Source: Meira nashicola
Lineage: Eukaryota; Basidiomycota; Exobasidiomycetes; Exobasidiales; Brachybasidiaceae
Direction of reading: 5' to 3'
Length of the DNA: 64,000 bases
Assembly (NCBI GenBank): GCA_001600355.1
Contig: BCJU01000007.1
Span: 62,001-126,000, forward strand
The number at the start of each line of letters is the position of its first letter. The first letter of the stretch is position 1. The translations under genes and the position numbers were made by a program. Shown one piece after another: positions 1 to 64,000 of the stretch. The notes beneath the pieces were generated by a model. The model saw only the letters and a list, made by a program, of their open reading frames with translations, was not told the origin of the DNA and ran no database searches.

Positions 1-256
1 AAGCCATCTTTTGTTGTTACAGCAGCTAAGACGCGGTAGTCCCTCTTGGCTATTGCTACAGGCTGATTTGAACATGAAAAACAAAAGTAATATCATACCT
101 GAATTCAAAGGAATTGCCAACCAAACCTTAGAACAGCGTGCTTGGTCTCAGGAGAAAGAGCTGATAGCACAGGTCGCTACATTTCGTTCAGGTCAGGCCC
201 GTCTTCGTGCGCTTTCTGAGCATGTCACGCACAGTATCGACCGTTACCCTGCGTAA
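1..256 (+). other. open frame at left edge, unrecognised
   Basis: A reading frame is open from the window edge and ends in TAA at about 256. It contains a Gln/Glu-rich stretch (LEQRAWSQEKELIAQ) that could be the C-terminal helix of a longer protein starting outside the window. A possible acceptor (ttgttacag) lies at about 13-22. No family is recognised. It may belong to the same transcription-factor-like gene as the exon at 1304-1682, but more than 1 kb of unassigned sequence separates them. Confidence 0.2.
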
Positions 257-1303
257 TTCAAAGCTACCTCGAACTTCCCCACTCCGACTTTGGCCACACT
301 AGATGCAGTTGCATCACATTACTGCAATCTGCATTCTAAGAATTTGTGCTTCTGGCTTGATTTAGGACACCTTTCGCGTTCCTATAGAATCCTGGTCCCT
401 CATGCGATTTGCAGAAATCACCGATGCTTTTTCGGCCTGAGCGCGAGGAATAGTATTGTACGTAGATACACATCTTGATACGAATACCCTTTGACTTACA
501 TGCGATGAGAGCATTTAGAGACAATTTGGCGAGCTCAGCATTGCTTTAATGACATTACACTGGACAGATCACGTATTTCTCTCGATGTGGAAAGGCTCAT
601 GTGCTGGTTCTCCATTGTCAGAACAGCGTTCGCGAGTCATGCCATCCATGTGTAAAGTTGCTCGTATCGTAGTGAGCAACTATTTCTCTATCCTGTGCAG
701 AATCAAGTGCAGCAAGAACCGCTCCGAGATATCTTCCAGAGAAAGCTTCTTGCTAAGCAATGGCAACATCGAATATGCCATTGTTTCTCTAGTCAAGTAA
801 GGACTCATATTGGTGTAAGGCTGGCTTGCGATAGAATTCACAGCATTTCCATTATTAGCTGTGAAGGCGATATGCGCCTGCCAGAGCGAGCTCGCTAACG
901 TAAGTGCAAAGACTGGTGAAACAGTGGCCTAGTCGAACAGTCGAGAGAGGTCGATCAGAAGCTCAAACGCACGCGAAGCTGCAGTCGCGATTTGATTTCC
1001 GGACCAAAGAAACGGAATATTCTCTGACTTTGCTTTGTATATGATCGCCGGATAGACGGTATCACGGTGATATGATGGGCTGTAGATCAGACCTACCCTT
1101 GTTGATTCGTGTAGCCTTTTCAAAGTCTCTGTGGTAATCGACAATCTCTCAGAAGAAAAGCTGCATCGCCTCGAGCCGGTTTGAGTCTTATGGCGTTGCA
1201 AGAATCGAATGAGACGGGCTATTCTCATCTCTTATTTCATTCTGCCAATGGGAGACCTCCAAAAAGTTTTACAGGATCAACGCTTCAGCATTGAATATTC
1301 TTA
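257..1303. other. gene-free stretch
   Basis: Only short overlapping frames are present on both strands, the longest being 99 codons at 929-1228 on the minus strand. None has a recognisable motif or convincing splice sites. I see no RNA gene or repeat here. Confidence 0.3.
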
Positions 1304-1682
1304 GCCTACCGAGAGAGAAAGATTTCTGGCAATAAGTCGCATTGCGGAACACCATTCTACTTTCGGTCGCATATGCAACAACATCGCATCGATGCTGAAA
1401 TCTGAAGCTGAAGAAGTGTGTCATTCCCCGTTGCTGTTCAATGTAGGATGGACGATCGCTTCCATGGAAGGTTATGTAGAAACAACAGCTGCTCGGATAC
1501 GAAACGGCAATCTATCTGTGTGCGACGAACTTCTTGAATCTATTGCTGCTATGAAACTATGCTCGCTGCTGTTCGCCAGAGTCGAACTGATCAGTCCCTT
1601 TTATCTTTTCACGGCCGATGTAACTAAGACGCTTGCGACCATAACAGAGAAGTTGAGTAAGCAGCAAGGAGAGCAGAAGTAA
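1304..1682 (+). pseudogene. possible C-terminal exon of a fungal-specific transcription factor
   Basis: An exon-like frame begins right after a good acceptor (tattcttag, ending about 1303) and stays open to TAA at 1680-1682. It encodes an alpha-helical region with phrases such as CHSPLLFNVGWTIASME and CSLLFARVELISPFYLF. This is the texture of the poorly conserved C-terminal part of Zn2Cys6 transcription factors (helices flanking a P-L-F-aliphatic segment). No zinc cluster is visible upstream, so it is either a relic or the tail of a gene I could not reassemble. The assignment rests on general resemblance only. Confidence 0.3.
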
Positions 1683-2690
1683 ATGTACAGGCATGCTAAT
1701 CAAAGCAATAAACGCTCATCTAATGACAGATGGTAAACTTCCTTCAGAACGAAGAACAGGTGATGTTGTCACGCAAATCTTCACCGCAATCTTTGATTGG
1801 AAACCATAATAACGATGTGGATTTGGCGCAGGAACATATGGAGAGTTTTGAGGATTTTCTGAATAGCGCCTTCCCGGAATGCACCTTTCATAAAGATCGC
1901 TGCACTCAGCTTTGGATTGACGAGAACAGTACTTTTCTTTAAATGTCAAGAAAGAATACAGATCTGCGCTACCGTTGTTGCCTGTTCTTCCGGGCAACGA
2001 AGTATCAAGGATGCAGATGTCGAAGTCTCATGCCAAAAAACAACGTTTCTTGTATAATGATTAGACCAAAATGATCGATGTATATATCATTTTATATACG
2101 TATGCCCGGATGGGTCGTCGACGACTTTCTTATTTGTCAGAGTATGATGCTCCGATTTTCATCACTATTCATAGAAAACGTGTTCTGTTGAGCCTAATTA
2201 AGCCTACCAAATATAGACAAGGGAGGAAGGGAGGTATTACACGTATGGAATTGATATCGTCTAACAACCTTTTCTGTATGTTTGATTTGTCAATCACTAC
2301 TTACACGAGCTTTTCCTTCGACTTTATTTGTCTTCATGATTATATTTATACATTCTTTAGATTTTACCTTTTCATAAATATTCTTACGGCTAAACAGATC
2401 ACAATCTCGCCTCGTATTTCTGATATCTTACGTTTAGATCCATAAAGGAAATCAAACGACTTGCATTGTTGAATCTATACTCATACATAAACCAAGTATT
2501 TCATTCTTGAGATCAGCTTTTAGCGGAACTGTGTTTGTTCATCTTTCCATTTTCAGAGTACCGTTCTATTCTGGTGATACGAAAGAATGATATTTACATC
2601 GAGATGTTGTGTAGAGTCACTCATTACGTGGGCATATGAGGTATTCACAAATCCAGGCTGCAAATAAAGAGGGTACGAAAACTTAGATCG
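1683..2690. other. A/T-rich stretch without a supported gene
   Basis: It contains a 70-codon frame (1730-1942, acidic, starting MVNFLQNEEQ) and a 124-codon frame (2071-2445) that is rich in Phe/Tyr/Ile. The second looks like translated A/T-rich non-coding DNA. Neither shows a motif. Confidence 0.3.
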
Positions 2691-3055
2691 GACCTGTTTT
2701 CATATTCGTTGCGCTATTAGAGGGAATTTTGCCTAATTCTTATCTTGGTAAAGCTTTTGCCGTTGGTCATAGTTATCAACCTTCTGATCATTACTATTCC
2801 GGCGGAGTATTTATTGGTGATGCACAAACATTAAGATTGTAATGTATTATACCACCAAACGATAAATCATTCGTTCTTAATATCATTAGCGATATCAATG
2901 ACGATGATAATGATCGCACCTGAGTCCTGCGTACCATTGTTACTCATGTCACTAGTACTTCAACTGTCATCCTACACGTCAAGAGTAATGGTGGATTCTC
3001 TGCAATTGCTTGTGAGAGTGCAGGACCAGATAGTGGATGTCTTGCTGAACTTTAA
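2691..3055 (+). pseudogene. relic of an unidentified (possibly secreted) protein
   Basis: Two adjacent pieces read like real protein but are broken. One frame, about 2697-2841, contains LPNSYLGKAFAVGHSY followed by DHYYSGGVFIGDA and ends in TAA. After a second stop (TGA near 2921) another frame, to 3054, contains VILHVKSNGGFSAIACES and a Gly/Cys-rich end closing in TAA. The Gly/Ser/Cys content resembles an extracellular beta-rich domain. I cannot name the family. Two stops and a frame change make a functional product unlikely. Confidence 0.35.
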
Positions 3056-3139
3056 AAAAGATGTTTTAACCCAATTCATATCCACGCGAATTTTTCCCTG
3101 AACCTGTGGAATTTTTCGAGAGGGATAACCGATATGCAT

Positions 3140-3445
3140 TCGCTTCTGATGTTGCGAAGGAACCGTTGGCCTTCATGATGATGGCAATCAATTTGATATG
3201 GCCGATGAAAGAGGGTGATTGAAGTCTGACAAAGATCACAATCAATTCAATTTGGCTTGCGAGGTAAGATGATTGAGAGAAAGAAAGGTTCTGAATCTCT
3301 TCCCATTCGTTCCAGCGAGTACCTTCTAACTCGCGTGGCAGCGCACGCCACTGCAGATAGGCCTAGTTGCTTATAAGTATTAAGATGTACGCAAGTCAAC
3401 CTAGGCTCACGTTTTCCCGCTTCACGTAAACGAGCTTGGGGCATC
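3140..3445 (-). repeat. dispersed inverted repeat, partner of 51535-51845
   Basis: Reverse-complementing this segment gives a close match to 51535-51845. Shared pieces include the region around cgtttacgtgaagcggga, a run containing aactaggcctatctgcagtg, and a flank with a 'caccctct..atcggcca' block. The match runs for about 300 bp at roughly 80-85 percent identity by eye. No transposase or terminal structure is visible, so this could be a solo element fragment (LTR, MITE or SINE-like) or an old segmental duplication. The only frame inside is a 65-codon minus-strand ORF without motif. Confidence 0.75.
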
Positions 3446-4338
3446 TAATCAGTTCCACTGCTCATAATAGTATAGTAAAGTTGAGAAAAGGTGGACTCAT
3501 ATCCGATCAGTGGCGTATGTAGATCTGATGTAGATTTGATACCTTCGAGGCTTGTCCATGGCTGCCCCTCATCGAGGAATACGATCCCTCTTGAATCACC
3601 TGAAAGGCTGCATCTCGCCAACAGTTTCATTCTCAGATTTCTTGCCAGCGAAAAAGTAGCATGATTTTCACGTTCACTCATGTTCCTCTTATTTCACCTA
3701 AAGAGAGTATGTTAAGGCGAACGGAAGATAATGGCCCGCTCTGTGTGATGACGAATTGCTGACAATGAAAAGTAACTTGTGGTGAGCACGGTACTCCTGC
3801 CTCGGGAAAAAGCTGTAAACTTACTGTTCGCATAGTATTGAAAAGTTCCGGACGTTATAGAGCTAGGAAATCAAGTTGGGGTGACATACATTAGTCAATG
3901 TAAAAACAGTGCCGACTTGAGAGTCAAGATCCTTGATGCTCCTCAAAACTGTATACTTAGACCAACAGGGAAAAGGACATGCTTGCCCCTCATTCATCCC
4001 TCTCTTGAAATGAATGGCAAAATTTTCTAGTCAAAGCAAACGAGCTTCTCTGCATGATCTAGCTTACACGATGAGAAACACCCAGCCTCTTCTAAAAGCA
4101 TGGTTTTACATGTATGAGCACAATAATACCCTGGAAGAGATTTGCATGCATTTGCACAGTAGTATCTTTACATTTATGCAAACAAAAGGAAACTTGTCTA
4201 CACAGAATCATGCAATTCATTATGAAAATTGTGCTTTTTCGAGAGCAGAGAGAAATTGATAATTCTGAAAAATTAAATTACAGACACAATATGACTATGA
4301 TAAAAGATAGTTTATTGTAAACATTTTCTTAAGCTTGT
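3446..4338. other. gene-free stretch
   Basis: It holds only short frames (3445-3681 minus, 4014-4259 plus) without domains. The segment right of 3445 does not continue the inverted repeat. Nothing else was recognised. Confidence 0.3.
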
Positions 4339-5085
4339 CTAGGCTTCAAAAACTGATTTGCTATTGATAGTGTCGAATGAGGATTTCTCAATTCGGCTAT
4401 GACCGTCTTTGGCGGATACAGAAAAGAACGTAAAGAATAAAAGTGGATTTGAAATCAAAGTAAAGTAAATTGCTGAACCAGGGTAAATTACATCATTGTT
4501 TGCAACTTGATGTAGCTGATGACGAACATAACGTAGTAAAGTGATTAATGCTGTGGTCAAATAAAATGTTGAAGCGATTAATCCAACAATCAGTGATGTC
4601 GTAATAGATAAAGCTAATGCGATCATAAATACAAGCAATACAACCGCGGCCGTAAGTAGGATTAGAGGAAAAGCTAGATTTCACACTTGCCGTCCTTGAT
4701 GTAGAAAATCCTTCAGAGATTGTTTGTGAGAAAATGGAAAGTGAATTTTCATGAACTAGTCTTGTCACTTGATCAAAAAACGGACTTTTTAAATTTCTTG
4801 AGCCAGCATAAACGGACATACCGGATTGTTTGAATACAGGAACACTTTCGACTGTTATTGAAGATTCATCAACAACACTAAAGCTTGTGCCGATTACGAT
4901 TCCATCCGTGAGAATCATACTATCGGGCTCAATAAATATCGCATCACCGTAATGAAGTACACGTTTATCTATTTCGACGTATGAACTTACTTCTTTTCCC
5001 TCATGTAAGACTTGCATTTGTTCCCCATCTTTGATAATCTTTACAAGATCCAATCGCAACAGGCTTGACCAAAGACTGCTCTCAT
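4339..5085 (-). pseudogene. heavy-metal P-type ATPase fragment (actuator domain and following membrane helices)
   Basis: Read on the minus strand, the frame starting near 5085 gives a P1B-like actuator domain: a GDAIFIEPDSMILTDG segment, then VDESSITVES followed by P-V-x-K-Q-S-G, an AGSRNLKS loop and TRLVHENSLSIF. Family members carry VDES-x-x-TGES, and here the catalytic Gly is Val (TVES). After about 4690 the frame shifts by one base and continues with two hydrophobic helices (TAAVVLLVFMIALALSI and SLIVGLIASTFYLTTALI). That is the expected order before the CPx helix. The phosphorylation (DKTG) and nucleotide domains are absent and the 5' end is missing. This is a truncated, frameshifted copy of a copper/cadmium-type exporter. 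Confidence 0.7.
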
Positions 5086-5098
5086 TCTTTCATCGCCA

Positions 5099-5476
5099 GT
5101 GCTCAATGATGAGGTTTCGAGGATGTTGAGTTCCCCTCCTTCGAGTATAGCAGCATATCTGACTACTTACAAGATGACTAACGCAAAAGAGCCTCTAATA
5201 GTTGAAAGACATTCCTTTCCCATGGCTGCTGAGCACATCTTGCAAAAATTCAGACTCTTCTTGCTTCAAAGAGAGGCACATTGGCCGTTTTTAGCTGAGG
5301 ATAAGGAATTGAATATTACAGTACCCCCTGTTGCAACAAAAAATGGATCAAAAAAGGGCCGAGCAAGAACAAAAGAAAATCAAGCAAATGGGACCACCTT
5401 CAGGTTAGCAAATGGCACAAATGCTCTGCAAAGCAAAGTTTTTCTCATACTTTGCGGCTATAAAGCTAGTGAATAA
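5099..5476 (+). other. unrecognised 125-codon frame
   Basis: The frame opens with GTG at 5099; the first ATG is about 5123. It encodes a helical segment (MTNAKEPLIVERHSFP, then AEHILQKFRLFLLQRE) followed by a basic linker (GSKKGRARTKENQ) and ends in TAA. Amino-acid use is protein-like, but I recognise no family. It starts about 15 nt from the divergent ATPase relic, so it may be an exon of a decayed neighbouring gene. Confidence 0.25.
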
Positions 5477-6419
5477 GCCATGCGAATAGGTGGGATGAGA
5501 GAGCACGTCCTCGTGAGAAGTCGATGTAAGTTTGTAGGCAATGTAATAAATATGGCAGGCGAAGTTGGTGTAGCCACCTTTTTTCGATGGTTTTGGTGGA
5601 CCGCTTGACAGCAAGACGCTCGGAGCTTTAATGCTTAAAACAGGTATGACACTTTCTAGCCTTTCGTTGAGAAAGGAGAGTTATGTTCTTAAATTTTATT
5701 GTACTTTCTCACGATGTAGAACTTCAGGGATCAGTTGATCAGAACGATTTACTGCAAAAGGCGCCAGACAATTTTTTTGCTATCTGTCTCCTGAAATTCA
5801 GATTCGACTAATACTTCTTATTGTGCTAAGGGAATAAAAGAGCCCGAACTTTCGACCTCAGTGTTCTTGAGGGCGACCCAAGCATGCATTAGTATCATTA
5901 TGAATCGTCAGCCGATAACGCCAACTGCACACGAGTAAGTTTTCTCCGCTATTGCTTCCTTTACGCCGTGGAACCGAGTTACGTCTTCCGACCGGCTTTA
6001 GCGTGTAGACACTAAGGGCCCACATGCATACGTTATCCGAATGTACATGCGGCGCAACTCGGCGCGTTGATCTTTTCGTACGAACCTCGAGCTATTGTTC
6101 GAGCTATTATAAGGCGTATCTTGACGCCATGAAAATTCACTCTAGCGCAAGCCGATAAGGCGTGCATATGTCTAGCAATTAAGCACTGATTTCCGACTTA
6201 AATGTTTGTGTTCTGCTCCCCATAGAGTAATAGAATGAAGGTTCTACTTCAAACAATAAACATGAAATAATGGTAGAAATTTAAAGAAAAGAGTTAAGAA
6301 GGCCTTATTTTCCCATTCGATCCCATCATCACCCAACATCATTCATCCTCTTCATTGCCGGTCTATAAACACATCAGCTATTTCAACTTCTTTATCTCTT
6401 TTCTTTTCAATTACTCTTC
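5477..6419. other. gene-free stretch
   Basis: No frame above about 70 codons carries a motif. The last 120 bases (6300-6419) are pyrimidine-rich and look like a fungal promoter/5' UTR for the small secreted-protein relic that follows. Confidence 0.35.
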
Positions 6420-6789
6420 ATGAAAATGAGAACTTCTGCAATTCTTATCTGAATCTTTTTGGCTGCAACCATTGCTAGTGCAATGCCTTTGGTTGAAGAA
6501 GGCAAAGAACTTCAACTCTTTAAACGCTCGAGCTCGTGGAAGCAGTGGAGGCGGTCAACGTACAGTTGATACTTCTGATCAATTTAAAAATAACGATAGA
6601 AAAACTTTTCCTAAGGGGAATTTGTATAATCAAACACCTCAATTTGGAGAAACATCCTATAAACATAGTCATCCATCACCTGCTTATTCTGAAACTGATC
6701 GCGTTGGTGGGAGTGCACCTCAAAAAGGTGGGCAAAAACCCTCTTCTTACGGAACTGCTGAACATGAAGGCATTTTAGATCAGATGTAG
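6420..6789 (+). pseudogene. small secreted protein with Kex2-like site, broken by a stop and a frameshift
   Basis: The ATG at 6420 follows a pyrimidine-rich leader. It starts a signal-peptide-like sequence (MKMRTSAILI, in-frame TGA, IFLAATIASA) and a propeptide (MPLVEEGKELQLFKR) ending in a dibasic KR. The reading then shifts by one base at about 6525-6540 into a Gly/Ser/Gln/Pro-rich mature part (GSSGGGQRTVDTSDQF, then YSETDRVGGSAPQKGG) ending ...GILDQM with TAG at 6787. About 120 residues would be made if both lesions were absent. The layout (signal, dibasic site, hydrophilic repeat-poor tail, no Cys) fits an effector-like or cell-wall-associated small secreted protein. The TGA and frameshift could be real decay or sequencing error. 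Confidence 0.55.
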
Positions 6790-8168
6790 AGTATTTCTCA
6801 TTTCTTCTAATTGAGTCTATTTTATTCACCCTTTTTCTTAACCAAGCGAAGCGGATATATCATTATATTGAACGGAAGGAGATCCATGCATTATACGCAA
6901 CGAACACTGCAGCATGTGAATGTATAGATCAATAAGTTGAAATAAAAAAAAATATGCAATCTCGCAATGGATTTTTGGTCGTGATCACGGTCACATCTTC
7001 GCTTGAAGTCTCGAATCTATAAAAATGGTAAGTAACGTAAGAAGATACTCCTGTTCTCTAGCTAAAGAGAAGCATAGAGAAATATACTTGGGTGAAGATG
7101 GTGATGACATTTGAGGATCTGAGCATATTGGCCAATTTAACTTTGCTACAAATGTAAAAGTAAGATACTGACAAAAGACTAAAAAAGCAAACAAAAGCTG
7201 TTCCTGTGCCTGCTTGAAAAGACAAAGATAAGAATATGTATTTTTATACCGGTCTGTCTTTTTTCCATTCAGTCTACAGCGATCAAAAACTGCGTTACTG
7301 TTCGGATATGCCGGGCGTATGTACGTGTAGACCTTTCATGTCTATTGCCGTAAGTTTTGCCTTATTATATTTCAACTTAAAACAATCTCTTTGATTTTCT
7401 TTCGAAACGTTCATCATTGACTTGGCTGTGCTAAAATTTTTGGTCGTTCGAAGGTGCATGTGCGTCCACGAATCACTGATCATGGCACGTTTCAAGCAGT
7501 CAACAGATGTGTGAACAACAAAAAATAACGTAAAACAAACAGCAAACAAACGTGCGCGATCACAAAGATTTAATCGAGCGAAAATTAGCGCGCTTTCCTT
7601 TATTCTCAATCCTGTATCAAGGGGAAAGGCAGATCACAGTGTTATTAAGAACACTCAGCATAAGACTACGTCAAAAGTCCGATCTAGGGCAATGTAGGGA
7701 AAGCACTAGACATAGAAATAGAATGAAAAGGCGAATACTAGCAAGCCATCTAAACTGAGTATCATTTACCATATGGTAATACATTGTTTGAGCGGAAAAG
7801 GAAGCAAACACCGGCGAAAGCGGCAAAGTTCAGCGAGCAAAGTCTTTAAATCTTGAGGTAGGCTATTACACTACTCTTTGAGCCTGAAATTACGTTAAAG
7901 ATAAGTTGTGCGCCAAAAAGTATGGTTCATTGATGCAGACACAGAAGTGTAACATGTCTTCGGCAGAAGCGTATGAAGCCGAAGACTATAATAAGATGAA
8001 GAATAAGTAAATCATCTGCTATTGGTGGAAGATTGTATCTCATACCGCCCATTTCAGACTATTTTGGATTTGCAACGAATCTTGCGAAGTTTTGAGAACA
8101 TCCAATTCCTGAATTTGTAATTCATTCGCATAAGAATGCTAATAAACTTCTTGCAAGAAAAATGTCGG
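6790..8168. other. gene-free stretch left of repeat copy 1
   Basis: The longest frame is 104 codons on the minus strand (7295-7609), without motif. I looked for the missing DHHC-coding part of the palmitoyltransferase that copy 1 interrupts at its other end and did not find it here. Confidence 0.35.
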
Positions 8169-8400
8169 TCAAAATGTTGAATGCTTAACTAAAAAGGTAA
8201 ACTCCGAAACCATTATTGAAAATGATGACACACAGTAATCCTGAGTCTTTCTTACTCTTCGCTGACTGAAAAGATCTAATGCTTTCTTTGCCTTCAGTGC
8301 CCGATGAAAAGTTTGACTGACTAAGAATGTAGACATATGGATCAACAGAGTATTCAAATGAAATCTCCGATGCATCAAAACTTGTCTCATTCAAAGCCGG
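8169..8400 (-). pseudogene. kinase C-terminal tail relic
   Basis: The minus-strand frame ending near 8200 contains SIRSFQSAKSKKDSG, matching the tail exon of the kinase gene in copy 2 (SDKSFQSAKSEKDSE, 26258-26344). The sequence then passes directly, near 8370-8395, into the 5' leader equivalent to 27690-27720. The kinase catalytic region (about 1.3 kb in copy 2) is deleted here. Confidence 0.7.
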
Positions 8401-8724
8401 GTCTTTTTATAGTATATGGATTTGAACATCTGCTTTATATTTGTACATATATTGTATAGCAATAATTTGGGTGCTTATTTGATTAAAGTCTTGAAGGGTG
8501 TGACATGATTAGATTTTGGATGCACACAAAGATTAGGTTTGTGATGGATCCGTCAATTTCGCCGCTACGCGTATCTTGGAAGTAAAGGCATCAGGTCTTC
8601 AAAAAGGGGCATGATAGTGTACACGTGCGTCTTNCAACTGGACTGCCCTTCACTATCTTCTTCAGCGGTGTCTCACAATTGTATTTATCCATATTGTGAG
8701 TTTTGGAGAGCGTGGGTGCCGCGA

Positions 8725-8900
8725 TTCCTTATGACCTGGCTCTGAAAATGCTCAATTTAACAAATGACTACCCAATTTCGGCATTTTAGGAATCTTTACA
8801 AAGTTCGCCAGAATCGCTGGCAGCCCTGAAGTCTAGGACTCTGCACAGACTTTCTATGATTTCTCACGGCTGGCTCCCTTTGTCAATGCTACCAAAATTG
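8725..8900 (+). pseudogene. short conserved frame upstream of gene X, degenerate copy
   Basis: This is equivalent to 28038-28232 in copy 2. Here the start codon is GTG instead of ATG, and an in-frame TAG replaces the codon after S-A-F. The rest (S-R-T-L-H-R-L-S-M-I-S-H-G-W) is preserved. It is broken in this copy. Confidence 0.5.
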
Positions 8901-9278
8901 GAGTACGACAGAGCTAAACGCCTCACTGAGCAGCGATTGAATTGACACGCTAAAAGCGCGGGTTCTTCATGTCCTAGCATGTACAATACTCTCCCTTTGT
9001 TTCGGAAAGGGTATTGCTTTTGGACAAAGACAAGCTGAGAAAATAACAAGCAATGTATCTTTTCCTTAAATATCCCTTTGTGCAATAACATCGGTGTTAG
9101 ATATCCTTTGTGCCGTACTCTACGTTTCATTTTTCTAGATAGCGAACTGAAATTCAGTCCCATAGCAACACATTCATATTTAAATCTGCGATATTACAAG
9201 GGAATTTCCGCTCAAAGCACCCTGATCGATTGGTGAACCTCAACTACCGTCATCTACTCCAACCAGATTATTTTCAAG

Positions 9279-10203
9279 ATGACCACGCGCGTCTACCTTC
9301 CTAGACACGATACACTTTATCAAACCACTGGGATAGATAGTCTCGTGACATCTGTTGCTGCATATGTTCAAGCAGCAGATGGGTCACACACGCCGAACAA
9401 AGTAGCATTAATGTATCGCGCATTCTGTGAGGCACTCATACAAGAGAATCTCCTGAAATTGCATCAGATTCCCGCCATTATTATCCAGTACCAAGGTATT
9501 TCTTACAAGGTGAGTATTGGTGAAGGAACGCTGAGCAGGCAAATGAACTGACTGCCTCTTCGTAGATTTGTGCCAGGTCTGTAGAACAAAATGGGAAATC
9601 CAGAAAACGTAAGCGGACAGCACTTGAGAATCCCGTACCAGCTTCATCTAAAGAAGCAGAAAAATTAGAGCATTCAGACTTCTTGAGATGCTGACGAAAT
9701 TGATAAAGACGAAAAATGCAAGAAAAAGCGGAGAGGCTGATAGATCCCTACGAATAGAAGAAGGACAAGAAAAAAGCGCAGGTGAACTTGTCAGACTGCA
9801 TTTGGAGAAGCTGTCAACTGCAGAAATCGACTTTTCTCAGGCTCGCGAGAAGGTAAGACTTGCTTGCTTTCATCTGGGTCAAGCATATGCTCGATGGATT
9901 TTCGAGCTTCTGCCAACTCTAGATGCTCCAGTGACGTCGAAGACATTTCATCGTGAGGCATATCCCATTGTCCAAGCGCACTTACTCAAGCTTTGCAAGC
10001 AGTCGAGTGAGTCATCCATACTAAAGCGGCTCGAAAGGGCAAGAAAATTCTTTCATATGGGATCCCTCATTGGAGTGGAAACATTAGCTGAATGCGAGGA
10101 CTTGACCGTCAAAAGAATGGACAAAATATCTATGGAATCGCTTTCCCTATTGGAGAAGCATTGCAAAGATGAACTTTCCAAGATGAACATCACTGGGTCC
10201 TGA
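9279..10203 (+). pseudogene. gene X, copy 1 (frameshifted)
   Basis: Exon 1 (9279-9509) starts with MTTRVYLPR and ends at a gtgagt donor. Exon 2 starts after ctcttcgtag at 9567 with I-C-A-R-S-V-E and a basic KSRKRKR patch. A single base is missing at about 9659-9664 relative to copy 2 (gcagaaaaatt against gcaggaaaaatt), which leads to TGA shortly after. The downstream frame (9688-10203) stays open and about 95 percent like copy 2, so the lesion is recent or an assembly error. See the intact copy at 28594-29519 for the protein description. Confidence 0.75.
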
Positions 10204-11289
10204 TTTGCTTCTAGGTCTCTCGCGCACTTTCTCCTGGTGTTGCATGTTGCAATTCTTCCTGAAAGAGTATAAACAGCATTTTCGTCTACATTTCAATGTC
10301 TTTCATGATTACTTTCTCCATGAATTCTTCACTGTCCCTACTGTCTTTAAGATTTAAAGTCAGTCTTCCAAAGAGTATTTCTCTTCGCTGATTACAATTG
10401 CCTCACTCATTGATTATGGTGATGCTGTTCCCTAACCATACCTTGCCTGCTCAGATTTGTTGCGTCCTGGCAAACTCGCGTGCGGTATCGAAATATATCG
10501 ATATCTACGAAATGGCTTTAGGAGTTCTCCGGGTTAACTTATGACACTTTCAGGATCTTAGAATTTTTTTGCACAAATGATAGGAACGCGAAAGGGAGAA
10601 AAAACGAGGGGTTAAAGTTCGACCGCTTTGAATTGCTCATGCCCATCTCCACATCTCTTGTGGCCGATCGTTATTTGTATTTGAAAGTTGCACCTTTGCC
10701 GCCTGCATGCTTCTGCAATACTACGTTGCGAATAGATGATGCTTCAATACCATTTATAGCGGATATGAGGTTATCTTCTCGAAGTATCACGATGCGGTTT
10801 CCTCGACAAAGGTAGTCGATCGAACAAGTTGTCCGTCAGTTCAAGCGGAAGCATACGAAGTATAAGAATCCCCTTAGTCACCCATTCCTACACATTCAAA
10901 ACTCTCCCGACGCAAAAAAGCACAATCAAGGAATTCAGACTCGGTCGTTGGAATTGCTGGTTTTACCTTCGTCACACCCAAACAACACTCATTTCAAAAG
11001 ACACACAGCCCCTTTCAAGAAGAGGTATTACAATACTCAACTGGCAGTGCACGGTCAGTACCGCAACTAGAGTCCCGCGCCTTAGTAAACGTTGCATTGA
11101 GCATCAGTTCGATTGCTAGCACGCGCGAGAGCAGTGAAGAAAAGCTAGGAAACGCTAAAGCTGCTCTCTGTAGTGCAGACGCGTTCTGGCATACAAATCT
11201 ATGTCGAGCTAAGAAATCCAGTAAAAGCCCCAAGCAAAAGTCTTTTCTCCTAGCTGGAATCTTTCTTCACACTCAGTCACGATCAAGTC
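10204..11289. other. spacer between gene X and the HNH gene
   Basis: The first 200 bases (10204-10410) are conserved downstream of gene X in copies 2 and 3. The rest exists only in copy 1 because both other copies have deletions starting here. A 96-codon frame at 10829-11119 has no motif. The 150 bases before 11290 presumably carry the HNH promoter. Confidence 0.4.
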
Positions 11290-12333
11290 ATGGCGTTTTA
11301 TGATAAAGCTGGCTCATGGTGGGGTGAGCCAAGGATATGCGTACGACCAACACCATGCACAGACGAGCTGCAGAAAGAGCTCACCATTCCTCTGTGCTTC
11401 GTTCGACAAGGAGGAGACAATTCACTTCAATTCGTACAGCATATGATCCAGCAGCTGTATGTGGAGGATGGCCGGTTGGTCGATGCAGAAAGCAATGACC
11501 TTGACCTCTCAACAGAACCGGGTGCATGGCCCGATGTTGTATATCGATTCATCCCGGTGAATACGAATGTCGACTCGCTCACCTCCGTTCGGGGACCGGA
11601 AGGTAAATCCCCGCTTCCGCGACCCGCATCAACTCAATCAGAAAGCACTTACAGTGATTCGAAACGGACATCTTCAAGAAGTGGACAGGTGAGATTTCTG
11701 TGGCATGGGCTCGCTTCATGACAGTCATTCTGACATTCTGACCATCTGCATCTCCAAAGTCAAAATTTCGTTCCTCTTTGCTGGCTAGAGATGGCCGGTG
11801 TCTCCTTACTCAAGCAGAACGCAGTATGTGCACATCAGCACATGTTGTTCCAGTCACCAGACTCGATGTAAGTGCAGAGTTTAAACTAAATTGAAGAGAT
11901 GCGCAGAAGCTTACCACATCCTTATTCAATCCATTATTAGGTCTACCGCATGCTTCTCGGTATTCAATCAGAAGGACAACTGTACTCCGCGTCTATGGGC
12001 TTTCTGATTCGAGACGACCTGCACAAATCATACGATCGATACGAATGGAGTTGGTACTGTAAAGTGAGTCAAGGAACCATGCCGAAGCTATCTTCGCTTT
12101 GGGAAAGAAAGTCTTACTGACACGAGCCTTTGATCTAGGATGGCAAATATTATCCGCACTTCTTTGCGCTGGAAGATGAGAAGATGCGATCGTTGCATGG
12201 GATGGTTGTAGATCCTGCAATCTATATGAGAGTGCAGCCGCGCGAGTACTTGGATCCACGTCTAGCAAAGTGGCACTACCGCCAATGTGTGCTTGCCAGA
12301 GTTCGTGGATTCTCGTGCGGTTTCGAGTCTTGA
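11290..12333 (+). CDS. HNH endonuclease domain protein, intact, four exons
   Basis: Exons are 11290-11688, 11760-11867, 11941-12063 and 12139-12333. All three introns are phase 0 with GTRAGT-type donors and AG acceptors, giving 274 residues. The N-terminal 110 residues are of unknown fold. A Ser/Thr-rich linker leads to the HNH_2-type core in exon 2 (FRSSLLARDGRCLLTQAE, then C-T-S-A-H-V-V-P), and exon 3-4 helices end with DPRLAKWHYRQCVLARVRG. The same architecture and exon borders occur in the gene at 38017-39138, whose tail reads F-H-Y-K-Q-C-I-L-K-H-I-R-G. Such proteins are numerous and of unknown role in fungi; a metal-dependent DNA nuclease is the family expectation. Copy 2 keeps only the last exon and copy 3 none. 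Confidence 0.85.
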
Positions 12334-13815
12334 TTAAGTAATACAAAAAAGTAGAAGATTCTATAAGGGAAAATGCAAAAACAAACTACAACAGCACAGC
12401 TTAACGACAAAGAAAAAAGAATTGCAGTAGGGAACGAATATATAGCAGGGTCGATCATGCATTGAAGCCGGGGCAAAAAAGCGCTGGTACTTCGCGTTAT
12501 CATCTACTCGCTCAAATGCTGCCCGGAGACGTTATGCACATCTATCATACCTGCATGAAATGTTATAATAAGTCCTGCAAAAATGCTCTTGGTATGATGT
12601 CTTACATTTTTGTCAGATGGGGAACGAAACTGGCTGACTTTTTTCGCAATCAAAACTTCTCAACTTTGATCCTCGGCGATGATTGTTCATGCAAAGAGGA
12701 CCATGCGTGGGAATTGGGGAACAAAGGAAAACAAGGATTGTCTTATTCAAAAACAAAGGGAACAAAGGGGATTTAAATTCGGAACGCTCAGCGCGGTACA
12801 AAGGGGTAAGAAACGAGAGAAAGGAATCCATGTAATTAGCTATATTTCTGCCGGAGGACAACGTAAATTGTTTGGGAAGAACGATTGAGAAAGCTGATGC
12901 TATAACAAAGGCGCGCAGCGGTTGTAATTCAATATCATCGAACGGAGCGTTAGGTTTCCCCATACTGGTCTCTTACCGAAGAAGACTAAGCATTTGAATA
13001 AGAAGAGCAAAGCTATCTTGTTCACGTAGTTTTCTGTATCTTACTCATACTCCGTCTGCCTAGCAGATTTTCGTTCATGATCTCGCAAGTAGTTAGATGT
13101 CATACCGAAGTTGCCATACATCCGTCTAATTGACACCAAAAAGAGACCATGCGTTGCAACGATGACCCACAGCGTATTAACGATACCAGCAGTGACAGTA
13201 CAAAGTAGTTCAAAAAAAACCTGAGGGCCACGAAAGAATCGCGCTTCGGCCTCACGGCCTAGATTTTGATCCTTTGACATATGGATCCTAAATGAAGGGG
13301 TAAAAAGAAATGTATGCAACAACTGTATGCATGTAACGGCACAATACTAGGAATTTCAGCAATGAAATCAATGAATATGACAAGCATATGCGTGAGAACC
13401 TCGACAACTGTGATTGCACCTGCCCCAGAGCCCCTGTCTACGATCTCAAAATCTTTATTGGTAAAATATTCTTTGCCTTTGCAAGATTCTCGTGATCATC
13501 CGTTGTGAAAAATTCTCAATTCAACCAGCGCGTTAGATCATCTGCGAAGCGGATTCAAATTTTTTTGTGGCTTTTAAATCTGCCTCCAATCGCATCGCGC
13601 TAAGATTTTGTCATGATTCCCAAAGGATGGATTTGTCGATAACAAGAAAGCAGGTCACATTCATTGGATGCAAGTCAAAATTACCATATGGACCACATCG
13701 CAATATCAAAGAACAACAGGGTAGTAAACAAATAATCTTGTCACATATACCCAACCGTCATGTAATGGTTTTGCTCAGCAGAGTGTGATTTTGTAAACGG
13801 CAGGGGCAAACGGTA
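12334..13815. repeat. conserved 3' block of the repeat unit, no gene assigned
   Basis: This block is found in all three copies (12340-13815, 29990-31290 and 33640-34950) at roughly 80-90 percent identity. On the minus strand a frame here (13041-13322) reads MSKDQNLGREAEARF and then a hydrophobic span (GIVNTLWVIVATHGLFLV); copies 2 and 3 keep the start but shift frame. On the plus strand each copy has a frame beginning M-R-x-N-L-D-N with C-P-(R/K) and VYDLKIFIGK (or a close variant), ending at different stops. Neither is clearly coding. It could be an old exon set or a conserved non-coding end of the unit. Confidence 0.5.
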
Positions 13816-14262
13816 CGAGAAGCAATCTCATTCGATCCTTGGGAATTCGAATATACTCCACGTCTATTCCCTTTGCTAACTTTTGCTCTTTGTGCAATTA
13901 TGGGATTTGCATTAGCTGTAATGGCATCATGGCAACTCTTGATAATAGGATGGGGAGAAACGAGTGTAGAAAATAGCGATAACACACATTATCGAGAAGT
14001 AAGCAAGAGAAAAGGATTATCATTCAGCAACGTTTACGATCTCGGATTCATGCATAATCTTGCTCTTTATTTCAATCTTGGACCATTCTCACATCATTCA
14101 ATTTTCTCAATATTTGCACCTTGGCGTATAGAACCATATTCAGACGGTTGGTATTTTGCTAAAAAGATGGGAATGTCTGGACGTCATGAAGGAGTGAATC
14201 CAGAAGAAGAATTAACGGACGATGAAGTGGAAAGAGATGATGCACATCCTCTGGCAAAGTGA
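13816..14262 (+). pseudogene. DHHC palmitoyltransferase, 3' part only (ZDHHC16/Pfa-like)
   Basis: The frame is open from the repeat border to TGA at 14260-14262. It encodes a transmembrane helix (LLTFALCAIMGFALAVMASW), the post-DHHC motif G-E-T-S-V-E, then G-L-S-F-S-N-V-Y-D-L-G-F and N-L-A-L-Y-F-N-L-G, and an acidic C-terminus. The TTxE-like motif followed by N-x-Y-D-x-G is typical of S-acyltransferases. The Asp-His-His-Cys cysteine-rich domain and the N-terminal helices should lie upstream, but the sequence there is repeat copy 1. The gene is therefore cut by the repeat border, unless its 5' exons lie beyond copy 1, and I did not find them. The remaining part shows no further damage, which suggests a recent event. 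Confidence 0.7.
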
Positions 14263-14428
14263 TTTCCTTATTTGCATTGTATTTCATAGTTACCTTTTTT
14301 TATTGTATCACTCACTTATACTATCGCCTGATACCCTTTCGCAATATTTACAGTTTTACAGTATAATTGAACGGATTAATTAAATTGCAAAACGCAATGA
14401 AATACTTATTGTACAATATGGGGTATAA

Positions 14429-15466
14429 TTATTCGTGATGAACAACGAGCTCTTTGCTTGCTTCTACATCTTCATATCTTCCAAGTTTTCTCTTCCGTGC
14501 ATGGCGTAAACGACGAAGAGATGCAAATGCAAAATAGATGCCAAAAGAAAACAAGAAGAGAATGATAACGAGAGAAAAAAAGTGATTCTTTATATTTTCA
14601 ATTTGTTGACCGATACGTAAAATTGCTTTTGCATCACCTTTATGCCAACTACTTGCACCAAGATGTTCGAAGAGNGGAGTTTNNACGTGACCGTTTAATT
14701 TATTAGCTTGATCCATNATNGTTAAAGAAGGTTGATCGCCATACAATCTATGCATCGTACTTAAAAAGTGACAACCTGTCGAAAACATATTTGTTATATA
14801 AGGAGAATTAAACCAATTTCGATTAAAAGTGATTAAATAATCTTCAACGTGAGACCAAAAAGGATGATCGGGTGTTGAAGCGATGAAAGCGTTATTGATT
14901 CCGCTTGGATTTGCAGGAGGAGTTAAAAAACTTTCATTTCGTAAACCGTCCAGAGGTGTTTTACAACCTAAATCTAAATCTAGATAAATTCCACCAAATT
15001 TATGCAAAACCAAATAACGTAAAACGTTTGAACGTTGGATTTCAAGTGGATAATTTAAATATGTTTCTAATAAATTTGGAAATTGTGTGTTGACAAAATT
15101 TCCTGATTCTTCATCTTCCCAAAGTTTAAATTGCCAATCAGGATGTAAATCTATACAACTCTTTCTTGCTTCTATCCATTTTGGTTGCATTTTTAAATTT
15201 CCTAATTTAACTTGATGAATAATTCTTGGAATTCTTTGTTCATTTGAAATGTTGAAAAGAGATTCTTTATTTCTTGATCGTATGCCCTCTGGGGTTATAA
15301 CGATTGTACGTGTATGCGAGAATGGGAAGAAAATAAATGTTCCTAATAAAGTACTTGCTAGATGAATTCGAAGTCCAAATTCTTGTGCGATTCCAGTCAT
15401 GAACAAGTACATTGTTGCACATACTGTTAAAAGAATTAAACATTGTCTTAATGCTGTCGCTTTCAT
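14429..15466 (-). CDS. GT32-type glycosyltransferase (DXD sugar-binding, inositolphosphoceramide mannosyltransferase-like)
   Basis: Single exon of 345 codons, ATG at 15464-15466 and TGA at 14429. Residues 5-25 and about 38-50 are hydrophobic (type II membrane anchor). The catalytic domain follows: IPRIIHQVKLG at about 80, a WQFKLWEDE stretch, RSNVLRYLVLHKFGGIYLDLDLGCKTPL with the DXD motif at about 160, and an H-P-F-W segment. A C-terminal helix (FFSLVIILFLFSFGIYFAFA) near 300 is followed by a basic tail. This fits SUR1/CSH1-like Golgi mannosyltransferases that mannosylate inositol phosphoceramide. Four to five N bases (14675-14720) fall in the middle but keep the frame. It faces the palmitoyltransferase fragment tail to tail. 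Confidence 0.85.
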   Translation of the reverse strand: MKATALRQCLILLTVCATMYLFMTGIAQEFGLRIHLASTLLGTFIFFPFSHTRTIVITPEGIRSRNKESLFNISNEQRIPRIIHQVKLGNLKMQPKWIEARKSCIDLHPDWQFKLWEDEESGNFVNTQFPNLLETYLNYPLEIQRSNVLRYLVLHKFGGIYLDLDLGCKTPLDGLRNESFLTPPANPSGINNAFIASTPDHPFWSHVEDYLITFNRNWFNSPYITNMFSTGCHFLSTMHRLYGDQPSLXXMDQANKLNGHXXTXLFEHLGASSWHKGDAKAILRIGQQIENIKNHFFSLVIILFLFSFGIYFAFASLRRLRHARKRKLGRYEDVEASKELVVHHE

Positions 15467-16682
15467 CTTGACAACACAGAAAAAGGTGATTGTTGGTGAT
15501 GGTTTGTAGTATTAATAAAGGATGTCACCTTTTTATTTAAGAATTCATTCATAATTTCGAACCCGTTTGGGCAAAAAATAGCTGGCAAAAAGGCTGGCGG
15601 TTTGGGCTCAAATTATAGAAAATCATGCAAGCAAGGATTGCCATTCGCCAATTTATTACGGCTACATACAGTATATCATTACATATACACTTTCAACACT
15701 TGTGCTTCGAAAAGAAAAGTGGGAGGAGTTATGCATACCTGATAAAGAAAAAGTGGAGAGAAGAAAAGAAAAAAATACATCATAACAGTAACATAATGCA
15801 CCGCGGGGACTTTCGTCCGTAGGTTCGCGGAAACCTGCACACACGCACGCACGCACGCACAGTTGATCGGCTAAAAAAAGTCTTGGCATGATCAGGGGAA
15901 TTTGAAATGTAAAGAGTAATAATTTACACTTAGCAGAAAAAGAGAGAGAAAAGCCGCTGCGCAGAGCTGCACTGTGAATAAAAAAATAAAAAAAGGGTGT
16001 TAATGGCCGCTTGACCCATGAAAAGATTGTGCTTCCATGTACATATGTGAGTGCTTGTGCTTTAATCTTCCTTAAGACGGTTGAAAGACAGCCGAAAAGA
16101 ATGTCTTACTGTTCTAAAACTCTAAAGAAGGTATTCGTCATTGTGAATAAACCTTTTTATTAATCTATATAGTTTATGCATGCACATGCACATGCTCGTA
16201 CGATCTACAATTCTTGTGGAGTTATTTGTTCTTTGATAGTACAAATATTCGAAATTGTGAGAAACATAGATAATTCTTTACACAAACCGATCGAGACGGA
16301 AAAATGTCCCGATAAATTTCGTTCTTTATCGTGTCCCTATTTTGTTAGAAATCAAAGATGAAGTATGAGGGCGTGATTTATCGTCATCGTAAAAGTAGGC
16401 GTACGCTTGACATGCATACATGCATACATACATACTCTGTCGCAGTGTAGGTAGGCGTAAACAAAAACAAAAATTAATGGGAAAATTTGGGAAAAAGGAG
16501 GTGGAGATAATAGAAAGGAAACTTTTTACAATTTCAAGACTCTTCGTACAGCCTTTTATTATATTTCTTTTACCCCCATTTATATTTTAACACCTTCATA
16601 TATCATACCCTATAAAGAAAAAGAATAGAAGCTGTCATTTGACCTAACGCTTCAAAGAACACGAAGCAAAAAAGAAAGAAAG
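15467..16682. other. intergenic region between divergent glycosyltransferase and transporter genes
   Basis: This is a promoter-sized 1.2-kb region. It includes an (acgc)n microsatellite at about 15842-15860, a catg/catac repeat at about 16410-16432, A-rich tracts and a purine-rich leader (gaagcaaaaaagaaagaaag) just before the transporter ATG. No supported gene. Confidence 0.5.
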
Positions 16683-17987
16683 ATGGAAAGCTATCCTTTT
16701 ATACATTATCGCAACACATCACCAATAACGACATCATTCTATCAAATAAATGACGAAATATCTCCTTCAGCTTCTACATCCTCTTCGCCGCTCATCCCAG
16801 TTTCAAAACCGTATTATAAATGGTTAGAGGAAGAAGATATAGAACGAAAAGAATTACTTCAAAGTACTCGAGAATCATGGAGAATAAAGCAAATATCAAC
16901 ATTCGCAATAATATCTTCTTATTTCCTACTCAACCTTGCTTTAACATTTTACAACAAATTTATCATGATCGACTTCCCTTTTCCGTATTTTATAACAGCC
17001 TTACATGCAGGAAGTGGAACGATTGGCTGTCTATTCCTTAGAGGGATTGGTGTTGAATTTAAATCTTCGAAAAGAGAATCAAAGGATGAAATAGAAAGAG
17101 GTGAATTGAATGAAAAGCAAAACAATCCACAATCTACGACAATTTCCCAATCAAATTTCAACTTTACAAGAATAATAATTGTTTTTCTTTATTCAACTTT
17201 ATACGCAGCAAATATTGCAATAAGTAACGCAAGTTTACGTTTAGTCTCTGTTCCGTTTCATCAAATTGTACGTTCAACTTGTCCAATTTTTACATTGGTT
17301 TTGGGATTCTTATTATTATCAAATAAACCACAAAGATCAAGTCTGTTCGCTTTATTACCAATCGTTTTTGGTGCTGCTTTTGCTTGTTTTGGTGATGTGA
17401 ATGCAACGACTTTTGGATTCATTTTAACTGTTTTAGGAACAACTCTTGCAGCTTTGAAGACTGTTGTTACAAATTTATTACAAGGTGGAAAAAAGACAAC
17501 AAAACTTGAAAATCAAGAATCACAATATGGAATTATACAACAAACAACCCTTCAGAGATGGCGATCCTCAATACAAATGCATGCATTTCATTACACAGCT
17601 TTGGAATTGTTAGAAGTGATGTCAGCTTTAGCATGCGTACAATGTTTATTAGCTTCTCAAATTTCAGGTGAATTGCAACAAATTCATATTCGTTTTGCTA
17701 CAAATACATCAACAGATCACTTTAACTGGTTTTTACCCTTACTTCTTATCGGTAATGGATTTGTGGCTTTTTTACTCAATTTCGTTTCATTTAAAACAAA
17801 CAAAGTTGCCGGTCCATTAACTATGACTGTAGTTGGAAACTTAAAACAAGTCGTTACAATTTTATTGGCTTTTCGTTTACTCCATTTACAAGTTCAATCA
17901 ATCAATATTATTGGAATCATTATCGCTCTTTTTGGTACCGCTTGGTATGGAATGCTGGAAACGAGTTCGAAAAAGCGGCAAAAATGA
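16683..17987 (+). CDS. TPT-family (nucleotide-sugar/triose-phosphate type) transporter
   Basis: Single exon of 434 codons, ATG at 16683 preceded by a purine-rich leader, TGA at 17985. After a hydrophilic N-terminus of about 60 residues come about ten hydrophobic helices. Diagnostic phrases are N-L-A-L-T-F-Y-N-K-F-I-M (helix 1, family L-x-x-x-N-K), AANIAISNASLRLVSVPFHQ, FGAAFACFGDVNATTFGF and K-V-A-G-P-L-T-M-T-V-V-G-N-L-K-Q. These match the drug/metabolite-transporter superfamily TPT branch found in Golgi/ER membranes of fungi. A long charged insert (about residues 125-155) separates helices 2 and 3. Substrate cannot be deduced. The gene appears intact, in contrast to most of the window. Confidence 0.9.
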   Translation: MESYPFIHYRNTSPITTSFYQINDEISPSASTSSSPLIPVSKPYYKWLEEEDIERKELLQSTRESWRIKQISTFAIISSYFLLNLALTFYNKFIMIDFPFPYFITALHAGSGTIGCLFLRGIGVEFKSSKRESKDEIERGELNEKQNNPQSTTISQSNFNFTRIIIVFLYSTLYAANIAISNASLRLVSVPFHQIVRSTCPIFTLVLGFLLLSNKPQRSSLFALLPIVFGAAFACFGDVNATTFGFILTVLGTTLAALKTVVTNLLQGGKKTTKLENQESQYGIIQQTTLQRWRSSIQMHAFHYTALELLEVMSALACVQCLLASQISGELQQIHIRFATNTSTDHFNWFLPLLLIGNGFVAFLLNFVSFKTNKVAGPLTMTVVGNLKQVVTILLAFRLLHLQVQSINIIGIIIALFGTAWYGMLETSSKKRQK

Positions 17988-18575
17988 CACTTGAAGAGCA
18001 AAAGATTCTATTAAATAAGACAAAAAAACGGATCCCCGAAGATGTACCACAAATATCTCCATGTTGATATGCATGTTTTTTTTAATAAAATCCCTCACTT
18101 GAATGCAAGATCTATGTTTACCGTGCTTGCATAATGCGTCTTTTGTTTACATTTGGTGAAAGTAAAATGAACCCCTTCCTTTTTGTGAGTTGAATACACG
18201 ATGTATCCCATCTCGGACTTTTATTCAGTGATTAGGAGAAAAGAGATAATGACTTTTTTTGAAAAATTGACTCACACCCTCTTTTCCCGCTGCAGCTTAC
18301 TTTTTCTTGCATGTATGAAAAAAAGCCGCTTTTAAGTCCCGCTCTCAAAGGTTTAGCGCCATTTATTTTTGGCGTTTTTCATTTTTAATTATTATCCTGA
18401 GAAGATAGAAAAAAATTACGTATCCTCACACGGAATAAAGATGACCAATTCTTCATGACAAACAAATTTGATGTAAAATAAGAACGAAAGCAAGAGCAGA
18501 TTTCTAATTTTAATTTTTATTTGACAGCCTTCACGAGATTACTTACATAGTCTAGATACTTCCCAGCGTTAGCGT
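17988..18575. other. transporter 3' flank, A/T-rich, no gene
   Basis: A/T-rich sequence with T- and A-tracts. No frame longer than 66 codons and no repeat recognised. Confidence 0.4.
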
Positions 18576-18783
18576 ATGAAGGATGAGCTTACATTCACCT
18601 TTAGCCTGCAGACAAAGAGACGGATACAAGACTTGCTTATACGCTTCTCTCTCATACCGGTGAGAACTTTGTCGCAAAAACAGGCCAGGTCCTCAACATC
18701 TCAAATGGTGCTGCATTGCAATTTAACTCTCCCACGAAGGCTCGCGTATTCTACTTCGCCAAGCGTGGCCGTCTGCCTTGATG
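18576..18783 (+). pseudogene. secreted-protein relic, N-terminal piece
   Basis: One frame (about 18590-18776) reads T-R-L-A-Y-T-L-L-S-H-T-G-E-N-F-V then QVLNISNGAALQFNSP and ARVFYFAKRGRLP, interrupted by an early TAG and ending TGA. A second, poorer copy of the N-I-S-N-G-A-A-L segment lies at 31830-31920. The companion C-terminal piece may be 19434-19612. No family name can be given; the Asn/Ser/Gly-rich beta-strand pattern suggests an extracellular protein. Confidence 0.4.
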
Positions 18784-19433
18784 TGATCTTGCAAAGGAAG
18801 TGCTCTGATCTGTGAAATCATTTTTGTGTATCCTGGGTGAATTACATAAGCAACTGTGCGCTACGTCTTGCGCGGGACCATACTCTGTGTTGTACCTGAA
18901 ACAAGTAAACACGCGGTATAGCTATCAAATCTCTTATCTTAGCCTAAAAACTTTGGTATGAATTACCCTCATTTTTAGATTTCATAATTTTCAAGCACTG
19001 TAGTCGTAAATTTTTAGCCCTATCTGATCCAGTATACTACCTGTATCACAACGAGATCATATCCTAACACCAATCCGACACAAGCATGATATCCACCGTA
19101 GCAACACTCTATATGCTATGCTACCTTGAAGATACGTAGTTGAACGGTATCAGCAAGATGTACGCCAAAAATGTCAAAATGTTAGAATTGCGGCTCTTTT
19201 TTCTTCCGATGGTCAGTGTATTCAGTACAGGCATTGTCCTGCTTTCGGTGATCTTGCTTGATATGCTACAATTCTGATCATACTAAAAAAAGTCTAAATC
19301 GGAAATCTAGAAATGATGCACTTAAGTAGGCGCTTTTCTAGCCGCTGAAGAATTAGTGAAATTGAATGTTGGCTATACTGGGATGCATAAGACAGACATC
19401 CTCGTAGTACACTTTTGCGATTAGCTGCTTGGG

Positions 19434-19612
19434 ACTTTGGCAATTTGGTATTCGAAGATGTTGATGTCACTGCTTTGGGTACAGACGCAAGTTGGTGCAG
19501 GTCTAGCATCAATTATTCCGATGTTACGCTTACTATCGAGGGGGTTTTGTCTAGTGTGGCCGATGGTCTGGTCACCTGCAACGTTGCTAAATTGACTTTA
19601 GCTCCTCCTTGA
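19434..19612 (+). pseudogene. secreted-protein relic, C-terminal piece
   Basis: The frame ending in TGA at 19610 encodes NLVFEDVDVTALGTDASWCR, then YSDVTLTIEGVLSSVADG and a V-T-C-N-V-A end. Two Cys and alternating hydrophobic residues suggest the last strands of a small extracellular beta domain. No start codon or signal peptide is linked to it. The intervening 650 bp from the 18.6-kb piece contain no coding match, so the link between the two pieces is inference. Confidence 0.35.
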
Positions 19613-21419
19613 AAGTAAGTTTTAAAAATAATTCAACTTGTTAGTATCTTACTCTTTTATATTCGTGCGAATTGCGTGCGTAATGGAAGTTTTTATCTTG
19701 TCTCGATAATTTCTACATTCGACAGGATTGAGCGTGTAGTACTTCAATAAATTTCTTTTGTTTGTGACAAGAAACCTCTCAACAGTGATCGTGTTGGTTC
19801 GAAAAGACACTTCCGGGACCTCAAAAATCCCACATCGATCTCTGATATCTTCGAGTACTTAATCTTTGTAGGTGGTAGCGGGATGCCAATCATGTGGGGT
19901 CTGACTGGCGATCAAATTATCTTTGTACTGTTAAGAAACCTTGAACAAACCCTGTGCTTCTTTCAGATTGATGAAAGCATGTCGTGCACAAAGTCTGTTA
20001 CAAGATACANTNNCTATCTTTTGACACAGGCTGAGCATTCAAGACTTTTGGGCTAGCACCTGAGTGATTCAAAGTTTTTACGAGCTTCTACTCTCTAATG
20101 AATGACAAGAAGGTCCGAGTAGCGTATCACTTACGCAATGCCGTGCGCTCTTCCGCGCGGAGATAATTCGCTAGAATAGGTGGACGCTAGGAAATGCTGT
20201 ATCTGAAATTGTTTTTGCTATCCAATGGCACGATACATCATGAGTTTGCACGCCAAAGGCCGAAAGAATCGCCTTTACACAGACGAAGTGTCTCTAGCGC
20301 GTCCAATTCTCTTTTAAAAAAGGCGTACCGGCCAAGCACACGCAAATGAGGGCACAGGTATAATAATACACAACACAGACACTGTAGGAAAGAGCGATTA
20401 GCGCTGATATTCTAATTTATCAATCTTCGGATGAACGATAATTTGAGCGTTCTTTCTGTTTACCGTGTGCCAATCAGTCAATGCCCACCAAAGCGTCTTG
20501 CAATATTTTGGATAGCTTGAGAACTTATTCAATGAGCTCCTGCCAACCTTCTCTGAAGAAATATTGTTTTCAGAAGAAGCAAGAAATGACACCGCTCAAC
20601 CAAAGATAGTACTAGTAAAAGAAATCAGTTCCTCTGCCATAGTTTTACATACAAGTAGCGTAGCTATTTTGCTTGATAAGGTGGTTTCACTTAAATCCTT
20701 GAAATACGATTGGGAAGGAAGAACGACAGTATTTTCTTCAGAATGAGGCCAAAGTCAAATTTTGGCAACGTAATGTATTTTATCGACAATTAGAAAGACC
20801 TGCCATTGGTGACAGATTTTTATTCTGAGCTAATAGCTAAGCACGCAGTTTGGATACTTGAAGCAATTGGCTTACTTACTTTACTAAGTGAGGACAGTTC
20901 TCCACTAATTTCTAGAGCTAGATCGACAAGAAGCGCAGAATTGTTTAAGCTTTTTGTTGGATAATAGTATATAAGCCGGAAAAAGAATGAGACCGGCGAT
21001 TTACATCTACTTTGTATGAGAGCTGCAGACTTTCGCAAATGAACTCTCACTTATCTTTTCAATAGTACATGTTCATGCACTTGTAGAAAAGAGGCCATTA
21101 ATCGGAACAAAATCAACACCCACTGAAATTCGTAGACATCCTTAGTAAACACGTTTTTGTTGCATTCAATTACCTACCATGCGGATTGGATTTTGGGACC
21201 GATAGAAACAAATGTAGTTTTGCATCTCCACGAGATCCAAATTTTCAAAAATACTTTCTTGATTAGGTTCATGGAAGAGGTATGTGCTACAGCTTTTACA
21301 AGACCGTCTGTGATTCGACAAATTTTATAACAAGCAAAAGTCTCAATGACTCATGTTGTAAGAATAGCCCACGAAGTCCAGGCAATATAGAACGAATGAA
21401 ATAAACAGACACACAACTC

Positions 21420-21421
<2 letters not shown>
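19613..21421. other. decayed stretch without supported genes
   Basis: Only short frames are seen (for example 20398-20592 minus, 20564-20746 plus, 20820-21050 minus) and N bases at about 20010-20013. A frame-broken stretch at 19800-20000 has protein-like composition but no motif. Confidence 0.3.

Positions 21422-21452
<31 letters not shown>
21422..21452. repeat. poly-T tract, 31 nt
   Basis: There are 31 consecutive T between g at 21421 and cagg at 21453. On the minus strand this would be a poly-A, as at the 3' end of a retroposed copy, but nothing on the minus strand to its right reads as an element and no target-site duplication is evident. Confidence 0.9.
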
Positions 21453-21719
21453 CAGGATATTCAAGGGAGAAATATTCCCTGGTAGCCTGTTATTTAGAGC
21501 ACTTTCTCATTCTCTTAGTCATGAGTAAGAGACAACCACCTTATTTTAGACCTTCTGGATATGCCTAGATGGAAATCTCTTTACATACTATGTTTCATCA
21601 CTGCACTATTACAGAGCTGTTTGTTCTTTATTTTTGACACGAAAAAGACAAAGAAGATAACGCCGCTACTCGGTAACATTTTAGTATTTTTTTATTCACA
21701 TCGAACGCTTGTTAAGGGA

Positions 21720-24700
21720 TTACAACATCTTGTTGACTTGACTCTCTTCATCAAGATTTCGAGTTCCACGTTGTGTTTCTTGAATGTAGCGCCAAATTGC
21801 TGCTGAGGGTATGCCGTCTTTCGCGTAGCGTAAGGCATTGAACCACACACCTTCATTATCACTCTGCCCTGTGCTGTCAAGACGAAGAAATATTTTCACC
21901 TCGTCAGGTGATCTGGCTCTTGTGGCTTCAATCTTTACAGAGAGTGGGAGCCCTTGTGGGTAGGTTCCATCTGGAAACCACATCCTTAGCATCCTTCGTG
22001 GAATGAGAATTGTAGGTGTTCGTTGACCTCGTACACCAATCCTTGGCGAATACCCTGTTGAAGGCAAAGTTCTTTGAAAAATCTGAAATGCTGGAACATC
22101 TTCCTCCTCGTCTGATTCAGGCTCAGAAAAATGGTTTGGGGCATTTCGATCGCTATGATATGTAATCGACTGTCTTGCAACGATAGCTGCTTGGCTAGCG
22201 AATGCAGTCAAACGTGAAACGACGTATCTGAAGCGAAAATTTGCTGATATTGGAATCCATGTATTCGAACTGAAGGAATACAGCGACAAGCCCACTCCCC
22301 TAAGAGGGCTACTCACCTCTTCTGGGAAGCCAGTTCCATCCCACAAAGGGCAAGAAGAGCCGAATACAAGCTTAACAAAGTACTAGTGCAGTAGGAAAGT
22401 TAGTGTCAAAAAGGTGGAAAATACCTACTAATGAGACTTACAAATTCTTTCTTCCCTGTATCTCGTTCTAAGTACTTTCTTGTCTGTGGTGACACTGGGA
22501 ACGTGATTTTCATCTCATTTTTTGGACGCACAACGACTGTCTTGCCTTGAACTGAAACTGGAAGTTCACCCTCGATCATCTCCCTGTAATTGCTGTTTTC
22601 AGTCACGATATTTGACGACACCTTTTGTTTCTCTCTAAGGAGAATGCTTTTCATACAAAAGTGAGTAAAAGGAGTCAGATTTATGCTTACTGATTCACGT
22701 CCCCCGGCAAGCACTTACATGCGTCTCTCGGCTTCCTTGTTAGAGCAGCAATGAAGCAACCTTTCTGCCAAACGCAATTGCCATTTTCTTCGATGGAAAA
22801 CAGTTTCAAATTGCAGAAAGAGCTTTCAAAGAAGAATAGTCAGTTTCTCTTCGTTCGTTTGTTACTTCCCGGACAGTTCGACCCTTATACAACTCACATC
22901 CAAATCTTTCAGATAAAGCTTCAACCCGCCATAGATCTCACCGTATTTCGGTGAAGTGCCGAGAAATACGTCACTCTGTTGGTATCAAAGACTGAAATGT
23001 ATAAGTCGAAAGCTTTAGTGGTTTCACGTCATTGCCATTCAACTCACCGCTGAATCTGGATCTCCGACGAGCAATTGAAGAGATACAAACAAAGGTAATC
23101 CACTGTCGTTACTGACATTCGCTGACTGCAGATGGAAATCAATCACAGTTTTATCAGCCTTCATTACGCTTGTTGGCCTGCTTTCTAAAGTTTCGACAAA
23201 ATGCTTACCTGCAGGATGTTTTCCATTTGCTTTCGTGGTAATAATATATCGGTCAAATTGGTTGCTATCCAGCTATAGTACGCTTGTCTCGGTTCACGGT
23301 TTTGTTTTCTCACTAGCCTCAACATGTATTCGCTAGCAATCGAGAAGTGTTAGCNTCTGTCATAGATGTGCACAGTAAATACCAACGGAACACTCACCCA
23401 TTTTTTAGCAATCTTGCTACCTCCATCATATACGCAGCATGCTTGTGGCGGTAGTCTTGTTNTNTCTCCTTTTTTTGATCGTCATGCCTTGCAGCATGAG
23501 CAGCTCTGTTTTTTTCAAAGAAAATATTAGAATTTAGTTTCATCTCTCAGAAAAGACACCTACAAACTTACACAGTCTTGCTTGCGGAGCAGATTAATCC
23601 GTACCGGAGATATAAATTGCGGAGTTCAAGTATCATTGGCGAAAGAGTGGGGTTTGCAACATTTTCGGCGCATTGATTGAAGCGTTCCGGTCTCTCTATA
23701 CAAGGGGTGGAGTTGTAACCAATGAAGCTGACCAGTGGCATGCCAAAACCGGCACGAAATTCCAGAAAAGCTTCTTTCAGTTGGAAACTGCCCGTGATGC
23801 AAGAGAGCAAAGCTTCAAATACTGCAACATGGTCATGTGCGTCTATTGCGATTGTAAGGAAAAAGTCGTGTAAGTGGAAATTGGGTTGGCTCTGCGANAA
23901 ATCTGAGGAGAACTCACCCTGTGATGTTATGGGAAAAATGTTTGCCGCGATGAAATACAGCTCTCCGCCGTGATGAAGCTCGCGGGCCGCAGATTGATAG
24001 AAATGCGATTCGATGTGCGCAAAAGAATCTGAGGTATGTGTTGCGATGGCAAGATTGATTTGATGATCTTTCATTCTTCTTTGCAATGAGTTTGTTCGCC
24101 CAACATAGACTCCTGCTACTTCGTTGTTCTTGTTCGTCATCAGTACGAGGTATGTACCCCCTGCTGTCCCTAACTTGCTGTTGTGTGCCTTGATTTTGGC
24201 TTTCTCTGGCACCGAAAGAGTCAAAGTTTCTCCTTTCAAAATACGGCTGAGAAATGATGCTGCAAAATTTGACAATGTCCGGAAAAAAAAATTTGCCGTC
24301 TCGATGCCAGAATGCAAGATATCACGAACAGAATCGTCCTCCATAAGCGCAAGACTCATTGGCAAATGTAGATAGCCGTTCGAAAGGCGCGCAAAAGCAT
24401 TCAACGCTCTATCTACCGCCTCTGCAAGCACCATCGCAGGCTTGTGTGGATTAGGACACTTGAAGAGGATGTACTCGATTTGGCCATCTGCATAAAGTTT
24501 GCGCGTAGCGAATCTTATGGTTTCGATGATCACNTCGCCTTGTTGTCTACTATTTGGTAAAGTCCTAGTCTTGAACTGCAATTTGCTGCTCTCAAAGAGT
24601 CGCTCTGGTCCAAAGATGAGAGGCTCGTAATGCCGTTGTACTGCGGCGGCAAAAGTCTTTGAAACTGAATTTGTCCCTGCATAGTCATCTTCAGCATCGT

Positions 24701-24818
24701 CGGCTTCATTCTCATTGACCTCATCAACAACAAAATCCGAATATGTATCATCACTATCATCGTTCTCCTGAAAATCTTCAACATAAAGGTCATCATCTTC
24801 TTCGAACATTCTCTCCAT
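21720..24818 (-). CDS. large nine-exon protein with a GIY-YIG endonuclease-like domain
   Basis: Exons (minus): 24818-23572, 23505-23398, 23332-23209, 23125-23048, 22975-22898, 22822-22719, 22646-22442, 22382-22317 and 22169-21720. Phases agree throughout, giving about 819 residues; retaining the last 147-nt intron also stays in frame (868). The N-terminus is very acidic (residues 5-45). A GIY-YIG-type core at about 215-260 reads GGTYLVLMTNKNNEVAGVYV then G-R-T-N-S-L-Q-R-R-M-K-D-H, so the first motif is G-T-Y and the second Y-V-G, with the Arg of helix 1 present. Later exons are helical (REPRQAYYSWIATNLTDILL) then beta/acidic (SEPESDEEEDVPAF), with no named domain. No organellar signal is seen. 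N bases at 24534, 23898 and 23462-23464 leave local doubt. It may be a stand-alone nuclease related to fungal T5orf172/Mug113-type proteins, but I am not sure. Confidence 0.75.
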
Positions 24819-26255
24819 GGTTATTTGCAGAGTAAAGTATGGAAAGCGGTGTAGTACTATTGTGTTGGTGATAGAGAAAGTCTGAGCGGAAACGAGTGAA
24901 TTTGGTGTGTTACTTGTATAGTGAGAAGACTCTATTGATTATTGTACACTCTTTACATGGACCAAGAAAGAATATATTTTAACGAAAAACTACGAGCAAG
25001 CTCTTTATGGCCAATACTACTTTTGTTATGTGCCTTTGTTATGTTCTTGTGTCCCTTTCTTTTTGCAAGATCAGAGTCTCCAGTATGCGGAGATTGTGCC
25101 ATCGATTCATCTTTTCACAATTTTCGCCTTAATTCCTCCCCTTTTACGCCCTTTTATGATACTTCACTGGGCGAGAGAAATAGAATCAAATCCGCACAGT
25201 AAGTTTTCCGGACAAGCTCACACATCATCTTCTCTAAAGACACGCGATGAAGTGCTTCGCGGAAAATCATTCCCTTTGTTCGTTTTGTGAATATACACAG
25301 CAATGCGCGAGGTTGAAGCCACTTTCCTGCTGAAAATGAGTGTAAATAGTCAACAACGGAACGCGCCACTAAATTCCCATTTATCATTTCCCTTTGTCAA
25401 GCTTTCAAAGAACAAAGGGTTTTCATTAAAATTATTTGCGTATCCCACGCATTATTGAGTGCAATGCTAAGGCAATCCAATCTCTCCTTTGTCCTCGTCG
25501 CGTCCTTTATCTTAATTTTAATTTGATCGCGAAGCAACAAAAGGCAAATTGGGCAATACACAGATATATTGTTCTTTTTGCGAATACGCAGGGCAATTTC
25601 CTTGGAGAACGGATCTAATTGATGGGAAACCAAGAGTGCATTGTATCACTCGTCAAATACCTTTGGATAATCCGGCTGTCGTCAGTGGAGCAAGGAAAAT
25701 GGTGCCTGGCTTTGTCGTTACCTTGGTCCAGGTTAAGGGTCGCACCAAATCTATTCGACTCAGTAGAGAGAGACACAGGAACGCGGCATGACAGATTGAT
25801 CTTCGCGCGAATTATAGGCAATTGTATCGCAAAGGAGAATCTAGCTAGCTCTTCATCAAAGTGCATCATGGTTTTTCTTTCGGTCTTCATATCTCGAAGT
25901 GAAGTTTATCAGTATCAGATGTTTTAATCATCTAAAATGTTACAATCAGAATTCGACTTGCCGTGGAGAATATCTGCTCGAAAATCGTGCTTTTTTGTAC
26001 TGTGTCCGAAATGTAACACAAGTCAAAGTCAAGTCTCCGATGCTGTCTGCTCGCCCATGGGTAGTAACAGCCAGGCCTTTTGCAGCCTTATTTGATCCAA
26101 ACGCAAGCAGTGCGCACCATTTTCAGCATTAGTATCCCCTGGACAGACGATTCAATGCTTGATGAGAAAGGTGAATTCAGGAAATCTTTTCAAAGCCAGC
26201 ATGACAGGNTTAGTACACATGTTAAAAAAAAGCATAAATTCTCTCGAGTACACTC
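24819..26255. other. gene-poor stretch
   Basis: It contains a plus-strand frame at 24942-25202 with a strong hydrophobic segment (SLWPILLLLCAFVMFLCPF) and overlapping 80-100-codon frames at 25549-25927. None is conserved in a way I recognise. The hydrophobic segment could be a leftover of a membrane protein. Confidence 0.3.
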
Positions 26256-26257
26256 AC

Positions 26258-27671
26258 ATGAGTTCTGAATCTTTCTCACTCTTTGCTGATTGAAAAGACT
26301 TATCGCTTCCTTCGTCTTCAATGCCTGATAAAANCTTTGTGTGACTTGAAATATAGACGNACAGATCAGCGGTGTGCTCACTTGTGACCTTCGACATACT
26401 CACCTATTATGATCGTTCATCAAGGCTTCTAACATCCATGAAAATGCCAAAGGCGTACTTGCCTCGCGTCGTGAAATAGGCTTTTCGATGAAGNAGAATA
26501 GGTAGAATGTAAGCATAAAGACTGAAAACAGAAATCTGATACTCACGTCTATTTGCAGAAATAGCGCCAGCACCTGAGACACATCATCGCTCAAAGGCTC
26601 TGAAAACATAGCAGCTATCGATTTTTCAAGTGACACACCCTCAGACCATTGAAAAGTACTGTATAATTGTAAAAGTGGAAGGTGAGATTTCTCCATGTAT
26701 TTAAAATTTTTCCAAAAATGCTTACCGCCACGTCCAGATCTCGTANAGTAAAATACCAAGTGACCATAAGTCTGTTTTCTTTCCATACTTGAGACCACGA
26801 ATCATCTCCTGAAATTTTTAGAAGAAAAAGTTAATAAGATGTAAACCATAGAGAGGTTACGAAAGATACGCACAGGCGACATATAATCTTTTGTCTTGAA
26901 ATCACATCGGAGAGGGGAAAAGAACAATTGTCAGTGAAAATAAANTATTGATCCTGAATATCGTACAAGACTCACTCCAGCTATTCCCCATCTGCCGATA
27001 CTATCACGGGGCTTTGAGATAGCAAGTCCAACGTCCGCAAGTTTGATCTGCATTCCCCGCGTGAGAAGAACTGGATGAAGGAAAAAAAGGTCAATCAGGC
27101 TGCATATCACACGCAGGAAGATTCTCTCTTACCATTCTCTAATTTGATGTCCCGATGAATTACAGCGTCTTTTGCTAAAGCACCTTCATGAAGATAATGA
27201 ACAGCCGAACAAAGCTGGGCGCAAATACTATTTCTGGTCGTAGGGTCGCTTAATAAAGAACAAAAAGATTTAATTCAATTTCTTCAGTTTTTTTTTTTGA
27301 TAATTACATCACTCACATGTTTTGTTTGCAAAAGAGAAAATCACATAAAGTGCCTTGCTCGCATAATTCTAATTCCAATTGTAAAAAGTTATTCTGGAGT
27401 GCAAAACTCTTTAATGCGACAATGTTCACATGTTTAAGCTTTGAGTGAATGTTTGCTTCCCGTTTCATATTTTCGAGGGCACCAAGTGCTTGATTTGTTT
27501 TGATACATTTGACTGCAACTTGCTGAAGATTGGAAAGAAGGTGAGAAAGAGATAGTATCTTCGATAGCAAAAAGTACTCACTTTGTCTGTCTGGAGATTA
27601 ATTGCTTGGTACACTATTCCAAAAGCCCCTTCGCCTAAGCAAGAAATGAAACGAAACTTTTCACAATTCAT
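26258..27671 (-). CDS. protein kinase-like gene, about nine exons, one frame mismatch
   Basis: Exons (minus): 27671-27582, 27522-27317, 27248-27133, 27070-26976, 26894-26874, 26808-26726, 26690-26547, 26480-26404, and probably 26344-26258. Visible subdomains: GEGAFGIVYQ (glycine loop), V-A-V-K-C-I-K (ATP lysine), an alpha-C Glu in R-E-A-N-I-H, H-R-D-I-K-L-E-N (catalytic loop), D-V-G where kinases have D-F-G, Y-M-S-P-E and D-L-W-S-L-G. The junction 26726/26690 is off by one base, and an N lies in that exon, so this may be an assembly error. Otherwise the catalytic residues K, D and N are present. The closest general type is a Ser/Thr kinase of the ULK/calmodulin-kinase-like groups, not resolved further. 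The tail is conserved in copy 1, where the body is deleted. Confidence 0.7.
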
Positions 27672-27724
27672 CTGAGCAAAGAANATGTTTTATGCATCAA
27701 AATTTTGTCTAATTCGAAGCCGGG

Positions 27725-27735
27725 CCTTTATATAG
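27725..27735 (-). promoter_or_regulatory. TATA box of the kinase gene in a divergent promoter
   Basis: On the minus strand ctatataaagg lies about 55 nt upstream of the kinase ATG (27671). The shared 300-bp region to 28030 separates the kinase from the divergent short frame and gene X. Copy 1 has ctataaaaaga at the same place (8405-8415). Confidence 0.5.
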
Positions 27736-28037
27736 TATATGGATTCGAACATCTGATTTATATATGTACATATATTGTATAGCAAAATTATGGGCGCTTA
27801 TTTGATTAGAGTTTTGATGGGGGGTGGACATGATTAGATCTTGGATGGACATAAAGATTAGCTTTGTGATGGACCCGTCAATTTCGCCGCTACACGCGTT
27901 TTGGAAGTAAAGGCATCAGATTTTCAAAAAGGGGCATGATAGTGTACACGTGCGTCTTGCAACTGGACTGCCCTTTACTATCTTCTTCAGCGGTGTCTCA
28001 TAATTGTATTTATCCATATTAGTGAATTTTGGAAAGC

Positions 28038-28232
28038 ATGGATGCCGCGATTCCTCATGACCTGGCTCTAAAAGTGCTCAATTTAACAAATGACTATCAA
28101 AGTTCGGCATTTCAGGAATATTTGCAAAGTTCGGCAGAATCGCTGCCAGCCCTGAGATCTAGGACTCTGCACAGGCTTTCTATGATTTCTCACGGCTGGC
28201 TCCCTTTGTCAATGCTACCAAAATTGAAGTAA
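28038..28232 (+). other. short conserved frame upstream of gene X (64 codons)
   Basis: ATG at 28038 starts MDAAIPHDLALKVLNLTNDY and a helical region ending S-R-T-L-H-R-L-S-M-I-S-H-G-W. The frame closes at TAA inside a possible donor (gtaagacc at 28229). Splicing to the gene X start (acceptor attttcaag before 28594) would be out of frame. It is therefore either its own small gene, an upstream ORF or an alternative first exon. Copy 1 has lost the ATG and gained a stop, so it is not strongly constrained. Confidence 0.4.
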
Positions 28233-28593
28233 GACCTAGCTAAATGCATCGCTGAGCAGCGATTGAACTGACACGCTAAGCGCGGATTTTTCATGCCCTC
28301 CCATTCATGCCCTCCCTTTGTTTCTTTGTTTCGCGGACAAGGGCAAGCTGAGAAAAGATAGCACGCGATGTATTTTTTGCTTAAATATCCCTTTGTGCAA
28401 AAACGTCGGTGTTAGATATCCTTTGTGCCGTACTCCACGTTTCAATTTCCTAGATAGCGAACTGAAGTTCAGTCCTACAGCAACACACCCATATATAGAT
28501 TTGCGATATTAAAAGCGAATTTCTGCTCAAAGCACCCTGATCGATTGGTGAACCTCAACTACCGTCATCTACTCCAACCAGATTATTTTCAAG

Positions 28594-29519
28594 ATGACCA
28601 CGCGCGTCTACCTTCCTAGACAAGAAACACTTTATCAAACCACTGGGATAGATAGTCTCGTGACATCTGTTGCTGCGTATGTTCAAGCAGCAGATGGGGC
28701 ACACACGCCGAACAAAGTGGCATTGATGTATCGCGCATTTTGTGAGGCACTCATACAAGAGAATCTCTTGAAATTGCATCAAATTCCCGCCATTAATATC
28801 CAATACCAAGGTATTTCTTACGAGGTGAGTATTGGTGAAGTAACATAGAGCAGACAAAAAAACTGACTGCCTCTTCGTAGATTTGTGTCAGGTCTGTAGA
28901 ACAAAACGGGAAGTCCAGAAAACGTAAGCGGACAGCACTTGCAAATCCCATGTCAACTTCATCTAAAGAAGCAGGAAAAATTAGAGCATTCAAACTTCTT
29001 GAGATGCTGACAAAATTAATAAAGACGGGAAATGCAAGAAAAAGCGGAGAGGCTGATAAATCCCTACGAATAGAAGAAGGTCAAGAAAAAAGCGCAGGTG
29101 AACTTGTCAAGTTGCATTTGGAGAAGCTGTCAACTGCAGAAATCGACTTTTCTCAGGCTCGCGAGAAGGTAAGACTTGCGTACTTTTATCTCGGCCAAGC
29201 ATATGCTCAATGGATTTTCGAGCTCCTACCAACTCTTGATGTTCCGGTAACGTCAAAGACATTTCATCATGAGGCATATCCCATTGTCCAAGCGAACTTA
29301 CTCAAGCTTTGCAAGCAGTCGAATGTGTCGTCCATACTAAAGCGGCTCGAAAGGGCGAGAAAATTTTTTCATATGGGATCCCTCATTGGAGTGGAAACAT
29401 TAGCTGAATGCGAGGACTTGACCGTCAAAAGAATGGACAAAATATCCATGGAGTCTCTTTCCCTACTGGAGAAGCATTGCAAAGATGAACTGTCCAAGAT
29501 GAACATCAATGAGTCTTGA
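28594..29519 (+). CDS. orphan protein X, the only intact copy (289 aa, two exons)
   Basis: Exons are 28594-28824 and 28881-29519, joined in phase 0 (donor gtgagt, acceptor ctcttcgtag). The product has no recognised domain. It has a helical N-terminal part (SLVTSVAAYVQAADG, VALMYRAFCEALIQENLL), a basic nuclear-localisation-like patch (KSRKRKR, residues 86-92), a Lys/Glu-rich helix (about 125-150) and a longer helical region containing F-S-Q-A-R-E-K-V-R-L-A, an R-A-R-K-F-F-H-M-G turn and a final Leu/Lys helix (SLSLLEKHCKDELSK). Copy 1 (9279-10203) has a one-base deletion, and copy 3 (32940-33510) lacks exon 1 and has a T-run frameshift. It is divergent from the kinase and, in copy 1, upstream of the HNH gene. 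Nuclear location is inferred from the basic patch only. Confidence 0.75.
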
Positions 29520-29760
29520 TTTGCTTTTAGGTCGCTCGTGCACTTTCTCGTGGTGTTGCATGTTGTAATTCATCCTGAAAAAGTACGAATATGATTTTCG
29601 TCTACATTTCAACGTCTTTCATAGTCTCCTTCTCCATGAATTCCTCACTGTACCTACTGTCTCTAAAGTTGAAGTCAGTCTTCCAACAAAGTACTTCTCG
29701 TCACTGATTCCATTTGCCACCCATCAACCCCTGACCTTACTGACACATGCCCCTGATCTA

Positions 29761-29990
29761 GGATAGCAAATATTATCCGCACTCCTTTGCGGTGAAAGAT
29801 GAGAAGATGCGATTGTTGCACGGGATGGTTATAGAAGCTACAATCTATGAGAGTGCAGCCGCGCGGGTCCTTGGATCCATGTCTTGCAGAATAGGACTAC
29901 CGCCAATGTGTGCTTGCCAGAATTCGTGGGTTCTCGTGAGTTTTCCGGTCTTTATCAAGTATAAAAGAAGTACAAAAATCTATGAAGAAA
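29761..29990 (+). pseudogene. HNH gene remnant (last exon only)
   Basis: Matches exon 4 of the copy 1 HNH gene (12139-12333) starting at the same acceptor (tgatctag). Relative to copy 1, two bases are missing at about 29847 (atctatgaga against atctatatgaga), shifting the frame before the conserved W-H-Y-R-Q-C helix. Exons 1-3 are deleted, so it is not functional. Confidence 0.75.
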
Positions 29991-31650
29991 AATGCAAAAA
30001 CAAATTACAACAGCACGCTTGACAACAAAAGAAAAAGAATTGCAGTAGGAAACGAATATAAAACGGAGTCGATCATACATGCACTGAACCAGGGGCAAAA
30101 ACGCGCTAGTACTTCGCGTTATCATCTACTCGTGCAAATGCTGCCTGGAGATGTTTTGCATATCCACCATACCTGCATGAAATGCTCTCAGTCTTGCGAA
30201 AACGCTCTTGGTATGATGTCTTTAATTTTCGTCAGATGGAGAGCGAGACTGACTGAATTTTTTTTCGCAATAAGTACCTCTCAAATCCGGCCCTCGGCGA
30301 TGGCTGCGCATGCAAAGAGGACCATGAGTGGGAATTGGGAACAAAGGAATATAAAGATTGTCTATTCAGGAAACAAAGGAAACAAAGGGTATTTAGATTC
30401 GGAACGCACGGTACAAAGGGGTTCATATAACTCGCTATATTTCTGCCGGAGGTCAACGTGAATTGTTTGGGAAGAACAATTGAGAAAGCTGAAGCTATAA
30501 CAATGGTGCGCAGCGGTGGTCTTTAAATATCATCGAACGGAGCGTCAGGTCTCCCTGTAATGGCCTTTTACCGAAGAAGACTAAGCATTTGAACAAGTAG
30601 AGTGAAGGTATCTTGTTCGCGTAGTTTTCTGAATCTTACTCTTACTCTCATCTGCGCAGCCGATCTTCATTCACGATCTCGCAAATAATCCTTCCGGAGG
30701 AGATGTCATACCGGAGTTGCCACACACCCGATTAATTGAAATTCCACTTTTTACCAAAAAGAGACCATGCGTTGCAACGATGACCCGGAGCGTATTAATG
30801 ATACGAACAGCAACAGTACAAAGTAGCTAAAAAAATTTCCGAAAGCCACGGAAGAACCGCGCTTCGGCCTCACGGGTATAGGTTTTGATCCTTTGACATA
30901 TGGATCTTAAGTGAAGGTGTAAAAAAAATGCATGCAACAACTCTACGACCGTAACGGCAGAATAATAGGAATTTTAGCAATGAAGTCAATGAATGTGATA
31001 AGCACATGCGTGCAAACCTCGACAACTTTGATTTCACCTGTCCCAAAGCCCCTGTCTACGATCTCAAAATCTTTATTGGTAAAACATTCTTTGCCTTTGC
31101 AAGACTTTCGCGATCATTCGTTGGGAAAATTTCTTATTTCGTCAGCGCGTGAGATCATCTGCGGAACGGATTCATTTTCTTCTGGCTTTTAGATGTACCT
31201 GCAATCGCATCGCGTTAAGATTTTGTCATGTCTCCTAAAGGATAAATTTGTCGATAACAAAAAAGCACGTCACATTCATAGACGATCTGGTAGAAGCTCA
31301 TTGATTGGTACCTGCAGACACCGTGTCTTTGTCTACAAGAGTGATACCCCTTCTTAAATCTTTACTAGACCATCCCTCTGAGAACAAGGGAAAACCTTTA
31401 CTAGCTTTCAGCCATTGTTTCTTCCACGCTCGCATTTCTGAATCTGAATCACGATTTTAGTTTTGGCATTTTATGGGTTGCTTTTCGAAAGCTAAGAGAA
31501 AAAAAAAGTTCGTAATATTGCTTCATCACTCATTTTTTCATACTGCTTCGCGTATTTTTTCACACTAATGAATCCCTCATGAGCTTCGTCGCTCAGTGAT
31601 TAAGACTGGTCCAATCAGGGGGAGGGCTGGAAGCAGGGAAGAAATCCATA

Positions 31651-32940
31651 CGCAAATTGGTGCTTTGAAGAATCAGATCTGGGTGTCGTACAATTCATTC
31701 ATTTTCAGACAAGTGCGAATAATGAATGGCTCGATCAATGACGATAAGCCAAGAATGACGCTTTGTCGATCTTTTTTCTGCTTTGCATTAGTATTCTGAA
31801 ATTTTTGAGAGGTTAGGGTTAGGGGCAAGTCTTAAACATTTCAAACGGTGCTGCTTTGTAATTCAACCCAAGTCTCCCGCGAAAGCCTGTGGTTTTACTC
31901 TTCATATTGTTGAAAGTCATCAACTTTTAGGGAAAGAGATGCAATTGTGCGAGCCACCAGAATAATGCAACCTAGGCAAGTCAAGCACATTACTCGTAGA
32001 GTTGCTTTGGATGTTACAAGGTCTCCACTCAAGTCTGAAAACTGTGTATATCCTGGAAACCGAGCACAGTATTGAAGAGTATCTCAATCTTTCAATCGAT
32101 GCTATAGATCTACATCATTGCAGATTCCCTTCTTTTCTGTATTTATTTCGCTATCTAAAGCTTTTTCTGCCTTACACCAGAATGCGAAATTGAGATTTGA
32201 TCATCCGCTCAAGCCAAGTAAAGCCACCTGCAGGGACTTTGTTACTCACTGATTTTCTCACTTTTCCTATAAGCGATTGAATTGATAAAAGTATTGTTGC
32301 TTACGTTGCACCGCTTTAAAAGGAGAANAAAATAAATATGAGTATAGCCTTTGGCTTTTCACTATAGCTATCGAAAAAGTCAAAATACTTTGGCTCGAAT
32401 CATCGCCACCACCACCACAACCACAACAACAAGCAGACAAAGATGGCGTGAATGNCCTTGCCAATTTTTCTACCGTTTCAGATACACCTTCTTCATCNTC
32501 TATGCAATACTCGTCATACTGATTTTTCCAATCACAATACCACCATCGAAGAGATGTCCTTGGACGTTTCTCCCAATCTTTCACTTGAACAAAATTCATT
32601 TTCAGAGTCTCAAACGTAGTAACAAAAGGAGCCACAGGAATAATNGTAGTATAACAGAATTTTCCAGTATTGTAACCTAATTGCTATGACTCCTTTTGGT
32701 CTTTAGGCTCCAAAATGTTTGCAGATTTATCTGAAACTCCTCATCATGAAGAATTTGCTAGATAGATACATTTGGATAACACGAACGTGACAGATTTCAG
32801 ATTTGTAAGATGTAGTTATATAAAGACACGTAAATTTTGCATGTATAGTACAAGAACGTTTTGTACATGTAAACATTGCAAATTGATGTGAGAGCCACAA
32901 AAAGAATGGGTAGCCTGCTAGGGTTGTCCCTACGATCCCA
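31651..32940. other. spacer between copies 2 and 3
   Basis: It contains a short TTAGGG pair at 31813-31824 and a decayed second copy (31830-31920) of the N-I-S-N-G-A-A-L secreted-protein relic. A ccaccacc/caacaac microsatellite (about 32405-32432) overlaps a minus-strand exon-like frame, 32590-32470. That frame is rich in Trp and charged residues (V-K-D-W-E-K-R-P-R-T-S-L-R-W-W), contains N bases and has no named domain. Confidence 0.4.
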
Positions 32941-33510
32941 TGTCAACTTCATCTAAAGAAGCAGGAAAAATTAGAGCATTCAAACTTCTTGAGATGCTGA
33001 CGAAAATAATAAAGACGGGAAATGCAAGAAAAAGCGGAGAGGTTGATAGATCCCTGCGACTAGAAGAAGGTCAAGAAAAAAGCGCAGGTGAACTTGTCAA
33101 GCTGCATTTGGAGAAGCTGTCAACTGCGGAGATCGACTTTTCTCAGGCTCGCGAGAAGGTAAGACTTGCTTGCTTTCATCTGGGTCAAGCATATGCTCGA
33201 TGGATTTTCGAGCTTCTGCCAACTCTAGATGCTCCAGTGACGTCGAAGACATTTCATCGTGAGGCATATCCCATTGTCCAAGCGCAGTTACTCAAGCTTC
33301 GCAAGCAGTCGAATGAGTCGTCCATACTTAAGCGACTCGAAAGGGCGAGAAATTTTTTTTTATATGGGATCCCTCATTGGAGTGGAAACATTAACTCAAT
33401 GCGAGAACTTGACCGTCAAAAGAATGGACAAAATATCTATGGAGTCGCTTTCCCTATTGGAGAAGCATTGCAAAGATGAACTTTCCAAGATAAATATCAC
33501 TGGGTCTTGA
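32940..33510 (+). pseudogene. gene X, copy 3 (5'-truncated, frameshifted)
   Basis: Corresponds to residues from about 100 to the end of protein X. The frame opens with MSTSSKEAGKIRAFKLL. A T-run (33353-33361) is longer than in copy 2, so the first frame ends at 33479 while a second frame carries the true C-terminus to TGA at 33508. Exon 1, the intron and the first bases of exon 2 are missing. Confidence 0.75.
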
Positions 33511-35370
33511 TTTGCTTTAGGTCGCTCGCGTACTTTCCCGTGGTGCTGCATAATCCAATTCTTCCTGAAGGAGCAAGAGCAGCATTTTCGTCTACATTTC
33601 AATGTCTTTCATAGTTTCTTACTCCATGGAAAATCTTCTTCAGTGCTGCCGGGAGATGTTTTGCACATCCACCACACCTACATGAAATGTTATCAGTCTT
33701 GCAAAAACGCTTCTGGTATGATTTTTTTAATTTTTGTCGGACGTGGAACGAGACTGGCTGACTTGTTTTGCAATAAGTACTTCTCAGCTTTGATCCTCGG
33801 CCATGATTGTTGATGCAAAGAGGACCATGCGTCATAATTGGGTAACGAAGGTGAGCCAAGATTGTCTTATGAGGAAACAAAGAGATTAAATGGGAATTTA
33901 ATTCGGAACGCGCGGTACCAAGGGGATGAGAAACGAGACAAAGGGATTTTTATGTTTCTCTATTTCTGCCGGAGGACAACGTAAATTGTTTGGGAAGAAT
34001 GATTGAGAAAACTGATGCTATAACAATGGTGCGCAGCGGTGGTCTTGAAACATCATCGAACGGAGCGTCAGGTTTCCCTGTACTGGTCTCTTATAGAAGT
34101 AAACTAAGCATTCTAACAAGGAAAGCAAAGCTGTCTTGTTCGGGATATTTTCTGAATCTTACTCTTACTCTCGTTTGCGCAGCAGTTTTACATTCATGAT
34201 CTCGCAAGTTATCCTTCTGGAGGATATGTCATACCGAAGTTGCCACACACTTGTTTAATTGAAACTTCACTATCTACCAAAAGAGACCATGCGTTGCAGC
34301 GATGACCTGGAGCGCATTAACGATGCCAGCAGCAACAGTACAAAGTAGTTCAAAGAAAAGTCTCGAAAGCCACGGAGTAACCGCGCTTCGGCCTCACGGC
34401 TTAGATTTTGATCCTTTGACATATGGATCTTAAGTGAAGATGTGAAAAGAAATGCATGCAATAACTCTACGACCGTGACGCCAGAATGCTAGTAATTTCA
34501 GCAATGAAATCAATGAATGTTACAAGGAAATGCGTGCGAACCTCGACAACTTTGATTGCGCCTGCCCCAAAGACCCTGTCTGCGATCTCAAAGTATTTAT
34601 TGATAAAACATTCTTTGCCTTTGGAAGACTTTCGCGATCATTCGTTGGGAAAGATTCTGTATTTTTCGTCAGCGCGTTAGATCATCTGCAAAGCTGTTTC
34701 AATTTTCTTTGTGGCTTTTAGTTGTGCCTGTAATCGCATCGCGCTAAAATTGTGTCGTATGTCCCAAAGAATGAATGTGACGACGACAAAAAGCAAGTCA
34801 CATTCATTAGGCGCAAATAAGAACTACAAATGGACGACATTGCAAAGTCAAGGAGCAAAAAGGAAGCGAACAGATTATTCTGTCACACATATCCATCCGT
34901 CATATAATAAATTTGCTCAGTAGAGTGTGAGATCGTAAACGGCCAGGGCATGGACGATCTCGAAGAAACCAATTGATTCGTATCTGTAGACACCGTGTCT
35001 TTGTATATCAGAGTGATCTCCCTTCTTCAGCCCCTACTGGACCACTCCTGTGAGAACAAGGGAAAAACCCAACTAGCTTTCAGGCATTGTTCCTTTCGCC
35101 CTCGCGCTTACTTTACTGTTTTGAGGGACGATTTTAGATTCGGCACTTGATGTGCTTTTCGAACGCTAAGAGAAAAAAACAATCGTACTATTGTTTCGCT
35201 ACTCATTTTTCGTACCGCGTCGCTTTCGTACTGCGTTGCGTATCCTTTCGCGCCAATTAATTCGTCATGAGGCTCGTCGAATAGTAGACAGGAGTTTGTT
35301 CCTGTCCAATAACGAGGTAGGGCTGGAAGCAGGGAAGAGAAATATACGCTGATCGAATGTGGGGACAATA
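32941..35370 (+). repeat. composite repeat unit, copy 3 (truncated)
   Basis: It starts abruptly inside gene X exon 2 (at the M-S-T-S-S-K codons). It then jumps at about 33640 from the gene X 3' flank (equivalent to 10325) to the conserved 3' block (equivalent to 12505), losing the whole HNH gene. It ends with about 400 bases shared with the end of copy 2. Kinase, promoter and exon 1 of X are absent. Confidence 0.8.
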
Positions 35371-35984
35371 AATTTCATTGAATCTATACCTTAAACAGTC
35401 ACCTCACCCCGACTATCGCCCAATTGTTTGCGTTTTGAAACAAATATGCGATAATGGTATTTTTCGAGATGGTCTTTTGCTTCAATTACTGCTATTTCCA
35501 CCTTTCTCGCTTTATTATGTAGTTTTGCTACATCATGGGGAATGAACCTTAAAATGTGCACTGCATCGTAGTTCATTTGTGCGTAAAATTGCGGAAGTGC
35601 CCAACGCTGCATGATCATTTCCAGAAATTTCACTCCAATACCTTAAAGAAGAAGGATCTGTGGAACAGCAATTTTACTGTCACTTGGGATTCACGGCGAT
35701 CGAGATCTGCCTTATCTGCAATAGGTATCTTCATGTTTAAACTAGGCAAGGAAGGGTAGGGCTTTTAGGGTTTTACTCAATCCGCTGATACAGTCCTAGA
35801 CGGAAGCCAGCGCACGAAAATTAAAGCTCAAACTGAAAATAATTGGGCTCGTAGACACATTTCGTAACTGCTTCTGTGCAGGACTGTGATAATGATATTA
35901 AAAGAGAGGATAAAATCAACGATCTAGCATATATTGATCAGCCATCAGAAAAAAAAAAGAATTAGTAGTGATAGGAGGATATTT
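35371..35984. other. right flank of copy 3
   Basis: An 80-codon minus-strand frame (35391-35633) with protein-like composition (FIPHDVAKLHNKARKVEIAV) has no recognised family. Nothing else is supported. Confidence 0.3.
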
Positions 35985-36330
35985 GACCATCTTCTTAATT
36001 GCTCATTGTCGGTATCACGAAAGATTCCTGCTCCATAAAATAAGAATGTCTAGATGACTTTCATATTGACCATACGTTCGGCTACCTTTTTCAATTTCTT
36101 CTTTGCTAGACAGGTTTCCTTGAATGTCAATAATGTTACCATCTTTTGCTGCTTACGCTTCCATGTTATTGTTTCGTCTTACTACTTCTGATCTTTTTGC
36201 TTCGAAGTCTTGAACGTCTTCGTCTAATTCTTCCTCTCTTCTACCGATGATGTACACATAAGCGCCTCGTAAGCCATATGCAATCGCCGTAAATATGCAT
36301 GAACCACTTCCGCCTCATGGACTGAGTGCT
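35985..36330 (-). pseudogene. short-chain dehydrogenase/reductase relic
   Basis: The minus-strand reading gives a degenerate Rossmann start: a stop, then GGSGSCIFTAIAYGLRGAYV and Y-I-I-G-R-R-E-E-E-L. Further on come K-D-G-N-I-I-D-I-Q-G-N-L-S-S-K-E-E-I (the usual D-V/L-S strand region) and L-D-I-L-I-L, where functional enzymes read L-D-I-L-V-N-N-A-G. One further in-frame stop lies near the middle. The catalytic S-Y-K region is not found. A decayed NAD(P)-dependent oxidoreductase of the fungal SDR type. Confidence 0.65.
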
Positions 36331-36664
36331 CAACCGCCTGTGGCGCTGAATAAAGAATGCAAAGAGAGCGAAGAAGTGCTCGTGTCAGATCCGATATTGA
36401 ATGATAGCAAAGAGAATTTTAATGAATGAAGAGAGGTGGGTAAAGAAGGGTTCGCTCCACGCTTAATGGCGGGGAATATTGAACCGGCATTAAGGCATCC
36501 CCCATCTCTCGCCTCCTTATCTCCATCCCTTTCTACCTTTCGTTTCATTGTGCAGAGTCACTATAGTGTGAATGAATTTCTTACACGTTTGCAACGCGTT
36601 ACATTCCTTGCAGGAGAATTGAAAGAAGACTAAAATAAATTTAAGAATTTCCATCTCCTTCATT

Positions 36665-37090
36665 ATGATCTGCTCTTTGTCTTTCTTCCTTTTCAAATCT
36701 GCCATTTCCGACTTCTACAACCCCTTCACGATACCCGAAGAGCAAACACCGAAAAGTGATCCATTCTACCGAGATGCAATCGGATATTGTGGAACTCGAT
36801 GGGCCAAGGTCAAGGTCCGGTCAGAAGATGCCTGCAAAAAGCTATGATCAAGTATTGGCGTACGACTCCTTCAAATTTTCAACACCTGATTAGTCCAAGA
36901 CCTTTGCTGATGGCTGAAGGTGACATGGCATAATCAATGCATCACAGTGAGGTAGTAATTCAAGCTGCAAAGGAGCCGAAAGAGCTCCTGATCATCCCAG
37001 GAAGCAATCACATTGACTCATATGGCGATCTTTTTATCACTGGCCCAAAGGCAGTCGAGCTCTTCTCGGAACATTTGTCGAGTTTGTAGA
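36665..37090 (+). pseudogene. alpha/beta-hydrolase (dienelactone-hydrolase-like) relic
   Basis: Fragments in different frames follow the order of the family C-terminal half: S-D-P-F-Y-R-D-A-I-G-Y, then A-Y-D-S-F-K-F-S-T-P, L-I-S-P-R-P-L-L-M and V-I-Q-A-A-K-E-P-K-E-L-L-I-I-P-G-S-N-H-I-D. The last contains the catalytic His. At least two stops and two frame changes separate the pieces, and the nucleophile elbow is not present. It lies beside the SDR relic, so both may come from one decayed metabolic locus. Confidence 0.65.
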
Positions 37091-38016
37091 GAGATTTCAG
37101 CTATGCTGCATCTCCGAAGGCAAAGAGTTGAATAGCACTCTATCCTCGATGTAGTGGAGAGAAAAGCAGATTTTATTACACTGCAGCCAGGAAACTTGAA
37201 AAGGATTGGTCCATAGTAATTGCTGCATTGGTTTGAAAGGGCAATCAGAGAAACAGATAACTCCAACGAGAAAAAAGAATAATACTGAGAATAAGAATAT
37301 CCTTTTGCGTGTTTGTCATCATCATTGCAATCGAGACGCGGCTGAGAAAGCGGAGAAAATCGATTTCTTGACTTTCGAATTGGCTAACGTGCCTTGAATT
37401 ATGTGAGGAAAGGAAGAGATACTGCGTAGTAGGCCATGATTACGGCACTTTACACAAATCGATAACATTTCCTCGTGCATCACCATTAGAGCATGCTCGA
37501 CATACTGCTACTAGAATATGTCCCGCACGAGTTCTCTCACAGCGCTCATATGAAGAAGATCAGAGGAATGGTAAAATCTTGCTGAGAGACATCTGAACAT
37601 GGCTTTGTAAAGTCTCGTTCGCCGCACAACGATGTGATTTTGTCGTAAATGTACGTGGTCTTGTACTTCATAATTGTTGTTGCAAATTCTCTACCTGGAT
37701 GAATGAACTATCTGCTGCAAGACTTGGACAAACGCGTTAAGTGTGAAATTTTCTGAGTCTTCAAGGTAAAAGTGAAACGCGTACCAGATTCAAAAGTTCT
37801 CCATGCATCTGCGAAGAAAGTGATACAACCCAGAGCTAAGGAATTGCTGGCGTTTCATGCAATTGAAAGAACCCAAATTTGTTGTCCAACACGTGGCTAC
37901 ACCATCAACGGCGCCTCAATGTCGACAAAAAGACAAAGGCTGATTCGACTACTTGATATCACATGTAAAGACTTCATTTTGCATCGCCTTCACGAAGACC
38001 AACACTAAAAAAATAA
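37091..38016. other. gene-free stretch upstream of the second HNH gene
   Basis: Short frames only (37772-38008 plus, 78 codons, no motif). The last 100 bases before 38017 would hold the HNH gene promoter. Confidence 0.3.
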
Positions 38017-39138
38017 ATGGCGAACTTGAAACAGTCTCAATACTCTCTCACACCGGCTATTTGGCCCCAGAAGGGCATAATCGAAATCTTTGACCAGAGT
38101 GGCGACCGCATCGTCGGCTTTTCGGTTGAGTTCCTTGAACGCGGGGAGGTATTGAATTGGGCATACATCACATTCTGCGTCCAATCGAGTGTGATAGAAG
38201 TGGGTAAACTCGTGAACCAGAGCGGAGCTGATGTGGATTACAGCCAAATACCAACAGCTGCAAGGTACTTCTTCGTCCAAGACGGTAGGTAGAATCAATT
38301 ATTTTTAAGTCGTGGGCGTACCTTCTAACTTTTAGCATACTCTCTCATGTTCTACAGATGGGCCACAGAGGGCTTGTACACCGATCGTAGGGCCAAGGTT
38401 GCATCACAAGCACAGAGGTCCGGTGCAGGACTCATACTCTGGCACAATGAGTGCATCCTCTGTTACAGGATCTAGCGGGAATCAGGTAAGGACCTGCCAC
38501 CTTTGAGCGATACAAGGAGAGAGCAGTCTGCTAACCTCTATTATACACTGAAAGTCGGCATTCCGAAGTCGACTTCTAATTCGCGATGGCTGGTGCATCG
38601 TTTCGGACGAAGCCAACACTGTCGCAGCTCACATTTTGCCTCAAAGTCGACCCGAGGTGAGAATTACCAGACATAAATTGAAGGAATCAAATCTGCTTAC
38701 ATACAGAGTTTCATAGTACTACGAAGAGATCCTAGGATACAGACCCAGCTCTCTGCATGAGGTGGGCTTTGGAATGCTGCTATCAGGATCGCTGCACCAT
38801 TCTTTTGACCAGGCAGAATGGTCTCTCTTTCCCGATCCTAAAGTAAGTATTCTACTGTGCTATTTCTTTCCTTCTTACTCTGATAAATACCACCTATTAC
38901 GCAGGGGACAAAAGGAGACTATATCGTACATGTATTCTACAACACAAGTTTACGCCAGTATCATGGGAAACATATACAGAAATCGCGCTTTCGGATAAAG
39001 GACGATCTTGAACTTCCTCGAGATGATTTCCTAAGATTTCACTACAAGCAGTGTATACTCAAACACATTCGAGGTTATTCGTACTTTCCCTCATTGGGCC
39101 AAGCTCCTCATCCAGACAAAGTAAGAAGTAAAAATTGA
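38017..39138 (+). CDS. HNH endonuclease domain protein, intact, five exons
   Basis: Exons are 38017-38284, 38358-38485, 38555-38656, 38717-38842 and 38905-39138, giving 285 residues. Phases fit, and the last three introns are phase 0, as in the homologue at 11290-12333. Domain order matches: N-terminal region, a Ser/Thr/Gly linker (D-S-Y-S-G-T-M-S-A-S-S), the HNH_2-like core (FRSRLLIRDGWCIVSDEA then A-A-H-I-L-P), a helical part (GFGMLLSGSLHHSFDQAEW) and the closing helix F-H-Y-K-Q-C-I-L-K-H-I-R-G. The first intron has no equivalent in the shorter homologue. The final gtaaga could be an unused donor, so the last six codons are uncertain. Function unknown; family expectation is metal-dependent nuclease. 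Confidence 0.85.
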
Positions 39139-40600
39139 CTTTGATTCGTACGCTGCGTCCCGCTTCTAAGGCGCAGCGCCTCGACGATCCTAGGCAGTAC
39201 TTATGAAGTAAGATGGGGATGATTGGATAAAATTTCCGATGTAAGATCTAGGAGGTACAGCAAGCACGTTGAGAGGGAAAATGGAGAGAGAAGAGCACAG
39301 TGCCAGTAGGGGCAATTCTTAGTAGAGGCAATCCGACTTTTTACGCTAACCGTGCTATCAAAAGATTGTTCGAGTAAAAGCGAATGACCGTTTCAATTAC
39401 CTCAGATCGACGAATGGTGATGCATCTGTCGAATCTGACGAGTCGACGGGGCCTCTTTAGGAGCTGATACTGTTTGAAACACCCAGATACATTTTCAAGC
39501 AAATGCGAAACGGACATCCCCTGCGCCACAAATTGCACGGTAAAAAGGTAAAGACATCAGGGCACTGTGAACGAGCCTCGGGATGTTCATCAGTGATATG
39601 ATTTACTCCCGTTCCTGTGTCCTAATGAGAGGATTCACGTCATGCACTTTTTTTCCTCTTAAGCTGCCTCAAAATTGTATTTCAAACTTTTGAAGTGGAA
39701 GCTTACCGTCACCAACAATTTTTGTCATCTGTCTCGAATTCAAGCGCGATATCCATCTCCCGACTGCATAGTGAATCTACAAATATAGGGTCTTGACGGT
39801 CTGATTTCATAATTGACGACTCCATAAACGCTCAAAAGTCACGGTCCACTGAATTCGTGCTCTTTTGGTTGGAAGGATTGGCTACTACGATGCAGCAACA
39901 GCGCCATTGCGGAAAGTTAATAAGAAGCTGTCCAAAGCTGGAATTGTGGAACTACATCCAGCGAGGTGTTGCCTGGCATCCTGTGTTAGAAAATTTTTGA
40001 AAAACCCTGCAATTCATGTATTTTGTGCCGACCAAAATGCGAAACAATGCCATTGCCTGCATTTGTAAACATTTAGTTATTCGCCTCGTTTATCAGGTTC
40101 ATCGTGATGGCAACATCGAGCTTTCGCGCGTTGCATTGTTGATCGTTCAAAGTGTACCCTGTTCTAAAGCATGCGATTCTAATTCTTTAAATTTCGAAGA
40201 TCTCCTTCTCATTTTGCACTATTTTATTCTCCTTGCAGCTTGATTCGCACAGGCAATTATCGCCCACAATATTCACCAATTTACACTCAACATTTGTGGA
40301 CCAAACCCAACGTCGAGTTTGTAATTTTTATAAATTTACCCTTTCTATCAAACACTCCCATCTCACTTTTCCAAGTGTTAAAAAGGAAAATAGGCAAGAT
40401 CATATCCCCGAAACAGATTCATAATAACATTAAGCTCAATCCCATCATCAGATCACAACACCTTTTACACTTGCACTTGAAGTTGATAAACAGCTTATCA
40501 TTCAAGGAAAAGCCGGTCTGGTAGGCGAGAGAGCAAAAGTGAAGACGAGAGACCTCATTCGATAATGTATGATATTGTAAATATATTGTATCTCGTACAC
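39139..40600. other. gene-poor stretch
   Basis: A plus-strand frame at 39865-40068 (Cys/Lys-rich) and one at 40240-40524 have no recognisable domains. Nothing further is supported. Confidence 0.3.
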
Positions 40601-40920
40601 TTATTCAATCGCTGACCTTACTTTTTCTTCTTCCATGAGTCTGAGTATCATTGTCAACAGGATCTTCAGAACGTCAACGTCGATGTGACGGAGTAATTTT
40701 AGCTTTCCTTCATCTGGCAGTATCTTTTGAATTGTTGAGAAGGTATACGCAAAGAGATAGAAGAGGCATTGTTTAGATGACTCATCCATGACATAAAAGT
40801 CTGCATTTACCGGGACGAGAAGATTGAGGTAAGGGTATGCTGGCATGCAATAAAGCATCCGGTAATGAAATACGTGCTCTAAGATGAACATAAGACGGGT
40901 CAGTCGCACATACAGTAGAT
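40601..40920 (-). other. unrecognised C-terminal-like frame below the poly-A/T tract
   Basis: On the minus strand the frame following the T-tract reads M-F-I-L-E-H-V-F-H-Y-R, then N-A-D-F-Y-V-M-D-E-S-S-K-Q-C-L-F-Y-L-F and a final Leu-rich helix (V-L-K-I-L-L-T-M-I-L-R-L-M-E-E-E) ending at 40601. Composition is protein-like (about 95 residues) but no family is recognised. The upstream exons would lie beyond the homopolymer. Confidence 0.3.
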
Positions 40921-40936
40921 GATGAAAAGTTCTTTT

Positions 40937-40974
40937 AAAAAAAAAAAAAAAAAAAAAATAAAAAAAAAAAAAAA

Positions 40975-41017
<43 letters not shown>
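40937..41017. repeat. poly-A tract, 81 nt with two T interruptions
   Basis: 81 bases of A broken by single T at 40959 and 40976. This is long for a random tract and lies on the plus strand. It could be the end of an old retroposed copy or a slippage-prone low-complexity site. No element is recognised on its left. Confidence 0.9.
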
Positions 41018-41018
<1 letters not shown>

Positions 41019-42409
41019 ACTTTGCGGGACACTTTCTGTTGCGCAAATGTAGCATTCCTCGTCCCTTGACATTCAAAAAGTAGCTGCACGCCACTTTTGT
41101 TACCCAAGAGGATATTCCGAGAGATCAGAGGAGTGTTAAATCAAACCTAGATGGAATTTAGGATTGTTCTCTGATTGATCAATCATCGTTCTTCTTTTGA
41201 TGCTCTGAGAATAAATGCCGGATAAATTTTGAGGGTGGACATCCAGACACTTCGCGGTAAGGCAAAATCTGTATACCCGTCCATTTGCGCGATTCCAGAA
41301 GTGGGAGCGTAGGTAACAAGGGGAAAGCCGGTCGTTGCTTTTTTCTTAAAAGCTCACAGGTGTGTAAAGTTGCTGAGCGGTAGCAAAGTGAATTCAAATA
41401 CTGTCTTGAAGACCCTGTGATCAGAAATTCACACTCATGTTGTAGCTTAGGTAACGGGATGAGACAGCCATAACCGCAAGACCGAACCGTAAGCACTGAA
41501 GAACCTTCTTTTTTATGTTAAATATGTATAGTTCTGGAAACGCGGGATTAGTGCTTAGATCGGTAAACACCCTGAAATTGCAATCTGAGCCGATAAAAGA
41601 CGTGCACATTGAAACAGACTTCTTCGCGTGGCGATCGAGCCTGACTTTCGTCTAGTGGAAGGTGAAGAAGTCGGTCACCCGAAACTTTTCTTTTTATCGA
41701 CAGTCCATGGAAGGGAAAGAGCTCGGCAAATTCTTTCCGGGGTTTCTAGATAATTCAAATACATCCGCACTTTCGAGGATGATCTGCTCCGTCCATCATG
41801 CTGCGATCATAGTGATGGTCAAGCCGGTTCAAAGGTTACATCGCGTACATTATTTCCCATATCTGGCAATGCAATTCTTCGGGTATAAGACCTCTCTAGC
41901 ATATACAATGTATCATGCAAGCAAAAACAACTTCGACGCGCAGAAACGACCAGTAAACAGTCCGATCGTCGCGTTGGACACATTTCTGACGTTTCAAAGG
42001 GAAAGGAAAAATACAGCACGTCTTTCGATCGCGCTAAATGCGCTCTGCTCAATCCGACCGTTCAGATCAAAAACTTGCGAGAAGAGAAAAGGCATGCGAG
42101 AAAGTAGCACGAGCTGATATCAGCAAAGCTGTTGAAGGTACTGCAGAGGCACATCGACTGAAAGATTTGTACACATACAGGCTGATGACAACACAATGGG
42201 TGTCGATGATCGCGTCAACTTAAAGAAAAGCTCAAGCTTATCCTCAATTCTATCCTATCTCCGCTAAGTCCTCTTTAGGTCACAAATTCAGTCGCGCAGT
42301 ATTTTTTGCAGAGAAATGAGGATACTGATTGTGGGTGGCGATCCCATCAACTCGAGGATATGTGAAAGTATGCTAAAGAAACGTTTTAGCGGTATCCTTG
42401 ACGGGGATC
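41018..42409. other. gene-poor stretch
   Basis: A 151-codon plus-strand frame (41662-42117) and overlapping minus-strand frames (41179-41609) are present. The 151-codon frame ends in a basic region (R-S-K-T-C-E-K-R-K-G) but has no paired Cys motif. I do not recognise any of them. Confidence 0.3.
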
Positions 42410-43802
42410 AAATATTGATCATGCACTTTCTCTTTGTGGAAATTTAGATCTTGCAAATGACTGGCCATCAGTGGATGAAGAGGAACTCCAATCGACACTT
42501 GCTAAGATTCATTCCGGCATTGTACCAGGAGCGATTGAACTGGCATACATTTATTCTTTATTGGCTATTTGTGCAATCGCTTTGCCATCATCGCGTATAT
42601 ACAAGGCAAAAGGGCAAATTTTAGAAAAGGAAAATGTTTTAATTTTTATGCAAGAAGTTATTATGCTCATGAGGCATGCCACAAATCATACAAAGTACTT
42701 CGAAATTAATAATACAAACATTTTGCTTGAATGTAGGGTTTATAATGCTTTAGCATGGGTTTCCATGTATTCTCAACATCCAAAGAGCGCAATATTATAG
42801 TAAACAGACAATCTTTCGGCTCGTTTGGCAAATCTTATTGATGACTTCTCAGATGACGATAAACTTTATAGCAAAGAATTAATTCATAAACGCAATTTTT
42901 CTCGAACCTTTATTTTCGAAATCTTTTGTCAAGCCCAATGGATCAGTGTTAGTACAGGTACTCAAACGTCTATGCCTCGTCTGCCTGATGATGTTAGGAG
43001 CTATCTTCTCTCAGAAAAAAATCAAAAAGATTCATTTACATACACTTTTAGGGTTTGGAAAATGCATTCGTCCATATGGATTCGGAATGCTTTGATCAAT
43101 CAAATAGAGAGAGAAGGAATTGAAAGAGAATCTGAAGAAAACATTGATGCAAAATCTTTGCAATTGATCAAAATGATGGAAACAGATGAAAGTGCAATTG
43201 AGGGAAGCACGCAGTTACTTAGAACAAATCTTTTCTTATCGGAAATTGGGAATAATTTGCATGATTTCATTGCTGGAAGAATGTATCATGCCAAACTTGC
43301 CGCTCGTTATTCATCTTATATCTTACGCAATATGATTGCATCACGCAGTTTACAAAGCAAAAAAATCAATGCAAATTTAAGTTCGGTTGCCCTCAATGCA
43401 GTTTATGGTTTAGTGAATGATTTACCAAAGATCATTGCATTACAACGTTCTCATTATCAATTTCCTGCTGTAAATCATTTCACCGGAAAGATGTTCGAAA
43501 CTGCGATGCAAACTACGCTTAGTACAATTAATCGATTAGATGTAGTTCAAAATGAACCGCGATTAGTAGAACAAGTCTGCTCATTATTATACATTATTCC
43601 AAAATCTTGCACATTGATGAATCAATGCGGTCTAACAGGACCTTTTGGATTTGCATTACAATCAACTTTCACGCCCGTTTCGGTCAAGAGACCGATTAAA
43701 ATGATCAACGACGGTTTATATTCTGATACAAACTTTTTGAATGATTCCTTAACACTTTCTGATAGAAGAACGCACGAAAAAAACTTGCAACTACAAAATT
43801 GA
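42410..43802 (+). pseudogene. fungal-specific transcription factor (middle homology region), interrupted
   Basis: The reading frame from about 42410 contains H-A-L-S-L-C-G-N-L-D-L-A-N-D-W-P-S-V-D-E-E-E-L, typical of the region preceding the fungal_trans domain. A helical segment follows (I-E-L-A-Y-I-Y-S-L-L-A-I-C), with stops TAG TAA at 42798-42803. The same frame then continues for 325 codons to TGA at 43800 with further helices. No Zn2Cys6 cluster is found upstream. The two adjacent stops might be part of a small intron, but no good donor is visible. I therefore treat it as a truncated, probably inactive regulator; a real gene with a missed first exon is the alternative. Confidence 0.5.
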
Positions 43803-43974
43803 ATCAAATTTTGAAAAAGCTTTAAAGAAAATCGTTCTACGACTCAAATTTTAAGCTTATAAGAGATCTAAAGATTGTTTAGACCAAATTCTATCCTTTT
43901 TACATGGAAGGATGTGTTTTCTTTCAAAATTACATCGTATATTACTTCGTGTTCATTCACAATAGAGAAATAGA

Positions 43975-44601
43975 TTATCTCGGATTATACGGAGTTATTA
44001 ATAACGCTAGCCCGTTCATGTTTAGCCTAATTGTGTGCGATTTGCCTGCTTTTTTGCGGCGGAACGAAATCATCTGAATGCCCTGTGTTGCGCAGCGCAG
44101 CGCACGGTATCCTCCGCCGTGGAAATAGAGCAACACCTTCTCGTGTAGCTTTGCTCGACCGAAGCTCAACTCTCCAACCCAGTACGCCGGAAAATGTGCG
44201 ACGGTGCAGCCACCAGCGATATAGAGCTGTCGGATTCTACCAGACAGCTCTTCCGCTCCATTGATGGGGTTGATCCAAATTGCCCTAGCTCTTTGTCCTC
44301 CTGAAAATCTAGGTAGCTTGCTTTTATCCACCCAACCAGTTGTCTTGCCGAGACTACTACGATAATGGAAAAGATGCTTCAGCGAACTGATAAGTAATGC
44401 CTTTGCTAGTGACCATCGAATGGTGGGCTTAAAGATCTGCGGCGCTAAGCTAAATGCGACTATTCGAAGGGGCATTTGAATGAAGACCGTCTCGAGCACA
44501 AGAAAAACAAAGAGGAACGTACAGACTGGCTCTACAGTCCACCATGCTGGCCTGAGTGAAGTCGGGCACGTTTTCTGAGGGCTAGCGAATTTCTTGTTCA
44601 T
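43975..44601 (-). pseudogene. alpha/beta-hydrolase fold-3 esterase, N-terminal part only
   Basis: ATG at 44599-44601 opens 208 codons on the minus strand. A membrane-anchor-like segment (TFLFVFLVLETVFIQMPLRI) is followed by a spacer and KVLLYFHGGGYRAL, which contains the oxyanion-hole motif H-G-G-G. In family members another ~200 residues with the G-x-S-x-G nucleophile, Asp and His follow. Here the frame turns into unrelated Arg/Lys-rich sequence and stops at 43975. No G-x-S-x-G is found on this strand nearby. It is truncated at the 3' end. Confidence 0.55.
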
Positions 44602-45211
44602 GATGCAGGATGTTCATAATATAATAAGCTGACAGTGAACGGAGAAGATCTTAGCTGCAGTCCTTTTACAAGTATTATCGGACTGGCAGACAATTATGAG
44701 ACTATCAAATGCTTGAATTGGTGAGACTCTTGTGCTGAAGAGACAAATAAAGACTGAAATTGTCCACATGCTTAGAAGGCACTAAGTCTGTATGATTGCC
44801 TAAACCTAAAAACTGAATGTGTTTTGCACAACGCTTAGTAGAACGCGTGGATGCCTAAACTTAACTAACTTGCCATGCTCGGCGCTGAAGTTCGGTATGT
44901 CAATGCTCTTTTTCGGGATAATACATCAGAAAAAGTAGAACCCGCGCATGATCGGCGGACATAAGCGGATAGTATATCAGAGTTGATTTATACAAATACT
45001 CTTTTCAAAATTTGCAGGGTCAAAAGGCCAGCTTGTGTTCGTTAGCATGGGAGAATGTGAAGAATAGCTTGAGCTCACACAGAGGCCACAGAACCTATAA
45101 GAGGCCTGCCTAACTTCACCTCCCCTCTCCCAAATCTTCGAGCATTACCTTGTCCTACACAACGTTGAAATCCACCTGTCTGCCGTCTTCATTTCATAAG
45201 TGCATAGGAAT
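44602..45211. other. divergent promoter between esterase fragment and paraoxonase-like gene
   Basis: 600 bases between two divergent genes. It has C/T-rich patches near 45110-45190 before the paraoxonase ATG. No frame of note. Confidence 0.4.
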
Positions 45212-46900
45212 ATGTTAAGTAAGTGGCGCAAAATTGGGCAAAAAGAACACCGGGAACAAAATGATGTCAATGAAATCTCCGTGAAGCACGCGATTACCAT
45301 GGTGTTATTCTCAGCCTCACTGTTGTTCGCCGCTGTCTACGGATCTTAGAGCTTGACATTAGCATTACCACCTTCTGCCATACCGTCGCACTGGGTGAGA
45401 AGCGAACACACCGGAGCGGAGCCTTTTTGTTTCGACCTGGATGTCGAACAACCTGATATATACCATCGCGCACCAGGCATTGACCCCACGAAGCAGAGAA
45501 CTGCATTCTGCGAGGATTTGGAAATCTTTCATGGGGAAGGACTCGAAGGATGGGCCATACTCAGCTGTGATGCAGGCCGTAATAAATGGAATACCGTTCT
45601 TGGGTGAGTGGGCGTAAGCCGAGATCGTAGTTACGCTGTGGCCTTCTTACTAATTTGTATACGATTGTATCGCAGACCTGTACTGGACCCTCATCCTAGG
45701 GGTGCCCTGTGGATGTACAATTACAAGGCTGCGGCTGAAGGGCATGTCGAAGGAAACAAGTCGTTTGAGCTCCCAGCCTTGCTTCGGCTCGACGGCTTTC
45801 CAAAAGAGTTCGACTTCCATCCGATTGGTGCAGATGCAGTGCCGGCTGTTGACAGTGCAAACGAAGAAACTAGGAAGCCAGCTAGATTGTTTGTGATTAA
45901 TCATTCTGGTAAATGGTCTGCAATAGAAGTCTTTGATCTTTATCCTGCTCTCAAAGCATCCGAATGGAGTGCCAGTTACATACGCACTATTGATCACCCT
46001 TTAGCCGCACTTCAGCCCAACGCTCTTACCGCCCTCAGCCACAATGACATCCTGGTCACACAAGATCATCTTTTTGCTCTCCGCGCCAGGCCATTCTCGC
46101 AGCTTCGTCAAATATATTCATTTCTCTATGGTGAGCCAATGGGGAGCGCTTTGACGTGCTTTGCATCACTTCCGATTCTGCGCGGCTACCTGACTAAAAT
46201 CGAAACAATTCTGGGATTACGAACCGGATTTGTCACCCGAGTGCAGATTGAAGAGGATCATGACCGCGTTTCCGTCTCTCTTTTCGATCGCGGTATCGCA
46301 TTTGCGAATGGAATTGCCAGAAGCCCGAACGGTGAGATCGTGGCCGTGGCCTCGACAATGATGCCTGGCGTTCTCCTCTACGAACGTCAGCATACAAGTA
46401 AAGGCTTCGAATGGACCATCACAGATTACATATTCACCCCAAACATGGCTGACAACATCGCATTTTCACGAAATCTTGTTGCGTCGGAGCAAGGAGAAAG
46501 AAGCTATTTTGGCAATGGATCTCAACTTCTCGTTACTGGTGCTATCAGTGGTCCAATGATGGTGAGGTTTGCGAAAGATCCAAAAAACATGTCTAGAGCG
46601 TCACCATCCTGGGTGGTTGCAATCACACCAAAAGCAAAGGACGTTGAAAGAACTGAAGACAATGCACCATTGCCTGTGCAAGAGAGACTACTAGGTCTAC
46701 ATGACCGCTATGAAATTAAGACTCTATATCAAGGACACAAACCTACCCCTCTCTCGGCGCCTCACTACGGTTTTGGGCTTGTCGGTATCACTGCAGCTGC
46801 AGGCGCCTCAATGGATGTCACTGTTGGTGGCGGTACGCTTCTCGTCGCTGGAATTCTCTCCGACCCTGGTGTGATGATTTGCTATGGAGTCGGACAGTAG
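45212..46900 (+). CDS. paraoxonase/arylesterase-like (SMP-30-type beta-propeller), two exons, in-frame TAG near the anchor
   Basis: Exon 1 is 45212-45603 and exon 2 is 45676-46900. The frame joins through a split Gly codon, about 537 residues. ATG at 45212 gives a cytosolic head and a membrane anchor (AITMVLFSASLLFAAVYGS), then TAG at 45347-45349, then the luminal domain in the same frame. Family features include CEDLEIFHGEGLEGWAILSC, LFVINHSGKWSAIEVFDLYP, ALSHNDILVTQDHLFALRAR, IAFANGIARSPNGEIVAVAS and a final GGGTLLVAG strand. These match the Ca-binding propeller of fungal lactonase/arylesterases. If the TAG is real, translation would have to start downstream (first ATG about 45713) without anchor. 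It could also be a sequencing error. The rest shows no damage. Confidence 0.75.
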
Positions 46901-47334
46901 AGTGGAGCGTGACTGTCGATCGAAATACAGGCGCATCGGATTTGTCAGGCGTGTTTTTGAGATGTAAGGATTCATAATCACTATGTTTGCTGTGGGAGTT
47001 TTTGTCGAGAAGCTAGATACCCGATAACAAAGTACGGGCGGAACGTAGGCTGGGAAGCACCAACTAATTATTGTACTTCCCGGGAATTAGGAGCGGAGTT
47101 GTTGGACTCGAGGAGCGGAGTTGTTGGACTCGCGTGCGGACTTCTATTCAAGAGGAATGATTGCGAGATTGCGAGATTTATAATCGACTAATAAACATTG
47201 CACTTTGTTGCTGTCAGGAAAACTAGGAACACAGAATTCCTGCACCGAACAGAGCGCGATATACCAGGATGACACAAAAGGTGTGCTTTGTTCTTCATGT
47301 ACTCTATTTCTAATCGCTGTCATATGCTTTTGTA
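46901..47334. other. 3' flank with a 22-bp tandem duplication
   Basis: No gene. At 47089-47132 the unit aggagcggagttgttggact plus cg occurs twice in perfect tandem. Confidence 0.7.
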
Positions 47335-47784
47335 TCAAAATGCTCTACAAGCTGATGCTAAGCTCAGAAGGACTGTAACGTAACGAAATGGAGGGATGAT
47401 CGGAAGAGTGTACATGATGAAAAAGGAAGGATTTGATGCTGTTTTTACACAACCACATCGTACTGATTTCACCACTGCTGTTGTTGTAAATTGGGGTATG
47501 AAATTGGGCATGAGCTGCAAATTTGGAAGAAAAGTAGGCATAAAATCTTATTTACGTTCTTGATCTGGATGCAATTTAGGTCCGCATGTTAGACATCTTT
47601 TAATCAGTGATTGCTTAAGAAAGCTACAATGTGGTCTAAAGCGTTGGCTAGAAGAGAAAATTGTCGTGACTTGACCTTTATAGTGACCCGGTGCGTATAG
47701 TACATCTTTGAATCGGCTGAAGTTGGAACATCGCGTATGGGAAAGGGTGATTACTAAGGAACGTTGGGAAATGAGCTTGAACAT
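47335..47784 (-). other. two adjoining minus-strand frames, possible small mitochondrial-type protein
   Basis: ATG at 47784 opens 78 codons with a presequence-like N-terminus (MFKLISQRSLVITLSHTRCS) ending ...HPDQERK TAA at 47548. A second frame of 68 codons begins with ATG at 47541 (M-P-T-F-L-P-N-L-Q-L-M). They may be parts of one broken gene or unrelated. No family recognised. Confidence 0.25.
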
Positions 47785-50700
47785 CTGCCGTACTACCCCA
47801 CTTCAGCATTATTCATCGATCTATCAATAGGCACTATATCTGAAACTTGTGGTATTTGAGGAATGAAACAACCTGGTGTAGTTGCCATAGAATGAAATAA
47901 GAAATGTACTTCAGCACATCAGATCCGATCGTTGTTGTGAGAACGGTCTGCTGCTGATGCTCTGAAGTGGCGGTGGTGAGCGCTGTGCTTCGTGATACAA
48001 GGACAAAGTAACATGACATATTCGGGCACATTTGAAAGAGCGATTCTCTGCTTCTTCTTGATGTGTTCTGCTCTCGACATGGAAAGATGGCAAGAATTTT
48101 CTCGCCACTAGGAATGAGTTTTGCTTTTAATTCCATCGTCAGGCTATTTGTAATGGTTGTTATTCTTTGATTTGTCGTCTATCTCAAGCGCTTACAGCTG
48201 GGAAATATTAAAGTTTCTTTCCTATTATTTGGTCCAAACTCTCTACGTGCCAAAAGATTTGCGAGATAATTTCCATTGTCATATGACTCCGTGTCATGAA
48301 CTTTTTGAACTACATTCCAAACAATCTAGCAGGCGGCCAAGAAGATAAATTTGGATGCGGTGATGCCTTTTGCTAAATTTGGAATTTTGTCTTTGAAGAA
48401 GCTAATTGATGTCTTTCGACAACACCCGAGAAAAGTTCAATTCACCTTGCAAAAAAGATCTGTTGCCACAGTGATTGACAAATTTGATCAACAAGTTCCC
48501 ATATCCTCACAACACCGTGTGTTTTCGAGTTGATCATTCTGTCGTTAACTTCCCATTTTAATGAAATTATCTTTTTTGGGCGACATAACGTTTATCAAAG
48601 TCAAGCAGGAATGGCGTCGTGTTTTGAAGATAAAATTTGGGAACGATAGGTCGACTTTGATGTGTCTGTGCTGCTAGCTGTTGCGCATACTTTTATTCGA
48701 TGCGTTAGCTGATCAATCAGGGGTGAATGTAGTTACAATATTCATAAGGTATATACATATATCGAATCACCAATTTTTACCGAAAGGAACATGCAAAGGT
48801 GCAAATGTTTCTTTCATTGCGAAAGACGCGCGTCGCATAGAACTCAAAAATTGTTAGCTTAAGAAAGCGCTGTATCAAGGATAGTATAATTATAAACTCA
48901 AAAAGCTCTACCTCTATATTACCTTGTACAAGCTAACACTTTCCTCTTACCAGAATAACAAGAATGGAACGCCCTCTCTGAGGCCTCTCACTTCAAGTTT
49001 TTAGTAGCATCAAGTCTATGGCTACATGAAATTCAATATCTATCTGTGGGCGAAGCAAGAAAGATTGTAAAAGTTCTTTATCCTCAGTGCGTTTTGCAAG
49101 ATACTCCTATTTATACATTAAAATTGATAAAATATTCTATCCTATCTTCTCTTTTTCCTAACAGCTTACACGTAAATGATATTAAAGAAGGTACTATCGA
49201 ACACAAATTCGATTGTTTTCAACGCGCTCACCAACAATGATTAGAAAATCTTCCAACATTTTTAGCATCAACCATAATATTTGGTTTTCGTTGGCCAAAT
49301 TTTGCAAATTTGAATGGAAATTTCTGAATTCTATCTAAACTTGCTTATTATAAAGATTATGCGACAAGAGATCTCAAGAAAAGTGAAAAAGGAGCGAAAG
49401 TGGGAAATTCGAGCTTGTTATCCCAAATCATTGGAGCAACGATAACCTCGATCATTACTTGCAGTATTGGGTTCAACCCATAAAATTTTCCGAATAGAAT
49501 GATGAGCATTCACTCGTCCTTGTGATCATGTTCCTGGTGATAGTCTGTTCGCCGCTGAAACGATTCAAATACTGCAATACCTGATCTAACTTGCAGTATA
49601 TATATATATATGCGTGTTCTTGTGTGCGCTTGGCATGCATGCCTTTTAACAAGCAGAGGGAATCTTCACAGAAACTCTGCTTTTGTGAAGTCGCCCACCT
49701 GGGAGCAGCATAATGTATCATGCGATGGCAGGAAAAGAAACTTGCCCCGCTAAATGCCTCCTCCTGACCCTTTCCATGAGAAGCATCACCTTCGGAATTT
49801 TACGTTTGAAGCCAAAAGAGACGTATTAACCTGTAGATCTATTTCAATACTGCAATGTATGGGGTCACGTTGATGCTCATCCGACATCGCTGTGAGCGCG
49901 ACGAGCTTGAAGAATATCATTATATCGCAAGTTTTGATGTTGAGTACAACTATCTCATCAGGTGAAAGTAACATAGCAGGTGAAGTGTTGGCATGTTCAC
50001 GGAGATAATTTCTATTAAGCGCTACGGAATTTCCTATTCCGACCCTATATCGCAGAAGCTCTCATTCAGCATTCTTCCTCCACATTTTCAAGATGACAAT
50101 GAGATCATCTACAATACAATAAAATTTCGAAAGTCGACAAGCTTCACCTTCATTTATAATATTGGACCTAAGTCTTCCGCCAATTTTAGACTATAATTGT
50201 GATGTTTTGGTAGATTTCTCCGAAAATACAGAAGCGGAGTTTGCGGCAAAATGTGTGATCGTTCCGAGGTGCTTATCTGCTTTGTTCTTGTAGAATGGTG
50301 GCGGTACGCAAAATGACCGAAGTCTAAATTTGATTTTTAAGCACAGAGACACGGCGTCTGTAAGTACTTCTGAGGAAAGATTAACAACCGCGAATATCAT
50401 CTAAATAAAGCTTGTAAAGTTAGTAACTTTCTGTACTTTGTTTACAAAATTCTTTCCTACCAAACCTGATCAGAATGCCTACTGAGCCGTACTCATCTAA
50501 ATCTTTCTTTCAGTACTTTTGAGCATCAAAATTTGTGGCATCCTGTAGTATGAACACAAATATTTGTTTTCTGGGTGACGTGTAAGCTTTTGGTCTTGGA
50601 GACCAGGCCCATTAACGTTTATAGCAACGGTGATCATACTTCCATCAATCGCAAAGTTACTAAATTCTACACGATAATACGTGCAATCTCAAGAATTCTT

Positions 50701-51534
50701 CATTCACGAAACGGCACACGCAAAATACTTCAGCTCTACTCTTCGTGACATAAAGGATAGGAAAAGCATCGCGACGGAGAAAGTATGAAATAAAGCCCTA
50801 CTTTATATTAGCCACAAAGACGCAGAACCAGAGGTCAAATATAACATTCCAACCGTAATGAATAAGATATTGGAATAGTGAGACAACGGAAAGCTTTTTC
50901 TTCAGTGAAAGTCGTGGGTTGGCAAACGCAGCTATTATGAAGCATAGAAAATTGGGTGGCTAATTGACTTGCGCAGGGATCAATAATGCTGAAGTACGGT
51001 TGGCCTCGCATCCGTCCCAATGTGGGGGAAAGTTTGCCAGGCCCTCCCACCCAAGCTTGAGGAAAGCCAATAGCAAGGCTGGTTCGATCTTTTCCGCTGT
51101 AGATAGGATGCATTTGGTATTGTTGAGGGCCCAAACGAAGCTCGGCTAGCATCTCGTTTGACTCATCTCAAACATGTAGTGATCGAGCACTACATAAATT
51201 TTTGCTGAGCTTTTCCCTACATTACCGTTTCTTCCGCAGAAAGGGTAATACACTCATCAATAACAGCCAGACAATCGAATGAGGTCACACATTATATCAC
51301 TTACTTTCTACTGCACCATGCGAAATGTAACGTACTTGTGATCGTACTTGTAGGGTTTGTCGCGCTTGCAAGAATGTATCTTGCATGGAAATTATGTCAG
51401 GTTTGTCAAAACTTCTTGCGTGCTGCAAGTTTTCCATCCTTATAGGTGTCCTGCCGCGGCTCTATCGTCACTGAGAAGCTAAGATTGTAGGACCTGGGGA
51501 AAGACGAGACAGCGATCTCTTATCGCCGCGTAGC
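47785..51534. other. long gene-poor, decayed stretch
   Basis: Only frames below about 105 codons without motifs are seen (47834-48136 minus, 49046-49240 plus, 50835-51152 minus and others). A (ta)n microsatellite lies at 49594-49610. I found no tRNA, rRNA or recognisable transposon domain. Confidence 0.35.
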
Positions 51535-51845
51535 ACTAAACTGATTAGATGCTCAAGCTCGTTTACGTGAAGCGGGAGAACGTGAGCCAAGGTTGACTTG
51601 CATACATACATCTTAATACATATAAGCAACTAGGCCTATCTGCAGTGGCGTGCGCTGCCACGCGAGTTAGAAGGTATTCGCTGAAACGAATAGGAAGAGA
51701 TCTAAAACCTCCCCTTCCTTCGATCATCTTACCTCGTAAACCAGATTGAATCGATCGTGATCACTATCAGACTTTAATCACCCTCTCTTATCGGCCAGAT
51801 TAAATTGATTGCTATCATCATGCAGACCAATGTTCCTTAGCAAAC
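51535..51845 (+). repeat. dispersed inverted repeat, partner of 3140-3445
   Basis: The reverse complement of this block matches 3140-3445 over about 300 bp. It ends just before the cyclophilin exon. See the first copy for shared blocks. Confidence 0.75.
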
Positions 51846-51870
51846 TTTTGGCTCCTAATTCTCACAATTC

Positions 51871-52032
51871 ATGACTTCCCTCACATCCATTGCAAGTGCA
51901 AGTGATGATATACCCGTCACAGTCAAGGTATATTTTGACATCGAGCATGATAACAAGGACTTAGGCCGCATAGTCATGGGCTTATTTGGCATGTACTCCG
52001 ATTTAGACTTTGTACGTTTACAACCACATTAA
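51871..52032 (+). pseudogene. cyclophilin (peptidyl-prolyl isomerase) first exon remnant
   Basis: ATG at 51871 starts a short frame: an N-terminal stretch (MTSLTSIASASDDIPVTV) and then K-V-Y-F-D-I-E-H-D-N-K-D-L-G-R-I-V-M-G-L-F-G. This is the canonical beta-1/beta-2 start of cyclophilins (F-F-D-I-x-x-x-x-x-x-x-G-R-I-x-x-x-L-F). After G-L-F-G the expected K-T-V-P-K-T-x-x-N-F is absent; gtactc could be a weak donor, and no convincing second exon follows. A frame piece K-F-I-I-H-L-G-G near 52082 faintly recalls the F-M-I-Q-G-G strand but is not enough. It is a truncated copy. Confidence 0.6.
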
Positions 52033-52345
52033 GCATATGTTTGAAAAAATATTTCAATTTTGCAAACACTAAGTGCATACCAAAATTCATAATTCACCTC
52101 GGTGGTTATTCGGGACGGTAATACTCGGATTTGAGTCGTGTTGTTTCTACAAGGCGTTTTGTTTCTCACTCACCTATGAAAATTATATCAACTTGCAGCA
52201 AGTTTGCTTTGGTTCTGGGACGATAATGGCCAAAATCTCGCCCGTGGTACTTGGTGTAAATCCGCGTTTAGCTTCTTCAGCCTGTCAGGAAGCACCATGC
52301 GTACGCCAAGCCTACAGCATGGCAACAGTTTCCTGTATACTTTTG
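52033..52345. other. spacer, possible remains of cyclophilin exons
   Basis: A 107-codon frame (52073-52396) crosses into the duplicated arsH tail and shows no coherent domain. Confidence 0.3.
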
Positions 52346-52565
52346 TGGCGATCGTTTAAGCGGACGGAAAGAGAGTTACAAGAATTAGGTGATTGAAAAG
52401 GACTTTGATAAATTAGCTTTTAACTCATGCATAGCCTCCACGATACCGTGTCACTGGTCTTTGCCGGATCTAGCAATATGCTGCTTGAAGCAAGTTTTGT
52501 GCTCCATCCTGCGCACAGAAAAATGCTGAGGATAGAATTTGAAATTGTGTGAGACACGTGAGCTC
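52346..52565 (+). repeat. duplicated arsH 3' end and downstream flank
   Basis: It matches 57238-57450 in the same orientation at about 90 percent: gcgatcg followed by cggaaagagagttacaagaa, then the downstream flank through aaattgtgtgagacacg. It carries only the last 13 codons of arsH, out of context. It lies about 4.9 kb left of the true arsH 3' end, so the pair brackets the MFS and arsH genes. Confidence 0.85.
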
Positions 52566-52873
52566 AGAAAAAATCAACAATAACCTAGCCAGTATTTTTA
52601 GCCCTGTTCAGCAACAAGAGCAGGGATAGGATGATTAGCGGGTTGGATGCAGGCAACGTTGTACATGTGCAAAGAAGCCCACAGTACTCTTTTCTATCTA
52701 TGCTGCTTAAGACCGGAACAGATCTTAGTGCGCTTTCTGCAGCCGATTTCGAATTGGGTACTCACTTTGTTTTCAGATCTGGATTTGTGATACACCATTC
52801 AATTTCTGCAACAAAAATCCGATAAACAAGGCAGAGGATATCATCAGCCTTGCGACAATCTCTTCTATTCGAC

Positions 52874-54308
52874 ATGGTGAAACTCAGAGCGCTATCACCA
52901 AATTCCATCATTTCAAACGGTGATGGAATGCCTGAGAGCAGAATTGATCAGTCTAGATCTATTGCATGGAAATATGACCAAAATAATACGCGCAGCTGGA
53001 ATAGAATTAAAAAGTGGAAAGCAACAATCACAGCTTGCTACATGTCATCTTTGATTTCCGTTGCTGCTTCTGCCTATTCCCAAGCGATGGATGGCATTCA
53101 AGCTGATCTGCATTCTTCCCAACTTCTAAAAGTCAGTGGAATTTCCTTTTTTACCTTTGCTGTTGCCATTTTTCCCACCATTTTGGCTCCATTGGGCGAA
53201 CAATTTGGAAGAAGACCGGTGTACGTGATCACATTTGCCTTATTTTTTTCTCTTTCATACCGAATGCTTTAGCTAAGAATATACAAACAGTATTAATTTC
53301 TCGCTTCATATGCGGAGCTATGGGCTCTGCAGGTTCAACGATGGTAGGCGGAACTCTTTCGGATATTTGGGAACCTGAAGAGCGTCAAGTACCGATGGCA
53401 TTATTCGCTTTGAGCGCTTTGCTGGGTACACCGATGGGCTTGATAGGCTTTTCATGGGCAGGTGGGTTGACGTCATGGAGATGGATTTTCTGGGTTATGC
53501 TCATTTTAGCTGCACCTTCATTTCTTGTCATACTTTTGTTCTTTCGGCAGGAGAGTCTAACAAGAGAAATGCGAGAAAAAATCCGTCAAATGCAAATGTC
53601 TGCCGAAGCTGATCAGAACTCGAGCTTCGGGAGAAATTCAAAACGTATGCTGAAGCCTCTTTTCTTTCTGGCAACAGAGCCCATCACTCTGATGCTCAGC
53701 TTATGGATCGCATTTGCATGGGGAACGCTTTACCTATTCTTAGAATCAGTACCAATGGTGTTCGCGCCTTATGATTTCACACACGATAACAAGTCGCGCG
53801 GCCTCTCGTTCGCAGGCATTGGCATTGGCGCATTGATAGGCTTCGCTTTGCATATACTTATCTTACGTACGCGAAAACCGGTCACAAAGCCTGAACAACG
53901 ATTATTTGAAGCATGTGTCGGGGCAATAGTATTTCCGGTAGGGTTTGTTTTTTCGCATGGACAGCCAAGCCTGACAAAATTCATTGGATTCTTCCTCAAA
54001 TTGGAACATCCGTCATCATGATTGGATTATTTCTGGTTTATATTTGCGTATTTGATTACTTTGCAGATTGCTATGGCTCATACACATCTTCTGCCACTGC
54101 CGCTCAAAGTTTATTGCGCAACATCCTTGCAACAGCACTCCCTCTCATTGCCGACAAAATGTATCATACTCTTACATTTCCGTGGGCGTCATCTTTGTTG
54201 GGTTTTTGTGCACTGGTGCTTGCGTCTGCGCCCTATCTACTTCTGTGGAAAGGAAAATTGTTGCGGGAACGTTCGCTTTTTGCCTCCAACCAACTAGGAT
54301 GCCTATAA
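52874..54308 (+). pseudogene. MFS drug/H+ antiporter (DHA1-like), two homopolymer frameshifts
   Basis: Three consecutive frames together make one major-facilitator protein of about 478 residues. Frame 1 (52874-about 53245) has a hydrophilic head, helix 1-2 and the motif A loop G-E-Q-F-G-R-R-P-V. Frame 2 (to about 53950) has R-F-I-C-G-A-M-G-S-A-G-S-T-M-V-G-G, the next loop E-P-E-E-R-Q-V-P-M and W-A-G-G-L-T-S-W-R-W-I-F-W, typical of DHA1 transporters. Frame 3 (to 54308) has the last helices. The frame changes fall exactly in T-runs (53243-53249 and 53948-53953), so both may be base-calling errors and the gene may be intact. Position next to arsH suggests, without proof, a role in metalloid or drug export. 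Confidence 0.7.
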
Positions 54309-56300
54309 GAAAATCGTAAATAATTATTTGAAGTTCCAATCTATTTAAATTTCTTTCACTGCAGAGCTCCGACCTTTTTCTGCGGCGAAGCGATGTGTTT
54401 CGCTTGAGGAAATGGCTAGAAATTCCAGCAGCTACGCTCTTGGGAGAAAATTGAAGATCTGGAAAACATGTAGCGCCAATTTTTGATTTTTCCTTTTCCG
54501 TGCGGAACAATAGCCGTCCCTTTAATTACATAAAATATGCTGTCAGGGCCCATAGGGTCGAACGACTTTTACAAGCGAGTATCTGCTCTTCATCTGCAGA
54601 ATAATTTATGCGTAAAGATGGAGCAAGGGAGCAAATCGGCAAACAATACCTTTCTCCACTTATCACATCCGGAGAAGATGACGAAAGCCTGACGCACATC
54701 GTATACAGTATTTTGCAACATGCTGTCATATGCCGTAAAAGGCAATACTATATAGATGCTTCCTGCTATTCTAATCCATCCGTACTTTACACTGTACTCA
54801 TCCCTTCTTCGAAAGCTCTAATTAGGATTACATTTACCATGCGTCTGTCATAGCTTCGAACTTCATGTCTTAAAATTTGGAATTCTGAGACGTTTATGAA
54901 ACATCATATTTTGATCTATAATTTTCATCTCTTACTTTCATATGATGTAGGATCAGTGTTAAATTTACTTTGCATGTTCGTGTCAATTGAAGGCTGGGAG
55001 ATATCGGGCGATTATATATTTGAGATTACTACTATGACATTTAAGTAATTCTGAGAAACCTTGAATTCCGAGCTAGTAGTATATGGATTCATCGTTCTGG
55101 TACACCGCTTTCTTATACTTAATCATTTTAAAGAGCTACGACATGGCTAATATACATGATATGTCGAAGATATAGCCGATGAAAATATTTCATTAATATT
55201 TCAGCGATATAGAGTTGTTTAATTTGCAAGTGGTGTAATAAACATTTGATCTGTCTGAGTGTAGGAGGGAATAGTTTGGGAATTTAAAGGCTAACTAGTT
55301 TTGAGGCCTAGCAGAAGATTTTGCGATAAGATAGATGCATTTCGTCCGAATAAAAGAGCGCATGTAGTAGTTCTGATATTCCTAATGTATATGAATAATA
55401 TCAATTATGTAATTGCGGTTTAGTTTCACAACAATTTAAACCGCACAAAATCTGACATTTGAGAGGAAATGGCTTTTAAATACTTTTTGGAACGTTTCAT
55501 CGCATTTTTGCTGGAATTGACGTAAAATTGAACCAGATCTGCGTCTGTAAAGCGCCTGAAGTTCTGTTAAGTAGGACGAAAACTTTATGCGTGACCATCC
55601 GGTAAGATAAGAGTGAAACAAACGCTAATAAATAAGATCAAGTGTATCCACTGATCTCTCGGAACTAGCAAAACGGCAAGCCAGCTTACATTTCGCTATT
55701 GGCTCATGAGTGAGCAGGAGTAGCGACTGTGTTGGGAGAAGACATTCAACAAGAAATGATAATGGCAAGCCATCTTTTCATCTGTTACAAGTATGAGAAA
55801 ATACTCTGGGTCGTCGAGATTTTTGACAGGATTTCAGACAAGCCCGGCCGCTGAAGAAACTCTGTCGCATGCGATTCCGCTTAACGAATGTCATCGAAAT
55901 GGAATATGTATAACTCCAAGAGACGCAGCAGTTTGAATTGTGAAAGAACTAGTCGTGAAATAGACTAGCGACGATTTTCCATCTGAGAAAAAGAACACCA
56001 ACTTTAATTTGACAATCACTCCAAAGAATTTTTCTTCAAAGCTAGTCAAAACTATTGTGAACGCAAAGATTGCAGGAAAATCAGAGCTATTGTGAATGCA
56101 GAGGTTAGAAAAAAATTTAAGGGAACATCTCATGCCCCAAAAATTCGTTTTCAATTTGAAATTGTACAAATTTGATATGTTGGCAAAGTCACAGGATTCA
56201 CCTTTGCGCAATTTCAAATTTAGGTCGGCGCTGCCGCCCCCGTTCTGGAATAAATCAAAGTTCAGTGCGAGCTGGGCACAGGGTCGATCTGATCATCACG
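54309..56300. other. 2-kb spacer between MFS gene and arsH
   Basis: A/T-rich, with only short unsupported frames (for example 55891-56217 minus). The last 100 bases form the arsH promoter. Confidence 0.4.
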
Positions 56301-56314
56301 GTCCGTAACCTCTT

Positions 56315-56320
56315 TATAAA
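56315..56320 (+). promoter_or_regulatory. TATA box of arsH
   Basis: TATAAA in ctctttataaattgg lies 50 nt upstream of the ATG at 56370 and about 125 nt upstream of the alternative ATG at about 56445. Confidence 0.5.
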
Positions 56321-56369
56321 TTGGCTCAACTTCCTTTCGCCGTAATTCCTTTTCCCACAGGGGTACTTC

Positions 56370-57278
56370 ATGTCCGCAAGTCTTTTTCTTCGTTTTCCTT
56401 TTCGATCTACAAGATCTTTTCATACATTCTCTCGGATTTCAATAATGGATGATCGCAGCGAACATAAGATCTTCTTGCAAGATTTGAAAAATGTGGACAT
56501 GTCACTCGATAATGATTGGTGCTATAAAATTGCAAGTGAGAAAGGCAACGATGAGCTTGCCAAAACAAGGGTGATGCAAGAAAATCTCGCAAACCCACTT
56601 CGCGTTCTAGTTCTTTACGGGTCAAATAGGGAAAAGTAAGTTTGTAGTCTGTGTTATTGCGATGTCACTGTAGACGGCTGGCTGAGCGCTCAAACGCATC
56701 TTGAATGAAACAGATCTTATTCTCGCTTGCTGTCTTTCGAAGTTGCAAGGCTTTTACATTATCTTGGGTGTGATGTTCGCGTCTATGATCCGAGGGGCCT
56801 CCCGCTCCGGGACGATCCTAGCATTTCCACATCGACGCATCCAAAAGTAAACGAGCTTCTCGATTGTATCGCATGGAGCCAAGCGCAGTTCTGGTGTTCT
56901 CCAGAGCAGCATGGCAATATGACAGGTATTATGAAGACAATGATCGACCATATTCCCCTAAGCAGTCAGGCTATACGCCCTACTCAAGGAAAAGTTCTAG
57001 CAATTGCTCAGGTGAGCGGTGGTTCACAGTCCTTCAATGCTTTGAATTCAATGCGCATACTTGGCCGATGGATGAGGATGTTCACCATTCCCAATCAAGC
57101 TTCGTTACCAAAAGCATACACTCAATTCACCGCAGAAGGTAGACTTACCAATTCGTCAAACAGAAGCCGTCTCGTGGATGTCGTAGAAGAATTGGTGAAG
57201 ATCTCTTGTATTTTGCAAGACCACCAAGCGATACTAGGCGATCGCTTCAGCGAACGGAAAGAGAGTTACAAGAATTAG
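56370..57278 (+). CDS. arsH: ArsH NADPH-dependent FMN reductase
   Basis: Exons are 56370-56635 and 56714-57278, split within one Lys codon, giving 276 residues. The flavodoxin-like fold starts with V-L-V-L-Y-G-S-N-R-E-K-S-Y-S (FMN phosphate loop), followed by L-G-C-D-V-R-V-Y-D-P-R-G-L-P-L. Then come W-C-S-P-E-Q-H-G-N-M-T-G-I-M-K, the Q-V-S-G-G-S-Q-S-F-N loop and the ArsH signature M-R-I-L-G-R-W-M-R-M-F-T-I-P-N-Q. Known ArsH proteins reduce flavin or azo dyes with NADPH and oxidise trivalent organoarsenicals, and usually sit in ars operons or clusters. The first 24 residues (SLFLRFPFRSTRSFHTFSR) look like a mitochondrial presequence; starting at the second Met (about 56445) would give a cytosolic form. 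Intact. Confidence 0.93.
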
Positions 57279-57450
57279 GTGATTGAAAAGGACTTTGATG
57301 AATTAGCTTTTGACTCATGCATAGCCTCCACGAGACCGTGTCACTGGTCTCTGCCACTTGCTGCTTAAAGCAAGTTTCGTACTCCATCCTGCGCCCAGAA
57401 AAATGCTGAAGATAAAATTTGAAATTGTGTGAGACACGCGGATCGAGCTC
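57238..57450 (+). repeat. arsH 3' end and flank, source of the copy at 52346-52565
   Basis: The direct repeat partner of 52346-52565. The match begins inside the last codons of arsH and ends near gagctcagaa. Confidence 0.85.
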
Positions 57451-57455
57451 AGAAT

Positions 57456-57998
57456 CTTTCTAGTTGTTGCTTTCTCGAAAATCACAAACCCTTGAACACT
57501 CTGATAATTCGAGAAGGAGGATTCTTTCCACACTGGGAAGCGAGTGATTTCACATCCTTTGCCCATTCCGAGATAGATGGACATGTCTCTTGCTCTTCGA
57601 AGACTGACAGGTTTGTGTGCTTAGAATAAGCACGTACAGGAGAATTCTCGGTGCATACGCTATTAGAAGCTCTGCGGTAAAACTTAGAGGCGCTTGTTCG
57701 CGTGTAAAAGTACTGCTTTCTGAAGAGGATGATTAAGAGCTGTATGATAGGGGATGGGAACCGTCTCGAAGAAGATTTTGGTTGTCTGTCATGTCCAAAT
57801 GTGCTGACGAGTGTAGCGCGTTCCAACGCAAATAGCTCCCGCACCCTATACTGCAAGGCGTAAATTGCAGAGCTTTGATTATCGAGCTACGCACTGCGCA
57901 AGTATTTTCCACATGTGTCAAGCCTTCTTACTTCCACCATTGATGTATTGAGAAGTCCAACGCATCCTGACGACCAGGGTTTTAGAAACTAATTTGAG
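57456..57998. other. arsH-bZIP intergenic region
   Basis: 540 bases carrying the arsH terminator region and the bZIP promoter. Minus-strand frames here (57482-57856) look fortuitous. Confidence 0.4.
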
Positions 57999-58766
57999 AT
58001 GGCTCGCGGTCGACGTGAGGATCCGAGTGCCAATCCGTCAAGACAACTTCAAAATTCTCGAGCTTTTAGGAATCGTCGAGCATGTCTCATAATAAGTCTT
58101 GAGGCCAAAGTGCACCAACTCGAGATAGATAATGCCTCCCTACGTGCGAGGCTTGATCAATGTACCAAAAGTATGTCTCATCTTCGGCAAGGGCCAACAC
58201 AAGCTTTCAGCTTATCATGAAGAGATCACTCACCTCTCTTTATCACTTTAAATAGCAGACGTTACAACAAGCGCCTGTCAAGAATGTGCTCGAGTCAAAT
58301 TAGAAATAGGAAAAGTTGTACGTTCTGCCTCAATCACTTTTTCTTGAACAGACGCAATTGACCAATCTATTTTACCTTCATAATTTTCTACCAGCTGCAT
58401 GCTCTGAATGGTGCATCTCAAATAGCAAGTAACCTCATCCGCCCAGAATTACCAGCTGGTGAGCCAAAGGTCTACTCGTCTAATGAAACAAGGTTGCGAC
58501 CGCACTTTTGCGAAAACGATCAAGAGGGTGCTCCTCTCTTGTATGGCGGAGATGCCCTTGATACCGAGAACCTACCTCGGATTGCAAGTGACACGAATCG
58601 GGCTCCGGAAATAAATTTAACGAAAGAAACACAATTGACTGAGCAGCAGTGGGATCAAGCCCTGACACAGCTTGGCGGAGATACCAGCAAATGTTGCGCT
58701 GGATTTTTCGATTGCAGTGTCGAAGAGAGTATTGCCGCTGAAGCAAAGCAGCAAGAGATCGTCTGA
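57999..58766 (+). CDS. ARR1: Arr1/Yap8-like bZIP regulator with cysteine clusters
   Basis: Exons are 57999-58170, 58259-58317 and 58395-58766, giving 200 residues. The basic region is RQLQNSRAFRNRRA (N-x7-R bZIP rule satisfied; R-A-F-R as in Yap proteins). A short zipper follows with Leu at 7-residue spacing (L-E-A-K-V-H-Q-L-E-I-D-N-A-S-L-R-A-R-L). Exon 2 encodes A-C-Q-E-C-A-R-V, and the C-terminus has S-K-C-C-A-G-F-F-D-C-S. In budding yeast Yap8/Arr1, three conserved cysteines bind arsenite and activate transcription, so these C-x-x-C and C-C-x5-C groups are plausible sensors. It stands between arsH and the arsenate reductase, supporting control of this cluster. Symbol given by context and motif, not by full alignment. 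Confidence 0.8.
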
Positions 58767-59213
58767 GTTCTATCATCTCTTTCTTATTGAAGTTCCCGCT
58801 AATTTCTGAAGTGAAGCTCCGTCTACATGTTTGGTTGAGTGCCTTAGGTGGTTTTTGAAGATGGTTTAGCGTGACAAAAATGTACTATGATTTCCGAATC
58901 TTTTCCTGCATATGTCGTGCATTTTGCAGCTGCTGTTCTAGCTGGATCTTTAGGACAGGTGCTGAGGTCTGAATGTAGCAAAAATGCTGAGATATGCTCT
59001 CGCAATTCGAATTTGTAATTACGCTGAGCCGCGAGGGCATTGGATTGTTATGGTTTCATCTAAGGTTTAATCAATTCAGCAAGGCCATTTACGATCTGTC
59101 ATTATGAATAGGGGATCTTCCATAGTATGTCCATTCTATAAACATTTCACTATTTTTTGGAGGCATACGTCGAAGGAACTGTCTACGAAAAAGGTGTCAT
59201 GAAAACAAAAGGA
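58767..59213. other. convergent 3' region of bZIP and ACR2 genes
   Basis: No frame of note. It holds the 3' flanks of two convergent genes. Confidence 0.5.
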
Positions 59214-59764
59214 CTACAACTGAATCGATTTCAAGCCATTTGCTTGTCCTCTGGCCTTAAGGCTACCGCTTCCATAAACCTCCTCCCACCGCAGGATACC
59301 GCCTTGTAATATAGCGACGCGCTTTTCGCGGCCAAAACTTCCATCACGCTCTTGTTTTCGAAGAGCTTCTACAAACCAACGAGCTGCGCGGGGCCCTCGT
59401 CCTACAGACTTGCTACAATGGAAGATAAAGAAGGGTATGTGAGATAGTGCAACTGTCAATGATTCCAAGCTGACATGGAGAGATTGCGCTGGAAAGTTCA
59501 CGGCGCCGGGTATCATGTTCTGTCGACGTACGCAAAGCGAAGTCAGCCGGTATTCACTCTTATTTCCATTTTCACAAATTGCAGACTCACAGAGCAATCG
59601 GCTCGACGAACATCAATGACAAGGAAATCTTTTCCAGCTTGTCCTCCGCTTTGTAGACTCGCAAGCTCTTGCACAGTGATCAGGGGGAGCTCCGTTTCAC
59701 GTTCATTCGCTTTTTCGTACACGTCATACCAATTCTTGCTGTCAATAGGGTGTTCTGATGTCAT
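59214..59764 (-). CDS. ACR2: Acr2/Cdc25-type arsenate reductase (rhodanese fold)
   Basis: Exons (minus) are 59764-59591 and 59519-59214, joined in phase 0 (gtgagt donor, gtcgacag acceptor), giving 159 residues from the first ATG; the yeast protein has 130. Features: F-L-V-I-D-V-R-R-A-D-C-S at the first strand, I-P-G-A-V-N-F-P-A, then FFIFHCSKSVGRGPRAARWF containing the C-x5-R phosphate loop (C-S-K-S-V-G-R). It ends with G-G-I-L-R-W. Cdc25/Acr2 proteins use this Cys to reduce arsenate to arsenite with glutaredoxin. The S-x-x-R-G-P arrangement after the loop fits Acr2 and Cdc25. It is divergent from ACR3. The frame extends upstream of the ATG without a stop (GTG at 59854), so a longer N-terminus is possible. 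Confidence 0.88.
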
Positions 59765-60448
59765 GATAAACTGTACCTTGGTGGTTGAGGCATTGGAAGT
59801 TGAAGCAAAAAACTCAGGTGGAAGGAAATTTCTCACAAACACTCTCACAAACACTCTCGGCGGGAATCAAGGAACAAGCGTTGTGATTTGCACGTAACTC
59901 GATCACCTATTGTCAAAACAAAAAATGAGATTGGGGAACTAGACACAGTTCTGGCCATTCTTGCGCACGTACTTTTAGCATTGTGCTTCTCCACAGCATT
60001 TTAAAGTCGTACTGAGCCTTAGCATTGTAGAGCGCGAGATTTTGCGACGCGCTCTATCGAATCAGCAGAAATTTGAAATCAGTTTCCATTCAAACGCGGC
60101 AAAAGCGTATAATTTCAAATTGTATTAATCGAATTCAGCTTCCTCCCTTACACGGACGGACAAGTCTATAGCTGTCGCCAGAACAGTGTTTTGCAGTTGT
60201 GCTTGGCGGGTGCTTATGCCCAAACATTTTTAATCCTAGAGAATTTCAAATTATTGCTATCACCTTTTTCATCTTCTTTCTCGCATTCTTCGACTGCTTT
60301 TGGCAATCTATAAGGATGACTTGTCTTCTTGAGGCTACTTTCTGACTACTTGTGAAAGGTTAAATACGGCTCGTTTCTGCGTAACAAGAAGAGCTTAGCC
60401 TCACCGATCATCAGTTTCGACCTACTAGCCTATCATACAAGCCGTCAA
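59765..60448. promoter_or_regulatory. shared divergent promoter of ACR2 and ACR3
   Basis: 684 bases between the two start codons. A tattaatcga piece lies at about 60123-60132 and C/T-rich tracts near 60260-60300. The inversely oriented pair with a common spacer copies the ARR2-ARR3 arrangement in budding yeast, where Arr1 binds between them. I see no exact Yap8 element. Confidence 0.55.
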
Positions 60449-61731
60449 ATGGAAAGCAGTAACATGCGGACGAAGGACGAGGGTCATGAAGGTGGCGAAG
60501 GAAGAATGCAAACGTGTAAACAAGTTGGTGGCGTGCCGTCCAGTGGAGAGATGAAAGAAGAGAGCGACATTTCCAACCTCACAGCAAAGAACATTTTATC
60601 AGGATTGGGTTGGCTCGATCGATTTCTTTCATTGTTCATCATTTTGGCGATGATTTTAGGTGTTGTCATTGGTGTGTTTGCGCCAAATGTCAGAGAACAT
60701 TTGAATAAAGGCAATCTCAATGGCGTGTCAGCGCCTCTGGTCGTTGGTCTGATCGTTATGATGTGGCCGATTTTAACAAAGGTGAGTTCTGCGAGGTGGT
60801 TTGTGATGACGTCTTGGTGCGATCTGTCATTTATTGAGCACTCATCTCATCCGTCATCCAGGTGCCGTACGAGACGTTCAGAACGACATTCAGGGGCTCG
60901 AAAATTTGGTTGCAAATTTTCATGTCTCTATTGCTGAACTGGATTCTTGGTCCTTTCTTGATGTTGGGTATAGCTTGGGCAACATTGCCAGACCTGGAAG
61001 AGTATCGGATTGGCATCATTATGGTTGGCTTGGCTCGCTGCATTGCCATGGTGATGATTTGGAACAAGATTGCACGCGGTGACCCGAACGTTTGCGCAAT
61101 TCTAGTTATCTTGAATTCAATATTGCAAATTGTCTTATATGCTCCTTACTGTATCTGGTTTATCAACGTGATCTCGGGTTCTCGAAACTTTACACTCGAC
61201 TACGCAGACACTGCGATTTCCGTTTTGATTTACCTCGGCATACCTCTGATTGCGGGTGGTTCCACTCGTTTCTTCCTCATTGCCTTTGTGGGTCGCACCA
61301 ATTTTGAGAAAAAATTCCTGCCATTCTTTGGTCCTCTCTCGCTTGTAGGCTTGCTCTACACTATAATCATCATCTTTGCCGAGCAAGCAAGACACATATT
61401 GGATAATTTGGGGCCTACTTTTCGCACTTTCGTACCATTAATTTTGTACTTTGCAATCATGTGGAGCATCGCTTTTTTTTCGGTATGGTACTTCAGTATA
61501 CGTTATGGACACGCGAATTGGGGCTACCAGATGGCTGTCGTACAGGCGTTCACTGCGGGAAGTAACAATTTCGAGCTTGCCATTGCCGTATCCGTGTCGG
61601 TGTATGGAGCAGGATCAAATCAAGCACTCGCAGCAACTATTGGCCCTCTAGTGGAGGTCCCTGTCTTATTGTCTCTCTCGTGGATAGCTCTGTATGCGGG
61701 AAAAAAGCTCCGATGGTGTCGAACTGTTTGA
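60449..61731 (+). CDS. ACR3: Acr3 arsenite efflux permease
   Basis: Exons are 60449-60781 and 60862-61731 (phase 0), giving 400 residues. A hydrophilic head of about 50 residues is followed by about ten helices. Diagnostic segments: LSGLGWLDRFLSLFIILAMI, LVVGLIVMMWPILTKV, P-Y-E-T-F-R, the signature G-L-A-R-C-I-A-M-V-M-I-W-N with the essential Cys of helix 4, GDPNVCAILVILNSILQ, and F-T-A-G-S-N-N-F-E-L-A-I-A-V then A-T-I-G-P-L-V-E-V-P-V-L-L. This is the bile/arsenite/riboflavin transporter superfamily member that extrudes As(III) at the plasma membrane. Length matches the yeast protein (404). Intact, and the strongest single call in the window. Confidence 0.96.
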
Positions 61732-62940
61732 GATGTAGTAATCGTAGCGTTGATTTATTTGCCACAATGCGGCCCACGTCTTTTTATACTGCAATTGTCT
61801 TCTCGAATTGAAAGTGTTCTTGATTGAGAGAGAGTAAGAAGAAGTTGTACAGACGTTTTGTTCCTATTCCAGCGTTCTTTTCATTTCGTTTGACTTTGCT
61901 TTTAAGGTGCGCACGCCCCCCCCCCAAGAGAATATGTGCGCATAAACGCTCACAGTGCAGCGTAAACTCGAAAAGCAGAAAAGCAGGGCTTCATGGACCT
62001 ATAGTATGCGTACAGTTGAGAGCCACGAAGGGAGAAGTAAAAATCAGCAGTTTTGATTTATCTTCACTATAAAAACTGTTTTGAAAGTGATCCTGGATCA
62101 TGACCTCTATCGTAGAGACATAAAAGTGCCGAAAGAGATCGATGGTCTCCTTTTCTTCATCGTTTAATAACACATTTAGCTTTATCAAATCCGCCAATCG
62201 TTTCAATGATAATCGTAGACCGATAAATTTTCGTTAATTTCGGAGATATGTCGGACTGTACAGGCCTGAATACTCAAACGTATTATATCGAGGATTTCGA
62301 ACACAGGAACTAAACAACAGTCAGCGCTAATTCCACTGTTCTTGACGATATTCATATTGATGAAAACAATAGTCAGCGTTATTTCAAGTGCTCCTGGTGA
62401 TATTGATATTGATGAAAGTTTTCTAGCTTGTCTTAGGCAATTTAATATTCATGGCCTGGGATTCTACTTTAGTTCTTACGCATAGAGAGCTTTTAGGAGA
62501 TGCAATATTACTACGATCTATAGACAGTACTAACTATATCGAATGGACTTTACTTACGCACAATGAGCTAAGGATTAACACAGCCCAAATTGTGAAGTCA
62601 ACCCTGATCAATAGCTGGCGCGAAAGGCAAGTATCTTGATGGTAAAGACCAATCCTAAGGTCAAATGTTTAAATTCCACTATAATTAAACTAAGTTTCTC
62701 ATTATCATAGACTTACGGTACCAACCATTGTAGTATCCAGCTCAGGAAAATCCTTCATCTCATTGAATATAAGTAAGATACGGTTCGTTCGTTGGCCTAA
62801 ATTTCTGCCTGGTTCAGCCCCTGTAACGATCACACTAGCTCACTCAAATATGAAGATAGAAAGAACAAGATCACAATCAAAGTAATCCATGGGAAAGTCG
62901 TTAGTATTGAAGAAACAAGCACTCTGTCCCTAAGACCAAT
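61732..62940. other. ACR3 3' flank and gene-free stretch
   Basis: It includes a C10 run (61916-61925) and a 52-bp tandem duplication (62316-62419). Short frames at 61991-62206 (minus) and 62451-62639 (plus) have no motif. Confidence 0.4.
62316..62419. repeat. 52-bp imperfect tandem duplication
   Basis: Two units, 62316-62367 and 62368-62419, share agtcagcg, a diverged middle and gatattgatgaaa-like ends, about 75-80 percent identical. Confidence 0.7.
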
Positions 62941-63405
62941 ATGAGAAAGAACGACAACAATTTTCGTGACCTCCTTTCGGAGGAGCTGAGACTAGTGCAA
63001 CAAATACAAAAGCGAAGGACTGCCAAGATATTGTCTGAGAACCATGAACTGCAGCAGCTCGGCAAAAAAACATGGATCTTTTCCTGAAATTGAGAAGACG
63101 AGAAGACTTCATCTGACATTTGACTTTGTGCCACAAACCATTGTACATAAAACTAGCAGGGGTTTACTTATCCAAATTTTCCAGTGCATCAGGCATGAAT
63201 TGTTATGGCTGTGTACCAAAAGCCCTTTGATGCTTTCGCACAATATGTCCTTCAAGAAATCTGTGATTGCTTCATATCGGCTAGCTATAACGTGATGTGC
63301 GTCCGAGACATTTCAAGCAAACTTTTGCAGAGCTGCAGAGAAGAGGAGTATACGACTTTGATTCGCGAAGACTTTGGAGAAAAAGTGTCAGATACAAGCC
63401 TGTAG
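62941..63405 (+). pseudogene. unrecognised helical protein split over three frames
   Basis: Frame 1 from ATG 62941 encodes a charged coiled-coil-like segment (L-L-S-E-E-L-R-L-V-Q-Q-I-Q-K-R-R) and ends at 63087. Frame 2 continues from the A7 run near 63064 (T-R-R-L-H-L-T-F-D-F-V-P) to 63293. Frame 3 (63205-63405) reads F-D-A-F-A-Q-Y-V-L-Q-E-I-C-D-C-F-I-S-A-S-Y. The pieces appear successive, as in a gene with two one-base lesions. No family recognised. Confidence 0.35.
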
Positions 63406-64000
63406 ATCCGAAGTAATTAATTATGAGTCATCCTACATGATAAACTTTTCGATCGTTGATTGTATGTTTCAGTGCATGATTCATTCCCAGCCCAATTTGT
63501 GGGGAAAAGTTGAAGTTCATACTCATGCTGCTCGACAAAATAATGTAATTGCTCCAAGGATATCTTTTTGGTTTGTGTCATTCGTTTCAGCACATTAAAG
63601 GAGCGGGCTTGCAATAATCATAAATGCAGGTGAGTAATGGTGGCTGCGTCGCCAGCCATTGAGTGAGACGTTGAGTGGCAGACAAGGCTTTCTTCCACTG
63701 TACCGCTGGCGTTGAACCAAGGTTGACGACCAGTCTGCGCAGCGAGGGAGCGTTCCGTCAGCCAGTCATTGATCCATACTCTGTACAAGGGAAGGTATTC
63801 AGTTGCTACTTTCCAATCAAGTTCTCAGATAATTTCCATAGGTATATGCTAATGATGTGATACCAATTTGCCGTATAAGGGTTATTAATCTTTCCTTGGT
63901 CTATTTTTTGCCCTTCAGCTCAAGACATCATCCAAATTGCTATCGTATGTGACACCATCAGTTCCCCATGTCGTACGTCCTCAAAGACGTCGAAGTCTGG
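63406..64000 (+). other. possible exons of a gene running off the right edge
   Basis: A frame at about 63675-63797 (V-E-P-R-L-T-T-S-L-R-S-E-G-A-F-R-Q-P) ends at a possible donor (aag/gtattc). A second frame begins after cccttcag at about 63920 (L-K-T-S-S-K-L-L-S-Y-V-T-P-S-V-P) and is open to the edge. If joined they would be part of a protein continuing outside the window. No family recognised. Confidence 0.25.

What the first reader, a model, noticed from the sequence alone, without database searches (positions are those of the whole stretch)
8169..35370. Three-copy composite unit combining a kinase, an orphan protein and an HNH nuclease
Copies 1, 2 and 3 share order and orientation: kinase (minus), divergent promoter, gene X (plus), HNH gene (plus), conserved 3' block. 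Each copy has different deletions. Kinase and X survive in copy 2 and HNH in copy 1; copy 3 has neither. A linked nuclease, kinase and unknown protein, repeatedly duplicated and decaying, is what one expects of a selfish or defence-like cassette. Fungal Spok meiotic drivers also pair nuclease-like and kinase-like domains, but in a single protein; that analogy is speculative. I see no known transposase.
Basis: partly seen in the sequence, partly recalled or inferred. Interest (0 to 1): 0.85.

Follow-up and report, generated by a model that had tools for sequence, protein, structure and literature searches.

The report
Duplicated kinase–orphan–nuclease gene cassette
A block of three neighbouring genes (a protein kinase, a protein found so far only in one fungal genus, and a DNA-cutting-type enzyme) has been copied many times in a rearranged part of a small fungus's genome and is decaying copy by copy; whether it is selfish or simply an ordinary duplicated gene cluster is not yet known.

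Summary
Three degraded copies of one block (kinase, promoter, X, HNH gene, 3' block) lie at about 8.2-13.8, 26-31.9 and 32.9-35.3 kb. The genome is Meira-like (smut relatives). Genome-wide, pieces fall in 21 clusters, all on five small contigs or the last 33 kb of one large contig. One further locus on the same contig (237-243 kb) has all three genes in the same order. The proteins look real: intact spliced copies exist (kinase and X in copy 2, HNH in copy 1), and dN/dS is 0.13-0.26 between intact genes. No locus examined closely keeps all three intact. X was found only in Meira among named sources; the HNH_2-like protein has a Cryptococcus relative; the kinase is of the eukaryotic Ser/Thr type. 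The tracts compared share no common end, inverted repeat or transposase, and one spans more than 10 kb, so segmental duplication and ectopic recombination explain them better than a self-contained mobile element. The Spok comparison fails (other nuclease, other kinase type, separate proteins). A toxin-antidote or homing-like role is not excluded: the HNH gene, introns included, is the most homogenised stretch between two loci. Best reading: a birth-and-death gene cluster in a duplication-prone compartment, function unproven.

The parts
8228..8344 (-). copy 1: remnant of the kinase 3' end (kinase body deleted)
   Evidence: 75% to 26252-26368
8370..9278 (.). copy 1: intergenic/divergent promoter region
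   Evidence: 88% to 27691-28593
9279..10203 (+). copy 1: gene X, one-base frameshift, pseudogene
11290..12333 (+). copy 1: HNH gene, 4 exons (11290-11688, 11760-11867, 11941-12063, 12139-12333), 274 aa, intact; HNH_2-like 17.8 bits, below Pfam's cut-off of 21
12331..13808 (+). copy 1: conserved 3' block, apparently non-coding
   Evidence: no codon-phase bias in the last 260 bases of the block across its copies
21653..32200 (.). tract matching C6:9909-19000 (86-94%), interrupted at about 23061-25588; right end not reached
26317..27671 (-). copy 2: Ser/Thr kinase, 9 exons, 268 aa, intact (VAVK, HRD, DVG in place of DFG, SPE in place of APE; motif names recalled)
   Evidence: (PF00069 168.5 bits)
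27691..28593 (.). copy 2: divergent promoter region
28594..29519 (+). copy 2: gene X, 2 exons (28594-28824, 28881-29519), 289 aa, intact, RKRKR basic stretch
29736..29951 (+). copy 2: remnant of the HNH 3' end
   Evidence: 86% to the HNH segment of copy 1
29954..31279 (+). copy 2: conserved 3' block
31280..31897 (+). copy 2: tail, its first 421 bases shared with C6, C8 and other loci
32935..33510 (+). copy 3: larger part of X exon 2, frameshifted
33644..35349 (+). copy 3: 3' block and tail, joined almost directly to the X 3' flank (HNH absent)
38017..39138 (+). pieces of a second HNH_2-type gene (my reading of the frames) 2.7 kb after copy 3
   Evidence: PF13391 25.5 bits with one TAG read through at C7:100594-100824 = window 38594-38824; 14.2 bits for the frame 38717-38995 alone, no hit for 38017-38289

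Best explanation
A three-gene module (kinase and X read divergently from a shared region of about 0.9 kb, then the HNH nuclease gene, then a non-coding block) was multiplied by segmental duplication and ectopic recombination inside a duplication-rich compartment of a Meira genome. The proteins were selected for function for much of that history, and copies decay by deletion, frameshift and stop codons, so intact genes are now spread over several loci (birth and death). Shown: the copies, the order, the intact genes, the constraint on the proteins, the confinement to a few contigs, the lack of shared ends among the tracts compared. Inferred: that the module arose once; that the basic stretch (RKRKR) sends X to the nucleus; that the HNH protein cuts nucleic acid there; that the kinase regulates this activity.
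For: 21 clusters of unit DNA, all on C6, C7, C8, C10, C12 or the last 33 kb of C2. 16 of 16 matches of the X protein lie on C6, C7 or C12. Same gene order at C7:236985-243303, 66-87% identical by part. Homologous tract wider than the unit. Junctions differ between copies. No inverted repeats beyond chance at the tested edges (best 13 bases, E 0.095); no transposase or integrase domain in 31 distinct window reading frames scanned. dN/dS: X copy 2 vs C7:239k 0.18 (dS 0.56); HNH copy 1 vs C7:240k 0.13; kinase copy 2 vs C7:148k 0.26 and vs C6 0.21. Kinase exon lengths identical in 4 of 5 copies compared, copy 2 included, while intron lengths vary.
Against: The compartment is not shown to be subtelomeric: the nearest unit piece is about 93 kb from a telomere repeat. 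Ordinary duplication alone does not explain why the HNH gene with its introns is far more alike between two loci than its surroundings (introns 196/219 vs non-coding 880/1276). No annotation of this genome was available and the function is open.
Confidence: 0.7

Rival explanations
1. Toxin-antidote or drive cassette: the HNH nuclease harms cells or nuclei lacking the cassette, and the kinase or X neutralises it.
For: Nuclease and kinase pairing is a known theme: SPOK (PMC6660238, passages), called widely distributed in PMC12693581 (passages), and CR/Crinkler proteins, some with HNH nucleases (PMC5289972, passages). The proteins are constrained and the loci are rearranged.
Against: No locus examined closely keeps all three intact; intact kinases (copy 2, C7:148k, probably C6:12k, which has 4 codons with N) sit at loci without a whole HNH gene, and both intact HNH genes at loci without an intact kinase. 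Genes are separate. M. miltonrushii proteins match decayed copies in the window. No phenotype data.
Confidence: 0.12
2. Homing-like spread: the HNH nuclease cuts related loci and its own gene is copied in by repair, homogenising the HNH gene.
For: Between copy 1 and C7:240k the HNH gene is 92-97% alike in exons and 89.5% in introns against 69% in the promoter, X-HNH spacer and 3' flank (Fisher p = 2e-11), with edges near the start and stop codons. HNH dS 0.21 versus X dS 0.62 between the same two loci.
Against: One pair of loci only; ordinary gene conversion would do the same. The 828 bases before the HNH start are also raised (666/825, 81%) and were not in the comparison set, so the left edge is stepped. 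Copies without HNH in copy 2 and C6 keep its 3' end, so they are deletions, not empty sites. No recognition site known.
Confidence: 0.1
3. Chance neighbours only: three unrelated genes swept along together by duplication, with no joint function. This is compatible with the best explanation and differs only in denying a joint role.
For: Kinase pieces without X and HNH_2 matches away from the unit exist; an HNH relative occurs in Cryptococcus while X was found only in Meira among named sources; unrelated gene fragments lie near the copies.
Against: The same order at diverged loci; a divergent kinase-X arrangement, X whole or partial, at 5 of 9 kinase loci.
Confidence: 0.35

Closest known systems
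Gene X proteins of Meira miltonrushii (FA14DRAFT_162778, _158863, _151910, _175203, _151902)
   Same: 66-90% identical to X of copy 2; P0008 matches the copy 3 frame at 174/179, frameshifted tail included; P0003 matches copy 2 in exon 1 (77/77) and is closer to copy 1 after it (150/159 against 139/159)
   Different: The kinase and the HNH protein gave no hit named as M. miltonrushii, so linkage there is unknown
Cryptococcus gattii CGB_B9770C (HNH_2 protein)
   Same: 37% identity over 224 aligned columns, covering N-terminal part, linker and HNH domain
   Different: No X homologue was found outside Meira among named sources
Spok spore killers
   Same: Combine a nuclease and a kinase; multi-copy
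   Different: One protein, PD-(D/E)XK nuclease, ELK-like kinase (PMC6660238, passages)
CR / Crinkler-type toxins
   Same: Nuclease (sometimes HNH) with an N-terminal header; kinase domains occur (PMC5289972, passages)
   Different: Header fold not shown here (model too poor); kinase is a separate gene
Birth-and-death gene families in duplication-rich fungal regions
   Same: Dispersed, decaying segmental duplicates with intact members (general knowledge, recalled)
   Different: No paper on this trio appeared in the listings (titles and abstract starts only)

Membership tests
Spok | nuclease and kinase in one protein | tested here: not met
   Separate genes on opposite strands
Spok | PD-(D/E)XK nuclease domain | tested here: not met
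   The only Pfam hit at E<=0.1 is HNH_2, 17.8 bits (cut-off 21); its Cryptococcus relative scores 42 bits
Spok | ELK-like kinase | tested here: not met
   Pkinase PF00069 168.5 bits, nearest solved chains by sequence PLK4 and CaMKII
HNH_2 nuclease family (PF13391) | domain above curated cut-off | tested here: inconclusive
   17.8 against 21 bits, but AHVVP and DDLH stretches kept and 37% identity to a 42-bit member
DNA transposon / mobile element | common ends with inverted repeats | tested here: not met
   Homology ends differ; no inverted repeat beyond chance at the edges compared
DNA transposon / mobile element | transposase or integrase | tested here: inconclusive
   None in 31 distinct window frames scanned, not all frames; a spliced gene could hide one; the own-genome search for reverse transcriptase did not complete
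Homing endonuclease gene | empty allele with recognition site | tested here: inconclusive
   The two HNH-less copies with a clear junction keep the HNH 3' end; no strain comparison was possible
CR / Crinkler toxin | ubiquitin-like header domain | tested here: inconclusive
   Model of the Cryptococcus relative had pLDDT 38
Toxin-antidote drive | killing and rescue | not testable with these tools
   Needs crosses or expression

The most novel reading that the evidence does not exclude
A nuclear selfish module of three separate genes in a basidiomycete, in which an HNH nuclease drives copying of its own gene between loci and a linked kinase and an orphan nuclear protein control or neutralise it.
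Probability: 0.09. Interest if true: 0.8.

Novelty: new member of a known kind. Interest (0 to 1): 0.42.

Why it matters
Basidiomycete selfish genes are little known (general knowledge), and here a protein found so far in one genus, a kinase and a nuclease are linked and repeatedly copied, with several copies intact and under constraint. If a drive or homing function were shown, it would be a multi-gene counterpart to Spok. If not, it is still a clear case of how a small fungal genome makes and loses gene clusters.

Tried and rejected
Mobile element with own ends: no common boundary among the tracts compared, no inverted repeats beyond chance. Spok: see membership. Repeat-induced point mutation as the cause of decay: TA/AT 0.64-0.67 and CpG observed/expected 0.91-1.05 in the three copies, like the rest of the window. 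End of the 3' block as a coding exon: variable sites by codon phase 45:42:41. Known RNA gene in the window: none at Rfam gathering scores; no tRNA by ARAGORN. Fold of X (pLDDT 44) and of the C. gattii HNH relative (pLDDT 38): too poor for a fold search, none run. X profile against solved structures: no hit at E<=1. HNH against solved structures: two weak chance-like hits, E 0.34 and 0.79.

A contig-overlap idea (C2 right end = C10 left end) was weakened: 96-97% identical, not the same. In one search the HNH comparison was run one base out of frame and is void; one search is the correct one. In one search the non-coding comparison set left out the HNH 5' flank (666/825, 81%) and the X intron (37/55, 67%).
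Full report
Where it is. The window is part of contig C7 (284,556 bases) of an unnamed 17.9 Mb, 20-contig genome. Gene X of copy 2 has 9 hits at E<=0.001 in the protein collection: 5 from Meira miltonrushii, 3 from sequence archives without a name and one without a source. P0003 equals copy 2 in exon 1 (77/77) and is closer to copy 1 afterwards (150/159 against 139/159); P0008 matches the copy 3 frame at 174/179 including the frameshifted tail. I infer a Meira species or strain near M. miltonrushii.

The unit. Copy 2 gives its best-kept left half. On the minus strand is a 268-residue kinase with nine exons; PF00069 scores 168.5 bits. It has VAVK, HRD and a DVG in place of DFG; the copies at C7:148k, C6, C2 and C7:237k have DFG. 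In the protein collection 13 proteins reach E<=1e-20 among 648 candidates; the best is a Paramecium kinase at 34%, and none is named as fungal. About 0.9 kb away, on the plus strand, is X, two exons and 289 residues, with a basic RKRKR stretch; neither its exon frames nor its relative P0001 match a Pfam family over the cut-off. Copy 1 gives the right half: an intact four-exon HNH gene of 274 residues, followed by a 3' block that appears non-coding. The HNH domain scores 17.8 bits against a cut-off of 21, but the protein is 37% identical over 224 aligned columns to a Cryptococcus gattii protein that scores 42 bits. The HNH protein had 6 hits at E<=0.001; only the C. gattii one bears a name.

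Differences between the copies. Copy 1 lost the kinase body between 8344 and 8370 and its X is frameshifted. Copy 2, and the copy on C6, lost the front of the HNH gene at matching junctions and kept its 3' end. Copy 3 lacks everything before X exon 2, and the HNH gene. At C7:236985-243303 all three genes are present in order: X and HNH are open from start to stop with GT-AG introns, the kinase is broken (a stop, lost splice sites). At C7:148513-151754 the kinase is intact, X is cut short and joined to the 3' block. The C6 kinase is open with 4 codons holding N; the C6 X has three stops. Of the loci examined closely (copies 1-3, C7:148k, C7:237k, C6:12k) none keeps all three intact; the other clusters were not checked gene by gene.

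Genome-wide spread. Searches were pooled. Of 23 clusters, 21 hold DNA of the unit and two hold only HNH_2 family matches. The 21 lie on C7 (8), C8 (5), C6 (3), C2 (3, all in its last 33 kb), C10 (1) and C12 (1); copies 2 and 3 of the window form one cluster. The tool states that such counts are lower bounds. A search with the X relative P0001 gave 16 matches, 11 on C7, 3 on C12 and 2 on C6. HNH_2 (PF13391) matches: 8 of 8 lie on C7 or C8, 2.2% of the genome; that search reads exon by exon and missed the HNH of copy 1. Of 9 kinase loci, 5 still have X, whole or partial, beside them. Exact telomere repeats (four units) were found at the first bases of C2 and C4, at the last bases of C10, and near 6.97 Mb on C1 and 679 kb on C5, which I take for their ends without having seen those contigs' lengths; none on C6, C7, C8 or C12. 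The nearest unit piece is about 93 kb from such a repeat. I therefore call it a duplication-rich compartment, not a subtelomere.

How copies spread. C6:9.9-19 kb is collinear with window 21.7-32.2 kb at 86-94%, apart from about 2.5 kb with a GIY-YIG gene that this stretch of C6 lacks. The homologous tracts have different ends, and the edges compared show no inverted repeat beyond chance. No transposase or integrase domain was seen in the 31 distinct window frames scanned. This fits segmental duplication with ectopic recombination.

Selection. dN/dS by a Nei-Gojobori script: X copy 2 vs C7:239k 0.18 over 289 codons (dS 0.56); HNH copy 1 vs C7:240k 0.13 over 274 codons (dS 0.21); kinase copy 2 vs C7:148k 0.26 over 265 codons, vs C6 0.21 over 261. 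Pairs with broken members also stay below 1 (X copy 2 vs C6 0.30; X copy 3 vs copy 1 0.41; kinase C7:148k vs C2 0.39; HNH copy 1 vs C8 0.35), so much of the constraint is older than the decay. Kinase exon lengths are identical in 4 of 5 copies compared, copy 2 included, while intron lengths vary.

An oddity. Copy 1 and the C7:240k copy have HNH genes 168 kb apart. Between them X exons are 83% alike and the X intron 67%, but the HNH exons are 92-97% alike and its introns 89.5% (196/219), against 69% (880/1276) for the promoter, spacer and 3' flank. The HNH 5' flank, left out of that set, is intermediate (666/825, 81%). HNH therefore has a more recent shared history than its neighbours: gene conversion, or an HNH-driven event. 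This rests on one pair.

Judgement. The cassette is real, multi-copy and was selected. Selfishness or defence is possible but untested; membership in Spok was tested and fails. Literature searches for Meira miltonrushii, for HNH with subtelomeric or basidiomycete families, and for HNH endonuclease with Ustilaginomycotina showed nothing on this unit in the listings of the open library (the listed papers were not opened); most subscription papers are not in that library.

Noticed in passing
window 23568-24938 (-): Single-exon open frame (456 aa stop to stop, two bases read N) with a GIY-YIG nuclease domain (25.2 bits, over cut-off), inside the duplicated tract but absent from the C6 copy.
   Followed up: partly
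window 13789-14262 (+): Open fragment starting at the end of the copy 1 3' block; it looks to me like the C-terminal part of a DHHC palmitoyltransferase (recalled motif; no significant Pfam hit).
   Followed up: no
window 4496-5089 (-): Fragment of a P-type ATPase (E1-E2_ATPase 56.3 bits), seemingly truncated.
   Followed up: no
window 14429-15511 (-) and 16629-17987 (+): Long open frames of a glycosyltransferase (DXD region, 66.9 bits; some bases N) and a TPT-type transporter (94.9 bits) between decayed copies.
   Followed up: no
C2:3827343-3830964 and C10:1207-4828: 96-97% identical ends of two contigs: a duplication or two haplotypes near a telomere-bearing contig.
   Followed up: partly
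M. miltonrushii P0003 (FA14DRAFT_151910): X protein that is copy 2-like in exon 1 and copy 1-like afterwards: recombinant copy, or an assembly or gene-model artefact.
   Followed up: partly
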